Source: Hexactinellida sp. DTS-2022 (taxonomy: Eukaryota > Porifera > Hexactinellida). From it: a stretch of DNA of 64,000 nt. The translations under genes were made by a program, and so were the position numbers. The notes under the pieces are model-generated. The model worked only from the letters and a program-made list of their open reading frames with translations, did no database searches and had not been told where the DNA came from. Positions 1 to 64,000 of the stretch are shown here, piece after piece. Where the stretch lies: contig JAPNXP010000002.1 in assembly GCA_028753945.1 (NCBI GenBank), positions 1,240,001 to 1,304,000 on the forward strand, in the 5' to 3' direction. The first letter of the stretch is position 1. Every line of letters starts with the position of its first letter.

Positions 1-2
1 CC

Positions 3-2906
3 TCCACATCAGACCCCATGCTGGAGTCTCTCCCCAGCCCTCCTGCCTGTCCCCAAGCCGATGACCTCACAGAGCAGCTGAGAAACCTGGAGTGTCAGGA
101 GGCACTCGCCACTGGCTCCTCCCTCCCGGAGGTTACAGACTCGTATCTGCTCGACCCGCCGCCTCTCCCCGTGAGGACCACGCCCCCGCTGGATATCCAG
201 TCCCACTCCTTCGCGAGAGCAGACTCCCGCCTGAAGGCTCTGGGCCAGAAGTTGACCCTGTTGCAGGACAAAGAAGATCAGCTGACACAGCTGGACCAAC
301 AGGACCTCGGGCCCCAGGGGGCGGGGCAGGACATGACGCAGGCTAAGATCAAACGTACGCAGCAGAGCATAAAGATAAAGAGGGGGCTTAAGGAGGTGAG
401 AGAGGAGCAGCAGAGGTCCCTGCTGGAGAAGCAGTACCAGGAGGTTAAGGCGGAGCAGGCTATGAGGAACAAGCGCATTAAGGAGCAGCAGAATGCCATT
501 AGTGAGGATCAGAACGCTATTCAGCAGAGGAGTAGAATAGCTAGCGACATGGAGCTGGCTAAGGAGGCTAACTTCCTGAAGAAGAAGGGAGAGCTGATTG
601 AGAAGAGACGCGAGATCAGCAGGAAGCAGGAGGCAGGCGAGGACACGGGACACCTGGTGACTATACTCAACCAGAAGGACACTGTCCTAACCCAGCTCCT
701 CGCCCAGCTGCAGCAGGACAAACAGAAGCGAGCGCTACAGGAACAGATGGAGATGAATCGGATCAACAATGAGAAGGAATTCCTGGAAGAGGCGATGCGC
801 GAGGAACAGCTGATGCGTCTGCAGGAGGAGAAGCTCCTGGATAAAATAGATCGCATGAAGCAGCTGGAGGAGGAGGAGAGAAGGGTGAGACTGAGTGAGG
901 AGCAGAATCTCATGAAACAGCTGGCTATCCCCAGCGCAACAGTGGTAGCTGCCTATCCCACTGACAACATGGAGTCTTCTGACCTGGAGCAACAGCTGCT
1001 GGCGCTGGAACAGCAAGAGCAGATACTGATAGAGACAGCGCCCTCTGTGCTCAAGGAGAAAAAGGAGCAGATGGAGTCTGTCGAGCAGCGGATAGTTCTG
1101 CTGGAGAGGAAGGAGAGAGACCTCATCAAGCAGCTGGAAGAGAAGGCCGCTAGTGAGAACGAGGAAGCGAAACGAGTTCTGGAGAAAGAGAAGTTGCTAC
1201 AGCAACATGAGCAGTTGCTAAAGAAGAAAGTGGTTGAGAATGAGATCCAAGCCCAGCGCTCTGACATGCTGAGCCAACAGGAAGCTCTGAAGAAACAGGC
1301 CGAGGAGATGGAGGATATGCAGCGGAAGCTGGCTGCTATGGAGTCAGAGGTTAGGGACAGACGGGAGGAGGCGGTGCAGCGGGACATCGAGAGCAAGCAG
1401 AAGGAGCAGAATGTCCTGCAGAGGGAGGAAGCCATCCTCGCTAAGGAGGAGGAGATACAGCGGGTAGAGGAGCAGTCCAAGCGGAAAGAGGTGGAAGTGA
1501 GGGAGCAGGAGGAGACTGCCCAGAGAGAGAAGGAAGAGGAAGAGAGACAGAGAGAAGAGGAGACCCGGAGGCGAGAGCTGGAGGAGAGAGAGTCCAGCTT
1601 GAGAGCAATGCAGGAGAGGTTAGAGCAGCAGGAGTTAGAAATACAATCTAAAATATCAGAACTGACAGATAGATCCTCTACCCTCCCCCACACAGACTCC
1701 ATAAGTCTCCCCTACCAGCCTCAGACCAGCACACTCCCCGCTCGCTACACACAGGCCGCGTCAAACAATCGCCGCTCTATAAATTTACCCGACGAAATGG
1801 TACAGCCCCCTCCCCCTTCTAGGAACTCCCACCTCCCTCCCGCTCTGGACTCTGTACCCATCGCTCCCACACTCACATTCCCCGCCCCGCCCCCTCCTGC
1901 CTCCAAGGACCCCCCAGCCCCCCCTCCCTCCAGCTACTCGGTGGCTCCTCCCCCTCCCGCCTCTTTCCAGCCCATGGCCCCGCCCGTCTCGAGCTCTCCC
2001 AGGATGGTGTTCCCCTTCGCCACCCGCGCGAACATTCCACAGCCCCCAGCTGATCTGCCAGAGGTGGTTGCCCAGTCGGGCGTTTTCCGCGCCAAGAAAG
2101 ACTCTGTTGGGTACATCCCTCCCCCCGGACACCCCTTCAATCCGGTCGGTATAGTCATGGACGCCACCAATACGACCATTGTGTCGGACGCTGCGCCTCT
2201 TGTGGACTGGCGCATACCTGCCCCTCCCCCGAACCTCCCCTTTGTGACCGGAGAGCAGTCCGGACCCTCCCTCCCCAGGACCGGCGGCATCACCACAGAG
2301 CTCCTATCCGCGCACACCAAGCTCAAGACCTCGCAGGCTCCGGCCGTCAGCAAGAAGCCCAAGACGGACGTCCAGAGCGACCTCATGGCCGCGATTTCCT
2401 GCGGCATTAAGCTAAAGCCGAGTCCGGGCCCACAGCGCAAGGGGGAAGAGACCCACCAGAAGTCCTTCAGACACCACCGCGTGCTAACATCTGTAGACGA
2501 TGCAGAGTCAGATCAGGAGTTGACCAACAAGCCTCTTGATAGCTCCGCTAAGCCTCGCAGCGGCAGCATGTCCGACCTGCTGGAGCCCGCGTCTGTGACG
2601 AAGAAGTACGACAGACAGGGGAGACTCATTGCCCCCAGCACTGCTCCCGCTAACCAGACTAGCAAGCTCAAGAGTCAGGTGCAGAGCAAGTCCACAGAGG
2701 CTGTGAACAGGTCCCCGGCAGAGGAGAACGTCCCTCACTGGAAGAAGGAGCTGGTGGAGAAGCGAGCGAAGGAGCAGGAGAAGGGCCGCTCGGCGGCTGG
2801 AGCCCAGAGGGCGGCGGAACAGGCCGAGATGGACAAGCTAGCCAGTATGCCTCCCTGGAAGCGGGAGCTGCTCCTCAAGAAGAGAGGAGTCAGTCATCAG
2901 ACCTGA
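3..2906 (+). CDS. WH2-domain, espin-like actin-binding protein (5' partial)
   Basis: The frame is open from the window edge to a TGA at 2904-2906. The first Met is at 18, but the frame continues upstream, so the true start probably lies outside. Counting from that Met (962 residues), residues ~20-560 are charged and Q/E/K/R-rich, a long predicted coiled coil. Residues ~590-770 are proline-rich with PPPP runs, of the kind that bind profilin, SH3 or EVH1 partners. A WH2-like actin-monomer motif (DLMAAISCGIKLKP) lies near 785-800. The C-terminus has two WKxEL motifs (HWKKELVEKR near 905, PPWKRELLLKK near 944); the second, preceded by LASM, resembles the repeated LASLPAWRRD-type motif of espins. 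Actin binding or bundling is inferred. Espin N-terminal ankyrin repeats, if present, would lie upstream. It is intronless over 2.9 kb and much more GC-rich than its surroundings. Another WH2/phostensin-like family is possible. Confidence 0.75.
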   Translation, partial: STSDPMLESLPSPPACPQADDLTEQLRNLECQEALATGSSLPEVTDSYLLDPPPLPVRTTPPLDIQSHSFARADSRLKALGQKLTLLQDKEDQLTQLDQQDLGPQGAGQDMTQAKIKRTQQSIKIKRGLKEVREEQQRSLLEKQYQEVKAEQAMRNKRIKEQQNAISEDQNAIQQRSRIASDMELAKEANFLKKKGELIEKRREISRKQEAGEDTGHLVTILNQKDTVLTQLLAQLQQDKQKRALQEQMEMNRINNEKEFLEEAMREEQLMRLQEEKLLDKIDRMKQLEEEERRVRLSEEQNLMKQLAIPSATVVAAYPTDNMESSDLEQQLLALEQQEQILIETAPSVLKEKKEQMESVEQRIVLLERKERDLIKQLEEKAASENEEAKRVLEKEKLLQQHEQLLKKKVVENEIQAQRSDMLSQQEALKKQAEEMEDMQRKLAAMESEVRDRREEAVQRDIESKQKEQNVLQREEAILAKEEEIQRVEEQSKRKEVEVREQEETAQREKEEEERQREEETRRRELEERESSLRAMQERLEQQELEIQSKISELTDRSSTLPHTDSISLPYQPQTSTLPARYTQAASNNRRSINLPDEMVQPPPPSRNSHLPPALDSVPIAPTLTFPAPPPPASKDPPAPPPSSYSVAPPPPASFQPMAPPVSSSPRMVFPFATRANIPQPPADLPEVVAQSGVFRAKKDSVGYIPPPGHPFNPVGIVMDATNTTIVSDAAPLVDWRIPAPPPNLPFVTGEQSGPSLPRTGGITTELLSAHTKLKTSQAPAVSKKPKTDVQSDLMAAISCGIKLKPSPGPQRKGEETHQKSFRHHRVLTSVDDAESDQELTNKPLDSSAKPRSGSMSDLLEPASVTKKYDRQGRLIAPSTAPANQTSKLKSQVQSKSTEAVNRSPAEENVPHWKKELVEKRAKEQEKGRSAAGAQRAAEQAEMDKLASMPPWKRELLLKKRGVSHQT

Positions 2907-3208
2907 GGCCTCTATCGGCACTGCTTCAGATTCTGATAAGTTGATACGTATATTTTGGATAAATTGAGTGTTGTTGTGTATATTTCAGATATAAATAGAC
3001 TTTGAATGTTATTAATAGCTGTTTTTATACTGTCTGGGCTTTAAATATAATTTACGAGAGGTTGATAGTGGTTGGAACATTCCACTAATTGAGTCCCCGA
3101 TTATTGAATAGGCATGATCACAGATATTCAAAACTCATTGTGTACATTCTACCTACCGCTTGCAGGCATGGGATGACAGATCTACTCTACAAATATAGAA
3201 TCTAAACA
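2907..3208. other. 3' flank of the WH2 gene
   Basis: AT-rich sequence just after the stop codon, presumably 3'UTR and intergenic DNA. I see no canonical AATAAA signal and no further open frame. Confidence 0.4.
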
Positions 3209-3839
3209 TAATCTGGTCGTTGAAATCCCAAAATGGGTCATTCCTAGAAAAAATTCATGCAAAGCGTATTTTAGTATCACTAGAAGGCGCAATTTTTCGT
3301 AGAATAACATATGCAAAATCAGCTAAACTCCGTTATGTGGAAAAACTTTACGAAATTATTCTGAAAATCTTCAATTTTATTAAGGTATATCTCGAATAAT
3401 CTCGTCAAATCACATTTTAGAGGGTCGTTATGTGTATAATTATACCAGTGGAGTTGAACGAGGGGTCACTCGATTGGATAGGCACACAATTTGAGAATGG
3501 AATGTTGGCACATTCCTAACACATTCCTGATAATTCCAGCGTTGCTAAGGAAATTTCATCTAAATATGGTCATGTGATATATCAAATTGCCGGAAATTTA
3601 CGCTGAGTACAATTATGGTAGTTATAAGTTGATTAGATTTGATTTGAGAAAGTTAGTTACGGAAATGTCGGCGATTTACTATGAATTGGCCGACACTGCC
3701 ACCCGCATAAATATTTTTCCACATAACGGATTTTAGCGGATTTTGGATACGTTATTCTACGAAAAATTGCGCTTCAAGGGAAACTAAGTAACACTTTGTA
3801 TGAATTTTTTCAAGGTTCAACCTACTAACGACCAGATTA
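3209..3839. mobile_element. Non-autonomous DNA transposon with ~150-bp inverted termini
   Basis: The left end reads TAATCTGGTCGTT and the right end AACGACCAGATTA. The arms stay recognisably inverted for about 150 bp, including a shared GCGCAATTTTTCGTAGAATAAC-like block and its complement. The 3-bp flanks (ACA on both sides) would fit a short target-site duplication such as that of PIF/Harbinger-type elements, but this is weak. There is no coding capacity. Confidence 0.6.
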
Positions 3840-3859
3840 ACAGTAATATAGTAAATACC

Positions 3860-4242
3860 CAGGGGTGGTTAATCTGCTGTTAACAGCCATTTTGGCTGTT
3901 TGCTGTTAACAGCTAACTATTTGCTGTTAACAGCTAAGAATTCGTCCCCAATTCCTTAACGAATTTAAGTCGCCTTTAAGCTGTTAACAGCTAATGAGAG
4001 CTGTTAACAGCCAATGAGAGCTGTTAACAGCCAATTCAAGCTGTTCAAATTCAATAATTATATCAGTAAAAATTAATGAAAAGGGATAAGCAAAGAAAGT
4101 TATACTCAAAAATGTTTAAATTCGAATTGTTTATCATATTTACATAACAGTGAAATTTGAAACTAAATGATTATATAATAATATTTCAATTATTGCATTG
4201 GTCAGCATCTAGCTGTTAACAGCTTGGCTGTTTCCATCCCTG
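3860..4242. mobile_element. hAT-type MITE built around a repeated 12-bp palindrome
   Basis: The termini are CAGGGGTGG and CCATCCCTG, with a perfect 8-bp target-site duplication TAAATACC (3852-3859 and 4243-4250), the hallmark of hAT transposition. The interior holds seven copies of the perfect palindrome GCTGTTAACAGC. There is no open reading frame, so the element is non-autonomous. Confidence 0.85.
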
Positions 4243-4249
4243 TAAATAC

Positions 4250-4353
4250 CTTATTATAGGAAATTAACGCGCCATGTAATTAACGCGACGGAATTTAACG
4301 CGAATAGGAGCAATTCACGTTAATGTCATCACGCGTTAATTTCCTATAATAAG
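4250..4353. mobile_element. Short inverted-repeat MITE (TTATTATAGG family)
   Basis: About 20-bp perfect inverted ends (CTTATTATAGGAAATTAACG and its complement), with further AACGCG motifs inside. A half copy of the same end occurs at about 6152-6190. Superfamily not assigned. Confidence 0.6.
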
Positions 4354-4402
4354 ATATACTCCCGAGTATATAATGTCCTAATCTAATTATACTCCTGGGT
4401 AT

Positions 4403-4881
4403 CAGGGTTGTATCAACTCATTTTGAGTTGGCAGAATCAACTCATTTTCTTGAATGAGTTGAATGAGTTGGTGACAGCAAAATGAATGAGTTGAATGAGT
4501 TGGTAACAGAAAAATGAATGAGTTGAACGAGTTGGTAGACAAAAAATGAGTTGATACAACCCTACTTCCGACCATGGCCAGACAACTTTCACTTTGTCGT
4601 AACATTAATGCGTAGGGAGATCCAAATTTGGCTGGATCACTTTTGAGAGCCGACCGACGCAGCTATAAATGTATTATTAAACTGAAGATTTAAGATATAC
4701 GTTAGTACAATTAGTTTAATAAAAAATGAGTTGGCAGAATCAACTCATTTTCTTGAATGAGTTGAATGAGTTGGTAACAGCAAAATGAATGAGTTGAATG
4801 AGTTGGTGAAGGAAATTTGAATGAGTTGGTAGACAAAAAATGAGTTGTTTTGCCAACTCAAAATGAGTTGATACAACCCTG
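4403..4881. mobile_element. hAT-type element rich in TGAGTTG repeats
   Basis: The ends are CAGGGTTGTATCAACTC and GAGTTGATACAACCCTG, flanked by the exact 8-bp duplication CTGGGTAT (4395-4402 and 4882-4889). The interior has two blocks of tandem TGAGTTGAA-like repeats around a unique centre, and an internal copy of the terminal sequence near 4545-4562. This suggests a composite of two copies. No coding capacity. Confidence 0.8.
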
Positions 4882-4947
4882 CTGGGTATATTATTTCCTA
4901 GCCTAATTATACTCCCGGATATATTCTGTCCAAGTCTAATGACCCAT

Positions 4948-5338
4948 GGCCAGAGGATCCGAATGGATTACGGATTTACGGATTTACGGATTTGGAATCC
5001 GTCAAATCCGTAATGTGCGGATTTTGGAACTGATTTGGAATAATTCTCAAATCCATTCCAAATCCGTAAATATCGGATATTTTAATGAATTTGAAATTAA
5101 TCTCAAATCTATAAAAAAATTCGTATGGATTTAGCAAATCCGTAGGGATTTGGAAATCTGTATAGATTTTATAGAATTTAAAAATCAGCTTTGGATCGAG
5201 GGTCCATATGGATTACGGATTTACGGATTGAAAATCCGTAATTTACGGATATGGAACGGATTTGGAATTTTAATTCTAGATGTGATGGATTATGGAGCGG
5301 ATATGGATACGTCTTCCGATCCATTCGGACCCTCTGCC
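4948..5338. mobile_element. MITE made of TACGGATTT-type repeats
   Basis: Imperfect inverted ends (GGCCAGAGGATCCGAATGGA on the left; TCCATTCGGACCCTCTGCCC on the right) enclose many TACGGATTT/AAATCCGTA motifs. It abuts the next palindromic element at a CCATGG junction. No clear target-site duplication. Short open frames here are repeat artefacts. Confidence 0.55.
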
Positions 5339-6145
5339 CATGGCCTACTATATTATACGGCTAGATAAGTCAAGTATTTGCCATTTTATTTCCAGGCCAG
5401 TGTTTACTTTCTAATTGCTCGTAAAATATATTACCTATTGTCATGGAATAAACTGAACTTAGGTTTTCAAATACGCTGGAAACACCTAAAATACTTTTGA
5501 GAATGATTTCTCATCGGATTTAACCACAATGACGTAATCAAATATACATACCCATATATGGCAATGATGTTAAATAAATGTTGATTTTTTAGATAATTTG
5601 AGAATCTAACATGGCCGTTTTTATCGTAATGCATTTTTCTTGTTAAATACTAACTACAGTAACAAATTATGTAATTCCTTTCACTCAAATTCTTTTCAAC
5701 GTCAATGTAAGTAAATAATTATACTATTGTTATCAAACCATATGTTTTGTATTTTTTGAAATGTATAGTTAGATTTTAATCTAAGTCTTAAAAGTGCTGT
5801 TTGACGACGTACATGTTGCCCAGTCACTTTAATGACCGTTCTTGTGACTTTTTAGCTAATGTTCACTGAATCTCTACTTCAATCTCCACTTCAAATCTCT
5901 ACTTGATAATTAGAATTAATTACCAGATATGGGTATGTATATTTGATTACGTCATTGTGGTTAAATCCGATGAGAAATCATTCTCAAAAGTATTTTAGAT
6001 GTTTCCAGCGTATTTGTAAACCTAAGTTCAGTTTATTCCATGACAATAGATAATTTATTTTACGAGCAATTAGAAAGTAAACACTGGCCTGGAAATAAAA
6101 TGGCAAATACTTGACTTATCTAACCGTATTATATAGTAGGCCATG
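5339..6145. mobile_element. Palindromic P-like MITE, ~215-bp inverted arms
   Basis: It begins CATGGCCTACT and ends with the complement AGTAGGCCATG. The two arms pair for about 215 bp (5339-5560 against 5930-6145) around a ~370-bp loop. A relative with similar ends (CATGGCCTACTTAATATACGG-like, truncated here) lies at 43255-44041. The CATG start and long inverted arms recall P-superfamily elements; assignment to P is an inference. No matching duplication is visible at this copy. Confidence 0.6.
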
Positions 6146-6373
6146 AATGACCTTATGATAGGAAATTAACGCGCATGAAATTAATACGACAAGGCCACTA
6201 ATTGATAGGATCTGTGATGGCGATTCGTTTTAATTTATTGTTACTTATTATAATCTATATTATTCCTGTAAATTGAATATAGTATTGTTCTTTCATTCAT
6301 ATTGTTAGCTTTAATTGGCAACAAATATTGTTTCAAGTTTCTCTGAAAGAGCTTTTTGCACGAAGTGGGTGCA
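6146..6373 (+). promoter_or_regulatory. Presumed promoter/5'UTR of receptor gene 1
   Basis: AT-rich DNA between the last transposon and the first Met of gene 1. It contains a truncated TTATGATAGGAAATTAACGCG-type repeat end (~6153). No diagnostic core-promoter motif can be singled out, so transcription from here is inferred from position only. Confidence 0.25.
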
Positions 6374-8863
6374 ATGGTTAAGGCATTTATTTTATTTCTT
6401 ATTTCATTGTTCTCTCTGACAACTTACGTTACCTCAAGTTGTCCTGCTGTGTGTCACTCGTATTCAACTCTATTGTCATGCCAGATTAACTCCTCTCTAC
6501 CTCCTAACTGGATATCTCGATGTGACAATCACTCACATTCCATTCTTCGTATTATTGTAACTAAGAGTTACCAGAATTCTTCATTGTTCATCAACATTGC
6601 ATCTAATTCTTCTCTCAACAGCATAATCATACATTTCTACCAGAGTGAGTCTCTCAACCTAACCGCCTCCTCCTACAACTATAACATAAGCTCTTTAACA
6701 TTGTCTGGTTCTAATTCCTTTACGATTGGACTGAGGGACTTCCTGTCTCACTTCCCTAGCCTCGTATCTCTGTACATTATGAACAACACACTGCTACGAG
6801 ACATTGAGGAGAGGAGCTTTGTCTCTCTGACAGGACTACAGATGCTGACAGTGGAGGGAGTGGGTATTGAGAGGATAGGAAATAATCTATTGGAGGGGTT
6901 GTCTGGTCTGATAAGATTGGAGTGGACTAACTCTAGCACATCTGTTATAGAGTCTTCTGCTCTCTTCCATCTAACTTCCCTTCGGTACTTGAATCTACAG
7001 AGTAATAGAATTGCTTCTTTAGCCTGTGACTTATTCCAGAGAATTCGGAATCTCAGAGAGATTAACTTAGCTGGAAACTTATTATCCAGTCTGCCGTCTC
7101 AGTCCTTTCAACAGATGCCAAGCCTAACTCTGTTAGGTGTGCAGTCAAACCCACTGGTCTGTGATTGCAATATGTTCTGGCTTGAGTATGCAGAGGCTTA
7201 TTACAGTCTCACAATAGTGTGGCCGTGCAACGGATCAGTACTGCAACCGATCTGTACAGATTTCTATATCCCCCCTAACAACACTATGAACTGTACAAAG
7301 TTGAATACTTCAATAAATACTACTCCTAATATTAGTATGTGTTGCAACATGACTGTATTGAATATAACTGTAAACACAACAGCAATCTGCCAATCTAACT
7401 ACTCTGCTAGCAGCAACAAACCTATCGATCCAATTGCTGTTCCTAATGTCACAAACGGAAATAATCAAACACATAACACATCCCAACCTCTTAACAACAC
7501 CAATATACTAGATACAAGGAATAAAACTACTATTATGAACCAATATCCTCTCGCTAACAAAACCTATCCTAATTATCCGTATAACGTATCTCAGGCTTGC
7601 AACTCAACAGGGAATTTGTGCAAAAACATGTCACAACATGAGAATATCTCAATACCTATTAGCAGTGACATTTGTCCCAATCCTCATAACTTCCCTTGTA
7701 ACTCTCCTTGTCAGCCATGTGAGCACATCTGTACTAACTCTCCAAATGGATCTATCTGTTCCTGTTTCGGGACATACATGCTACAACCAGATGGGTTTAG
7801 TTGTGCACCTCCCAACAACAAATGTCCCACTGAATATGAGTTATGTTCTAGTTCCTCATGTTGTATTCCATCCCGATATTCCTGTCCCATCAACCTGACA
7901 GAGATCCTACAGGATGATAGTATACTACAGGTATCTCCCCTACAGACAGCAGGGAACAGGTCTATCATACTCTCCAGTGCTGAGGATCAGATCACTCTCA
8001 ACCTGTCTATCTCTGTCAGCAGTCTCGTGCTGGTAGTCAGCTGTCAGGTAGACTGGCAGGAGTGTGTTGACACAGCTGTTAGTATGACCCTCTCAGACTC
8101 CTTTTCTCTGGCATTCTCTCTTCCTTCTGCTCTCTCCTCTCCTCTGCACTACTTACTGCTGCGTGTGGAGGAGACAGAGACTGGGAATGTACAGTTGTAT
8201 GAGAGACTGCTGGTAGTGATTCAGAGCTCTGACCTACCTACTCTTTACACCCGATCACTTGTCGCCTCATCCGTGAGCAGTGACGTGTCGATAGGTGTAG
8301 CTGTCAGTTCTCTGGAACCGAGTCTCTGCTCAAAAGCGTGTCCTGATCTGAATGTGTCTCTGTTCTCAGTTGGACTGATAGCAGTGGACATAAGCGGGTG
8401 GGAGGGAGTGTCAGTGCGGTTAGTGAGCTGTGTGTCTCTGTCCACTCAGCACTGGATGAGCTACAGCAGCTATCTGTTCTCCATTGAGTGGAGGAATGTG
8501 AGTAGTGAGCTGAATGGGAGATTCCAGTTGAGAGTGAATGGGAGTGGTCTGGTGGCAGGAGTGGCTGAGTTCACTGTAGACTATCCTGTCTCGGATGAGG
8601 CATGCGAGGGTAGACTGGAGATGGGTGTGTATTGGAACTGGACTAGCAACGGGACTACCAGCACGGTTCCTTGTTATGAGCTTTTTGGACCGCAGAGCAA
8701 TGAAGTTGATGTGTATCCTAACCAAGTAATCGAGACATCCTGTCAGGATCAAGATCTCTTTTATCCAAATTCCTCTCAAACCCTGTCCAGCTCTTGTGGA
8801 CGCGATTTAGAATGGGGAAACACTATAGCCTCAGAATGTTTCCTCTCTAGTGAATACTTGAAG
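6374..8863 (+). CDS. LRR adhesion-GPCR gene 1, exon 1 (signal peptide, LRRs, EGF, ectodomain)
   Basis: The start is the ATG at 6374, giving a signal peptide (MVKAFILFLISLFSLTTYV). Then come a Cys-containing N-cap, leucine-rich repeats (~residues 100-260), an LRR C-cap (NPLVCDCNMFW, ~258), and an Asn/Thr-rich linker with many N-glycosylation sequons (~315-430). These are followed by an EGF-like domain (~434-480) and an unrecognised Cys-containing domain (~505-745) that ends in an HRM-like segment (WNWT ... SCGRDLEWG ... C, ~750-830). The exon ends at TTGAAG|GTTTGT in phase 0. It has no TSP3 repeat, unlike the later A exons, whose main domain is clearly paralogous to this one. Role: extracellular N-terminus of a surface receptor; ligand unknown. 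The paralogue is at 48274-50367. Confidence 0.85.
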
Positions 8864-9524
8864 GTTTGTTAAAACAATCATGTTTAGGCACAAAAGTGGC
8901 GGCGCCAGGCGAGCGAGCACTGTAAACTTGTCATTGCATAGTTGGACTTTGATACAATTTGTTAATAGAGGGCAATTCTACGATTTGCAAGCTTTGCAAG
9001 GTCGTTCACAATTCCCTTATGTCATATAAGCTACGGTTGTAATAAGCACAAATGTATCCCTGACGGAGAATTTGTGGCACGTGCCCCCTGGCCTCCACTG
9101 GACACGAATACAACATTTTATTTTAAATTCAATTACATGGAGTTTGCTTATTAGCAACTCCCCTATTAGCAACCGCTTTTCGGATCCCAAGCGTGATAAT
9201 ACTGTTAATTTCATTCCCCTATTAGCAACTTCGCCTATTAGCCATCAGATTTAGTGGCAAACACGGGTTGCTATTAAGCGAACTCCACTGTACGTTTAAT
9301 TGGTGGAGTTTGCCAGTTTGTATAGGAACATTTCCATACAAAAGGTGATAGGAAAATTTCACATACTAAATCCTATCTATTGCAACCTGGTTAAGATGAA
9401 ATAGTTCTTTCAAACCAAGTTCGCGAAACGCGAAAATATCTCTGTTTAAGTATATTGTGGTTGGTAACACTAACTACGTAGTACAATCGGCCTTTTGATT
9501 ATCTGTTTTCTCTGTTTTATCTAG
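8864..9524 (+). other. Intron 1 of receptor gene 1
   Basis: GT...AG intron. It begins with sequence nearly identical to intron 1 of gene 2, including a relic GTGGCGGCGCCAGG hAT end near 8896. It contains the 155-bp MITE at 9136-9290 and ends in a pyrimidine-rich TTTTATCTAG acceptor. Confidence 0.75.
9136..9290. mobile_element. TA-inserting MITE (pogo/mariner-like)
   Basis: The ends are CATGGAGTTTGCTTATTAGC and GCTATTAAGCGAACTCCACTG-like, flanked by TA on both sides (9134-9135, 9291-9292). The paralogous intron of gene 2 (~51116-51135) has the uninterrupted sequence AATTATGTTTAATTGG, which proves insertion at a TA dinucleotide. Confidence 0.8.
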
Positions 9525-9918
9525 ATTCTTGTGTTTTCAGCAGAATTCGTTCCATCAAACAGATACTTCGTATCGCGTAAATTCAATAGTACTACTTACT
9601 ATTTAAAGCTTTGCCTATCCGACATTATTTCCAACTTCAAGTTGAATCAATACTATATTTATGAAAATACAACAAGAGATAATGTTGTATTTTACAAGAT
9701 GGATGTATCCAATATCTCTATTGATGATCTACTATCAAATATTACCAATAAAGATCGGTTTCATAATTTGAATGCTAAGCTGGATACCTGTCTGGTAGAC
9801 TACTCAATTGATTTGTTTGTCAGATCAACAAAATGTGAATGTAACATTCAACGGTCTTTAGATCGTAACGTACTCACTGTATACGAGATGTGCCATATGC
9901 CAGCGTGTTCTTGTGAAG
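9525..9918 (+). CDS. Receptor gene 1, exon 2 (cassette B1)
   Basis: Follows the acceptor TTATCTAG in phase 0 and reads ILVFSAEFVPSN..., matching FLMFSVILNPSN and VMVITSILNPSN at the starts of the other B exons. About 131 codons of an unrecognised extracellular domain with spaced cysteines (CLVDYS, CECN, ACSCE), ending in phase 1. At the position of the donor in other B exons (GAAG|GTAATT) the sequence is GAAG|GAAAGT, so the splice site is non-canonical (GA) or lost. Only an end at 9918 restores frame with the next exon. Reading through the 58-nt gap meets a stop at 9981-9983. No family name can be given for the B domain. Confidence 0.75.
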
Positions 9919-9976
9919 GAAAGTTAATTTATAATAGACAATATTATTTGTTTTTATATTGTTTTTCTTTCTTTAG

Positions 9977-11028
9977 ATTATAACTGTTCTTGTAACGGCA
10001 CAAATGACTATATAGGGAGTGGACAGAACTGTAGTTACGACTCTGACGGAGACATGTATCCTGACTATGGAGTTTTTTGTTGTAGTATTAACGAGTACTG
10101 TGTGGATAACTGTCGATTCACATACAACCCTTTACAAGAAGACTGTGATAATGACGGTATTGGAGATGCATGTACCAGCTATCTGGATTTCGATCCTGCT
10201 ATAGTAACACTAATGAACAGATCCATTGTGTTAGAACCAGGGATTAAAAACTTCAGTTTGAACCTGGCCTTGTCTCACAACTCTAGCTACACAGTGAGTG
10301 TACAGAGCTGTGAGGTTGGATGGATAGAGTGTCAGCACTATTTACTTAACAACCACAGTTATTCAGGCAGTGAAGAGATTGAACTGTATCTGGATTCTGA
10401 ATGGAACTTGAATTACCTTTTGCTCTCAATATCCCATCACGGGAATGATAGCAGAGTTGGATTGTTGGTGATCTCTCAGAACTTATCTGTTCCTGAATTG
10501 CAATCTCGTTCTTTCGTCTCCGGGGACAGAGTATGGGTGGGAGTGTCTGTGAGCTCCTGTACCTCTGAGTGTCCTAATTTGAATTCCTCTCTGTGGTCTG
10601 TCGGCTTGAGAGACGTGAATATATCTGGTATGACTGATTATTTTTCATTGGAGTTAGAGTACTGTGAGTTCTTACCGAGTGTCCACTGGTTTGGATTCAG
10701 TTCATATGTGTACTCTGTTTTTGTGAAGCAAGCCACCGTTCTAATGAACGGTCGTTACAAGCTTCTTGTATCTGACAGTATTTCCTATGAAGAAGCACTA
10801 TTCACACTTAACTATGTTGGACTGCAGAATTGTAGTGACGAGCTGTCCTTCGGTTTATACTGGAATTGGACCTATGTATCCATGTCCCAGACTATTGCAT
10901 GTTCACATCTAATGGGGGAGTATGGTGCCGTTGATAACATTAACTTGACCATCAGTAGGAGCTGTGAAACTGATTCTAATTTCTCATCTCTGGCTGCTGA
11001 GTGTAGCTTTGACGGAGACGGGGATCAA
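9977..11028 (+). CDS. Receptor gene 1, exon 3 (cassette A1: TSP3 + ectodomain + HRM-like)
   Basis: Starts in phase 1 after CTTTCTTTAG. The first residues complete a short EGF-like motif (NCSCNGT...GSGQNC). A thrombospondin type-3 Ca-binding motif follows (DSDGDMYPD, then DNDGIGDAC). Then comes a ~220-residue unrecognised domain with many N-glycosylation sites, paralogous to residues ~505-745 of exon 1. It closes with an HRM-like segment (YWNWT ... SRSC ... AEC). The exon ends GGGGATCAA|GTGAGT in phase 0. The A/B phase pattern makes B+A a frame-neutral cassette of 483 codons in most copies. Confidence 0.82.
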
Positions 11029-11094
11029 GTGAGTATATACGTATTTTACGTAATATCTTTATTATACAATCTTTAACCGCTAAATGTATTATTA

Positions 11095-11240
11095 CGAGCC
11101 CTTCGGTCTCGGTCGCTTTGCGACGTATCGGAGCTACGCACCTCAAGTTAACGGCCTTACTCCTCACCCTTTCTACCATGGAAAATGGCAGAAAGGGAGT
11201 TATATACATCCCTTTAGAAAATTTCCATAGTTTTAACTTG
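11095..11240. repeat. Truncated copy of the CGAGCCCTTCGG retroposon-like repeat
   Basis: It starts CGAGCCCTTCGGTCTCGGTC, the same 5' end as the full copies at 22666, 23567 and 32459, then diverges. No 3' tail is seen. Confidence 0.6.
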
Positions 11241-11249
11241 TTTTTCATA

Positions 11250-11836
11250 TACTAAATTTATAAATGCGAAATTCGTGTTCAGCATACTTGTTTACCTATA
11301 ATACCCGTTAAAGCTAACTTCTGGTTTGATTTTGAATTTTCATTAATTTGTTTACCTAATTTTGTGTAAACAACAACAACAAATATTAATATTAGAAATT
11401 TATAAATGCGAAATTCGTGTTCAGCATACTTGTTTACCTATAATACCTGTTGAAAGCAAACTTCTAGGTTGATTTTGAAATTCATTAATTTGTTTACTTA
11501 TTTGTGTCAACAACAACAAATATTAATATTAGAAATTTATAAATGCGAAATTCGTGTTCGGCATACTTGTTTACCTATAATACCTGTTGAAAGCAAACTT
11601 CTAGGTTGATTTTGAAATTCATTAATTTGTTTACTTTTTTGTGTCAACAACAACAACAAATATTCATGTAAGAAATTTATAAATGCGAAATTCGTGTTCA
11701 GCATACTTGTTTACCTATATTACCCGTTGAAAGCTAACTTCTGGTTTGATTTTGAATTTTAATTAATTTGTTACCTTTTTGTGTAAACAACAACAAGTAT
11801 TCATATTATAAATTTATAAGTGCGAAATTCGTGTTC
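11250..11836. repeat. Minisatellite, period about 140 bp
   Basis: Four full units and a partial fifth start near 11253, 11394, 11532, 11671 and 11808. Each opens with ATAAATGCGAAATTCGTGTT and ends in a CAACAACAACAAATATT stretch. Units differ by scattered substitutions and small indels. The last unit is interrupted by the P-like element at 11845. Confidence 0.8.
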
Positions 11837-12362
11837 AGAATACTCATAGACTACTTTAATAAAGGACTGTAGGCTGCCAGCTCGGGTCTTGGAACTTATT
11901 GATATCTCTTAATCCGCTAATGCTAGACACAGGAAATGTATTATTGTCGTATAGGAAGTCATATTTTGGGAGTCCATTGGTCCGATTGCCTAATCTCAAA
12001 TATTTGTGGAATGTGAGTTTTTCGGTTTTCACACCTTTCCATTTATGGTAATAATCTCAAATTCACGACTTCAGTTAGAGTTAGACATAATAAATTGTAT
12101 TATTGTCGAATAGTAAGTCACATGTAAGGAAGATATTGACATATTGACTATCAGTAATTAGCTTTGCTCGACAAATTAGGTGGTTTGTTGCCATTAGCCA
12201 CCAAAAATCTTTCTTAAGCCACCAAATTTTGCCTTTGGAGGCTTGACTATCCCACTATAATTGTTGATTATATGACCTTGTGTAGATTATATTTTTGTTG
12301 CATTATTTGCTATTAATATTAGTGTTGTTTTACGGCATCAGAAGTTTGTTAAGCCATCATTG

Positions 12363-12812
12363 CAGAGATGGAACCGGTCGGGATTTTCATGACCCGACCC
12401 AACCGGTGCAGTTGGAAATTTGACCCGACCCGACCGGCCGGTCGACCGGTCAATCATATCTAGCAATAATTTATAAATAATAGAATAAGAATCTACTGTA
12501 GTGTCATGTCTATAATTTAGGAATAAATATTATGGCCATAGACCATTTAAGGAAGCCTCCTTTAATACTTCAAAGCTCTCAAGGGCTATTGGAGCCAGAT
12601 TCAATCAAAACAAATTATGATATTTTGATATCGAATAGATCATATGGAGATCTCGACCGGCCGGTCAGGGTTCGACCGGCCAGTCAAAGTTCCTACCGGT
12701 ACCCGACCCGACCCGACCCGACCCGACCCGACCCGACCCGACCGGTCGATCGGTGCCGGTCAGACCCGACCGGTCGACCGGTGCCGGTCAGACCCGACCG
12801 GTTCCGTCTCTG
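12363..12812. mobile_element. hAT-type MITE with GACCC/ACCGGTC repeats
   Basis: The ends CAGAGATGGAACCGGTCGG and CCGACCGGTTCCGTCTCTG are flanked by the exact 8-bp duplication CATCATTG (12355-12362, 12813-12820). The interior has a tandem GACCC run (about 12704-12740) and several ACCGGTCGACCGG palindromes. Open frames here are low-complexity artefacts. Confidence 0.85.
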
Positions 12813-12924
12813 CATCATTGGTTTGTTAAACCAGCCATTGTTTATTCTTTAGCCACCATAAAAAGTGAGGTAGTGTTAATTAGTCACCATCATAATTACA
12901 TTTTGTCGAGCACTTTACTAATTA

Positions 12925-13112
12925 CAGTGGAACCTCGTTAATACAAACACCAGCGTATGGTTAAAACATGTTCGCTTTATCCGGAGTTCGTATTAATTAA
13001 GTGAAGTATTACCCATTGAATAGCCATTGTAGGGACCAGATTTTGTGGAACTGTTTGTTCGTCTTATCCGGAAATTCGTATTAACCGTGCTCGTACTAAC
13101 GAGGTTCCACTG
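12925..13112. mobile_element. pogo/Tigger-like MITE
   Basis: Inverted ends CAGTGGAACCTCGTTAATAC and GTACTAACGAGGTTCCACTG over 188 bp. TA precedes the left end; the right flank is CA, probably a mutated TA. Confidence 0.75.
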
Positions 13113-13478
13113 CAGTTAAGCTACGAATTCTCACTATAGTTTAATAACTCGTAGTATCATAGTTTACCTACTTATATTACAACTCCAGATATGATCAAAG
13201 TTCGTTTTTGCCCAGTGTACCGAGTTAGAGATACCTAGTTAGTGATTCAGATTCATACAGATTCATAGTTAGCATAAACTTAGAATGTTCAGTTGCGATC
13301 ATCATTCTGTTTGTTGTGCACATCACATTATCTTTACAAAAACGAACCTACTATCTACAAGTTCTTGTGAGAAGACATACAGAGGGGCTTAGGGTGGGTG
13401 CCTGCCCACTTCTAGATCCGCTAGTTAAGAGGATAAATCGAAGAGTGTACAAATGATAGTAATTTATATAGTTAAATT

Positions 13479-13883
13479 TAGGGCTGAAACGAATATACCG
13501 AATATTCGAATATTCGTTCGAAATGATTGAACGAATATTCGTTAGTTTTCAAACGAATATTCGCTTGGACGAAAATTAGATTGAAACGGATATTCGTTGT
13601 CTACTTTTGAACAAGAACATGACTTTTGTTTAGCTTGGAGAGATCGTAAAAATAAATTCCTACCTAAACTAGCTGATAATATGTTAACTTGTGTCTATTA
13701 CACTTTGTAACTATTATTAAACATTTGTAACATTAATAAAAACCTATTTTCCAATGTATTTTGTGTCTTGAAATTGAATTAATAATATATATTGCTTAGT
13801 CATCCAAACGAACGAATATTCGAATATTCGTTCGTTTAGAAAAAGGTTCGTTCGTTACATTTCGAATATTCGTTTCAGCCCTA
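13479..13883. mobile_element. hAT-like MITE of the AGGGCTGAAACGAATAT family
   Basis: The ends TAGGGCTGAAACGAATAT and ATTCGTTTCAGCCCTA, with many CGAATATTCG palindromes inside. A sister copy at 26487-26899 has a clean 8-bp target duplication. None is evident here. Confidence 0.75.
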
Positions 13884-14147
13884 GCTCAACTTAAATTTAT
13901 TGATAGTATAGTATACATTGTTATGAATAGAGATTATAAAAGAGCCAGAATGATTATTTAGCACCGATGTGTAAATTTAGGAAATTATTATGTCAGTTAT
14001 GGATTTTTGACTAATACTGATCTATTGACATTTGTTGAACCACCTTTGATTATTAATAGTTCAGCTCTTTATAGTATTATGTTTATCAGTTCCATTCTCG
14101 CAACTTGAAGCGTCTTAGACTTAGAGACTGACATCAGGATACGAATT

Positions 14148-14378
14148 ATGCCAAAGCATTGTGTTGGGTATAATTGTATAGGTGGGCACTAGTTTATACT
14201 CCGTTTTCATACTGATTAAAATGAACGGAATAGGTGGATTGAGGGAATGCCAAATAATCCACGGAGTCTCAAAGATCGAAGAGAAATCTTTGTGCGTGAA
14301 TCACATTTTGAATGTGTTTGGGCGACTGTAAAAGGTGGAAAGCAGCCAGTTAGACCTCCTACCGATTTAAATCGGTAA
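14148..14378 (+). pseudogene. Decayed THAP-domain exon
   Basis: A single frame from ATG at 14148 to TAA at 14376-14378 with two internal stops (TAG at 14190-14192, then TAA). It keeps THAP landmarks: MPKHCVGYNC with the first cysteine pair, NRWIEGMP around the invariant Trp, and SHF. The cysteine expected before ESHF is Arg. THAP domains are the DNA-binding heads of P-type transposases, which supports the assignment of the surrounding element. Confidence 0.7.
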
Positions 14379-14959
14379 ACAATGGCTGGTTTAACAAACT
14401 AATGGTGGCTTAACAAACTTCTGATACCGTAAAACAATACTAATATTAATAGCAAATAATGCAACAAAAATATAATCTACACAAGGTCATATAATCAACA
14501 ATTATAGTGGGATAGTCAAGCCTCCAAAGGCAAAATTTGGTGGCTTAAGAAAGATTTTTGGTGGCTAATGGTAACAAACCACCTAATTTGTCGAGCAAAG
14601 CTAATTACTGATATTCAATATGCCAATATCTTCCTTACATGTGACTTACTATTCGACAATAATACATTTATTATGTCTAACTCTACTGAAGTCGCGAATT
14701 TGAGATTATTACCATAAATGGAAAAGGTGTGAAAACCGAAAAACTCACATTCCACAAATATTTGAGATTAGGCAATCGGACCAATGGACTCCCAAAATAT
14801 GACTTCCTATACGACAATAATACATTTCCTGTGTCTAGCATTAGCGGATTAAGAGATATCAATAAGTTCCAAGACCCGAGCTGCAGCCTACAGTCCTTTA
14901 TTAAAGTAGTCTATGAGAATACTTGTTTACTTTTTATAACATTTGTTTACCAATTATAA

Positions 14960-15085
14960 CATTTGACAGTTAGTTTATATCTCATATATTAATGCTTTTT
15001 CTATTCCCCCATCACTCTAATACAATCCGGACAAACAAACAAACAAACACACAAACAAACAAACACACAACAATCGAGATTTAAT
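14960..15085. repeat. Microsatellite-tailed retroposon 3' end
   Basis: An (ACAAAC)n/(CA)n stretch followed by CAATCGAGATTTAATAATAT. Equivalent tails end the elements at 23566, 24464, 33880 and ~54235, so this is probably a heavily 5'-truncated member of that family. Confidence 0.5.
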
Positions 15086-15112
15086 AATATACGTAGATTA
15101 TGTTTTATGTAG

Positions 15113-15509
15113 TTTTTGATGTTTTCTGTGATTCTCAATCCGTCCAATTTTTTCTTCTCATCTCTTGACAATGTCACTCTCAAGTATAGCTATATCCATG
15201 ACTGTTTGAATCTCGTAGATAGTGAATTCAACCTTTTGGATTTCTACTATATGGATATTGTTCTCCGGGATAATATTGTTTACTTTAGATTCAATACTTC
15301 TCTCTTCACAGTTGGTAATATCAGCTCTATCTTCACCAGAGATTGGTTCAAGAAAGTGCGTATTGCATGGAGTAACTGTGTCAATGAATTCTCTATTGCA
15401 AACTTTGTGCAATCACTCAAGTGCAATTGTATTCATGACTTCAGTAACAGGGATCCGGATCAGGTGTCTATTGTGGAGATTTGTCATAAACAAGCTTGTT
15501 CCTGCGAAG
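15113..15509 (+). CDS. Receptor gene 1, exon 4 (cassette B2)
   Basis: Phase 0 start after TTTTATGTAG (FLMFSVILNPSN...), phase 1 end at TGCGAAG|GTAATT. 132 codons. Same domain type as exon 2, with cysteines at the equivalent places (NCVNEFS, CNCIH, ACSCE). Closely similar to the B exons at 52935, 55869, 60140 and 63074 of gene 2. Function unknown; extracellular by context. Confidence 0.8.
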
Positions 15510-15585
15510 GTAATTTGTACTTTTAATTTTATTACCCCAGCTTACCTACCACATACATAATCCAACAGAAGTTAGTCAGTTAGTT

Positions 15586-15736
15586 CAGTGGTTCTCAAAG
15601 TGTGGGTAGCGATCGGCGATCGGTCGCCACCTAATCTTGTGGGGTCGCTACCTTTAGCTTATAGTTACGAGATTTAGCTCTGCTACTTAAATGATAGAAA
15701 TTTGGGGTCGCGACATAAAAATTTCCAGAACTCCTG
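15586..15736. mobile_element. hAT MITE (CAGTGGTTCTCAAAG family)
   Basis: The ends CAGTGGTTCTCAAAGTGTGG and CCAGAACTCCTG, with near-matching 8-bp flanks AGTTAGTT and AGTTATGT. The termini look like those of Charlie-type hAT elements. The orthologous insertion is present in every gene-2 unit (53578, 56512, 60783, 63717), so it predates their duplication. Confidence 0.8.
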
Positions 15737-16408
15737 AGTTATGTCATAAGTAGAATACACTCACGCATCACTTGTGTGTGCGTTTAGTAACGCTCGTATT
15801 GGATCAATAATTCGCTGCTCCTGTTATCATTGGGAATTTCTTCGTGTCGATGTTGTAACAACTTCTCGCTATGCATTCATTGTATGGGACCTAGTTATCA
15901 TCCGAGTTTTACTGAGATGTACCCACCTGTTCGTTAGTAGTTAAAATATTTCTACCACATTTAATAATAGGGTGTGTGCCTTAAAAGCGATAATTATTGT
16001 CATAGATCGATTAGAGCTATTTATCTCCCAAGAGCACTCACAAATTGAATACGTATTTGCCAAAGCGAATATTCAACTATACCAAATCATCTCATTATCA
16101 TTATCTCATCAAATAATGAGATAGTAATATACTAATAATGAGATGCTCCTGCCCGCACCTTCATATTTGCTTCATGTGGAGCTGAAACATTATTAGCATT
16201 AACACTGGCCTAAACTCCACAATACCTAATTCTTGATTTTTACATTAATGCAAAGTATATCTTGCTTTGTGCGCAAATAAACTGTAATAACTAATGCGTA
16301 CAGGGAAAGTCCAGGGTATTCCTGCGAATATATTCAGGGTTTCATACAGGGGGGCCCCCTTGAATCCCCCCACAAATATAAAAATTGGAAAGTATGATGC
16401 CATATTAT

Positions 16409-16728
16409 CAGGGTTGCCGTGGGAGTGGAATTTCCATTCCCATCCCCATTCCATCTCCACAGGATTTCTGTGGGGATCCCCATGGGAATCCCCATATAGG
16501 GACATGGGAATCCCCATATAGGACACATACAAATAGGCTGCTATAACAATTCAGAAAAAAAAGTAGCATGAAAATGAAGTAACAGGTGTAAGGCCCTGTA
16601 GGCCTTGTATGAGTAGTATTGGTATCCATAAGAGTATCCTTTAGGGGATTCCCAGTGGGAATTCCCATGGGGATCCCCACAAGGGAAAAACTGATTCCCA
16701 TTCCCATCCCATACCCACGGCAATCCTG
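16409..16728. mobile_element. hAT MITE with GGGAATCCCCAT repeats
   Basis: The ends CAGGGTTGCCGTGGG and CCCACGGCAATCCTG, exact 8-bp duplication CATATTAT (16401-16408, 16729-16736). Gene-2 units lack it at the equivalent place. Apparent long frames (MGIPMGIP-like) are translations of the internal repeats. Confidence 0.85.
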
Positions 16729-16757
16729 CATATTATTATTGTTTTTTATTTCTCTAG

Positions 16758-17812
16758 ATAATACCTGTTCTTGTATTGGCACAAATAACTATATAGGGAG
16801 TGGACAGAACTGTAGTTACGACTCTGATGGAGACATGTATCCTGACTATGGAGTTTTTTGTTGTAGTATTAACAAGTACTGTGTGGATAACTGTCGATTC
16901 ACATACAACCCTTTACAAGAAGACTGTGATAATGACGGTACTGGAGATGCATGTACCAGCTATCTGGATTTCGATCCTGTTAGAGTAACACTAATGAACA
17001 GATCCATTGTGTTGGAACCAGGGATTAAAAACTTCACTTTGAACCTGACCTTGTCTCACACCTCTAGCTACACAGTGAGTGTACAGAGCTGTGAGGTTGG
17101 ATGGATAGAGTGTCAGCACTATTTACTTAACAACCACAGTTATTCAGGCAGTGAAGAGATTGAACTGTATCTGGATTCTGAATGGAACTTGAATTACCTT
17201 TTGCTCTCAATATCTCATCACGGGAATTATAGCAGAGTTGGATTGTTGGTGATCTCTCAGAAATTATCTGTTCCTGAATTGCAATCTCGTTCTTTCGTCT
17301 CCGGGGACAGAGTATGGGTGGGTGTGTCTGTGAGCTCCTGTACCTCTGAGTGTCCTAATTTGAATTCCTCTCTGTGGTCTGTCGGCTTGAGAGACGTGGA
17401 TATATCTATTACTGATTATTTTTCATTGGAGTTAGAGTACTGTGAGTTCTTACCGAGTGTACACTGGTTTGGATTCAGTTCATATGTGTACTCTGTTTTT
17501 GTGAAGCAAGCCACCATTCTAATGAACGGTCGTTACAAGGTCATTGTGACAGGAGACAGTATCAGAGGAGATTCTACATTCGACCTGTTATACCCAGGTC
17601 TATATCATGCATGTGAAGGCTACCTAGATCTTGGACTGTATTGGAATTGGACAAGCATGGGAGATCTACGTCCACTTGAGATCCCGTGTTCTGATTTGAT
17701 TGGAATCTTTAATCAGCATTCTAGTGGGAAATACTTAACCAGGGAATGTGGAACAGAAGGAGATTGGTCTGACATTTCTGGACAATGTGCTTTCAACGGA
17801 TCTACGAAACAG
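16758..17812 (+). CDS. Receptor gene 1, exon 5 (cassette A2, mosaic)
   Basis: Phase 1 start after TTTCTCTAG, phase 0 end at ACGAAACAG|GTACTT; 1055 nt. It has the EGF-like start, the TSP3 motif (DSDGDMYPD, DNDGTGDAC), the unnamed ectodomain and the clearest HRM-like end of the A exons (YWNWT ... PC ... TREC ... GDW ... C). The first ~780 nt are nearly identical to exon 3. After NGRYK (near 17540) the sequence changes abruptly to a diverged version, which suggests gene conversion or unequal exchange. The last A exon before the terminal B exon. Confidence 0.82.
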
Positions 17813-17968
17813 GTACTTTAAATACAATTGCAATTATACTCAAAAATTGTTAATAACTTTAACTTATGACTTAAGAGACTACTCTAGTTTTTAGACTTCT
17901 AGCTAAATTGGCATATTTAATTAAAGGACTTTCAATGTATCTAGTATGATCTATATATATTTACTTAG

Positions 17969-18353
17969 GTAATGGTAATTACTTCAATTTTGAATCCTTC
18001 AAACAGATTATTTCTACCAAATGTTTCTTACGGCAATCAATGTCTTGGTGAATTAATGTACAATCTCTCTTTTGAAGACACATCATTAACTAATCCAGAT
18101 TATAAAGAAATTGACAATATAGCATATTTTCGACTGGATGCCACGTTAGCTTCAACAAAAGTGATAGAAAGGATAGCGAATACAGTAATCTTTCCAATCC
18201 TTAAAACACTATTAGAGACTTGTATTGATGACTACTCTGTTTATGTACTCAGCCAATCAACCATTTGTGAATGTAATCCTAACACTAAAGAGGCTGTTAG
18301 AGACAGAGTTAACTTTGTCAACCTCTGTGACGAACTTGCCTGTTCATGTGGGG
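17969..18353 (+). CDS. Receptor gene 1, exon 6 (terminal cassette B3)
   Basis: Phase 0 start after TTTACTTAG (VMVITSILNPSN...), phase 1 end at GGGG|GTAAGT, a strong donor. 128 codons with the B-type cysteine pattern (CIDDYS, CECN, ACSC). It is the most diverged B copy, consistent with a fixed position next to the membrane-proximal exon. It joins in frame (G|AT) to the exon at 38321. Confidence 0.78.
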
Positions 18354-18819
18354 GTAAGTTGCTCAATGCTAATGCAGCAATAATATTGTCCATCATCTAA
18401 AATATTCTTGGTGTACTGCTATCAGGGAATTAAAGGTTCACGAACGGACTGAATAAACCCAATTCAGTTCATCTCTAATTGACGCACGTTCAGTTCGTTC
18501 ACGTTCATCTCCTAACTTCAATACCACCAGCGTTCATTCAGTTCGTTCAGCGTGAGTCCCTTAAAAGTCCTGCGTTCTGTTCGTTCAGGTCTATTTTAAA
18601 AAGTTCTTTCGTGAACCTTTCAATCTCAAATTGGTCAGTACCCGTTCTGACTTATTCACTGGATTACTGTATTAAATTATTTATGCCCTTTCAGTAGTTG
18701 GCGACCAAAAGATTGTGCAATGTGGCTTAGTTAATCAACCATAACAGCCTTATCACGAAACCCAGTAGGGCCAATTGTCATGTGGTTCTTCATGTGTGTG
18801 TCTGTAAAACACAATATTA

Positions 18820-18943
18820 TAGTGCAACCTCGATTATTCGAACTCGTTGGGACCAGTCAAACTGTTCGGATATTGTAATACTGAACTGCTTTGTGGAACA
18901 TTGGCACCAGCGGCTAGGGTGTTGTGAAATCGAAGTTGCACTG
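18820..18943. mobile_element. pogo/Tigger-like MITE
   Basis: Imperfect inverted ends AGTGCAACCTCGATTATTCG and AATCGAAGTTGCACTG around 124 bp; TA-rich flanks. No coding capacity. Confidence 0.6.
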
Positions 18944-19147
18944 TTATGATTTATATTTTAATGATTTTAATTTGCTAAGCAAGTTATTATATTTCACTTA
19001 AATTACTTGTAGCTACAAATACCAAACACTAACTACTACTAAGAGAAAAGGTTACTACCAGTAGATAGTAGGTTTCTTAGGATAATTCTTATTGTTGTGG
19101 TAAATAGCCAAGCTGTGTATTAATTGATAACAACATCAACAAATTTT

Positions 19148-19740
19148 TACTGTGCCGACTATACTATAGTATAGTGGCCCAGTATTGGTCTTAGTGCTTT
19201 GGTTATTACTGTGCCGACTATACTATAGCAAGGCTGGTTTCGGTTAACCGTTGCTGACATCGGTTAACGGTTAGGGATTTTATTAACCAGTTAGCCGGTC
19301 TATTGGAAAACAGTAGAGTTATTGGGAAATTAATGTATTTAGTATTAAAAATTTTTGAATTTAATCAGAATATGTAGCCCTAAATCCATTTCTCATCACC
19401 ACTTAATAAATTTTATTGGACAACATTGATTTAAATTTGCCTAAATCACGAAATTTATAGGTTAATATACTTATGCAGTTATACTTTATACACCAGAGTC
19501 TTATTATGTATTATAGTCAAATTTGTATAAAGGATTTATTGTATTGAGTAGGATGGGCGGTTAACCGGTTAACCGTGGCGAGTAATCGAATTGTAACCGT
19601 TGCCACAGATCGGTTAGCCAACCCCACCCTTGACTATAGTATAGTGGCCCAGTTCTAATCTTACTGCCTTGGTTATTACTGTGCCGACTATACTATAGTA
19701 TAGTGGCCCAGTTCTAATCTTAGTGCTTTGGTTAGTTATT
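19148..19740. repeat. ~60-bp minisatellite with palindromic core (three copies, one split)
   Basis: Each unit contains GTGCCGAC then the perfect palindrome ACTATACTATAGTATAGT and GTGGCCCAG, ending TTTGGTTATT. The second copy is split in the palindrome by the hAT element at 19229-19632. Further copies lie at 28842, 29819 and 31620. Confidence 0.8.
19229..19632. mobile_element. hAT-like MITE with GGTTAACCG palindromes
   Basis: The ends CAAGGCTGG and CCACCCTTG, with ACTATAG duplicated on both sides (19222-19228, 19633-19639; 7 of the 8 bp usual for hAT). It was inserted into the palindromic core of a minisatellite unit. Inside are several GGTTAACCG-type palindromes. Confidence 0.7.
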
Positions 19741-22665
19741 AGTCCGTAGCCTCTCTACTGAACAGAGTTTTACTAACTAAGAGCCCAAATTTTCAGGATA
19801 TGTGTCTCATGGGTTACAGATGTGCACCTGGGGTCACGTTTTATTATCACATTTTTTTGGACACATTTTTGCACCTGTTTAATATTAGAAAAAGAACAAT
19901 AAATAGTGCGCGAATATTCTATTTATATGCATTCGATAGAGAATTAAATTCTACACCTTTTCACAGTGCACGAATTTTCAAATTGTACTTAGTTTGTGCC
20001 ACAATTGAGTTGCAAGTTTCCTTTGTTTACTAACACTTCAGTTCAATTGAAAGTGTTAAATCTAATTCTATTGTTTCAACTCGTAATTATTATATTGATT
20101 CAACTTGTGAGATCGAGTAGGCTTCTATTTTCCAATTGAAAACTAAGATTCTACATTCCATAACAACGACAGATTATGTGATTATATTTCCTTCTGCAAG
20201 AATACTCTTGCACTGTTAATATACTGACGTAATTAATTATAATTAATTAAGTCAGTATATGACTTATATAGATGCTCCCAATTTGTTTATTAGGGGTTAT
20301 CGAGTGTGCGGAATTGAAATTTGATAGCCAAATTAATTAATTAATTATTTATGACAAAATAATTAAACTTAATAAATATAAGTTGACATTGAAATTGGTG
20401 TTAAATTATAAATATTATTAATAATTATTTATACTAATTAATTAAATATCATAAATCTCAGAGATCATAGAAGATAGAAACAAACTTTCAAATTATCAAT
20501 TGGTCCTTATGGCACGTGCCACCTATACAAGTGGGTCTTGACACCTTGAGGTGATGATGACATCGTTAAAAAAATGTGTTTTTACAATTTTGCTAATTTG
20601 ATATTTAAAATAGGTTAGTTGATGTTGGGTGATGACCCAACACTCACATAAAATATGCTGAGTCATTAGCTATTATATTCTACTCAAACTTGAATATCTC
20701 TAAAATTATATGAACTAAATGGAAACTTCCACCACTCTAAGGGTCGATGCCTTCTGTAACACCTTTTTGAAATAATTTAACACCTTCATAGTGATGATGA
20801 CATGGCGAAAAAAAAATCCAAAATTGCAGCCTGCGCCGACAGCATGTTCTTTTGGAGGCACTATAAATAAACAACCAACAAAATATAGTGCCACCAAAGG
20901 AACATGCGTCGGCACAGGCTGCAATTTTGGATTTTATTATTAGTCCGTAGATCGTCCACAGAACAGAGTTTTTATGAACTAAGAGCCCAAATTTTCAGGA
21001 TATGTGTCTCATGGGTTACAGATGTGCACCTGGGGTCACGATTTTTAATAACACTTTTTTGGACACATTTTTGCACCTGTTTAATATTGAATCTGGAACA
21101 ATAAATAGTACCCGAAAATTAAATTTATATGCATTCGATAGAGAATTAAATTCTACACCTTTTCACAGTGCACGAATTTCAAATTGTACTTAGTTTGTGC
21201 CACAATTGAGTTGCAAGTTTACTTTGTTTACTAACACTTCAGTTCAATTGAAAGTGTTAAATCTAATTCCATTGTTTCAACTTGTAATAATTATATTGAT
21301 TCAACTTGTGAGATCGAGTAGGCTTCTAATTTCTAATTGAAACCTAAGATTTTACATTCCACAACAACGACAGATCAAGTGATTATATTTATTTCTGCGA
21401 GAATATTCTTGCACTGTTAATAGACTGACGTAATTAATTATAATTAATTCAGTCAGTATATGACTTATATAGATGCTTCCAATTTGTGTATTAGGGGTTA
21501 TCGAGTGTGCGGAATTGAAATTTGATAGCCAAATTAATTAATTAATTATTTATGACAAAATAATTTAACTTAATAATTGTAAGTTGACATTGAAATTGGT
21601 GTTATATTATAAATAATATTAATAATTATTTAAACTAATTAATTAAATATCGTTAATCTCAGAGATAATAGAAGATAGAAACAAATTTCAAATTTAGCAA
21701 TTGATCCTTATGCAACGTAACACCTTTACAAATGGGTTTTGACACCTTGAGGTGATGATGACATCGTCAAAAAATGTGTTTTACAATTTTGTGAATAATA
21801 TATTTCGAATGAGTTGGTTGGTGTTGTGTGATCACCAAACACTCATATAAAAAATGTTGACTCATCACTTATTATATTCTACTGAAATTTGAATATCTTT
21901 GAAATGAAGTGAGCTAAAACGAAACTACCAACTCACTAAGGGTCGTTGCCTTTTGAAACACCTTTCTGAAATAATTTAACACCTTCATATTGATGATGAC
22001 ATGGCGGAAAAAAATCCAAAATTGCAGCCTGTGCCGACAGCATTCTCCTTTGGAGGCACTATCAATAAACAACCAACAAAATATTGTGCCACCAAAGGAA
22101 CATGCGTCGGCACAGGCTGCAATTTTGGATTTTTATTGGTCCGTATTGTCTCCACAGAACAGTGTTGTAATTACTAAGAACTGAAATTTTCAGGATATGT
22201 GTCTCATGGGTTACAGATGTGCACCTGGGGTCACGATATTATATCACATTTTTTTGGACACATTTTTGCACCTGTTTAATGTTAGAAAAAGAACAATAAA
22301 TAGTGCGCGAATAATCAATTTATATGCATTCGATAGAGAATTAAATTCTACACCTTTTCACAGTGCACGAATTTTCAAATTGTACTTAGTTTGTGCCACA
22401 ATTGAGTTGCAAGTTTCCTTTGTTTACTAACACTTCAGTTCAATTGAAAGTGTTAAATCTAATTCTATTGTTTCAACTCGTTATTATAATATTGATTCAA
22501 CTTGTGAGATCGAGTAGGCTTCTATTTTCCAATTGGAAAAAAAGATTATATATTTCACAACAACGACAGATTATGTGATTATATTTACTTCTGCGAGAAT
22601 ATTATTGCACTCTTAATATACTGACGTAATTAATTATAATTAATTCAGTCAGTATATTACTTATA

Positions 22666-24464
22666 CGAGCCCTTCGGTCTCGGTCGCTTCGCGACTGATC
22701 ACTCTCTCACAAAAGTCGCTTCGCGACTTTTGTTCATTCGTGTTACACACCGCAACACAATTAATTAACGGCCGCTTTGCGGCCTTACACTACTCAACTA
22801 TCACTCATATTAAATAGGTTAAACCTGTGACTTGTAAATTACACGTACTCTATGCTGCTATTAAGTATGTCAACTAATTAATTAATTCATTCATTCATGT
22901 TATTTACTAACCCAGGATTTACATAGGAAAATTGTTTGTAAATAGTTGAATTACTTTGATAGTAATATTATGTACACTTATGTGATTGTCACTGATTGAC
23001 GTAGGCTAAATATCACGAATAGAAATAAACTGATGGAAGCCAAACTGGATTAATCAAGAATGCAATTTCGGTGATATGTATGTGAAGATTAAATCATCAA
23101 ACCTCAGTATGAGCAATGACGCAGCAATTGGAGGTTACATTTTTATTATTGCCTGGCTCAGATTAAATGCGAAAAATATAAAAATTTCTTGGGATATGCA
23201 ACACATTCTGTTTTATAATGTGACAAATTTGTTTGACGATTGAATCAAAAATGTAAGAGCTGAATCCAAATTAGTTCGTACGTGACGTCACAATCCCATA
23301 AATCGGTATACGTGTGTCTCATTGTATGTTGTGTTATCATCTAAAATTGTGGGCGAATCGAATAAAAACTGAAAGAGTTATTCTCAAATAAGTGCCTTTA
23401 TGACGTCATAATCCCGTTATTTTGTTCAAAAACCAATAGATCGTTGTCGCAGTACAAAATTACCCCTGTATGCCAATTTTCAGCTTTGTAGGACTCGTAG
23501 TCTTTCCTATTAATTCTGGACAAACACACACACACACACATCCACAACAATTCCGCTTTTAATATACGAGCCCTTCGGTCTCGGTCGCTTCGCGACGGAT
23601 CACTCTCTCACAAAGGTCGCTTCGCGACCTTTGTTCGTTCGTATTAGACACTACGCAAAACAATTAACGGCCGCTTCGCGGCCTTACTCTCCTCAAATAT
23701 AACTCATATTAAATAAGTTAATCCTGTGACTGGTAAATTACACGTACTCAATTCAGTATGCTGCTATCTGGGACCCCAGTATGTAAGTAATTAATTGATT
23801 CATTCATGTTATTTACTAACCCAGGATTTTAACAGCATAGTAGTAAATTGTTTGTAAATTGTTGAATTACTTTGATAGTAATATTATGCTTATGTGATTG
23901 ACGTAAAAGCTAAATACATCACGAATAGAAATAAACTGATGGAAGCCAAACTGGATTAATCAAGTATGCAATTTCGGAAATAATGTAGGTGACATTAAAT
24001 CATCAAACCTCAATATGTGCAATGACGCAGCAATTGTAGGTTACATTTTTGTTATTGCCTGGCTCAGATTAAATGCGAAAATTATAAAAATTTCTAGAGA
24101 CATGCAATACATTCTGTTTTATAATGTGACAAAATTATTTGTCGATTGAACCAAAAGTGTAAGAGCTGAATCCAAATTAGTTCCTACGTGACGTCACATT
24201 CCCATAAATCGGAACACATGTGTCTCATTGTATGTTGTGTTATCATATAAAATTGTGAGCGAATCGAGTAAAAACTGAAAGAGTTACTCCCAAATATGTG
24301 CCTTTATGACGTCATAATCCCGTTATTTTGCTTAGAAAACCAATAGATCGTTGTCGCAGTACAAAATTACCCCTGCATGCCAATTTTCAGCTTTCTGGGA
24401 CTCGTAGTCTTTCCAATTAATTCTGGACAAACACACACACAACAATTGCGCTTTTAATATAGAG
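22666..24464. mobile_element. Head-to-tail pair of retroposon-like elements with GC hairpins
   Basis: Two ~0.9-kb copies (22666-23566 and 23567-24464). Each starts CGAGCCCTTCGGTCTCGGTC, followed by short GC-rich hairpins (GTCGCTTCGCGAC, GGCCGCTTCGCGGCC). Each ends in a (CA)n tract plus GCTTTTAATATA. The pair is flanked by an exact 10-bp duplication ATTACTTATA (22656-22665, 24465-24474), and the neighbouring array unit near 25671 shows the empty site. The microsatellite tail and 10-bp duplication suggest retroposition; no protein is encoded. Confidence 0.7.
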
Positions 24465-26486
24465 ATTACTTATATAGATGCTTATAATTTGTTTATTAGG
24501 GGTTATCGAGAGTGCTTAATTGAAATTTGGTAACAAAATAATTAATTAATTATTCATGACAAAATAATTTAATTTAATAATTGTAAGTTGACATTGAAAT
24601 TGGTGTTAAATAATAAATAATATTAATTATTATTTATACTAATTAATTAAATATCATAAATCTCAGAAATCAAATAAGATAGAAACAAACTTCCAATTTA
24701 TCAATTGATCCTTATGCCACGTAACACCTATAAAAGTGGGTCTTGACACCTTGAGGTGATGATGACATCGTAAAAAAAATCTGTTTTCACAATTTTGTGA
24801 ATTATATAATTCAAATGGGTCGGTTCGTTTTGGGTGATGACCCAACACTCACATAAAAAATGCTGAGTCATCAGCTATTATATTCTACTGAAACTTGAAT
24901 ATCTTTGAAATGAAGTGAGCATAAACGAAATTTACAACTCACTAAGGGTCGATGCCTTCTGTAACACCTTTTTGAAATAATTAACACCTTCATAGTGATG
25001 ATGACTTGGCGAAAAAAAATCCAAAATTGCAGCCTGTGCCGACAGCATGTTCCTTTGGAGGCACTATCAATAAACCACCACAAAATATAGTGCCTCCAAA
25101 TGAACATGCGTCGGCACAGGCTGCAATTTTGGATTTTTTATTATTATTATTATCCTTCCGTATCCTCTCCACAGTACAGAGTATTATTAACTAAGAGGCC
25201 AAATTTTCATGATATGTGTCTCATGGGTTACAGATGTGCACCTGGGGTCACGATTTTTTATCACATTTTTTTGGACACATTTTTGCACCTGTTTAATATT
25301 GAAACAGGAACAATAAATAGTACCCGAAAATTAAATTTATATGCATTCGATAGAGAATTTAACTCTACACCTTTTCACAGTGCACGAATTTTCAAATTGC
25401 GCTTCGTTTGTGCCACAATTGAGTTGCAAATTTCCTTTGTTTACTAACACTTCAGTTCAATTGAAAGTGTTAAATCTAATTCTATTGTTTCAACTCGTTA
25501 TTATTATATTGATTCAACTTGTGAGATCGAGTAGGCTTCTATTTTCCAATTGAAAAAAAAGATTATATATTTCACAACGACAGATTATGTGATTATATTT
25601 ACTTCTGCGAGAATATTATTGCACTGTTAATATACTGACGTAATTAATTATAATTAATTCAGTCAGTATATTACTTATATAGAGCTTATAATTTGTTTAT
25701 TAGGGGTCATCGAGAGTGCGGAATTGAAATTTGATAACCAAAATAATTAATTAATTATTCATGACAAAATAATTTAACTTAATAATTGTAAGTTGACATT
25801 GAAATTGGTGTTAAATTATAAATAATATTAATTATTATTTATACTAATTAATTAAATATCATAAATCTCAGAAATCAAATTAGATAGAAACAAACTTCCA
25901 ATTTATCAATTGATCCTTATGCCACGTAACACCTCTACAAATGGGTTTTGACACCTTGAGGTGATGATGACATCGTAAAAAAATCTGTTTTTACAATTTT
26001 GTTAATTCGATATTTAAAATGGGTTAGTTGATGTTGGGTGATGACCCAACACTCACAAAAAATGCTGAGTCATCAGCTATTATAATCTACTCAAACTTGA
26101 ATATCTCTAAAATTAAGTGATCTAAATGGAAACTTCCACCACTCTAAGGGTCGATGCCTTCTGTAACACCTTTTTCAAATAATTTAACACCATCATAGTG
26201 ATCATGACATGGCGAAAAAAAAATCCAAAATTGCAGCTGTGCCGACAGCATGTTTCATTGGAGGCACTATCAATAAGCCACCACCAAAATATAGTGCCAC
26301 CAAATGAACATGCGTCGGCACAGCCTGCAATTTTGGATTTTTTATTATTATTATCCTTCCGTATCCTCTCCACAGTACAGAGTATTATTAACTAAGAGGC
26401 CAAATTTTCAGGATATGTGTCTCATGGCTTACAGATGTGCACCTGGGGTCACGATTTTTGATTACATTTTTTTGGACAAATTTTTA

Positions 26487-26899
26487 TAGCGCTAAAACGA
26501 ATATACCGAATATTCGAATATTCGTTCGAAATGATTGAACGAATATTCGTTCGTTTGCAAACGAATATTCGTTACAAAACGAATATTCGTTTGGACGAAT
26601 ATTAGATTAAAGCGGATATTCGTTGACTAATTTCGAACAACAACAAGACTATTGTATAGCTTAGAGATATCGTAAATATAAATTCCCACTTAAACTAGCT
26701 GATTATTAGTTAACTTGTGTATAATACACTTTGTAACTATTATTATACCATTATAACATTATCAAAAACCTATTTTCCAATATATTTTGTCTCTAGAAAT
26801 CGATTTAATGCTTAGTCATCCAAACGAACGAATATTCGAATATTCGTTCGTTTAGAAAAAGTTTCGTTCGTTACATTTCGAATATTCGTTTCAGCCCTA
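26487..26899. mobile_element. hAT-like MITE (AGGGCTGAAACGAATAT family), second copy
   Basis: The ends TAGCGCTAAAACGAATAT and ATTCGTTTCAGCCCTA, with exact 8-bp duplication AATTTTTA (26479-26486, 26900-26907). It interrupts one array unit. Sister of 13479-13883. Confidence 0.82.
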
Positions 26900-28841
26900 A
26901 ATTTTTACACCTGTTTAATATTTGAAAAAGAACAATAAATAGTGCGGGAATATTTAATTTATATGCATTCGATAGAGAATTAAATTCTACACCTTTTAAC
27001 AGTGCACGAATTTTTAAATTGGGTTTCGTTTGTGCCACAATTGAGTTTGCAAGTTTCCTTTGTTTACTAACACTTCAGTTCAATTGAAAGTGTTAAATCT
27101 AATTCTATTGTTTCACCTTGCAATAATTCTAGTGATTCAACTTGTGAGATCGAGTAGGCTTCTATTTTTTAATTGAAAACTAAGATTCTACATTCCATAA
27201 CAAAGACAGATTATGTGATTATATTTATTTCTGCTTAGAATATTCTTGCACAATGGATAAATGACAAATTTAATTCTAATTAATTCGCTCTGTGTTTAAC
27301 TTATAGAGATGGTTCCAAATAGATTATTGGGGTTATCGAGTGCCCTGAATTCAAATATGATAGTGAAATTCAATTTAGATTAATAATACTTACAAATAAT
27401 TGAACTTTATTTATTTTGCTGTACATAATATTGGTGTTAAATTATTAATTTATTAATTAAATATTTATACTAATTAGGTAAATTTCATTAATCTCAGAGA
27501 TGATACAAGATAGAAACAAACTTTCAATTTATCAATTGGTCCTTATGCCACGTACCACCTATACAAGTAGGTCTTGACACCTTGAGGTGATGATGACATC
27601 GTCAAAAAAATGTATTTTTACAATTTTGTTAATTCGATTTTTAAAATGGGTTAGTTGATGTTGGGTGATGACCCAACACTCACATAAAAAATGCTGAGTC
27701 ATCAGCTATTATATTCTACTCAAACTTGAATATCTCTAAAATTATATGAACTAAATGGAAACTTCCACCACTCTAAGGGTCGATGCCTTCTGTAACACCT
27801 TTTTGAAATAATTTAACACCTTCATAGTGATGATGACATGGCGAAAAAAAAATCCAAAATTGCAGCCTGCGCCGACAGCATGTTCTTTTGGAGGCACTAT
27901 CAATAAACAACCAACAAAATATAGTGCCACCAAAGGAACATGCGTCGGCACAGCTGCAATTTAGGATTTTTTTTTTTCTCCGTAGCAGGTGCCCTGGCCA
28001 CACCTATATACTTAGAGGGCTGAAACTTGGCATGTAGGTTCGGAGTCGACGTCTAATTTGCACCTGGGGTTACGATTTTTGATCAAATAATTTTAACACC
28101 TACTTAAACTAATTATGGCTCATAGCATTAAATAATTAATAGTGAGCTTGATAAAATTTACATGTACGGATAGAGAATTAAATTCTACACCTTTTAGCAA
28201 ATCAAAAATGTTCAATTTGGCCTAGATTTGTGCCTTAATTGGGGTGCCAATCTCCTGTGTTTCTTCACACTTGAGATTCTGTAAAACTGTTAAATCTAAT
28301 TCTATTGTTTCAACTTGTAATAATTATATTTAATCTAATTCTATTGTTTCAACTTGTAATAATTATATTGATTTAACTTGTGAAAGCTTTCACTATTGTT
28401 TCAACTTGCGATAATTAAATTGATTCAACTTATAAATTCCAGCTGGCTTCTATTTAATTCTAGTATTACTATACAATGGATTAAATAAAATATAATAATA
28501 TAAGGAATTTGTTGACTAAACTCAAATCACCGTGGATAACATTGCTAAAATAACTAACTAATAATATATTTTATTATCAATACAAAATGAATGAATGGCA
28601 TTAAATTCTAGATGGTTTATGATAGAAACAAACTTCAAATTCAACAATCGTTCCTTGTGACTCCGACCACTTAACAAATGCTTCTTCACACCTTGAACGT
28701 TGATGACTTGGCGAAAAAAAATCCAAAATTGCAGCCTGCGCCGACAGCATGTTCCTTTGGAGGCACTATCAATAAACAACACAAAAATATAGTGCCACCA
28801 AAGGAACATGCGTCGGCACAGGCTGCAATTTTGGATTTTTA

Positions 28842-28970
28842 CTGTGCCGACTATACTATAGTATAGTGGCCCAGTATTGGAATCACTGCCTTTATTATTA
28901 TTACTGTGCCGACTATACTATAGTATAGTGGCCCAGTATTAGAATCACTGCCTTTATTATTATTTTTTTT
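28842..28970. repeat. Minisatellite, two copies of the ACTATACTATAGTATAGT unit
   Basis: Two head-to-tail ~55-bp units directly after the hairpin ending at 28836, followed by a T-run and the next array unit head (TCTCCGTAGACGG). Confidence 0.75.
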
Positions 28971-29818
28971 TTTTTCTCCGTAGACGGTGCCCTGGCCTGA
29001 GCTTTATAGTTGATGGGCTGAAACTTGGCATGTAGGTGCGATGGGACCGTCTAATTTGCACCTGGGGTTACGATTTTTGATTAACAAACTTTTGACACAT
29101 CTTTAACACCTTTCAAAATTTGTCTGGTCCATAACACAAAATATGTTTTACTAAACGCCCAAATTTTATTTCACATTTGGATTCACCATAAAATTCTGCG
29201 TCTGATGGGAGAATAAAACTTTCAATAAAGAGTTTTATTTCTGCCATAAATGGGGGTTGAAATTTCTTTGTTTACTCACACTTCAGTTTCAGTATAACTG
29301 TTAAATCAAATTCCATTGTTTCAACTTGTAATAATTATATTGATTTAACTTGTTAAATCTTACTCTATTGATTCAACTTGCGATAATTAAATTGATTTAA
29401 CTTATAAATTGCAGCTGGCTTCTATTTAATTTACCATACAATGGATTAAATAAAATAATATAATATAAGGAATTTGTTGACTTAAATCAACTCAACCGTG
29501 GATAACAATGCTAATATATATAACTAATAATACAATTTATTATCAATACATAATGAATGAATGGCATCAAACTCAAGATGGTTTAAGATAGAAACAAACT
29601 TCAAATTTATCTACCGTTCCTTGTGACTCGGACCAATTAACAAATGCTTCTTCACACCTTGGGCGTTGATGACTTGGCTAAAAAAAATCCAAAATTGCAG
29701 CCTGCGCCGAAGCATGTTCCTTTGTAGGCACTATCAATAAACAACCAACAAAATATAGTGCCACCAAAGGAACATGCGTCGGCACAGCTGCAATTTTGGA
29801 TTTTTTTTTTTTTTTTTT

Positions 29819-29866
29819 ACTGTGCCGACTATACTATAGTATAGTGGCCCAGTATTGGAATCATTT
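29819..29866. repeat. Single copy of the ACTATACTATAGTATAGT unit
   Basis: One unit between two T-runs, after the hairpin ending at 29801 and before the next array unit head. Confidence 0.75.
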
Positions 29867-31619
29867 TTTTTTTCTCCGTAGACGGTGCCCTGGACAGAGC
29901 TTTAGAGTTGATGGGCTAAAACTTGGCATGTAGGTGCGATAGGACCGTCTAATTTGCACCTGGGGTTAAGATTTTTGATTAACAAATTTTTTACACATCT
30001 TTAACACCTTTCAAATTTTGTCTGGTCCATAACTCAAAAATTGTTTTACTAAACCCCCAAATTTTATTTCATATTTGGATTCACCATAAAATTCTGCGTC
30101 TGATGGGTAAAGAAAATTTTCAATAAATGGTTTAATTTCTGCCATAAATGGGGGTTGAAATTTCTTTGTTTACTCACACTTCAATTTCACTTGTAATAAT
30201 TATATTGATTTAACTTGTTAAATCCTACTCTAGTGATTCAACTTGCGATAATTATATTGATTCAACTTATAAATTCCAGCTGGCTTCTATTTAATTCTAG
30301 TATTACTATACAATGGATTAAATAAAATATTATAATATAAGGAATTTGTTGACTTAATTCAACTTAACCGTGGATAACATTGCTAAAATAAATAACTAAT
30401 AATATAATTTATTATCAATAAGTAATGAATGAATGGCATTAAACTAAAGATGGTTTATGATAGAACCGTTAAGATTTTACATTCCACAACAACGACAGAT
30501 TAAGTGAATATATTTATTTCGGCGAGAATATTCTTGCACAATTAATGTACTGACGTAATTAATTATAATTAATTCCTTTTGTATTTAACTTATAGACGGT
30601 TCCAATTGGATTATTGGGTTTATCGAGTGCGTGGAATTCAAACATTATAGTGAAATTCAATTTAAATTAATAATAATTGCAAATAATTGAACTTAGTTTA
30701 TTTTGCTGTATATAATAATGGTGTTAAATAATTAATACATTAATTAAATTTTTATGCTAATTAGCTAAATTTCATTAATCTCAGAGATGATACAAGATAT
30801 AAACAAACTTTCAATTTATCAATTGGTCCTTATGCCACGTACAACCTACACAAGTGGGTCTTGACACCTTGAGGTACCTAGGTGATGATGACATCGTCAA
30901 AAAAATGTATTTTTACAATTTTTTTAATTCGACATTTAAAATGGGTTAGTTGGTGTTGGGTGATGACCCAACACTCACATAAAAAATGCAGACTCATCAC
31001 TTATTATATTCTACTGAAACTTGAATATCTTTGAAACGAAGTGAGCAAAATGGAAACTTCCACGACTCTAAGGGTCGTTGCCTTCTGAAACACCTTACTG
31101 AAATAATTTAACACCTTCATAGTGATGATGACATGGCGGAAAAAAAATCCAAAATTGCAGCCTGCGCCGACAGCATGTTCCTATGGAGGCACTATCAATA
31201 AACCACCACCAAAATATAGTGCCACCAAAGGAACATGCGTCGGCACAGGCTGCAATTTTGGATTTTTTTTTTTTTCTCCGTAGACGGTGCCCTGGCCAGA
31301 GCTTTATAGTTGATGGGCTGAAACTAGGCATGTAGGTGCGATGGGACCGTCTAATTTGCACCTGGGGTTACGATTTTTAATTAACACATTTTGGACACAT
31401 CTTAAACACCTTTCAAAATTTGTCTGGTCCATAACTCAAAATATGCTTTACTAAACCCCTATTTTTTATTTCATATTTGGATTCATCGTAAAATTCTGCG
31501 TCTGTTGGGAGAAGAAAACTTTCAAAAATGGCTTTAATTTTTGCCATAAATGGGGGTTAAAATTTCTTTGTTTACTCACACTTCAATTTCTGTAAAAGTG
31601 TTAAATCTAATTCCATTGT

Positions 31620-31818
31620 TACTGTGCCGACTATACTATAGTATAGTGGCCCAGTTCTAATCTTAGTGCTTTGGTTAGTTATTATTATTATTACTGTGCC
31701 GACTATACTATAGTATAGTGGCCCAGTATTGGTCTTAGTGCTTTGGTTAGTTATTACTGTGCCGACTATACTATAGTATAGTGGCCCAGTATTGGTCTTA
31801 GTGCCTTGGTTATTATTT
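31620..31818. repeat. Minisatellite, three copies of the ACTATACTATAGTATAGT unit
   Basis: Three ~60-bp units interrupt a truncated array unit (31270-31619) and precede a new unit head at about 31822. This marks an internal rearrangement of the array. Confidence 0.75.
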
Positions 31819-32458
31819 TCCTTCCGTATCCTCTCCACAGAACAGAGTTTTATTAACTAAGAGCCCAAATTTTCAGGATATGTGTCTCATGGGTTATAGA
31901 TGTGCACCTGGGGTCACGTTTTTTTATCACATTTATTTGGCCACATTTTTGCACCTGTTTAATATTAGAAAAAGAACAATAAATATCCGCGAATATTTAA
32001 TTTATATGCATTCGATAGAGAATTAAATTCTACACCTTTTCACAGTGCACGAATTTTTAAATTGGGCTTCGTTTGTTCCACAATTGAGTTGGAAATTTCC
32101 TTTGTTTACTAACACTTCAGTTCAGTTGAAAGTGTTAAATCTAATTCTATTGTTTCAACTTGTGATTATTATATTGATTCAACTTGTGAGATCGAGTAGG
32201 CTTCTATTTTCCAATTGAAAACTAAGATTATAGATTTCAATAACAACGACAGATTATGTGATTATATTTACTTCTGCAAGAATACTCTTGCACTGTTAAT
32301 ATACTGACGTAATTAATTATAATTAATTAAGTCAGTATATGACTTATATAGATGCTCCCAATTTGTTTATTAGGCGTTATCGAGTGTGCGGAATTCAAAT
32401 TTGATAGCCAAATAAATTAATTTATTATTTATGACAAAATAATCAAACTTTATAAATA

Positions 32459-33880
32459 CGAGCCCTTCGGTCTCGGTCGCTTCGCGACGGATCACTCTCT
32501 CACAAAAGTCGCTTCGCGACTTTTGTTCGTTCGTGTTAGGCACTACGCAATGCAATTAACAGCCGCTTCGCGGCCTTTCCCTCCCCAAAAGCAATATTAT
32601 TAATAATGAGTTCACCTGTGTCCGTGCCTAAAATTCATTTTTGGTTTTGATTAGTTACTGTAATTTGTTTTTGGGAAATTATGTTTGTAAGTTATTCTCA
32701 TTGCTCATTAGTTAATAATTATTAGTTAATTAATAGCTCAATAATTCTTAAGGGTAGCTCGTTCAGCTATATTAAAACGTTAGCTTGTTAGCTCAAATAA
32801 ATTGAGACCTGTGTTGGTAAATTATACGCAATTAATTAATTTCAGTAAATTGCAAAGTAATTTACCAACTCTGGATTTAATCTCTGCATAATAATGGTTT
32901 AAAGATGAGAATAAGACCGCTACGCGGTCTTATTCTCACCATTAAACCATTATTATGCAGAGGTACATTCAGGGTTGCAAAATCTTTGATTTAATAGTAA
33001 TAAACATTTATACAGCCCTCCATAAATTATTTATTTTGCAGGAGCTGGGTTAGTGAATTATTTAATTTAATTGATAGGAATAATTAACATAATAAATCTC
33101 ATCGTTAAGCAGAACCAAAATCTTAGATTACTTAACTTAATTCATTTCTAGTAGAAATCCTAGGTTCCATTGATAGTCTTATTATACGTAGAAGCCAATA
33201 TAGGTGTAGTAAATAAACAATGCATTAGAGACTCTAAGCGCATTCTTGTTAACAAAACAAATCAGATTGATAGTAATATTAAGCATACTTATGTCATTGA
33301 CGTAAGCTAAATACATCACGAATAGAAACAAACTGATGGAAGCCAAACTGGATTAATCAAGTATGCAATTTCGGAAATATTGTAGGTGAAGATTAAATCA
33401 TCAAACCTCAAAATGTGCAATGATGCAGCAATTGGAGGTTACATTTTTGTTATTGCCTGGCGCAGATTAAATGCGAAAATTATAAAAATTTCTAGGGACA
33501 TGCAATACATTCTGTTTTATAATGTGACAAAATTATTTGTCGATTGAACCAAAAGTGTAAGAGCTGAATCCAAATTAGTTCCTACGTGACGTCACATTCC
33601 CATAAATCGGTATACTTGTGTCTCATTGTATGTTGTGTTATCATCTAAAATTGTGGGCGAATCGAATAAAAACTGAAAGAGTTATTACCAAATATGTGCG
33701 TTTATGACGTCATAATCCCGTTATTTCGTTTAGAAAACCAATAGATCGTTGTCGCAGTACAAAGTTACCCCTGCATGCCATTTTTCAGCTTTCTAGGACT
33801 CGTAGTCTTTCCTATTAATTCTGGACAAACACACACACAAACACACACACACACACAACAATTCCGCTTTTAATATACAG
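32459..33880. mobile_element. Third, longer CGAGCCCTTCGG retroposon-like element
   Basis: Same 5' end as 22666 and same 3' end (long CA tract then ATTCCGCTTTTAATATAC). It is ~500 bp longer because of extra internal sequence that includes a long palindrome (32882-32962). Array units without it read straight through (AATAAATATAAGTTGACATT near 20380). Confidence 0.7.
32882..32962. repeat. 81-bp near-perfect palindrome
   Basis: The arms CTCTGCATAATAATGG and CCATTATTATGCAGAG, with the inner arm GAGAATAAGACCGC pairing to GCGGTCTTATTCTC around TA. One small asymmetric mismatch zone interrupts the stem. It lies inside the retroposon-like element at 32459. Confidence 0.8.
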
Positions 33881-36800
33881 ATAAGTTGACATTGAAATTG
33901 GTGTTAAATTATAAATAATATTAATAATTATTTATACTAATTAATTAAATATCATAAATCTCAGAGACTATAGAAGATAGAAACAAACTTTCAATTTATC
34001 AATTGGTCCTTATGGCACGTGCCACCTATACAAGTGGATCTTGACACCTTGAGGTGATGATGACATTGTTAAAAAAATGAGTTTTTACAATTTTGTTAAT
34101 TCGATATTTAAAATGGGTTAGTTGATGTTGGGTGATGACCCAACACTCACATAAAAAATGCTGAGTCATCACCTATTATATTCTACTGAAACTTGAATAT
34201 CTCTCAAATGAAGTGAACTAAATGGAAACTTCCAACTTTCTAAGGGTCGTTGCCTTTTGAAACACCTTTCTAAAATAATTTAACACCTTTATAGTGATGA
34301 TGACTAGGCGGAAAAAAAATCCAAAATTGCAGCCGGCGCCGACAGCATGTTCCTTTGGAGGCACTATCAATAAACCACCACCAAAATATAGTGCCACCTA
34401 AGGAACATGCGTCGGCACAGGCTGCAATTTTGGATTTTTTTATTATTATTTTTTATCCGTAGCCACTCCACAAAACAGAGTTTTATTAATTAAGAGCCCA
34501 AATTTTTAGGATGGGTGTCTCATGGGTTACAGATGTGCACCTGGGGTTACGATTATTGATTAACAAATTTTTTACATATTTTTAACACCTTTAAAAATTT
34601 GTCTGATCCATAACTCAAAAAATGTTATACTAAACTCCCTATTTTTATTTTACGATTGGATTCATCATAAGATTCTGTGTTTGATGGGAGAAGAAATTCT
34701 TTAATAAACGGTTTAATTCATGCCATAAAAAGGGGTTGAAATTTCTTTGTTTATTCACACTTCAGTTTAAGTAAAAGTGTTAAATCTAATTCTATTGTTT
34801 CAACTTGTAATAATTATATTGATTCAACTTGTTAAATCTTACACTATTGTTTCAACTTGTGATAATTATATTGATTCAACTTGTGAGATCGAGTAGGCTT
34901 CTATTTTCCAATTGAAAACTAAGATTCTACATTCCATAACAAAGACAGATTATTTGATTATATTTATTTCTGCTTACAATATTCTTGAACAATGGATACA
35001 TGACATATTTAATTCTAATTAATTCGCTCTATGGAAGAATATTCTTTGGAAAGTTCGCAATTGGCCAGCTGTGTTTAACGTATAGAGATGGTTCCAAATA
35101 GATTCCTGGGGTTATCGAGTGCGCTGAATTCAAATATGAAAGTGAAATTCAATTTAGACTAATAATTATTGCAAATAATTGAACTTAATTTATTTTGATG
35201 TACATAATATTGGTGTTAAATTATAAATAGATTAATTAAATATTTATACTAATTATCTAAATTTCATTAATCTCAGAAATGATATAAGATAGAAACAAAC
35301 TTTAAATTTATCAATTGGTCCTTATGGCACGTACAACCTCTACAAATGGGTCTTGACACCTTGAGGTGATGATGACATCGTAAAAAAAATGTGTTTTTAC
35401 AATTTTGTGAATTAAATAATTCGCATGGATTGGTTGGAGTTGGGTGAACACCCAACACGCACTTTAAGAAATGCTGACTCAGCACATATTATATTCTACT
35501 GAAACTTGAATATCTCTCAAATGAAGTGAGCTAAATGGAAACTTCCAATACTCTAAGGGTCGTAGCCTTCTGAAACACCTTTCTGAAATAATTTAACACC
35601 TTTATAGTGATGATGACTTGGCGAAAAAAAATCCAAAATTGCATCCTGTGCCGACAGCTTGTTCCATTGGAGGCACTATCAATAAACCACAACCAAAATA
35701 TAGTGCCACCAAAGGAACATGCGTCGGCACAGGCTGCAATTTTGGATTTTTTTTATTCTTCCGTACCTCATCCACAGAACAGAGTTTGATTAACTAACAA
35801 CCCAAATTTGCAGGACAGGTGTCTCATGGGTTACAGATGTGCACCTGGGGTTACGATTTTTGATTAACAAATTTTGGACACATGTTTAACACCTTTCAAA
35901 ATTTGTCTGGTCCATAACTCAAAGAATGTTATACTAAACCCCCAATTTTTATTTCATCTTTGGATTCATCTTCAAATTCTGCGTCTGATGGGTAAAGAAA
36001 TTTTTAGTAATGGGTTTAATTTCTGCCATAATTTGGGGTTGAAATTTATTTGTTTACTCACACTTCAATTTCAGTAAACTGTTAAATCTAATTCCATTGT
36101 TTCAACTTGTAATAATTATATTGATTAAACTTGTTAAATCTTACACTATTGTTTAAACTTGCGATAATTATATTGATTCCACTTGTGAAATCGAGTAGGC
36201 TTCTATTTTCTATTTGAAAACTAAGATTTTACATTCCACAACAACGACAGATTATGTATTATATTTACTTCTGCATAGAATATTCTTGCACAATGGATAC
36301 ATGACATATTTAATTCTAATTAATTAGCTCTGTGTTTAATGTATAGAAATGGTTCCAACTTCCAAATAGATTATTGGGATTATCGAGTGCGCTGAATTCA
36401 AATATGATAGTGAAATTCAATTTAAGTGAATAATTATTGCAAAAGATTGAACTTAATATATTTTGATGTACATAATATTGGTGTTAAATTATTAATAGAT
36501 TAATTAAATATTTATACAAATTATCTAAATTTCATTAATCTCAGGAATGATATAAGATAGAAACAAACTTTAAATTTATCAATTGGTCCTTATGGCACGT
36601 ACCACCTATACAAGTGGATCTTGACACCTTAAGGTGATGATGACATCGTCAAAAAAATGTATTTTTACAATTTTGTGAATTAAATAATTCGCATGGATTG
36701 GTTGGAGTTGGGTGAACACCCAACACGCACTTTAAGAAATGCTGACTCAGCACATATTATATTCTACTGAAACTTGAATATCTCTCAAATGAAGTTAGCT

Positions 36801-38320
36801 AAAACGAAACTTCCAACTCACTAAGGGTCGTTGCCTTTTGAATCACTTTTCTGAAATAGTTTAACACCTTCATAGTGATGATGACATGGCGAAAAAAAAT
36901 CCAAAATTGCAGCCTGTGCCGACAGCATGTTCCATTGGAGGCACTATCAATAAACCACCACCAAAATATAGTGCCACCAAAGGAACATGCGTCGGCACAG
37001 CTGCAATTTGGATTTTTTTTAACTTGTAATAATTATATTGATTTAACTTGTTAAATCCTACTCTATTGATTCAACTTGCGATAATTAAATTGATTCAACT
37101 TATAAATTCCAGCTGGCTTCTATTTAATTGTAGCATTACTATACAATGGATTAAATTAAATTAATTTATATAAGGAATTTGTTGACTTTACTCAACTCAC
37201 CGTGGATAACATTGCTAAAATAAATAACTAATTATTTAATTTATTATCAATATGTAATGAATGAATGGCATTAAACTAAAGATGCTTTATGATAGAACCG
37301 TTAAGATTTTACATTCCACAACAACGACAGATTAAGTGATTATATTTATTTCGGCTAGAATATTCTTGCACAATTAATGTACTGACGTAATTTATTATAA
37401 TTAATTCCTTTTGTATTTAACTTATAGAAGTTTCTAATTGGATTATTGGGGTTATCGAGTGCGTGGAATTCAAATATTATAGTGAAATTCAATTTAAGTT
37501 AATAATAATTGCAAATAATTTATTTTGCTGTATATAATAATGGTGTTAAATAATAAATTAATAAATTAAATATTTATACTAATTATCAAAATTTCATTAA
37601 TCTCAGAGATGATACAAGATAGAAACAAACTTTCAATTTATCAATTGATCCTTATGCCACGTACCACCTACACAAGTGGGTCTTGACACCTTGAGGTGAT
37701 GATGACATCGTCAAAAAAATGTATTTTTACAATTTTGTGAATTAAATAATTCGCATGGGTTGGTTGGAGTTGGGTGAATACCCAACAAGCACTTTAAAAA
37801 TGCTGAGTCATCACAGATTATATTCTACTGAAACTTGAATATCTCTCAAATGAAGTGAGCTAAATGGAAACTTCCACCACTCTAAGGGTCGTTGCCTACT
37901 GAAACACCTTTCTGAAATAATTTAACACCTTTATAGTGATGATGACTGGGCAAAAAAAAAATCCAAAATTGCAGCCTGCGCCGACAGCATGTTCCTTTGG
38001 AGGCACTATCAATGAACCACCATCAAGATATAGTGCCACCAAAGGAACATGCGTCGGCACAGGCTGCAATTTTGGATTTTTTTAATATACAAATAATTGC
38101 GCTCTACATATTAATTTTAAATATATTGTATACATGATAGTCATTCTTCATATTTTGATATTGTTTACATTATCAAGGAATATGTTGCAGTGCAAACGCG
38201 GGTTTAACTACAGTTAATAATTTATAGACAAGTTGGTGTACACGCATGTACACCATTCTCGCGTATGCACTGCAACACGCCTAAACGTGGGCTACTACGT
38301 CTCATTTAATTTTCTTTCAG

Positions 38321-41300
38321 ATTCGGGCGAAAATTGCAAGTGCACAAAGGAATTTTATGGAGATGGAGTGAATTGCAGTTCTGATACAGATGGAGACGGA
38401 TTGCCTGACAACTTTGTCCTGTGTGACGGTACTACCCCTTGTATCGACAAATGTCCTTTCCTGTCGAGATGTCCTTCCCAGTCGAGATCTGGTAATATTC
38501 CAGAAAAATGTGAATTATTTTGTCCTCATGAATTAGACTATATTTTCAAAATAACCTGGCCGTGTACGTCTGGGGGAGCCAAGAGATATGTCGATTGTCC
38601 AGAAGGGAAAACTAGAGCTTCACGCATCTGTAGTCCTCTTGGTATTTGGGATAATCCCAATACAACTCTCTGTATCTCAGAAAAATACTCTCATTTTACA
38701 GGAAGTACCACTGAGAACCTTAATAAACTATTGGAAATTAGTGAGGTAGCTACTGCTGTATCAGGAGACGTGTTAATAACACTTGATATTGTTACTCAGA
38801 GCAGCGATGAGGTCCCGCAAGATTTTGAGACTCAAAAGAATGTTATTACGCAGACTACTAGCATTATTAGCAACCTAGTGAAAGATGAAAACAGAGATGT
38901 GTTAGAAAATACGCAAATAGAGCAACCTGTAGTGCAGCAGATAATAAGTGCTATTACCAATCTAGCCACTAAAATTAGTGAGAGCGGAGATTTCATATTA
39001 AACAAGTCAGTAAATGTTTTTGTTGAGACGAGACTGCTTATTGCTGGTGATAAGGACCAAGAGATAAAGTTAACTGCGGGTAATATTAAGATAGGTAAGG
39101 ACAACGAAAGTCCTTCAATCGTAATACCTGTTGATAATTCTAAAAATAGGAGTTCGAGCTTTGTGGTAATAAAGAATATTGGAAGCTTGCTCTCGAACTT
39201 CTCTAAATTTTTAAGTTTTGGCGAATTTGGAATCAATATTAATTATTTTAAGGAAGTTTCCATTGTAACACCCATAATAACGCTAAACATTACACAGAAT
39301 GGAACACCAGTTGATGAAATAAATGTTAACATGGCTCTACCAATTGAATATAATGATGAGAGTAATGAGAGTGGAAAGAATACCTACTTTAGACCAATTT
39401 GTGTTTATATTAATGATGAGGATCCAAAAAATCCTCAGATACAGCAAGAAAATTATACACCAGGAGATAGTGTTAAGTTAGTTAAATGTCACGCGAGAAG
39501 GAGTGCTTCTTTCCTGGTGCTTGTGGGTATCAATGATCTGGCTGATCAATCAATCGTGTTGAACATTATCTCTTATGCAGGATGCTCTCTCTCCACCATA
39601 TGTCTGACTATAAGCATTTCCATCTACATCCTGTTCGGATACAAACTGTTGAAGAAGATATATCATTTCGTACACTTCAACCTGGCCGTCTCCTTGCTAA
39701 TCACCTATTTGGTGTTCTTGGTGGGACTCGAGCTGCCCTATGTAAACGTATTAGAGTATATTCCCTGTAAGGCCGTGTCTGCTTTGATGCAGTACATTCT
39801 TCTAGTCATGTTTCTATGGATGTTGATGGAGGGAGTTGTGATATTCATAATGATCTATTTACCGTTCAGAAAATTCACGAAGAAATACTTTGTTGCTTTC
39901 TTTTGTATTTCCTGGATTTGTCCTGTGTTGTATGTCTTGGCAGTATCACCTTGGTTCCATCCTTACCTGATCTCACCTCCTTACTTCGGCAGTTCTCAAC
40001 CCGCAAACACAACTAACAGCACCAATATCACTCTGACTACCAACAATGCTAGTGTCCCTGTTATTAATCCTATTCCTGGATTCTGTTGGATACACAACGA
40101 TAAGGATACTAACCTCATATTCGCCGTCACTGTTCCCATTCTGTTGATTATTATTATCAACATACTTCTATTTGTCAGTGTAGCTATACGTTGTTTTTTG
40201 TTAATACGCCAACAGAAAAGTATCCATCTACTAGCCAGATCTCAAAAAATAGGTCTACGTTTGTTCCGTTTATCCCTCGTCTTATTCCCAGTGCTAGGAT
40301 TCGGTTGGACTTTCGGTCTTATTGCTATAATCTCACATGTTGCGATATTTGCTTGGATTTTTACAATCTTAGGAAGTGGACAAGGAATCTTGATTCTATT
40401 TTTCGTAATTCTCATCAGGAAGGATATCAGACTCTCTATACTACGTGCGCTTAATTTGAAAGCCAAACTTTCATCACTATCTAGCAAGATAACAAGTCAG
40501 TTCACCAGACAGACCGCAACTGCTCCTTTCTATTGGAATCTTGCTAGGATGCTTGAGAATGAGTTGCTCACACGTAGCACTCTTGAGTTAGCCAAACAAC
40601 AAGGTCTAATCTCTCCCATTGTTGAGATAGACGAATTGATTTCATATCTAGAAGAAAAACCTTGGGAAACTCATGCGAATCCCGAAGCATTGGATGAATG
40701 GGACCTGCAACACTTGCGTGATCAGTTGGTTCCCGACACAGAGCCTGAAAAGCCTGGACTCCCACCCATCTTTGAAATCACTCAGCTCTTGACATTTCTC
40801 GAAGAGCGTGCTGCAGAAGAGAGATGTAGATTCACAGTAGTGACTGATATCAGTGCGCGTGGCTCCTCTATCTTTGTTACTGAGGTCAATGAGTATACAA
40901 AAACAGAGGATACTCATTCTAGAGAAATTATTTATCAAGGTAATGATCCATTTGCCAACTCTAGCAGTAAAACAGAATTGGATACAGCACTTGATGTGAA
41001 TGTTGGTAGCCGAATAGATCTTCCTGAAGTTTTACAAGCGAAAGAAGAACATAATGTTGAGGCTGAAACTCCTAATATACTGGACGTTGAAAATGACCTT
41101 GATAGAGAGTCTTGTGTTGAAGACGGACCTCGTTCAGAACTGAGTGAAGGCATTGCTCCCTCGAATGAAGTTAACAACTTTGAAATCCCTGAACTGAACG
41201 AATTAGAAATTGGTCTTGCAGAATTAGATAAAGCAGCTGCTCTCATTTCGGATAAACCAATCCTTCGTATTCCTAGACAAGTCATAGAACTTAAACCAGA

Positions 41301-41619
41301 TAAGTTGCCAACTTTAAAGTCTGTAAAAGACCACCAAAGAATCCAGAAAGAATTTCCACTGCAAATTGTAGAACGTGATGCCAAGCCTGTTACTAACAGC
41401 ACCCAAAGTAAAGTTACATTAAACGATGTTTCTTCTTTGTTCCCATTCCTTAATTCAGACTTTCCAAAAAACGATTTACCTCATACTGAGACTGTTGATA
41501 GCGCTACTCTACCACAGCAAGAAGCAATAGAACCAATAGATGCGCTTGACATGTTGATTAGTCAGATTGACGATCTTCTGACTGATATTGATACGATAAA
41601 CCCCTTCGCAAAAATGTAA
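38321..41619 (+). CDS. Receptor gene 1, final exon: TSP3, HRM, GAIN/GPS, 7TM (class B2 adhesion GPCR)
   Basis: Phase 1 start after TTTCTTTCAG (G|AT joins exon 6), stop at 41617-41619. Order: EGF-like end (CKCTKEFYGDGVNC) and TSP3 (DTDGDGLPD); HRM (WPC ... CPEG ... SRIC ... GIW ... C; ~38510-38675); GAIN-like region (~38700-39480); GPS at ~39485-39525; seven helices (~39550-40450) with family marks FLWMLMEG in TM3, GFCWI in loop 2, GFGWTFG in TM6 and GSGQG in TM7; then a ~390-residue acidic cytoplasmic tail of unknown function. The GPS reads CHARRSASFLVL: it lacks the canonical HL/T cleavage triad and the upstream W...C pair, so autoproteolysis is unlikely. HRM through tail in one uninterrupted exon is unusual for the family. 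A plasma-membrane receptor; ligand and G protein unknown. Confidence 0.92.
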
Positions 41620-41726
41620 TTTTTTAATTTAACTCTTTATCTTTACTTTTGACATTTTATTTTTATACTCTTAGTCTACTATTTTTAAATTATTATTTCG
41701 TTTTTAAACTTTTCTTTAAAACAGGG

Positions 41727-41732
41727 AATAAA
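41727..41732 (+). terminator. Candidate polyadenylation signal of receptor gene 1
   Basis: AATAAA 108 nt after the stop codon of the 7TM exon, in AT-rich DNA. The first canonical signal downstream. Confidence 0.6.
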
Positions 41733-43206
41733 ATTATTTATTAACTCTGTAAACATATTCACATTTCCCCAGAATATAATCTGGGAATTTTTTGTATCTT
41801 TATTTACAAATTAAAATATAATTTGTCATATAATACTTTGTAACTACTGTTTATCTAGCAAGTGTTTGAAATAAGAGAAAATGTGTAATATTTGATTTTT
41901 GTGCTTCGATAGCTAAGTATGTCCAGTTTCTCATTCAGAATCCATTAAAAAAACTAGAATTGATTTAAATTTTGGAAACATAGAAAAGGTGCAAACAAGA
42001 GCTGTTCAAAACCGTTGAGTTTTGTTTCTAGGTTGGGTTGAACCAAAATGCGACTGAAACAATGACAAAGTTAGTGGCACGAGATGGTGGGGACAGAAAA
42101 AAGTTACTTCCTAAGGGTTGGCTTAAATGGAGGTCACGAAAAAGGGTATATCTTTGAAAATTTTCAATAATTTTCTTTAAAATTTGGCATATAGATGCGG
42201 CATAAAGGTTTCTATCCAAAATTGAAATAAAACCAATATGTGGTAAATTTCCGAAAATTGGTCAATTTTTTGGGATACTGGTGGTGACACTATAATACTA
42301 TTTCTAGCGGTTCTAGCTTAACCAGCGAGCTAGCAAGAAGTAAATTTGAGATTTACTTTATTAGATGTAACCTATAGGATTCAATTTATTAAATAAATTA
42401 GCATTCCGCTGACGGGTACCCAGGCCTTTAACTTTTTGAGTTTATTGGATAAAACTATATGGGGAAATAAATTATTTTTTGGCTGGTGGGCGAAATGATG
42501 CTTTACGATATGCTGTCATTGTTTTGTATTCCTCTGCCTATTATTTAAGCTCCCATTTTTCTCTATTTTCGAGATCTAAACACTTGAATTTTAAAAACCA
42601 TATTATTTCAAATCAAAACGTACATCGAAAATGTCAATATTTTGCGCCCAATGGTACAAACTTTACACATAAATTCTTCCAGCACTTGTAGTAACTCGAA
42701 TAATAGAGCTGTACCAGATATCAGGTTCTAATCCGGTATCCGACCATTTACCGGATATCCAGTTCCGGTCGTACATGAAACAATATCCGGCCGGATATTT
42801 ATAGAGATAACTATTGTGGTTGAAAGCAGATTTAATATTTAGAAGATGGAAATAGTTTATTTTCTTTCAACAAGAATATAATACATGGCATAATATAATT
42901 GGCATTTATAATTAGTATTTGATCATAATAATATTTGCAAAGAATATGGATGGTATTATTAGTAACTAGGCTGGGGTTTAGGAGATTTTATTATTCCGTA
43001 CATGGAGGTATTATTTTCTTATCATTATAACCTGGGACTGGGTTTAAATTACCTCAGTAATATGAATATAAGGTAGTAGCGAGGTACTGCTACAAATGAA
43101 AATCATTAAATTTAAACATTAGTTTTGAGGATTTAAAGAGAAAAGTAAATAATGAAGATGCACCAAGAACAAACAAAATCGCTTAGAAAATTCAAATTCA
43201 GGCATA
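41733..43206. other. Intergenic AT-rich DNA
   Basis: No gene is supported. A small patch at ~42710-42810 is enriched in CCGGATAT/ATATCCGG motifs and may be an old transposon remnant. The short open frame at ~42479-42691 has no recognisable features. Confidence 0.4.
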
Positions 43207-44100
43207 CAGTCGACTCCGCTTAAAAGAGTCACCTCGGGACCAGGTTACTAGACCCATGGCCTACTTAATATACGGCTAGATATGTCACCGAGAAGGCCAT
43301 AAAACGAGAAGGCCAGTTTCTAATTTTCATTTTAGGATAAACTATGCCTCCTATTGTTGTTATTTGGGTTGTATATGGGGTAATCAACCATTGCGAGTCC
43401 ATTAGAACCACTTTTGAGAATATCAGATTTGTGGTTAAGCTGTTTAGGCGCAATTTAATGATGACGGTAACAATTTATGGTAAATGAAAAAAAATTCAAA
43501 TATCATAAATTTCAGGTTCTTCCTATTTTCTAATAATTTTATAATAGGAATACTAATATAGGGATATATTTCATACCCCAAAGACCACTAAATGACAAAA
43601 TAGCGACATTCTAAATTTTTTGAAAAATTATAAAGCAACCACATGCTAAAATACAAGTAGTATCCGAATTAAAACTTACTATTTTCGTACATAAAAGTAT
43701 ATAATTGCTGGTTTATATATATTCATTATAATTATATATTCGGAAAATGTATTCTAAGTATATTAGCAAATTATTTTCATTTTCTCGCAGTTCTTTAGAC
43801 TCGAATTTTATGTTTTTGTATATTTGTGGTGTCATCATTAAATGGCGCCTAAATAGCTTAACCACAAATCTTAGATTCTCAAAAGTGGTTCCATTGGACT
43901 CGCAATGGTTGATTACCCCATATACAACCCAAATAACAACAATAGGAGGCATAGTTTATCCTAAAATGAAAATTAGAAACTGGCCTTCTCGTTTTATGGC
44001 CTTCTCGGTGACATATCTAGCCGTATATTAAGTAGGCCATGCTAGACCCAATAAGAGGAGAAATGTATTAACCGGTGGCTCTATTAAGCGGAGTCGACTG
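43207..44100. mobile_element. TA-inserting MITE carrying a nested palindromic element
   Basis: The ends CAGTCGACTCCGCTTAA and TTAAGCGGAGTCGACTG, flanked by TA (43205-43206, 44101-44102): pogo/Tigger-type. Nearly all of its interior is the later insertion at 43255-44041, so the original element was only about 100 bp. Confidence 0.78.
43255..44041. mobile_element. Palindromic P-like MITE, ~210-bp inverted arms
   Basis: The ends CATGGCCTACTTAATATACG and the complement. The arms pair for about 210 bp around an AT-rich loop. Flanked by CTAGACC on both sides (7 bp). Related to 5339-6145, which shares the first 11 bp and the CGGCTAGATA block. Confidence 0.75.
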
Positions 44101-44231
44101 TATTTCAATTTTGTGAAAATAATAGAATAACGTAGTCAGGTTTGTTTTAAAGCTTATGGGTTGCTAATAATACCTTAAACAATTACACTGAAAATTGTAT
44201 TTTTGACATTTTTTAGGTTCGAATCCGGTTA

Positions 44232-44365
44232 AAAATTACATAAATATAATCTAATGTTCATAAGAAACAGTAATTAGTGAAAATTCGGATGCACTTCTAG
44301 TTCATCCATGGTCCAATTTTCTTTTGTCGATTCCAGTCCTTTTATTACGTAGTTCACGACTCAGG
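44232..44365. repeat. Left direct repeat flanking the P-type transposase gene
   Basis: Shares ATAATCTAATGTTCATAAGA, GAATGCACTTCTAGTTCATC (one base differs here) and ACGTAGTTCACG with 47651-47752 in the same orientation. This copy has ~25 bp extra after CCAATTTT. Direct, not inverted, so these are not ordinary terminal inverted repeats. Confidence 0.7.
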
Positions 44366-44531
44366 TTTTTCTTATTATAATTAAAAATATATTCAAATCT
44401 GAATCAATTAGCAAAGAAATTAGATAGTCATCAAAATCAACAACTCTGCTTATTTGGGTACATGGCTTACCCATTAATTCTCTTTAATTTATACCTACAA
44501 ATATTTATATTAGTTTACTACGTAACTCGTT

Positions 44532-47519
44532 ATGACCAATACTTGTTCAGTATTCGGATGCAAGTCCAATTACAGAGGTCATCCCAGTGCTACTGTGTTT
44601 AAATTGCCGAGCGCCCCGCGCGATTTGAAAGAGAAATGGATTAGAGCTCTCCATAGGGATATGGCTACTGAACTCCCAGAAGATAAGATATTCATTTGTA
44701 TTCATCACTTCAGAGAGGAAGACATTATACGGGTTGACCGGACTGTCCAAGCTGATGGTACCTGTACTGAAACACCACGAATTAGGCCAACTTATCGTAT
44801 TAACGCAGTACCAGTTATTTTCCAAGGCTGCCCGTCTTATTTTACTTCAACTGCTCAGAAAACAAAGCGACTTAGTCGAGAATCTAAGGAAGAAGAAAAC
44901 TTCGCTAAAGGTCTTCACGATAGTATCGTTCAAAACCAACAAGATCGTTTACAATTCGCTTTGGATAACTTTGATGATCTTAAAATGAAGTTGCCTCGTT
45001 TACATCTTAGCCAAGACTGGGTGGCGTGGTACTCTTCCAGTAGCACCTTGCAGATCCTACAGCTGGAATTATTTAACAACACTATTAAAATTCAATCTAC
45101 ACTAACAATTCAGTCAGACTTAACAGTTTCAGCCGTTACTCGCCAATACCAAATACCCTTGCAGTTCAATCGAATAACCGACTTACGACAAATTGACTCC
45201 CTAATTGTTAATATCTTAAATTTTGAGCCAAATCCAGAGTTACTGGAGTCCAGCCTTATTCTTGTAAGTATCAAGGAAGCAGCCACTAATTTGCAATTGT
45301 CAATATCAATGTTAGAAGCTACTGAACAGACTGACGAGGAACACTCAAGTACACATTTATTACCTCTCCTCCAGTTTATTACTTGTCAACTTGAAAACTC
45401 ACTAGTTTCCGCTAAACAACGAAGATATAACGTAGTTACTCAGGTTAGTATTTTCTGATTTCATTAATTTCATTATTCACCTTTTTATTTTAATCTAGAC
45501 GGTTGCATTGAAGGCACATCTGATCTCACCAGCGTGCTATCGTTTTTTTCAATCCTTGGATTGTCTTATTCTTCCAACTACAAGATCACTTCGTGCTTTA
45601 TCTTCGTGCATAGGATTGGACAGTGAATATTTACACTTACTAAATAATTTAACTTTACATTTTTGTAAAAAGAGATCGCCATGTTGTTCTAAATATGGAC
45701 GAAATCCACGTTTCATCAGAAATCTCCTATCAAGGTAATAGGTGATATCACATATAGTAAATGTATATATTTATGCTTACATTTCTTATTCGATTGTTTA
45801 GGTGGAAATATTATTGGTGAGATCGATCCTACTACTCCAACTAAGAAAGTTTTTGCCTTGATGATTTCTTCTTTATCGAAAAAATTGGCACAAGTTGTGA
45901 GGTTATTTCCATCAAATTTTTCTACTGCTGAGGAACTCTTCCCAATCGTAAATCTTGTAATTAATGATATTGAAAAGTGTGGACTATTTGTTGAAGTACT
46001 CATAACAGACAATTATCCAATGAATGTACGTTTATTTAAATTATATTCTTTTGACCAGAAGACGTTACTTCCTGCTGTTCAACATCCAACTTGCCCAGAA
46101 AGAAAACTCTTTATTTTGTTTGATTTCGTACACATAATCAAGTCTATAAGGAACAACTGGTTAAACGTGAAGGACTATGATCTAACGTTTAAATATCCAG
46201 ACATGCTTCTGTATCCTTGGACCTCTATTTCTGCTACAGAACTGAATGAGGCAAAATTTAATGATATTCGATTATTGTACAAGAGCGAACAACATTCTAC
46301 AGTAAAGCAAGCTCACAAGCTAAGTTCTAAGGTATGTTGGCCCACAAGTTTAGAACGTCAGAACGTGAATCTAGCACTTCGCGTTTTCAACGAGTCCAAT
46401 TTTGCAGCTCTTAAAATTCAAAACGATTTACGACAACATTCTAAAAACGAAACTGCAAATTTTGTGGACACAATTAGTCAAATTTGGAAGATTTTCAACA
46501 TAAATACCCCTCACAAACATTCGCGATTGAATGACGAGTATTCTAGACCCCTTGTGGACGAAGATTGGCGCTTTTTGTTACTTCATTTAATCTCTAATTG
46601 GCTTGAGCGGTGGAAGTCAACAATTGGAAAGGATGGAAAACTTAGCGCGCAAACTTTCATAAGTTTTCAGCATTCTTGTAAAACACTTCCGTTAATCGTT
46701 TCACATCTCACTCAGAATTGTGGATACGAATATGTTCTCAGCTCCAGACTCCAGAATGATCCAATAGAGCACCAATTTGGCCTATATCGAATGATGAGTG
46801 GCGCGCAATATCACATCACCTACTCTCAGATATTGCAGAGTCAACGTCGCCTGAACCTTTCAAATATTCTTAAGTTATTCTCATTACAACAAAACAAAAG
46901 CGAGCTTACCCTTAAACGATTTATACAAACCTTTTCTCAAACTTCTGATGAGTTCATTGATGTGCCTTGCGATCCTTATATTGAAGCTATTCATGATCTA
47001 ACCTCTGTCAATCTGGACATTCATGTTCTCCAATCTATTGTGTTTATTGGTGGTTACGCTGTATACTCGTATCTTAAAACAACTAGTTGTCACTATTGCA
47101 ATCAGCTACTTACTGAAAACAAAGATATCGAGATTACAGACGCAAAAAAGTATCACCTTGTAAGATATATTGATCGTGGTTCTTTGAAGTGGCCTTCTGA
47201 TATCGTAATTGAGTCAATAGTGATACTGTGGAAAATATTCATTAAAATTGACGAAGACAAAGTTTTAAAGAAACTGTTCTACTCCTCGCCTTCAAGAAAG
47301 GTGTTAATTCAATTAGCTGAAAACGTATCGGTTGATATGTATATTGAGAATTGGAGGAATAACTGTCCTAGTTGTTTTACTTCTGGGTGGAGTTTGTTAA
47401 GTAAAATACTTAGCACATGTACTAATTGCATATTAGCCAACAAAGTTCGGAATGTAAACTCTGAAATAAATTCTGGAAAGAAGGATATCCGGAAAATGAA
47501 GAAATTTAAATCTATTTGA
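44532..47519 (+). pseudogene. THAP-domain P-element-type transposase, three exons, one frameshift
   Basis: Exon 1 44532-45443 (ACTCAG|GTTAGT), exon 2 45499-45734 (ATCAAG|GTAATA), exon 3 45802-47519. The introns are 55 and 67 nt. The N-terminus is a THAP zinc finger: CSVFGC, KEKWIRAL, CIHHF and the closing NAVPVIF (AVPTIF box). Later motifs are typical of P/THAP9 transposases: MDEIHV (first catalytic Asp), FDFVHIIKSIRN (second), and DPIEHQFGLYR (C-terminal Asp/Glu region). Exon 2 changes frame between its start (LISPACYRF, frame of 45499) and its end (VLNMDEIHV). One extra base in the T-run at 45660-45664 or the nearby A-run accounts for this. Total coding length minus one base divides by three (~954 residues, close to THAP9-like proteins). 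Either a dead copy or a homopolymer sequencing error. Confidence 0.85.
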
Positions 47520-47650
47520 AATATTCCTTATGTACTGTATGCGTAATACTAATTCCTTATCTTGTATGTAAAATCGTTATACTTTCACTGAATTAACTTC
47601 AATGAAATGTTAATGATATTCACTTTGCTTTTACAGTATAATCCAGTTAA

Positions 47651-47752
47651 ATATATAATCTAATGTTCATAAGAAACAATAATTAGTGAAAATATCGAAT
47701 GCACTTCTAGTTCATCCATGGTCCAATTTTTTACGTAGTTCACGCCTGAGTC
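47651..47752. repeat. Right direct repeat flanking the P-type transposase gene
   Basis: Counterpart of 44232-44365, same orientation, ending TTTTTTACGTAGTTCACG. It starts ~130 bp after the transposase stop. Confidence 0.7.
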
Positions 47753-47796
47753 TAATATTTAAAAAACAGAATAACTTATAATAAACTAGTGATAAT

Positions 47797-48163
47797 TAGG
47801 CCACATAAAATAAATTACTTGTTTATCATCCATATTTTTCGAGAAAATTGGGACGGCGGACGGGATTTTATTTTTATTTTTTATTCCCATTAATATGCAA
47901 ATAACATCACCCTATGCCAAAAAATAAATCTATTAATATTTAATTTAATTAGAAAATAACATGACAATGCCCAAATAATTAAAGTAATGCTCTAAAATAT
48001 AGGACTTATTAAAAATTTATGCATAGTAGGTACTTTTCACAAGTTTATTGCTTATATTTTGTACGATTATGTTCATAAGATAATAACAAAATAGATCCGG
48101 ACGGATAGTAAAAATTGGGGTGGGCGGGGATGATAAACAAATAATTTATTTTATACGGCCTTA
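47797..48163. mobile_element. Inverted-repeat MITE upstream of receptor gene 2
   Basis: The left arm AAAATAAATTACTTGTTTAT and the right arm ATAAACAAATAATTTATTTT are inverted, each bounded by GGCC. It encloses GC-skewed patches (GGGACGGCGGACGGG and GGGGTGGGCGGGG). No target duplication identified. The rest of 47520-48273 is AT-rich with no gene seen. Confidence 0.5.
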
Positions 48164-48273
48164 TCATAAGTGATTTTTTCCATAAATAAATAAATTTTTT
48201 ATTATTTAAAAAAATCGAATATTTGATTATATTTCTGTAATTTTCCAAAAATATGAATGTGTAGCTCTAGCCT

Positions 48274-50367
48274 ATGTATATTCTATTAATCTTCACTCTA
48301 CTCTTTTCATATCTAAACAACTCTCAATCCCAGTGTCCCATTACCTGCAATACAGATACGATATCATTAAATTGTCACATTACAATCGCTAGTCCCGAGC
48401 TAAATGACAGTTGGATAGAATCATGTTACGAGTCATCAAGTATGATACAGATCCTCCAAATTTTTATAACAAATTACCCATACACTACATTTCCAATCAA
48501 CTCCCAACCAAACTTTACAATCAACAGCATAATCATACATTTCTACCAGAGTGAGTCTCTCAACCTAACTTCCTCCTCCTACAACTATAACATAAGCTCT
48601 TTAACATTGTCTGGTTCTAATTCCTTGACGATTGGACTGAGGGACTTCCTGTCTCACTTCCCTAGCCTCACATCTCTGTACATTATGAACAACACACTGC
48701 TACGAGACATTGAGGAGAGGAGCTTTCTCTCTCTGACAGGACTACAGATGCTGACAATAGAGGGAGTGGGTATTGAGAGGATAGGAAATAATCTATTGGA
48801 GGGGTTGTCTCGTCTGATAAGATTGGAGTGGACTAACTCTAGCACATCTGTTATAGAGTCTTCTGCTCTCTTCCATCTAACTTCCCTTCGGTACTTGAAT
48901 CTACAGAATAATAGGATTGCTTCTATTCCAGATTCTCTATTCAGGAGGTATCTACCTAACTTGCAGCATGTTTCACTCGCCAGCAACCAACTCAGCACTT
49001 TGCCATATCAAGCTTTTGAACAAACTCCTCTCCTGTCTCTTCTCAGATTGGATTACAATCCTCTCAACTGTACCTGTGATTTATATTGGATGTACTATGC
49101 CATGTTGAACTACAATCTAACCATCACTCTCTCTTGTGCTAAACAGAACATCACTTGCAACCAAACATCACTCTGCTACACGACACCGACCACCTATACC
49201 ACAGCTCTTAACACGAGTCTCATATCAACAAACTGTAACGATGATGATGTTTATGAATGTATATCTCCTTCTCAACCGTGTCAACACATCTGTATTAACT
49301 CACCTACTGGATTCAGTTGTTCCTGTGATGATGGGTACATCAATTTCTGTTCTAATTCCCCCTGTTGTATTCCATCCCGATATTCCTGTCCCATCAACCT
49401 GACAGAGATCCTACAGGATGATAGTGTACTACAGGTATCTCCCCTACAGACAGCAGGGAACAGGTCTATCATACTCTCCAGTGCTGAGGATCAGATCACT
49501 CTCAACCTGTCTATCTCTGTCAGCAGTCTCGTGCTGGTAGTCAGCTGTCAGGTAGACTGGCAGGAGTGTGTTGACATAGCTGTAAATAGGACCCTCTCAG
49601 ACTCCTTTTCTCTGGCATTCTCTCTTCCTTCTGCTCTCTCCTCTCCTCTGCACTACTTACTGCTGCGTGTGGAGAAGACAGAGACTGGGAGTGTACAGTT
49701 GTATGAGAGACTGCTGGTAGTAATTCAGAGCTCTGACCTACCTACTCTTTACACCCGATCACTTGTCGCCTCATCCGTGAGCAGTGACGTGTCGATAGGT
49801 GTAGCTGTCAGTTCTCTGGAACCGAGTCTCTGCTCAAAAGAGTGTCCTGATCTGAATGTGTCTCTGTTCTCAGTTGGACTGATAGCAGTGGACATAAGCG
49901 GGTGGGAGGGAGTGTCAGTGCGGTTAGTGAGCTGTGTGTCTCTGGCCACTCAGCACTGGATGAGCTACAGCAGCTATCTGTTCTCCATTGAGTGGAGGAA
50001 TGTGAGTAGTGAGCTAAATGGGAGATACCAGTTGAGAGTGAATGGGAGTGGTCTGGTGGCAGGAGTGGCTGAGTTCACTGTAGACTATCCTGTCTCGGAT
50101 GAGGCATGCGAGGGTAGACTGGAGATGGGTGTGTATTGGAACTGGACTAGCAACGGGACTACCAGCACGGTTCCTTGTTATGAGCTTTTTGGACCGCAGA
50201 GCAATGAAGTTGATGTGTATCCTAACCAAGTAATCGAGACATCCTGTCAGGATCAAGATCTCTTTTATCCAAATTCCTCTCAAACCCTGTCCAGCTCTTG
50301 TGGACGCGATTTAGAATGGGGAAACACTATAGCCTCAGAATGTTTCCTCTCTAGTGAATATTTGAAG
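48274..50367 (+). CDS. LRR adhesion-receptor gene 2, exon 1
   Basis: ATG at 48274 opens a signal peptide (MYILLIFTLLFSYLNNSQS). Then an N-cap, LRRs (~100-262), an LRR C-cap (NPLNCTCDLYW, ~263), a short EGF-like domain (~328-362) and the same unnamed ectodomain plus HRM-like end as gene 1. Phase 0 end TTGAAG|GTTTGT. 698 codons, against 830 in gene 1: the glycosylated Asn/Thr-rich linker of gene 1 is absent. Two blocks are ~98-99% identical to gene 1 by eye (48522-48924 and 49362-50367), while the N-cap and the C-cap/EGF regions between them are strongly diverged. No 7TM exon for this gene lies in the window; by paralogy one is expected downstream. Confidence 0.85.
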
Positions 50368-50471
50368 GTTTGTTTAAACAATCATGTTTAGGAACAAAAG
50401 TGGCGGCGCCAGGCGAGCGAGCACTGTAAACTTGTCATTGCATACTTGGACTTTGATACAATTTGTTAATG

Positions 50472-50997
50472 CAGTGCAACCTCTATAAGTGGGGTCTCTA
50501 TAAATGGGGGAGATGGACAAATTCAGTGGCGGCGCCAGGTGGGGGCCAGGGGGGCCATGGCCCCCCCTATTTTAGGCCCCCCCCCCTAGAATAACATTGT
50601 TGTACTGTGTGGCCCCCCCTAAAATCTCCCCTGGCCCCCCCTGAGCTCCCCTACCTGAAAATCCTGGCGCCGCCTCTGGACAAATTCAAACATAATACTT
50701 ATAAATTATGCTGCATTTCTAATAAATACACTCTAAAGTTCTATAGAATAAATATTTTTGATTGCTCTACTCTAATGTTTTTTAGAAATCATCGGCGATG
50801 GATCAGAATTTAACTAAATTGTCAAAATATACAAATACTGACGAGAACTTACATTAATGGATGTGTTATAACTTATAAGTATATATTTCAAAATATGACT
50901 ATATGTAGTGTCTATCCATTGAAAATTATACCTGGGGAATGGGGGGCAATTCAAATTTTGCCCATCCCAAGCTCCCCCACTTATAGAGGTTGCACTG
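50472..50997. mobile_element. TA-inserting MITE (CAGTGCAACCTCTATAAG family)
   Basis: The ends CAGTGCAACCTCTATAAGTG and CACTTATAGAGGTTGCACTG. TA on the right, TG on the left. Gene 1 has the empty site TTGTTAATAGAGGGC at ~8959-8973. It hosts the nested hAT at 50524-50678. Confidence 0.82.
50524..50678. mobile_element. hAT MITE with G-run/C-run arms, nested
   Basis: The ends CAGTGGCGGCGCCAGG and CCTGGCGCCGCCTCTG, exact 8-bp duplication GACAAATT (50516-50523, 50679-50686). Long C-runs (GGCCCCCCCTA) inside. Decayed ends of the same family sit near 8896 and 50400. Confidence 0.85.
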
Positions 50998-51357
50998 TAG
51001 AGGGCAATTCTACGATTTGCAAAGCTTGCGATTTGCAAGCTTTTGTCCCTAACAGAGAATTTGTGCCACTTGCTCCCTGGCCCCCCTGGACACAAATACA
51101 ACATTTTTATTTTAAATTCAATTATGTTTAATTGGTAGAGTTTGCCAGTTTGTATAGGAACATTTCCATACAGAAGGTGATGATAAAAAATATACATACT
51201 ATCTATTGCAACCTGGTTAAGATTAAATAGTTCTTCAAGATATGTTCGCGAAACGCGAAAATATCTTTATTTAAATTTATTGCGGTTGGTAAGTGGTAAC
51301 TACTAATGTCTTAGTACAATCGACCTTTTGATTATCTGTTTTCTCTGTTTTATCTAG

Positions 51358-51751
51358 ATTCTTGTGTTTTCAGCAGAATTCGTTCCATCAAACAGATACT
51401 TCGTATCGCGTAAATACAATAGTACTACTTACTATTTAAAGCTTTGCCTATTCGACATTATTTCCAACTTCAAGTTGAATCAATATTATATTTATGAAAA
51501 TACAACAAGAGATAATTTTGTCTTTTACAAGATGAATGTATCCAATATCTCTATTGATGATCTATTATCAAATATTACCAATAAAGATCGGTTTCAAAAT
51601 TTGAATGCTATGCTGGATACCTGTCTGGTAGACTACTCAATTGATTTGTTTGTCAGATCAACAAAATGTGAATGTAACATTCAACGGTCTTTAGATCGTA
51701 ACGTACTCACTGTATACGAGATGTGCCATATGCCAGCGTGTTCTTGTGAAG
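51358..51751 (+). CDS. Receptor gene 2, exon 2 (cassette B1')
   Basis: Phase 0 start after TTTTATCTAG, same length (394 nt) as exon 2 of gene 1 and nearly identical to it. It shares the altered donor GAAG|GAAAGT. Here the 57-nt gap to the next exon is open and a multiple of three, so retention would add 19 residues without a stop, unlike gene 1. Confidence 0.75.
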
Positions 51752-51808
51752 GAAAGTTAATTTATAATAGACAATCTTATTGTTTTTATATTATTTTTAT
51801 TTCTCTAG

Positions 51809-52860
51809 ATTATAACTGTTCTTGTAATGGCACAAATAACTATATAGGGAGTGGACAGAACTGTAGTTACGACTCTGACAGAGACGGGTATCCTGACTAT
51901 GGAGTTTTTTGTTGTAGTATTAACGAGTACTGTGTGGATAACTGTCGATTCACATACAACCCTTTACAAGAAGACTGCGATAATGACGGTATTGGAGATG
52001 CATGTACCAGCTATCTGGATTTCGATCCTGCTATAGTAACACTAATGAACAGATCCATTGTGTTAGAACCAGGGATTAATAACTTCAGTTTGAACCTGGC
52101 CTTGTCTCACAACTCTAGCTACACAGTGAGTGTACAGAGCTGTGAGGTTGGATGGATAGAGTGTCAGCACTATTTACTTAACAACCACAGTTATTCAGGC
52201 AGTGAAGAGATTGAACTGTATCTGGATTCTGAATGGAACTTGAATTACCTTTTGCTCTCAATATCCCATCACGGGAATGATAGCAGAGTTGGATTGTTGG
52301 TGATCTCTCAGAACTTATCTGTTCCTGAATTGCAATCTCGTTCTTTCGTCTTCGGGGACAGAGTATGGGTGGGAGTGTCTGTGAGCTCCTGTACCTCTGA
52401 GTGTCCTAATTTGAATTCCTCTCTGTGGTCTGTCGGCTTGAGAGACGTGAATATATCTGGTATGACTGATTATTTTTCATTGGAGTTGGAGTACTGTGAG
52501 TTCTTACCGAGTGTACACTGGTTTGGATTCAGTTCATATGTGTACTCTGTTTTTGTGAAGCAAGCTACCATTCTAATGAACGGTCGTTACAAGCTTCTTG
52601 TATCTGACAGTATTTCCTATGAAGAAGCAATATTCACACTTAACTATGTTGGACTGCAGAATTGTAGTGACGAGCTGTCCTTCGGTTTATACTGGAATTG
52701 GACCTATGTATCCATGTCCCAGACTATTGCATGTTCACAGCTAATGGGGGAGTATGGTGCCGTTGTTAACGTTGACTTGACCATCAGTAGGAGCTGTGAA
52801 ACTGATTTTAATTTCTCATCTCTGGCTGCTGAGTGTAGCTTTGACGGAGACGGGGATCAA
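51809..52860 (+). CDS. Receptor gene 2, exon 3 (cassette A1')
   Basis: Phase 1 in, phase 0 out (GATCAA|GTGAGT). EGF-like start, TSP3 (DSDRDGYPD, DNDGIGDAC), unnamed ectodomain, HRM-like end. It keeps the CCSINEYC variant of gene 1 A1. The next three copies have CDFINKYC, but 3' of that point it matches them almost base for base. Confidence 0.82.
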
Positions 52861-52934
52861 GTGAGTATATTTACGTAATTTCTTTATTATACAATCTTTA
52901 ACCACTAAATGTATTATTTTTATGTTTTATGTAG

Positions 52935-53331
52935 TTTTTGATGTTTTCTGTGATTCTCAATCCGTCCAATTTTTTCTTCTCATCTCTTGACAATGTCACT
53001 GACAAGAATAGCTATATACATGACTGTTTGAATCTCGTAGACAGTGAATTCAACTTTTTGGATTTCTACTATATGGATACTGTTCTCCAGGATAATATTG
53101 TTTACTTTAGATTCGATACTTCTCTCTTCACAGTTGATTATATCAGCTCTATCTTCACCAGAGATTGGTTCAAGGAAGCGCGAAATGCATGGAGTAACTG
53201 TGTCAATGAATTCTCTATTGCAAACTTTGTGCAATCACTTAAGTGCAATTGTATTCATGACTTCAGTAACAGGGATCCGGATCAGGTGTCTATTGTGGAG
53301 ATTTGTCATAAACAAGCTTGTTCCTGCGAAG
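52935..53331 (+). CDS. Receptor gene 2, exon 4 (cassette B2')
   Basis: Phase 0 in, phase 1 out at TGCGAAG|GTAATT; 397 nt. B-type domain of unknown fold with cysteines in NCVNEFS, CNCIH and ACSCE. Differs from the next copy by a few bases, including NHLSAI/NHSSAI-causing and silent changes in overlapping frames; in the coding frame it is almost unchanged. Confidence 0.8.
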
Positions 53332-53577
53332 GTAATTTGTACTTTATCATTTTATTATCCCAGCTATTGTAAATACGCTTATAATCCTGGTCTGATGCAA
53401 TTTTCATACGCCTAAATCACGAATTAATGTTGCGGTATAGGAGAAGATTCCAAATTTTCGCGCTCCTAATTCAAATTTTCCAAAAATCATACTCCAAAAG
53501 GAGCGTCTCGCGCTCCTGAATATATCCTTGCTCGCCACATACATATACATAATCCAACAGAAGTTAGTCAGTTAGTT

Positions 53578-53728
53578 CAGTGTTTCTCAAAGTGTGGGTA
53601 GCGATTGGCGATCGGTCGCCACCTAATCTTGTGGGGTCGCTACTTTTAGCTTATAGGGACGCGATTTAGTTCAGCTACTTAAATGATGGAAATTTGGGGT
53701 CGCGATATAAAAAGTTTCAGAACCCCTG
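53578..53728. mobile_element. hAT MITE in each tandem unit
   Basis: The ends CAGTGTTTCTCAAAGTGTGG and AGAACCCCTG. The same insertion as 15586-15736 in gene 1. Repeats at 56512-56662, 60783-60933 and 63717-63867 with the unit. Confidence 0.78.
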
Positions 53729-54742
53729 AGTTATGTCATAAGTAGAATACACTCACGCATTACTTGTGTGTGCGTTTAGTAACGCTCGTATTGGATCAAT
53801 AATTCGCTGCACCTCTTACCATTGGGAATTTCTTCGTATCGATGTTGTAACAACTTCTCGCTATGCATTCATTGTATGGGACCTAGTTATCATCCGAGTT
53901 TTACTGAGATATTCCCACCTGTTCGTTAGTAGTTAAAATATTTCGACCACAATTAATAATAGGGATATGTGCCTTAAAAGCGATAATTATTGTCATAGAT
54001 CGATTAGAGCATTTATCTCCTTCCCTATCATGCTAGGCATTGATAAATCAAACTATACCCGACTTACATCTATTCACTATAATTCGGGTAATTCGGGCTA
54101 CCTGGCAATAATCTGTTTTCTGTTTAAACCAGTCATTCAATCTTCACTCATCATGGTGGCCGTGAGAACTTTCTATCCCCCATCGCTTCGATTCTATCCG
54201 AACAAATAACAAACACACAACCGAGTTTTAATAATATAGATTATTGTCATTATTGCTAATATTTAACATTTAACGCACTTTAAAATAGCCATAATTTGAT
54301 AATAACATGAATATAAATTATGGCATTCATTATTGCCCAACGATTGCATATTATGAAAGAGCACTCACAAATTACAATACGTATTCGCAAAGCGAATTTT
54401 AAACGTTTTTAGAGCATCTCATTATCATTATATCATCAAATAATGAGATAGGAAAATAATGAGGTGTTCCCGCCCGCATCTTCATGTGGAGCTCTGAAAC
54501 AATATTAGCATTAACACTGGCCTAAACTCCACAAGACCTAATTCTTGATTTTTACCTTAATTGCGAAGTATATCTTGCTTTGTACACAAATAAACTGTTA
54601 TAATTAATGCGTGCAGGGAAATTCCAGGGAATTCCTGCGCATGTATTCAGGGTTTCATACAAGGGGGACCCTTCCCTGCTTGAGTCCCACCCCCAGAAAT
54701 TTGGAAAGTATGATGTCATTTTATCATTGTTTATTTCTCTAG

Positions 54743-55794
54743 ATTATAACTGTTCTTGTAATGGCACAAATGACTATATAGGGAGTGGACAGAACTGTAG
54801 TTACGACTCTGACAGAGACGGGTATCCTGACTATGGAGTTTTTTGTGATTTTATTAACAAGTACTGTGTGGATAACTGTCGATTCACATACAACCCTTTA
54901 CAAGAAGACTGCGATAATGACGGTATTGGAGATGCATGTACCAGCTATCTGGATTTCGATCCTGCTATAGTAACACTAATGAACAGATCCATTGTGTTAG
55001 AACCAGGGATTAATAACTTCAGTTTGAACCTGGCCTTGTCTCACAACTCTAGCTACACAGTGAGTGTACAGAGCTGTGAGGTTGGATGGATAGAGTGTCA
55101 GCACTATTTACTTAACAACCACAGTTATTCAGGCAGTGAAGAGATTGAACTGTATCTGGATTCTGAATGGAACTTGAATTACCTTTTGCTCTCAATATCC
55201 CATCACGGGAATGATAGCAGAGTTGGATTGTTGGTGATCTCTCAGAACTTATCTGTTCCTGAATTGCAATCTCGTTCTTTCGTCTCCGGGGACAGAGTAT
55301 GGGTGGGAGTGTCTGTGAGCTCCTGTACCTCTGAGTGTCCTAATTTGAATTCCTCTCTGTGGTCTGTCGGCTTGAGAGACGTGAATATATCTGGTATGAC
55401 TGATTATTTTTCATTGGAGTTGGAGTACTGTGAGTTCTTACCGAGTGTACACTGGTTTGGATTCAGTTCATATGTGTACTCTGTTTTTGTGAAGCAAGCT
55501 ACCATTCTAATGAACGGTCGTTACAAGCTTCTTGTATCTGACAGTATTTCCTATGAAGAAGCAATATTCACACTTAACTATGTTGGACTGCAGAATTGTA
55601 GTGACGAGCTGTCCTTCGGTTTATACTGGAATTGGACCTATGTATCCATGTCCCAGACTATTGCATGTTCACAGCTAATGGGGGAGTATGGTGCCGTTGT
55701 TAACGTTGACTTGACCATCAGTAGGAGCTGTGAAACTGATTTTAATTTCTCATCTCTGGCTGCTGAGTGTAGCTTTGACGGAGACGGGGATCAA
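54743..55794 (+). CDS. Receptor gene 2, exon 5 (cassette A2')
   Basis: Phase 1 start after TTTCTCTAG, phase 0 end; 1052 nt. TSP3, unnamed ectodomain, HRM-like end. It has CDFINKYC and GINNF. The preceding open sequence from 54607 is intron, not coding. Confidence 0.82.
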
Positions 55795-55868
55795 GTGAGT
55801 ATATTTACGTAATTTCTTTATTATACAATCTTTAACCACTAAATGTATTATTTTTATGTTTTATGTAG

Positions 55869-56265
55869 TTTTTGATGTTTTCTGTGATTCTCAATCCGTC
55901 CAATTTTTTCTTCTCATCTCTTGACAATGTCACTGACAAGAATAGCTATATACATGACTGTTTGAATCTCGTAGACAGTGAATTCAACTTTTTGGATTTC
56001 TACTATATGGATACTGTTCTCCAGGATAATATTGTTTACTTTAGATTCGATACTTCTCTCTTCACAGTTGATTATATCAGCTCTATCTTCACCAGAGATT
56101 GGTTCAAGGAAGCGCGAAATGCATGGAGTAACTGTGTCAATGAATTCTCTATTGCAAACTTTGTGCAATCACTCAAGTGCAATTGTATTCATGACTTCAG
56201 TAACAGGGATCCGGATCAGGTGTCTATTGTGGAGATTTGTCATAAACAAGCTTGTTCCTGCGAAG
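55869..56265 (+). CDS. Receptor gene 2, exon 6 (cassette B3')
   Basis: Same boundaries and phases as 52935-53331, shifted by 2934 bp, and essentially identical. Confidence 0.8.
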
Positions 56266-57009
56266 GTAATTTGTACTTTATCATTTTATTATCCCAGCTA
56301 TTGTAAATACGCTTATAATCCTGGTCTGATGCAATTTTCATACGCCTAAATCACGAATTAATGTTGCGGTATAGGAGAAGATTCCAAATTTTCGCGCTCC
56401 TAATTCAAATTTTCCAAAAATCATACTCCAAAAGGAGCGTCTCGCGCTCCTGAATATATCCTTGCTCGCCACATACATATACATAATCCAACAGAAGTTA
56501 GTCAGTTAGTTCAGTGTTTCTCAAAGTGTGGGTAGCGATTGGCGATCGGTCGCCACCTAATCTTGTGGGGTCGCTACTTTTAGCTTATAGGGACGCGATT
56601 TAGTTCAGCTACTTAAATGATGGAAATTTGGGGTCGCGATATAAAAAGTTTCAGAACCCCTGAGTTATGTCATAAGTAGAATACACTCACGCATTACTTG
56701 TGTGTGCGTTTAGTAACGCTCGTATTGGATCAATAATTCGCTGCACCTCTTACCATTGGGAATTTCTTCGTATCGATGTTGTAACAACTTCTCGCTATGC
56801 ATTCATTGTATGGGACCTAGTTATCATCCGAGTTTTACTGAGATATTCCCACCTGTTCGTTAGTAGTTAAAATATTTCGACCACAATTAATAATAGGGAT
56901 ATGTGCCTTAAAAGCGATAATTATTGTCATAGATCGATTAGAGCATTTATCTCCTTCCCTATCATGCTAGGCATTGATAAATCAAACTATACCCGACTTA
57001 CATCTATTC

Positions 57010-58338
57010 CAGGGGTGGGCAAACTACGGCCCGCGGGCCGGATCCGGCCCGCCTACGATATTTAACCGGCCCGCTTGACCTCAACAGAAGTCCATATTTT
57101 TGGTAGTCTAGGCCACATAAAGCATACCTGCCAACCCATTGGCGGAGAATTTTGCATAAAATCCTTAAAATCAGGGGTGGCGAGTACGATATATGTTTCG
57201 AGTTAAATTTAGAATTGATCAGAATAGGAATACATTTACAGTAATAATAATTTCCCATCCATCCTTAAATCAGGAAAAACTGTTTTGAATGTCAAAAACC
57301 TACTAGAAGATCGAAATCATATGCTACCTACAATGCACGATTAGTTAATTATATATAGGTTCAACACTGACAACACATGTTATATGTACTTGACAGTAAT
57401 GGTTTACTTCACAGTTGTGGTGTACTTAACATTTAACAGGTCAGATGGCTTCAATGCATTGGGTCACAAATAGAGGTATACAATAATTCAAAAATAATCG
57501 CATCGAATATTTATTATGACTAATATGTACATATCGTTAAGAAATGTAGTAGCAAAGCCAGAAATATTTATAAAATCTGGGGTGGCGCGACTATAGCCCG
57601 ACACCCTGGTTCAAAATCTGGAGTGGCGCGCCACCCCAGCCACCCCTAACTCTCCGCCTATGTGCCAACCTATTTGAATCATATCCCTGTACAGGGCTCC
57701 AATTATCCCCTGTACATTGGCCAAAATCCCTGTACACCTCCCAAAAAATATCTCGCTCGCTGCGCTCGCTCGTCCAAGGAATTACTATGCACATGAATAA
57801 ATATAGAAACAACATTGAGCCTTTATGTAGTCAATGCAGAATGCATAGCAGAATATACTATCACATCTGCAGACATTTTTAGACATTATTTACTCATAAT
57901 TAGTAAACTAAAATCCCAATATTCATGGAATAAATCCCTGTACGCCTGTACAGAATGGCCAAATTGTTAAAATTCTTTTACTGTACAGGGATCCCTGTAC
58001 GATTGGTAGGTATGATAAAGTTTATCAAAATATGTCAAGATCAGTAATGTTAGATGAATACCTTTCTCACTTATGTGTATTGCTACTTTAGCCAGAGAAC
58101 CAAATTTTGATAAACTAATAAAAACGCAGGATCAACTGCACAACTCCCATAGTTCTTTATACTTCCTAATATGTCATTAAATTAGTTTATACTTCATCAG
58201 TATCATAGTTTATTTCCCATTAATGCTACTGCAAATAAAATAAAAAATGTGTTAAATAGGAAGTGTTCACTCTCAGGCCCGCAACACTATGACATTTATC
58301 CATTTTGGCCCGCGGCCTAAAAAGTTTGCCCACCCCTG
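57010..58338. mobile_element. 1329-bp non-autonomous hAT element in one tandem unit
   Basis: The ends CAGGGGTGGGCAAACT and AGTTTGCCCACCCCTG are perfect inverted repeats flanked by the exact 8-bp duplication ATCTATTC (57002-57009, 58339-58346). The three sister units have the intact empty site. There is no transposase frame. Inside, a further pair of inverted ends (CATACCTGCCAACC near 57123, GATTGGTAGGTATG near 58014) marks a probable nested element with CCCTGTACAGGG motifs. Confidence 0.93.
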
Positions 58339-59013
58339 ATCTATTCACTATAATTCGGGTAATTCGGGCTACCTGGCAATAATCTGTTTTCTGTTTAAAC
58401 CAGTCATTCAATCTTCACTCATCATGGTGGCCGTGAGAACTTTCTATCCCCCATCGCTTCGATTCTATCCGAACAAATAACAAACACACAACCGAGTTTT
58501 AATAATATAGATTATTGTCATTATTGCTAATATTTAACATTTAACGCACTTTAAAATAGCCATAATTTGATAATAACATGAATATAAATTATGGCATTCA
58601 TTATTGCCCAACGATTGCATATTATGAAAGAGCACTCACAAATTACAATACGTATTCGCAAAGCGAATTTTAAACGTTTTTAGAGCATCTCATTATCATT
58701 ATATCATCAAATAATGAGATAGGAAAATAATGAGGTGTTCCCGCCCGCATCTTCATGTGGAGCTCTGAAACAATATTAGCATTAACACTGGCCTAAACTC
58801 CACAAGACCTAATTCTTGATTTTTACCTTAATTGCGAAGTATATCTTGCTTTGTACACAAATAAACTGTTATAATTAATGCGTGCAGGGAAATTCCAGGG
58901 AATTCCTGCGCATGTATTCAGGGTTTCATACAAGGGGGACCCTTCCCTGCTTGAGTCCCACCCCCAGAAATTTGGAAAGTATGATGTCATTTTATCATTG
59001 TTTATTTCTCTAG

Positions 59014-60065
59014 ATTATAACTGTTCTTGTAATGGCACAAATGACTATATAGGGAGTGGACAGAACTGTAGTTACGACTCTGACAGAGACGGGTATCCTG
59101 ACTATGGAGTTTTTTGTGATTTTATTAACAAGTACTGTGTGGATAACTGTCGATTCACATACAACCCTTTACAAGAAGACTGCGATAATGACGGTATTGG
59201 AGATGCATGTACCAGCTATCTGGATTTCGATCCTGCTATAGTAACACTAATGAACAGATCCATTGTGTTAGAACCAGGGATTAAAAACTTCAGTTTGAAC
59301 CTGGCCTTGTCTCACAACTCTAGCTACACAGTGAGTGTACAGAGCTGTGAGGTTGGATGGATAGAGTGTCAGCACTATTTACTTAACAACCACAGTTATT
59401 CAGGCAGTGAAGAGATTGAACTGTATCTGGATTCTGAATGGAACTTGAATTACCTTTTGCTCTCAATATCCCATCACGGGAATGATAGCAGAGTTGGATT
59501 GTTGGTGATCTCTCAGAACTTATCTGTTCCTGAATTGCAATCTCGTTCTTTCGTCTCCGGGGACAGAGTATGGGTGGGAGTGTCTGTGAGCTCCTGTACC
59601 TCTGAGTGTCCTAATTTGAATTCCTCTCTGTGGTCTGTCGGCTTGAGAGACGTGAATATATCTGGTATGACTGATTATTTTTCATTGGAGTTGGAGTACT
59701 GTGAGTTCTTACCGAGTGTACACTGGTTTGGATTCAGTTCATATGTGTACTCTGTTTTTGTGAAGCAAGCTACCATTCTAATGAACGGTCGTTACAAGCT
59801 TCTTGTATCTGACAGTATTTCCTATGAAGAAGCAATATTCACACTTAACTATGTTGGACTGCAGAATTGTAGTGACGAGCTGTCCTTCGGTTTATACTGG
59901 AATTGGACCTATGTATCCATGTCCCAGACTATTGCATGTTCACAGCTAATGGGGGAGTATGGTGCCGTTGTTAACGTTGACTTGACCATCAGTAGGAGCT
60001 GTGAAACTGATTTTAATTTCTCATCTCTGGCTGCTGAGTGTAGCTTTGACGGAGACGGGGATCAA
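59014..60065 (+). CDS. Receptor gene 2, exon 7 (cassette A3')
   Basis: Same as 54743-55794, shifted 4271 bp. It differs by GIKNF instead of GINNF. Phase 1 in, phase 0 out. Confidence 0.82.
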
Positions 60066-60139
60066 GTGAGTATATTTACGTAATTTCTTTATTATACAAT
60101 CTTTAACCACTAAATGTATTATTTTTATGTTTTATGTAG

Positions 60140-60536
60140 TTTTTGATGTTTTCTGTGATTCTCAATCCGTCCAATTTTTTCTTCTCATCTCTTGACAATG
60201 TCACTGACAAGAATAGCTATATACATGACTGTTTGAATCTCGTAGACAGTGAATTCAACTTTTTGGATTTCTACTATATGGATACTGTTCTCCAGGATAA
60301 TATTGTTTACTTTAGATTCGATACTTCTCTCTTCACAGTTGATTATATCAGCTCTATCTTCACCAGAGATTGGTTCAAGGAAGCGCGAAATGCATGGAGT
60401 AACTGTGTCAATGAATTCTCTATTGCAAACTTTGTGCAATCACTCAAGTGCAATTGTATTCATGACTTCAGTAACAGGGATCCGGATCAGGTGTCTATTG
60501 TGGAGATTTGTCATAAACAAGCTTGTTCCTGCGAAG
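60140..60536 (+). CDS. Receptor gene 2, exon 8 (cassette B4')
   Basis: Copy of the B exon at 55869, identical by eye. Phase 0 in, phase 1 out. Confidence 0.8.
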
Positions 60537-61947
60537 GTAATTTGTACTTTATCATTTTATTATCCCAGCTATTGTAAATACGCTTATAATCCTGGTCTGA
60601 TGCAATTTTCATACGCCTAAATCACGAATTAATGTTGCGGTATAGGAGAAGATTCCAAATTTTCGCGCTCCTAATTCAAATTTTCCAAAAATCATACTCC
60701 AAAAGGAGCGTCTCGCGCTCCTGAATATATCCTTGCTCGCCACATACATATACATAATCCAACAGAAGTTAGTCAGTTAGTTCAGTGTTTCTCAAAGTGT
60801 GGGTAGCGATTGGCGATCGGTCGCCACCTAATCTTGTGGGGTCGCTACTTTTAGCTTATAGGGACGCGATTTAGTTCAGCTACTTAAATGATGGAAATTT
60901 GGGGTCGCGATATAAAAAGTTTCAGAACCCCTGAGTTATGTCATAAGTAGAATACACTCACGCATTACTTGTGTGTGCGTTTAGTAACGCTCGTATTGGA
61001 TCAATAATTCGCTGCACCTCTTACCATTGGGAATTTCTTCGTATCGATGTTGTAACAACTTCTCGCTATGCATTCATTGTATGGGACCTAGTTATCATCC
61101 GAGTTTTACTGAGATATTCCCACCTGTTCGTTAGTAGTTAAAATATTTCGACCACAATTAATAATAGGGATATGTGCCTTAAAAGCGATAATTATTGTCA
61201 TAGATCGATTAGAGCATTTATCTCCTTCCCTATCATGCTAGGCATTGATAAATCAAACTATACCCGACTTACATCTATTCACTATAATTCGGGTAATTCG
61301 GGCTACCTGGCAATAATCTGTTTTCTGTTTAAACCAGTCATTCAATCTTCACTCATCATGGTGGCCGTGAGAACTTTCTATCCCCCATCGCTTCGATTCT
61401 ATCCGAACAAATAACAAACACACAACCGAGTTTTAATAATATAGATTATTGTCATTATTGCTAATATTTAACATTTAACGCACTTTAAAATAGCCATAAT
61501 TTGATAATAACATGAATATAAATTATGGCATTCATTATTGCCCAACGATTGCATATTATGAAAGAGCACTCACAAATTACAATACGTATTCGCAAAGCGA
61601 ATTTTAAACGTTTTTAGAGCATCTCATTATCATTATATCATCAAATAATGAGATAGGAAAATAATGAGGTGTTCCCGCCCGCATCTTCATGTGGAGCTCT
61701 GAAACAATATTAGCATTAACACTGGCCTAAACTCCACAAGACCTAATTCTTGATTTTTACCTTAATTGCGAAGTATATCTTGCTTTGTACACAAATAAAC
61801 TGTTATAATTAATGCGTGCAGGGAAATTCCAGGGAATTCCTGCGCATGTATTCAGGGTTTCATACAAGGGGGACCCTTCCCTGCTTGAGTCCCACCCCCA
61901 GAAATTTGGAAAGTATGATGTCATTTTATCATTGTTTATTTCTCTAG

Positions 61948-62999
61948 ATTATAACTGTTCTTGTAATGGCACAAATGACTATATAGGGAGTGGACAGAAC
62001 TGTAGTTACGACTCTGACAGAGACGGGTATCCTGACTATGGAGTTTTTTGTGATTTTATTAACAAGTACTGTGTGGATAACTGTCGATTCACATACAACC
62101 CTTTACAAGAAGACTGCGATAATGACGGTATTGGAGATGCATGTACCAGCTATCTGGATTTCGATCCTGCTATAGTAACACTAATGAACAGATCCATTGT
62201 GTTAGAACCAGGGATTAAAAACTTCAGTTTGAACCTGGCCTTGTCTCACAACTCTAGCTACACAGTGAGTGTACAGAGCTGTGAGGTTGGATGGATAGAG
62301 TGTCAGCACTATTTACTTAACAACCACAGTTATTCAGGCAGTGAAGAGATTGAACTGTATCTGGATTCTGAATGGAACTTGAATTACCTTTTGCTCTCAA
62401 TATCCCATCACGGGAATGATAGCAGAGTTGGATTGTTGGTGATCTCTCAGAACTTATCTGTTCCTGAATTGCAATCTCGTTCTTTCGTCTCCGGGGACAG
62501 AGTATGGGTGGGAGTGTCTGTGAGCTCCTGTACCTCTGAGTGTCCTAATTTGAATTCCTCTCTGTGGTCTGTCGGCTTGAGAGACGTGAATATATCTGGT
62601 ATGACTGATTATTTTTCATTGGAGTTGGAGTACTGTGAGTTCTTACCGAGTGTACACTGGTTTGGATTCAGTTCATATGTGTACTCTGTTTTTGTGAAGC
62701 AAGCTACCATTCTAATGAACGGTCGTTACAAGCTTCTTGTATCTGACAGTATTTCCTATGAAGAAGCAATATTCACACTTAACTATGTTGGACTGCAGAA
62801 TTGTAGTGACGAGCTGTCCTTCGGTTTATACTGGAATTGGACCTATGTATCCATGTCCCAGACTATTGCATGTTCACAGCTAATGGGGGAGTATGGTGCC
62901 GTTGTTAACGTTGACTTGACCATCAGTAGGAGCTGTGAAACTGATTTTAATTTCTCATCTCTGGCTGCTGAGTGTAGCTTTGACGGAGACGGGGATCAA
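61948..62999 (+). CDS. Receptor gene 2, exon 9 (cassette A4')
   Basis: Copy of the A exon at 59014 shifted 2934 bp, identical in protein by eye (GIKNF variant). Confidence 0.82.
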
Positions 63000-63073
63000 G
63001 TGAGTATATTTACGTAATTTCTTTATTATACAATCTTTAACCACTAAATGTATTATTTTTATGTTTTATGTAG

Positions 63074-63470
63074 TTTTTGATGTTTTCTGTGATTCTCAAT
63101 CCGTCCAATTTTTTCTTCTCATCTCTTGACAATGTCACTGACAAGAATAGCTATATACATGACTGTTTGAATCTCGTAGACAGTGAATTCAACTTTTTGG
63201 ATTTCTACTATATGGATACTGTTCTCCAGGATAATATTGTTTACTTTAGATTCGATACTTCTCTCTTCACAGTTGATTATATCAGCTCTATCTTCACCAG
63301 AGATTGGTTCAAGGAAGCGCGAAATGCATGGAGTAACTGTGTCAATGAATTCTCTATTGCAAACTTTGTGCAATCACTCAAGTGCAATTGTATTCATGAC
63401 TTCAGTAACAGGGATCCGGATCAGGTGTCTATTGTGGAGATTTGTCATAAACAAGCTTGTTCCTGCGAAG
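63074..63470 (+). CDS. Receptor gene 2, exon 10 (cassette B5'), gene continues past window
   Basis: Last coding exon visible. Phase 1 donor TGCGAAG|GTAATT at 63470/63471. The following intron sequence matches earlier units up to 64000, so at least one more A exon is expected outside. Confidence 0.8.
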
Positions 63471-64000
63471 GTAATTTGTACTTTATCATTTTATTATCCC
63501 AGCTATTGTAAATACGCTTATAATCCTGGTCTGATGCAATTTTCATACGCCTAAATCACGAATTAATGTTGCGGTATAGGAGAAGATTCCAAATTTTCGC
63601 GCTCCTAATTCAAATTTTCCAAAAATCATACTCCAAAAGGAGCGTCTCGCGCTCCTGAATATATCCTTGCTCGCCACATACATATACATAATCCAACAGA
63701 AGTTAGTCAGTTAGTTCAGTGTTTCTCAAAGTGTGGGTAGCGATTGGCGATCGGTCGCCACCTAATCTTGTGGGGTCGCTACTTTTAGCTTATAGGGACG
63801 CGATTTAGTTCAGCTACTTAAATGATGGAAATTTGGGGTCGCGATATAAAAAGTTTCAGAACCCCTGAGTTATGTCATAAGTAGAATACACTCACGCATT
63901 ACTTGTGTGTGCGTTTAGTAACGCTCGTATTGGATCAATAATTCGCTGCACCTCTTACCATTGGGAATTTCTTCGTATCGATGTTGTAACAACTTCTCGC

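Follow-up and report, generated by a model that had tools for sequence, protein, structure and literature searches.

Two neighbouring adhesion-type GPCR genes of Hexactinellida sp. DTS-2022 with ectodomains probably concatenated by intragenic tandem duplication

The 64,000-nucleotide stretch of Hexactinellida sp. DTS-2022 DNA analysed here (the window) carries two adjacent genes whose ectodomains are encoded by alternating exons of two kinds, A and B, set between a first exon (E1) and a terminal exon (T) (Table 1). The frame of the gene 1 E1 is open, its product matches LRR_8 at 64.4 bits and it ends at the donor AAG/GTTTGT, while T is entered through the acceptor TTTCAG/AT (slashes mark exon boundaries). 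The initial annotation had given gene 1 two B+A pairs and a terminal B, a layout borne out by the exon matches and by an open spliced model of 3,021 aa in which six of six introns are GT-AG. At least four pairs plus a B had been read for gene 2, and the window agrees; on the whole chromosome the array comprises seven pairs and a B before the 7TM exon, and the spliced model has 17 exons and 5,147 residues, with no stop and GT-AG ends in 16 of 16 introns. Repeats at 19.7-38 kb, considered as extra exons, were rejected, as exon searches found no match to A or B in them. A single giant gene was likewise rejected, since gene 1 ends in a stop of its own (41617-41619) and gene 2 opens with a separate signal-peptide exon.

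Table 1. Features of the locus and of related genes. Positions refer to the window, except those prefixed C11, which refer to the chromosome.
Feature	Position	Strand	Description
Gene 1 exon 1 (E1)	6374..8863	+	signal peptide, LRR, EGF-like, core domain, HRM-like tail; phase 0 to 0
Gene 1 B1	9525..9912	+	388 nt; phase 0 to 1 only with donor TCTT/GTGAAG; natural donor reads GAAAGT
Gene 1 A1	9977..11028	+	1052 nt; phase 1 to 0
Gene 1 B2	15113..15509	+	397 nt; phase 0 to 1
Gene 1 A2	16758..17812	+	1055 nt; phase 1 to 0; HRM 24.1 bits
Gene 1 B3	17969..18353	+	385 nt; phase 0 to 1
Gene 1 terminal exon (T)	38321..41619	+	EGF/TSP3 head, HRM, GAIN, 7TM, cytoplasmic tail, stop; phase-1 start
Gene 2 exon 1 (E1)	48274..50367	+	phase 0 to 0; LRR_8 69.3 bits
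Gene 2 B1	51358..51745	+	388 nt with upstream donor; B1-A1 also single open frame 51358-52878
Gene 2 tandem array, 2,934-bp units	51808..64000	+	A exon, intron, B exon, intron; extends past window
Gene 2 A1	51809..52860	+	phase 1 to 0
Gene 2 B2	52935..53331	+	phase 0 to 1
Gene 2 A2	54743..55794	+	phase 1 to 0
Gene 2 B3	55869..56265	+	phase 0 to 1
hAT-like insertion	57010..58338		1,329 bp; second unit's intron only; 16-bp inverted ends, 8-bp target duplication ATCTATTC
Gene 2 A3	59014..60065	+	phase 1 to 0
Gene 2 B4	60140..60536	+	phase 0 to 1
Gene 2 A4	61948..62999	+	phase 1 to 0
Gene 2 B5	63074..63470	+	phase 0 to 1
Gene 2 beyond window	C11:1304001-1318434	+	3 further A, 3 further B, then 7TM exon
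Gene 3	C11:1410112-1417607		1,750 aa; three exons, no A exon
Gene 4	C11:1419821-1424813		1,594 aa; three exons, no A exon
Gene 5	C11:826842-832436		1,627 aa; three exons, no A exon

The class of receptor is indicated by the 7TM exon. Its product matches 7tm_2 at 104.6 bits in gene 1 (cut-off 20.6) and at 67.2 bits in gene 4, and has ADGRD1 as its best PDB match (E 1.7e-23), residues 315-539 aligning with residues 191-412 of the ADGRD1 chain; residues 62-208 match the HRM-GAIN part of BAI3 (4dlo, E 7.3e-6). The GAIN family PF16489 scores 15.5 bits in gene 1 and 14.4 in gene 4, below its cut-off of 26.5, and HRM in T scores 25.2 bits, just below the cut-off of 26.2. The ectodomains are long and multi-domain, with 2,332 residues in gene 1, 4,616 in gene 2, 1,219 in gene 3 and 1,205 in gene 4. 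The GPS cleavage motif is H-L/F-S/T. Read by eye, genes 1-3 show no recognisable cleavage triplet (CHARRSASFLVL; GPS region CHARRSASFLVLVG); gene 4 reads THFTSFTVLIG, which would fit the motif with cleavage at HFT/SFTVL, and the domain searches of genes 1 and 4 returned no Pfam GPS match. Judged from these residues, the receptors of genes 1-3 are probably uncleaved. A GPS is common in such receptors without being universal, being present in 28 and absent in 12 of 40 Amphimedon adhesion receptors according to the part of that report available to us (PMC4302439); as the motif does not define membership, the genes are still filed as adhesion-type GPCRs.

The modules upstream are less readily named, and the TSP3 and HRM-like segments that the initial annotation had placed in each pair stand only in part. 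The EGF-to-TSP3 start of thrombospondin-2 aligns with A residues 1-70 (E 1.6e-15; COMP 2.1e-11), but Pfam TSP_3 reaches only 18.9 and 21.9 bits against a 25-bit cut-off. The match is confined to this start (A residues 1-75), with no C-terminal lectin-like domain, and unlike thrombospondin-2 and COMP the present genes carry no more than two TSP3-like motifs in each unit and encode a membrane receptor. The HRM-like segment is weaker than claimed: the A2-type tail scores 24.1 bits against 26.2, the A1-type tail has no Pfam match, and against the GIP receptor ectodomain the A profile does no better than E 0.028. Searches with A against NCBIfam gave two matches, both far under their cut-offs, and for the A core only the thrombospondin-like heads and the weak HRM match were found. 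The B profile drew nothing from the PDB but a single match at E 0.5, and the B2-type exon matched no Pfam or NCBIfam family. Weak matches of the spliced B3-plus-T peptide (Toxin_9, E 0.025; EGF_3, E 2.2) were taken as chance.

The A exons had been described as running from phase 1 to 0, which is true of all nine (six in the window, three beyond it); each has a CTAG or TTAG acceptor and a CAA/GTGAGT or CAG/GTACTT donor, and the lengths are 1052 nt in seven copies, 1055 and 1058. The corresponding statement for B exons, phase 0 to 1, holds for the nine of 11 with a GT donor at the homologous place and fails for the first B of each gene, where the natural donor reads GAAG/GAAAGT and has no GT. 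Phase 1 is retained there only through the weaker upstream TCTT/GTGAAG, leaving a 388-nt exon and introns of 64 and 63 nt; in gene 2, B1-A1 can also be read as one uninterrupted frame of 506 codons. The common B+A pair does measure 397+1052 = 1449 nt, or 483 codons, and pairs are joinable in frame in any number; genes with 0, 0, 0, 2 and 7 pairs, all of them open, show that different numbers exist. The exon cassettes themselves are real, but the proposal of a frame-neutral cassette system is not supported as it was put, because duplicating a unit bounded by matching introns inevitably leaves the frame intact. Homologous copies share their phases by descent and do not count as independent observations, so chance is not at issue; frame neutrality is no evidence of a splicing system.

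Regulated splicing, with pairs skipped or included and cells choosing a stalk length, is for this locus an unlikely account. With E1 ending in phase 0, B running from 0 to 1 and T starting in phase 1, E1-B-T plus any number of pairs would stay in frame, and E1-B-T is the actual gene form in three relatives; yet a pattern inherited through duplication predicts nothing on splicing, and the short introns after the gene 2 A exons (six of 74 nt, one of 147 nt) would rather favour constitutive removal. Since the gene 2 copies are near-identical, skipping could alter length but hardly content.

The tandem units of gene 2 start in the window at 51808, 54742, 59013 and 61947, 1,449 nt of each being coding. 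Units 3, 4 and 5 are identical across 2,934 bp, introns included; unit 2 is one base off these when its hAT-like insertion is set aside, unit 1 has 8-9 differences from the other units, and unit 6 has a different intron. The site of the insertion is empty in four other units. The 2,934-bp unit is thus recently amplified and, as several copies are letter-identical, stalk length may vary among individuals. Seven codon sites changed between the first two A exons are nonsynonymous and none synonymous; positive selection on the unit differences was rejected, the sites being too few and five of them lying in one short conversion-like stretch. That the unit number is an assembly artefact, identical units having been multiplied or mis-joined, seems to us quite unlikely: the identity of units 3-5 is how a false expansion would look, but the perfect target duplication flanking the insertion of unit 2, the private differences of unit 1 and the intron of unit 6 mark separate copies, gene 1 holds an independent two-pair array, and at least B1-A1-B2-A2-B3 plus several units would survive any such error.

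Genes 3-5, on the same chromosome, have the same exon phases and zero pairs. Between genes 1 and 2, B exons at the same position share 92-96% identity and those at different positions 28-33%, with dS mostly saturated. Gene 5 is divergent (B 23-29% identical; 9 of 14 B exons were compared for identity). Alignable introns of genes 1 and 2 are 5-19% different. When E1 is paired among genes 1-4 and T among genes 1-3, dN/dS lies between 0.47 and 0.86. The codon-substitution comparison drew on 7 of 9 A exons and, for genes 1-4, on 9 of 13 B exons; the analysis with the cleavage-site reading also took 7 of 9 A exons, the omitted units being near-identical copies. Of the 46 pattern matches that pattern plus tblastn searches gave in 84,980 prokaryote species genomes, none was confirmed, which is no surprise for an animal-type gene; the single pattern match in viral contigs was not confirmed either.

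Exon A is a chimera, its first 68 residues being T-like (the last exons of the relatives) and the remainder E1-like (their first exons). Against a panel of 12 exon products (7 T, 5 E1), with queries that included residues 1-68 of three A exons, the head matched seven of seven T products, with E values of 2e-6 or lower, and none of the E1 products under E 1; residues 75 to the end matched five of five E1 products, with E values from 8e-13 to 3e-43, and none of the T products under E 0.02. The HRM-like tail also matches a T product weakly (best E 0.0024), so this stretch alone discriminates less cleanly. In gene 1, A1 and A2 show 22 differences over 780 sites, followed by 145 over 264, a break reached in 0 of 1000 shuffles. 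The A core is homogenised, the A tail and B old and divergent. The gene 2 unit copies join an upstream intron that is A2-type at 40 of 76 sites (A1-type at 15, neither at 21) to an exon of the A1 type (at 153 of 153 sites in the tail), with a short other-type stretch at sites 104-116 and a single such site at 543, so that one crossover is insufficient and conversion is needed too.

The opposite polarity, in which A is ancestral, E1 and T are its decayed pieces and the arrays shrank, is doubtful. It accounts for head, core and tail lying in one exon in A when E1 and T each hold only part, and A heads are closer to T heads of distant relatives (C3, C12; 45-46 bits) than to those of the cluster (18-27 bits), which makes A old; but A is absent in three of five genes, including the divergent gene 5, and repeated clean loss of A would be required.

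We therefore prefer, with a probability of roughly 0.7, the reading that genes 1 and 2 are adjacent adhesion-type GPCRs whose ectodomains are concatemers produced by intragenic tandem duplication. The ancestor would have had three exons, E1 (0-0), B (about 130 residues, 0-1) and T (phase 1 to stop), as three relatives still do. Exon A would have arisen when the head of a T exon was joined to an E1 tail. The simplest route would be that two tandem three-exon genes fused and lost the GAIN-7TM and LRR parts lying between, which gives E1-B-A-B-T; the direction, E1-B-T first, follows from parsimony, with zero pairs in three of five genes. Position-by-position identity shows that the common ancestor of genes 1 and 2 was already E1-B1-A1-B2-A2-B3-T. 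Within gene 2 the unit A1-B2, introns included, was recently amplified to the six copies seen, probably by unequal crossing-over between homogenised A exons, each copy adding 483 residues with the frame untouched. Such frame-safe additions place the LRR head on ~2,330 (gene 1) or ~4,620 (gene 2) residues, compared with ~1,210 in unexpanded genes. Receptor reach and the number of homogeneous modules are likely set by genomic copy number, and the gene 2 module number probably varies between alleles. A decaying, unexpressed array, to which the lost B1 donor in both genes and the degenerate cleavage site in genes 1-3 might point, is very improbable, as neither the 15,444-nt gene 2 coding sequence nor any of the other four models has a stop or frameshift and dN/dS lies below 1 in the pairs given above (identical units are uninformative here).

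The initial annotation knew of no named GPCR family with this architecture. As far as searched this stands for domain content; the principle is already published for LPA KIV-2, CR1 and EGF-TM7, and the array is best read as a coding tandem repeat of the LPA KIV-2 or CR1 build, lying in the ectodomain of an adhesion GPCR. CR1 is a single-span membrane protein, and in EGF-TM7 receptors EGF number is varied in frame by splicing. In the portion of the source available, LPA KIV-2 has a two-exon, intron-bearing unit that is in frame at any number, with copy number setting protein length and near-identical copies lying between older homologous ones (PMC11201333). The gene 2 repeat likewise has a two-exon unit that is a multiple of three, and its units 1-5, introns included, show 0, 1, 8 or 9 differences if the insertion is disregarded. 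Against this, KIV-2 is described there as a ~5.6 kb unit with exons of 160 and 182 bp in a secreted plasma protein of measured variation (PMC11201333); here a 2.9 kb unit contributes 1,449 nt of coding sequence to a 7TM receptor known from one assembly. The CR1 long homologous repeats are, in the excerpt available, a surface-receptor case with allotypes differing by a large repeated ectodomain block, but with seven SCR domains per block and no GPCR (PMC7487969). EGF-TM7 receptors (ADGRE: EMR2, CD97) are adhesion GPCRs with repeated stalk modules, and EMR2, CD97 and EMR3 show concerted evolution through gene conversion, to judge from the available part of the source (PMC2720389). Their unit is a single EGF domain and they have no LRR head, whereas the present unit is a two-exon, 483-residue block of one EGF/TSP3-like head, core, HRM-like tail and B; the resemblance would be one of similar working only, not of membership. 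In Amphimedon adhesion GPCRs HRM adjoins 7tm_2 and two receptors repeat an ectodomain module (SRCR), but the available portion of the text names no LRR head, TSP3 or A/B repeat, and the terms LRR, leucine-rich, thrombospondin and tandem are absent from it (PMC4302439). The chimeric origin of A and the recent amplification are new here; the initial annotation mentioned neither of them, nor the recombination boundary between A1 and A2, nor that the first B has lost its donor.

Large intron-bearing coding repeats (LPA, CR1) and repeated adhesion-GPCR stalk domains were known separately; here they are combined in one signalling receptor, with unexpanded relatives (0, 0 and 0 pairs) on the same chromosome as the expanded genes (2 and 7). 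The chimeric A exon also lets one trace how a short receptor could become a very long one, by fusion of tandem genes and loss of inner signalling parts. If copy number varies among individuals, the locus would serve as a natural experiment in which adhesion-GPCR signalling is tuned by the length of the ectodomain. We also raise, as a speculation of low probability, that gene 2 is a hypervariable coding tandem repeat in which individuals differ in the number of 483-residue modules, exchange in the A core keeping uniformity while A tail and B stay position-specific; such a length and position code could act as an individual or cell-type adhesion marker, with self-recognition through a signalling 7TM receptor. 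As separate observations, a COX1 search of the genome gave no match, and its gene content would suit a sponge, with 71 7tm_2 matches and at least 16 homeodomain matches.

The two neighbouring adhesion-type GPCR genes, gene 1 and gene 2, have a gene structure that is both secure and unusual. Gene 1 comprises seven exons encoding 3,021 aa and is organized as E1-B1-A1-B2-A2-B3-T, where E1 is a first exon carrying a signal peptide, LRR, EGF-like region, core and HRM-like tail, T is a terminal exon with an EGF/TSP3 head, HRM, GAIN and 7TM, and A and B are stalk exons repeated as pairs between them. Gene 2 is organized as E1-(B-A)x7-B-T, with 17 exons and 5,147 aa without a stop in the model. The initial annotation had proposed a frame-neutral A/B exon cassette system with two pairs plus a terminal B in gene 1, as borne out by our model, and at least four pairs plus a B in gene 2, a number that rises to seven pairs plus a B once the contig beyond the window is included. 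Its lengths for the common B (397 nt) and common A (1052 nt), together 483 codons, were reproduced, and all nine of the A exons run from phase 1 to 0 with canonical borders (six in the window, three past its edge).

The accompanying proposal that B exons run from phase 0 to 1 stands, with an exception that matters at B1 of both genes, where the phase is kept only via an upstream donor. At these exons the natural donor GT is lost (GAAG/GAAAGT, against GAAG/GTAATT or GGGG/GTAAGT in the other B exons), and the phase is rescued only by TCTT/GTGAAG, 9-10 bases upstream of the type of border originally annotated. The B1-A1 stretch of gene 2 can also be read straight through, with 506 codons open; the equivalent read-through in gene 1 runs into a stop.

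Coordinates of the features discussed (window positions unless a host-genome contig, C3, C11 or C12, is named)
Feature	Position	Description
Gene 1	6374-41619	complete, 7tm_2 family
E1 of gene 1	6374-8863	first exon
B1 border, gene 1	9905-9930	natural donor lost
Read-through stop, gene 1	9981-9983	
T of gene 1	38321-41619	terminal exon
Last-intron repeats, gene 1	19700-38000	
Palindromic arm pair	22010-22038/22106-22134	29-bp arms
P-element-like THAP transposon gene	44526-47519	between genes 1 and 2; THAP 44.5 bits, then TNP-like RNase H and GTP-binding insertion domains
Gene 2	from 48274	7tm_2 family; first part in window, traced past window edge to 7TM exon on C11
B1 border, gene 2	51738-51763	natural donor lost
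Insertion in unit 2, gene 2	57010-58338	
Gene 3	C11:1410112-1417607	exactly three exons, phases 0-0, 0-1, 1-stop; 1,750 aa
Gene 4	C11:1419821-1424813	exactly three exons, phases 0-0, 0-1, 1-stop; 1,594 aa
Gene 5	C11:826842-832436	three exons, phases as genes 3 and 4; 1,627 aa
First-exon fragment	C11:1318725-1319070	downstream of gene 2
Further gene (L044)	C3:20809-24253	
Further gene (L045)	C12:2356210-2358867	
Open frame	3-2906	967 codons

The host genome (112.4 Mb in 18 contigs, the window lying at C11:1240001-1304000) was searched for relatives of both stalk exons. Its homeodomain matches, at least 16, suit an animal host, perhaps a sponge. The A query found 17 places, namely nine A exons, four first exons and four partial matches (on C3, C12, C11 and C9), and the B query found 13, namely 11 B exons and one place in each of two further genes. 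With the three-exon genes 3, 4 and 5 beside genes 1 and 2, five genes have pair numbers of 0, 0, 0, 2 and 7, and this series is stronger support for the modular idea than the phases, which copies simply inherit. The B exon of gene 5 is merely 23-29% identical to other B exons. An LRR first-exon fragment downstream of gene 2, 97% identical to gene 1 at the DNA level across 335 bp, is a relic of another family member. Two more genes, on C3 and C12, have an EGF/TSP3-HRM-like last exon, and the exons ahead of it in the C3 gene resemble, when read by eye, a von Willebrand A domain.

Parts of the A exon were compared with 12 exon products (seven T and five E1). Residues 1-68 of each of the three A exons tested matched 7/7 T products and no E1 product below E 1, and residues 75 to the end matched 5/5 E1 products and no T product below E 0.02; exon A is thus a T-exon head joined to an E1-exon tail. 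The last ~80 residues match T products weakly (best E 0.0024), as a shared HRM would predict. The head is the part resembling thrombospondin-2 and COMP. In the simplest history, two tandem three-exon receptors would have fused, the first giving up its GAIN-7TM and the second its signal peptide and LRR, the parts that lay in between.

Gene 2 contains a 2,934-bp tandem unit (A exon, intron, B exon, intron), of which copies 3, 4 and 5 are identical throughout, introns included. Unit 2 differs from these by one base when a 1,329-bp insertion is set aside; the insertion has 16-bp inverted ends and an 8-bp target duplication, its empty site is present in four other units, and from its kind of ends we take it to be hAT-like. 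Unit 1 differs at 8-9 positions and unit 6 has another intron. The amplification is therefore much more recent than the gene pair itself, whose introns, where they can be aligned, are 81-95% identical. In the upstream intron of the unit copies, 40 of 76 informative sites are A2-type, 15 A1-type and 21 neither, and the exon is A1-type at 9/9 sites up to 94, 12/13 up to 757 and 153/153 in the tail, with a short stretch (sites 104-116) where four of five sites are of the other type. Unequal exchange between the A1 and A2 positions, combined with conversion, would produce such a joint, though the fit is not a proof.

B exons in matching positions of genes 1 and 2 share 92-96% identity and those in different positions 28-33%, with dS mostly saturated, which places the two-pair array before the split of the two genes. 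In the A exons of gene 1, by contrast, differences affect 22/780 sites and then abruptly 145/264, a break reached by 0 of 1000 shuffles. The A head and core are undergoing homogenisation, with the A tail and B retaining position-specific identity. Comparable blocks are seen in the T exons of genes 2 and 3, where identity is 38-66% for the greater part of the GAIN stretch and rises to 97-100% around TM1-TM4. Those of genes 1-3 are mosaics of a diverged GAIN and an almost identical GPS-to-TM region; one cytoplasmic tail is common to genes 2 and 3, and gene 1 carries another. The LRR region of E1 is mostly diverged between genes 1 and 2 (29-66% per 40-residue block), except for a ~120-residue block at 85-95% that looks like a conversion tract.

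Family searches recognised 7tm_2 and the LRR head (64.4 bits in gene 1, 69.3 in gene 2), with HRM just under its cut-off, and the best solved-structure relatives are ADGRD1 (E 1.7e-23) and ADGRL3 (E 2.6e-18). GAIN scores fall under the family cut-off; no cleavage triplet is recognisable in genes 1-3, and gene 4 has one. The ectodomains carry 81 (gene 1) and 139 (gene 2) N-glycosylation sequons. A ligand-binding LRR head may be held off the membrane by a glycosylated stalk whose length would be set by unit number, and uncleaved long-stalk receptors could signal via pull or reach. Variable unit number, if true, would make the finding striking.

The principle of a length-setting coding repeat is already known from LPA KIV-2 and CR1. 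The LPA KIV-2 unit, ~5.6 kb long with two exons (160 and 182 bp) and present in up to 40 copies, likewise contains introns, leaves the frame intact and is nearly identical between copies, and its repetition sets protein length (PMC11201333), and CR1 allotypes differ by long homologous repeats (PMC7487969). Other sources describe concerted evolution of the adhesion GPCRs EMR2, CD97 and EMR3 (PMC2720389), 40 adhesion receptors in Amphimedon, of which at least eight have HRM, two have SRCR repeats and 28 have a GPS (PMC4302439), and LRR and HRM among choanoflagellate adhesion domains, the terms 'thrombospondin' and 'TSP3' being absent from the text of that survey (PMC12716839). Neither 'exon duplication' nor 'thrombospondin type 3' occurs in the first 300,000 of the 412,533 characters of a 2026 adhesion-GPCR review. 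None of the 12 papers listed by one open-access search contains both 'adhesion G protein-coupled' and 'thrombospondin type 3', and searches linking adhesion GPCRs to the terms tandem duplication, exon and ectodomain gave one insect survey. No description of the A/B-repeat receptor architecture was found in the open-access literature searched, which does not prove its absence.

Elsewhere in the window, an open frame entering from the left edge is coiled-coil and proline-rich, without a match to any Pfam family at E 0.1. Diverged repeats, many ~1,200 bp apart and some with palindromic pieces, fill the 19,967-nt last intron of gene 1; these repeats are probably nested non-autonomous transposons.
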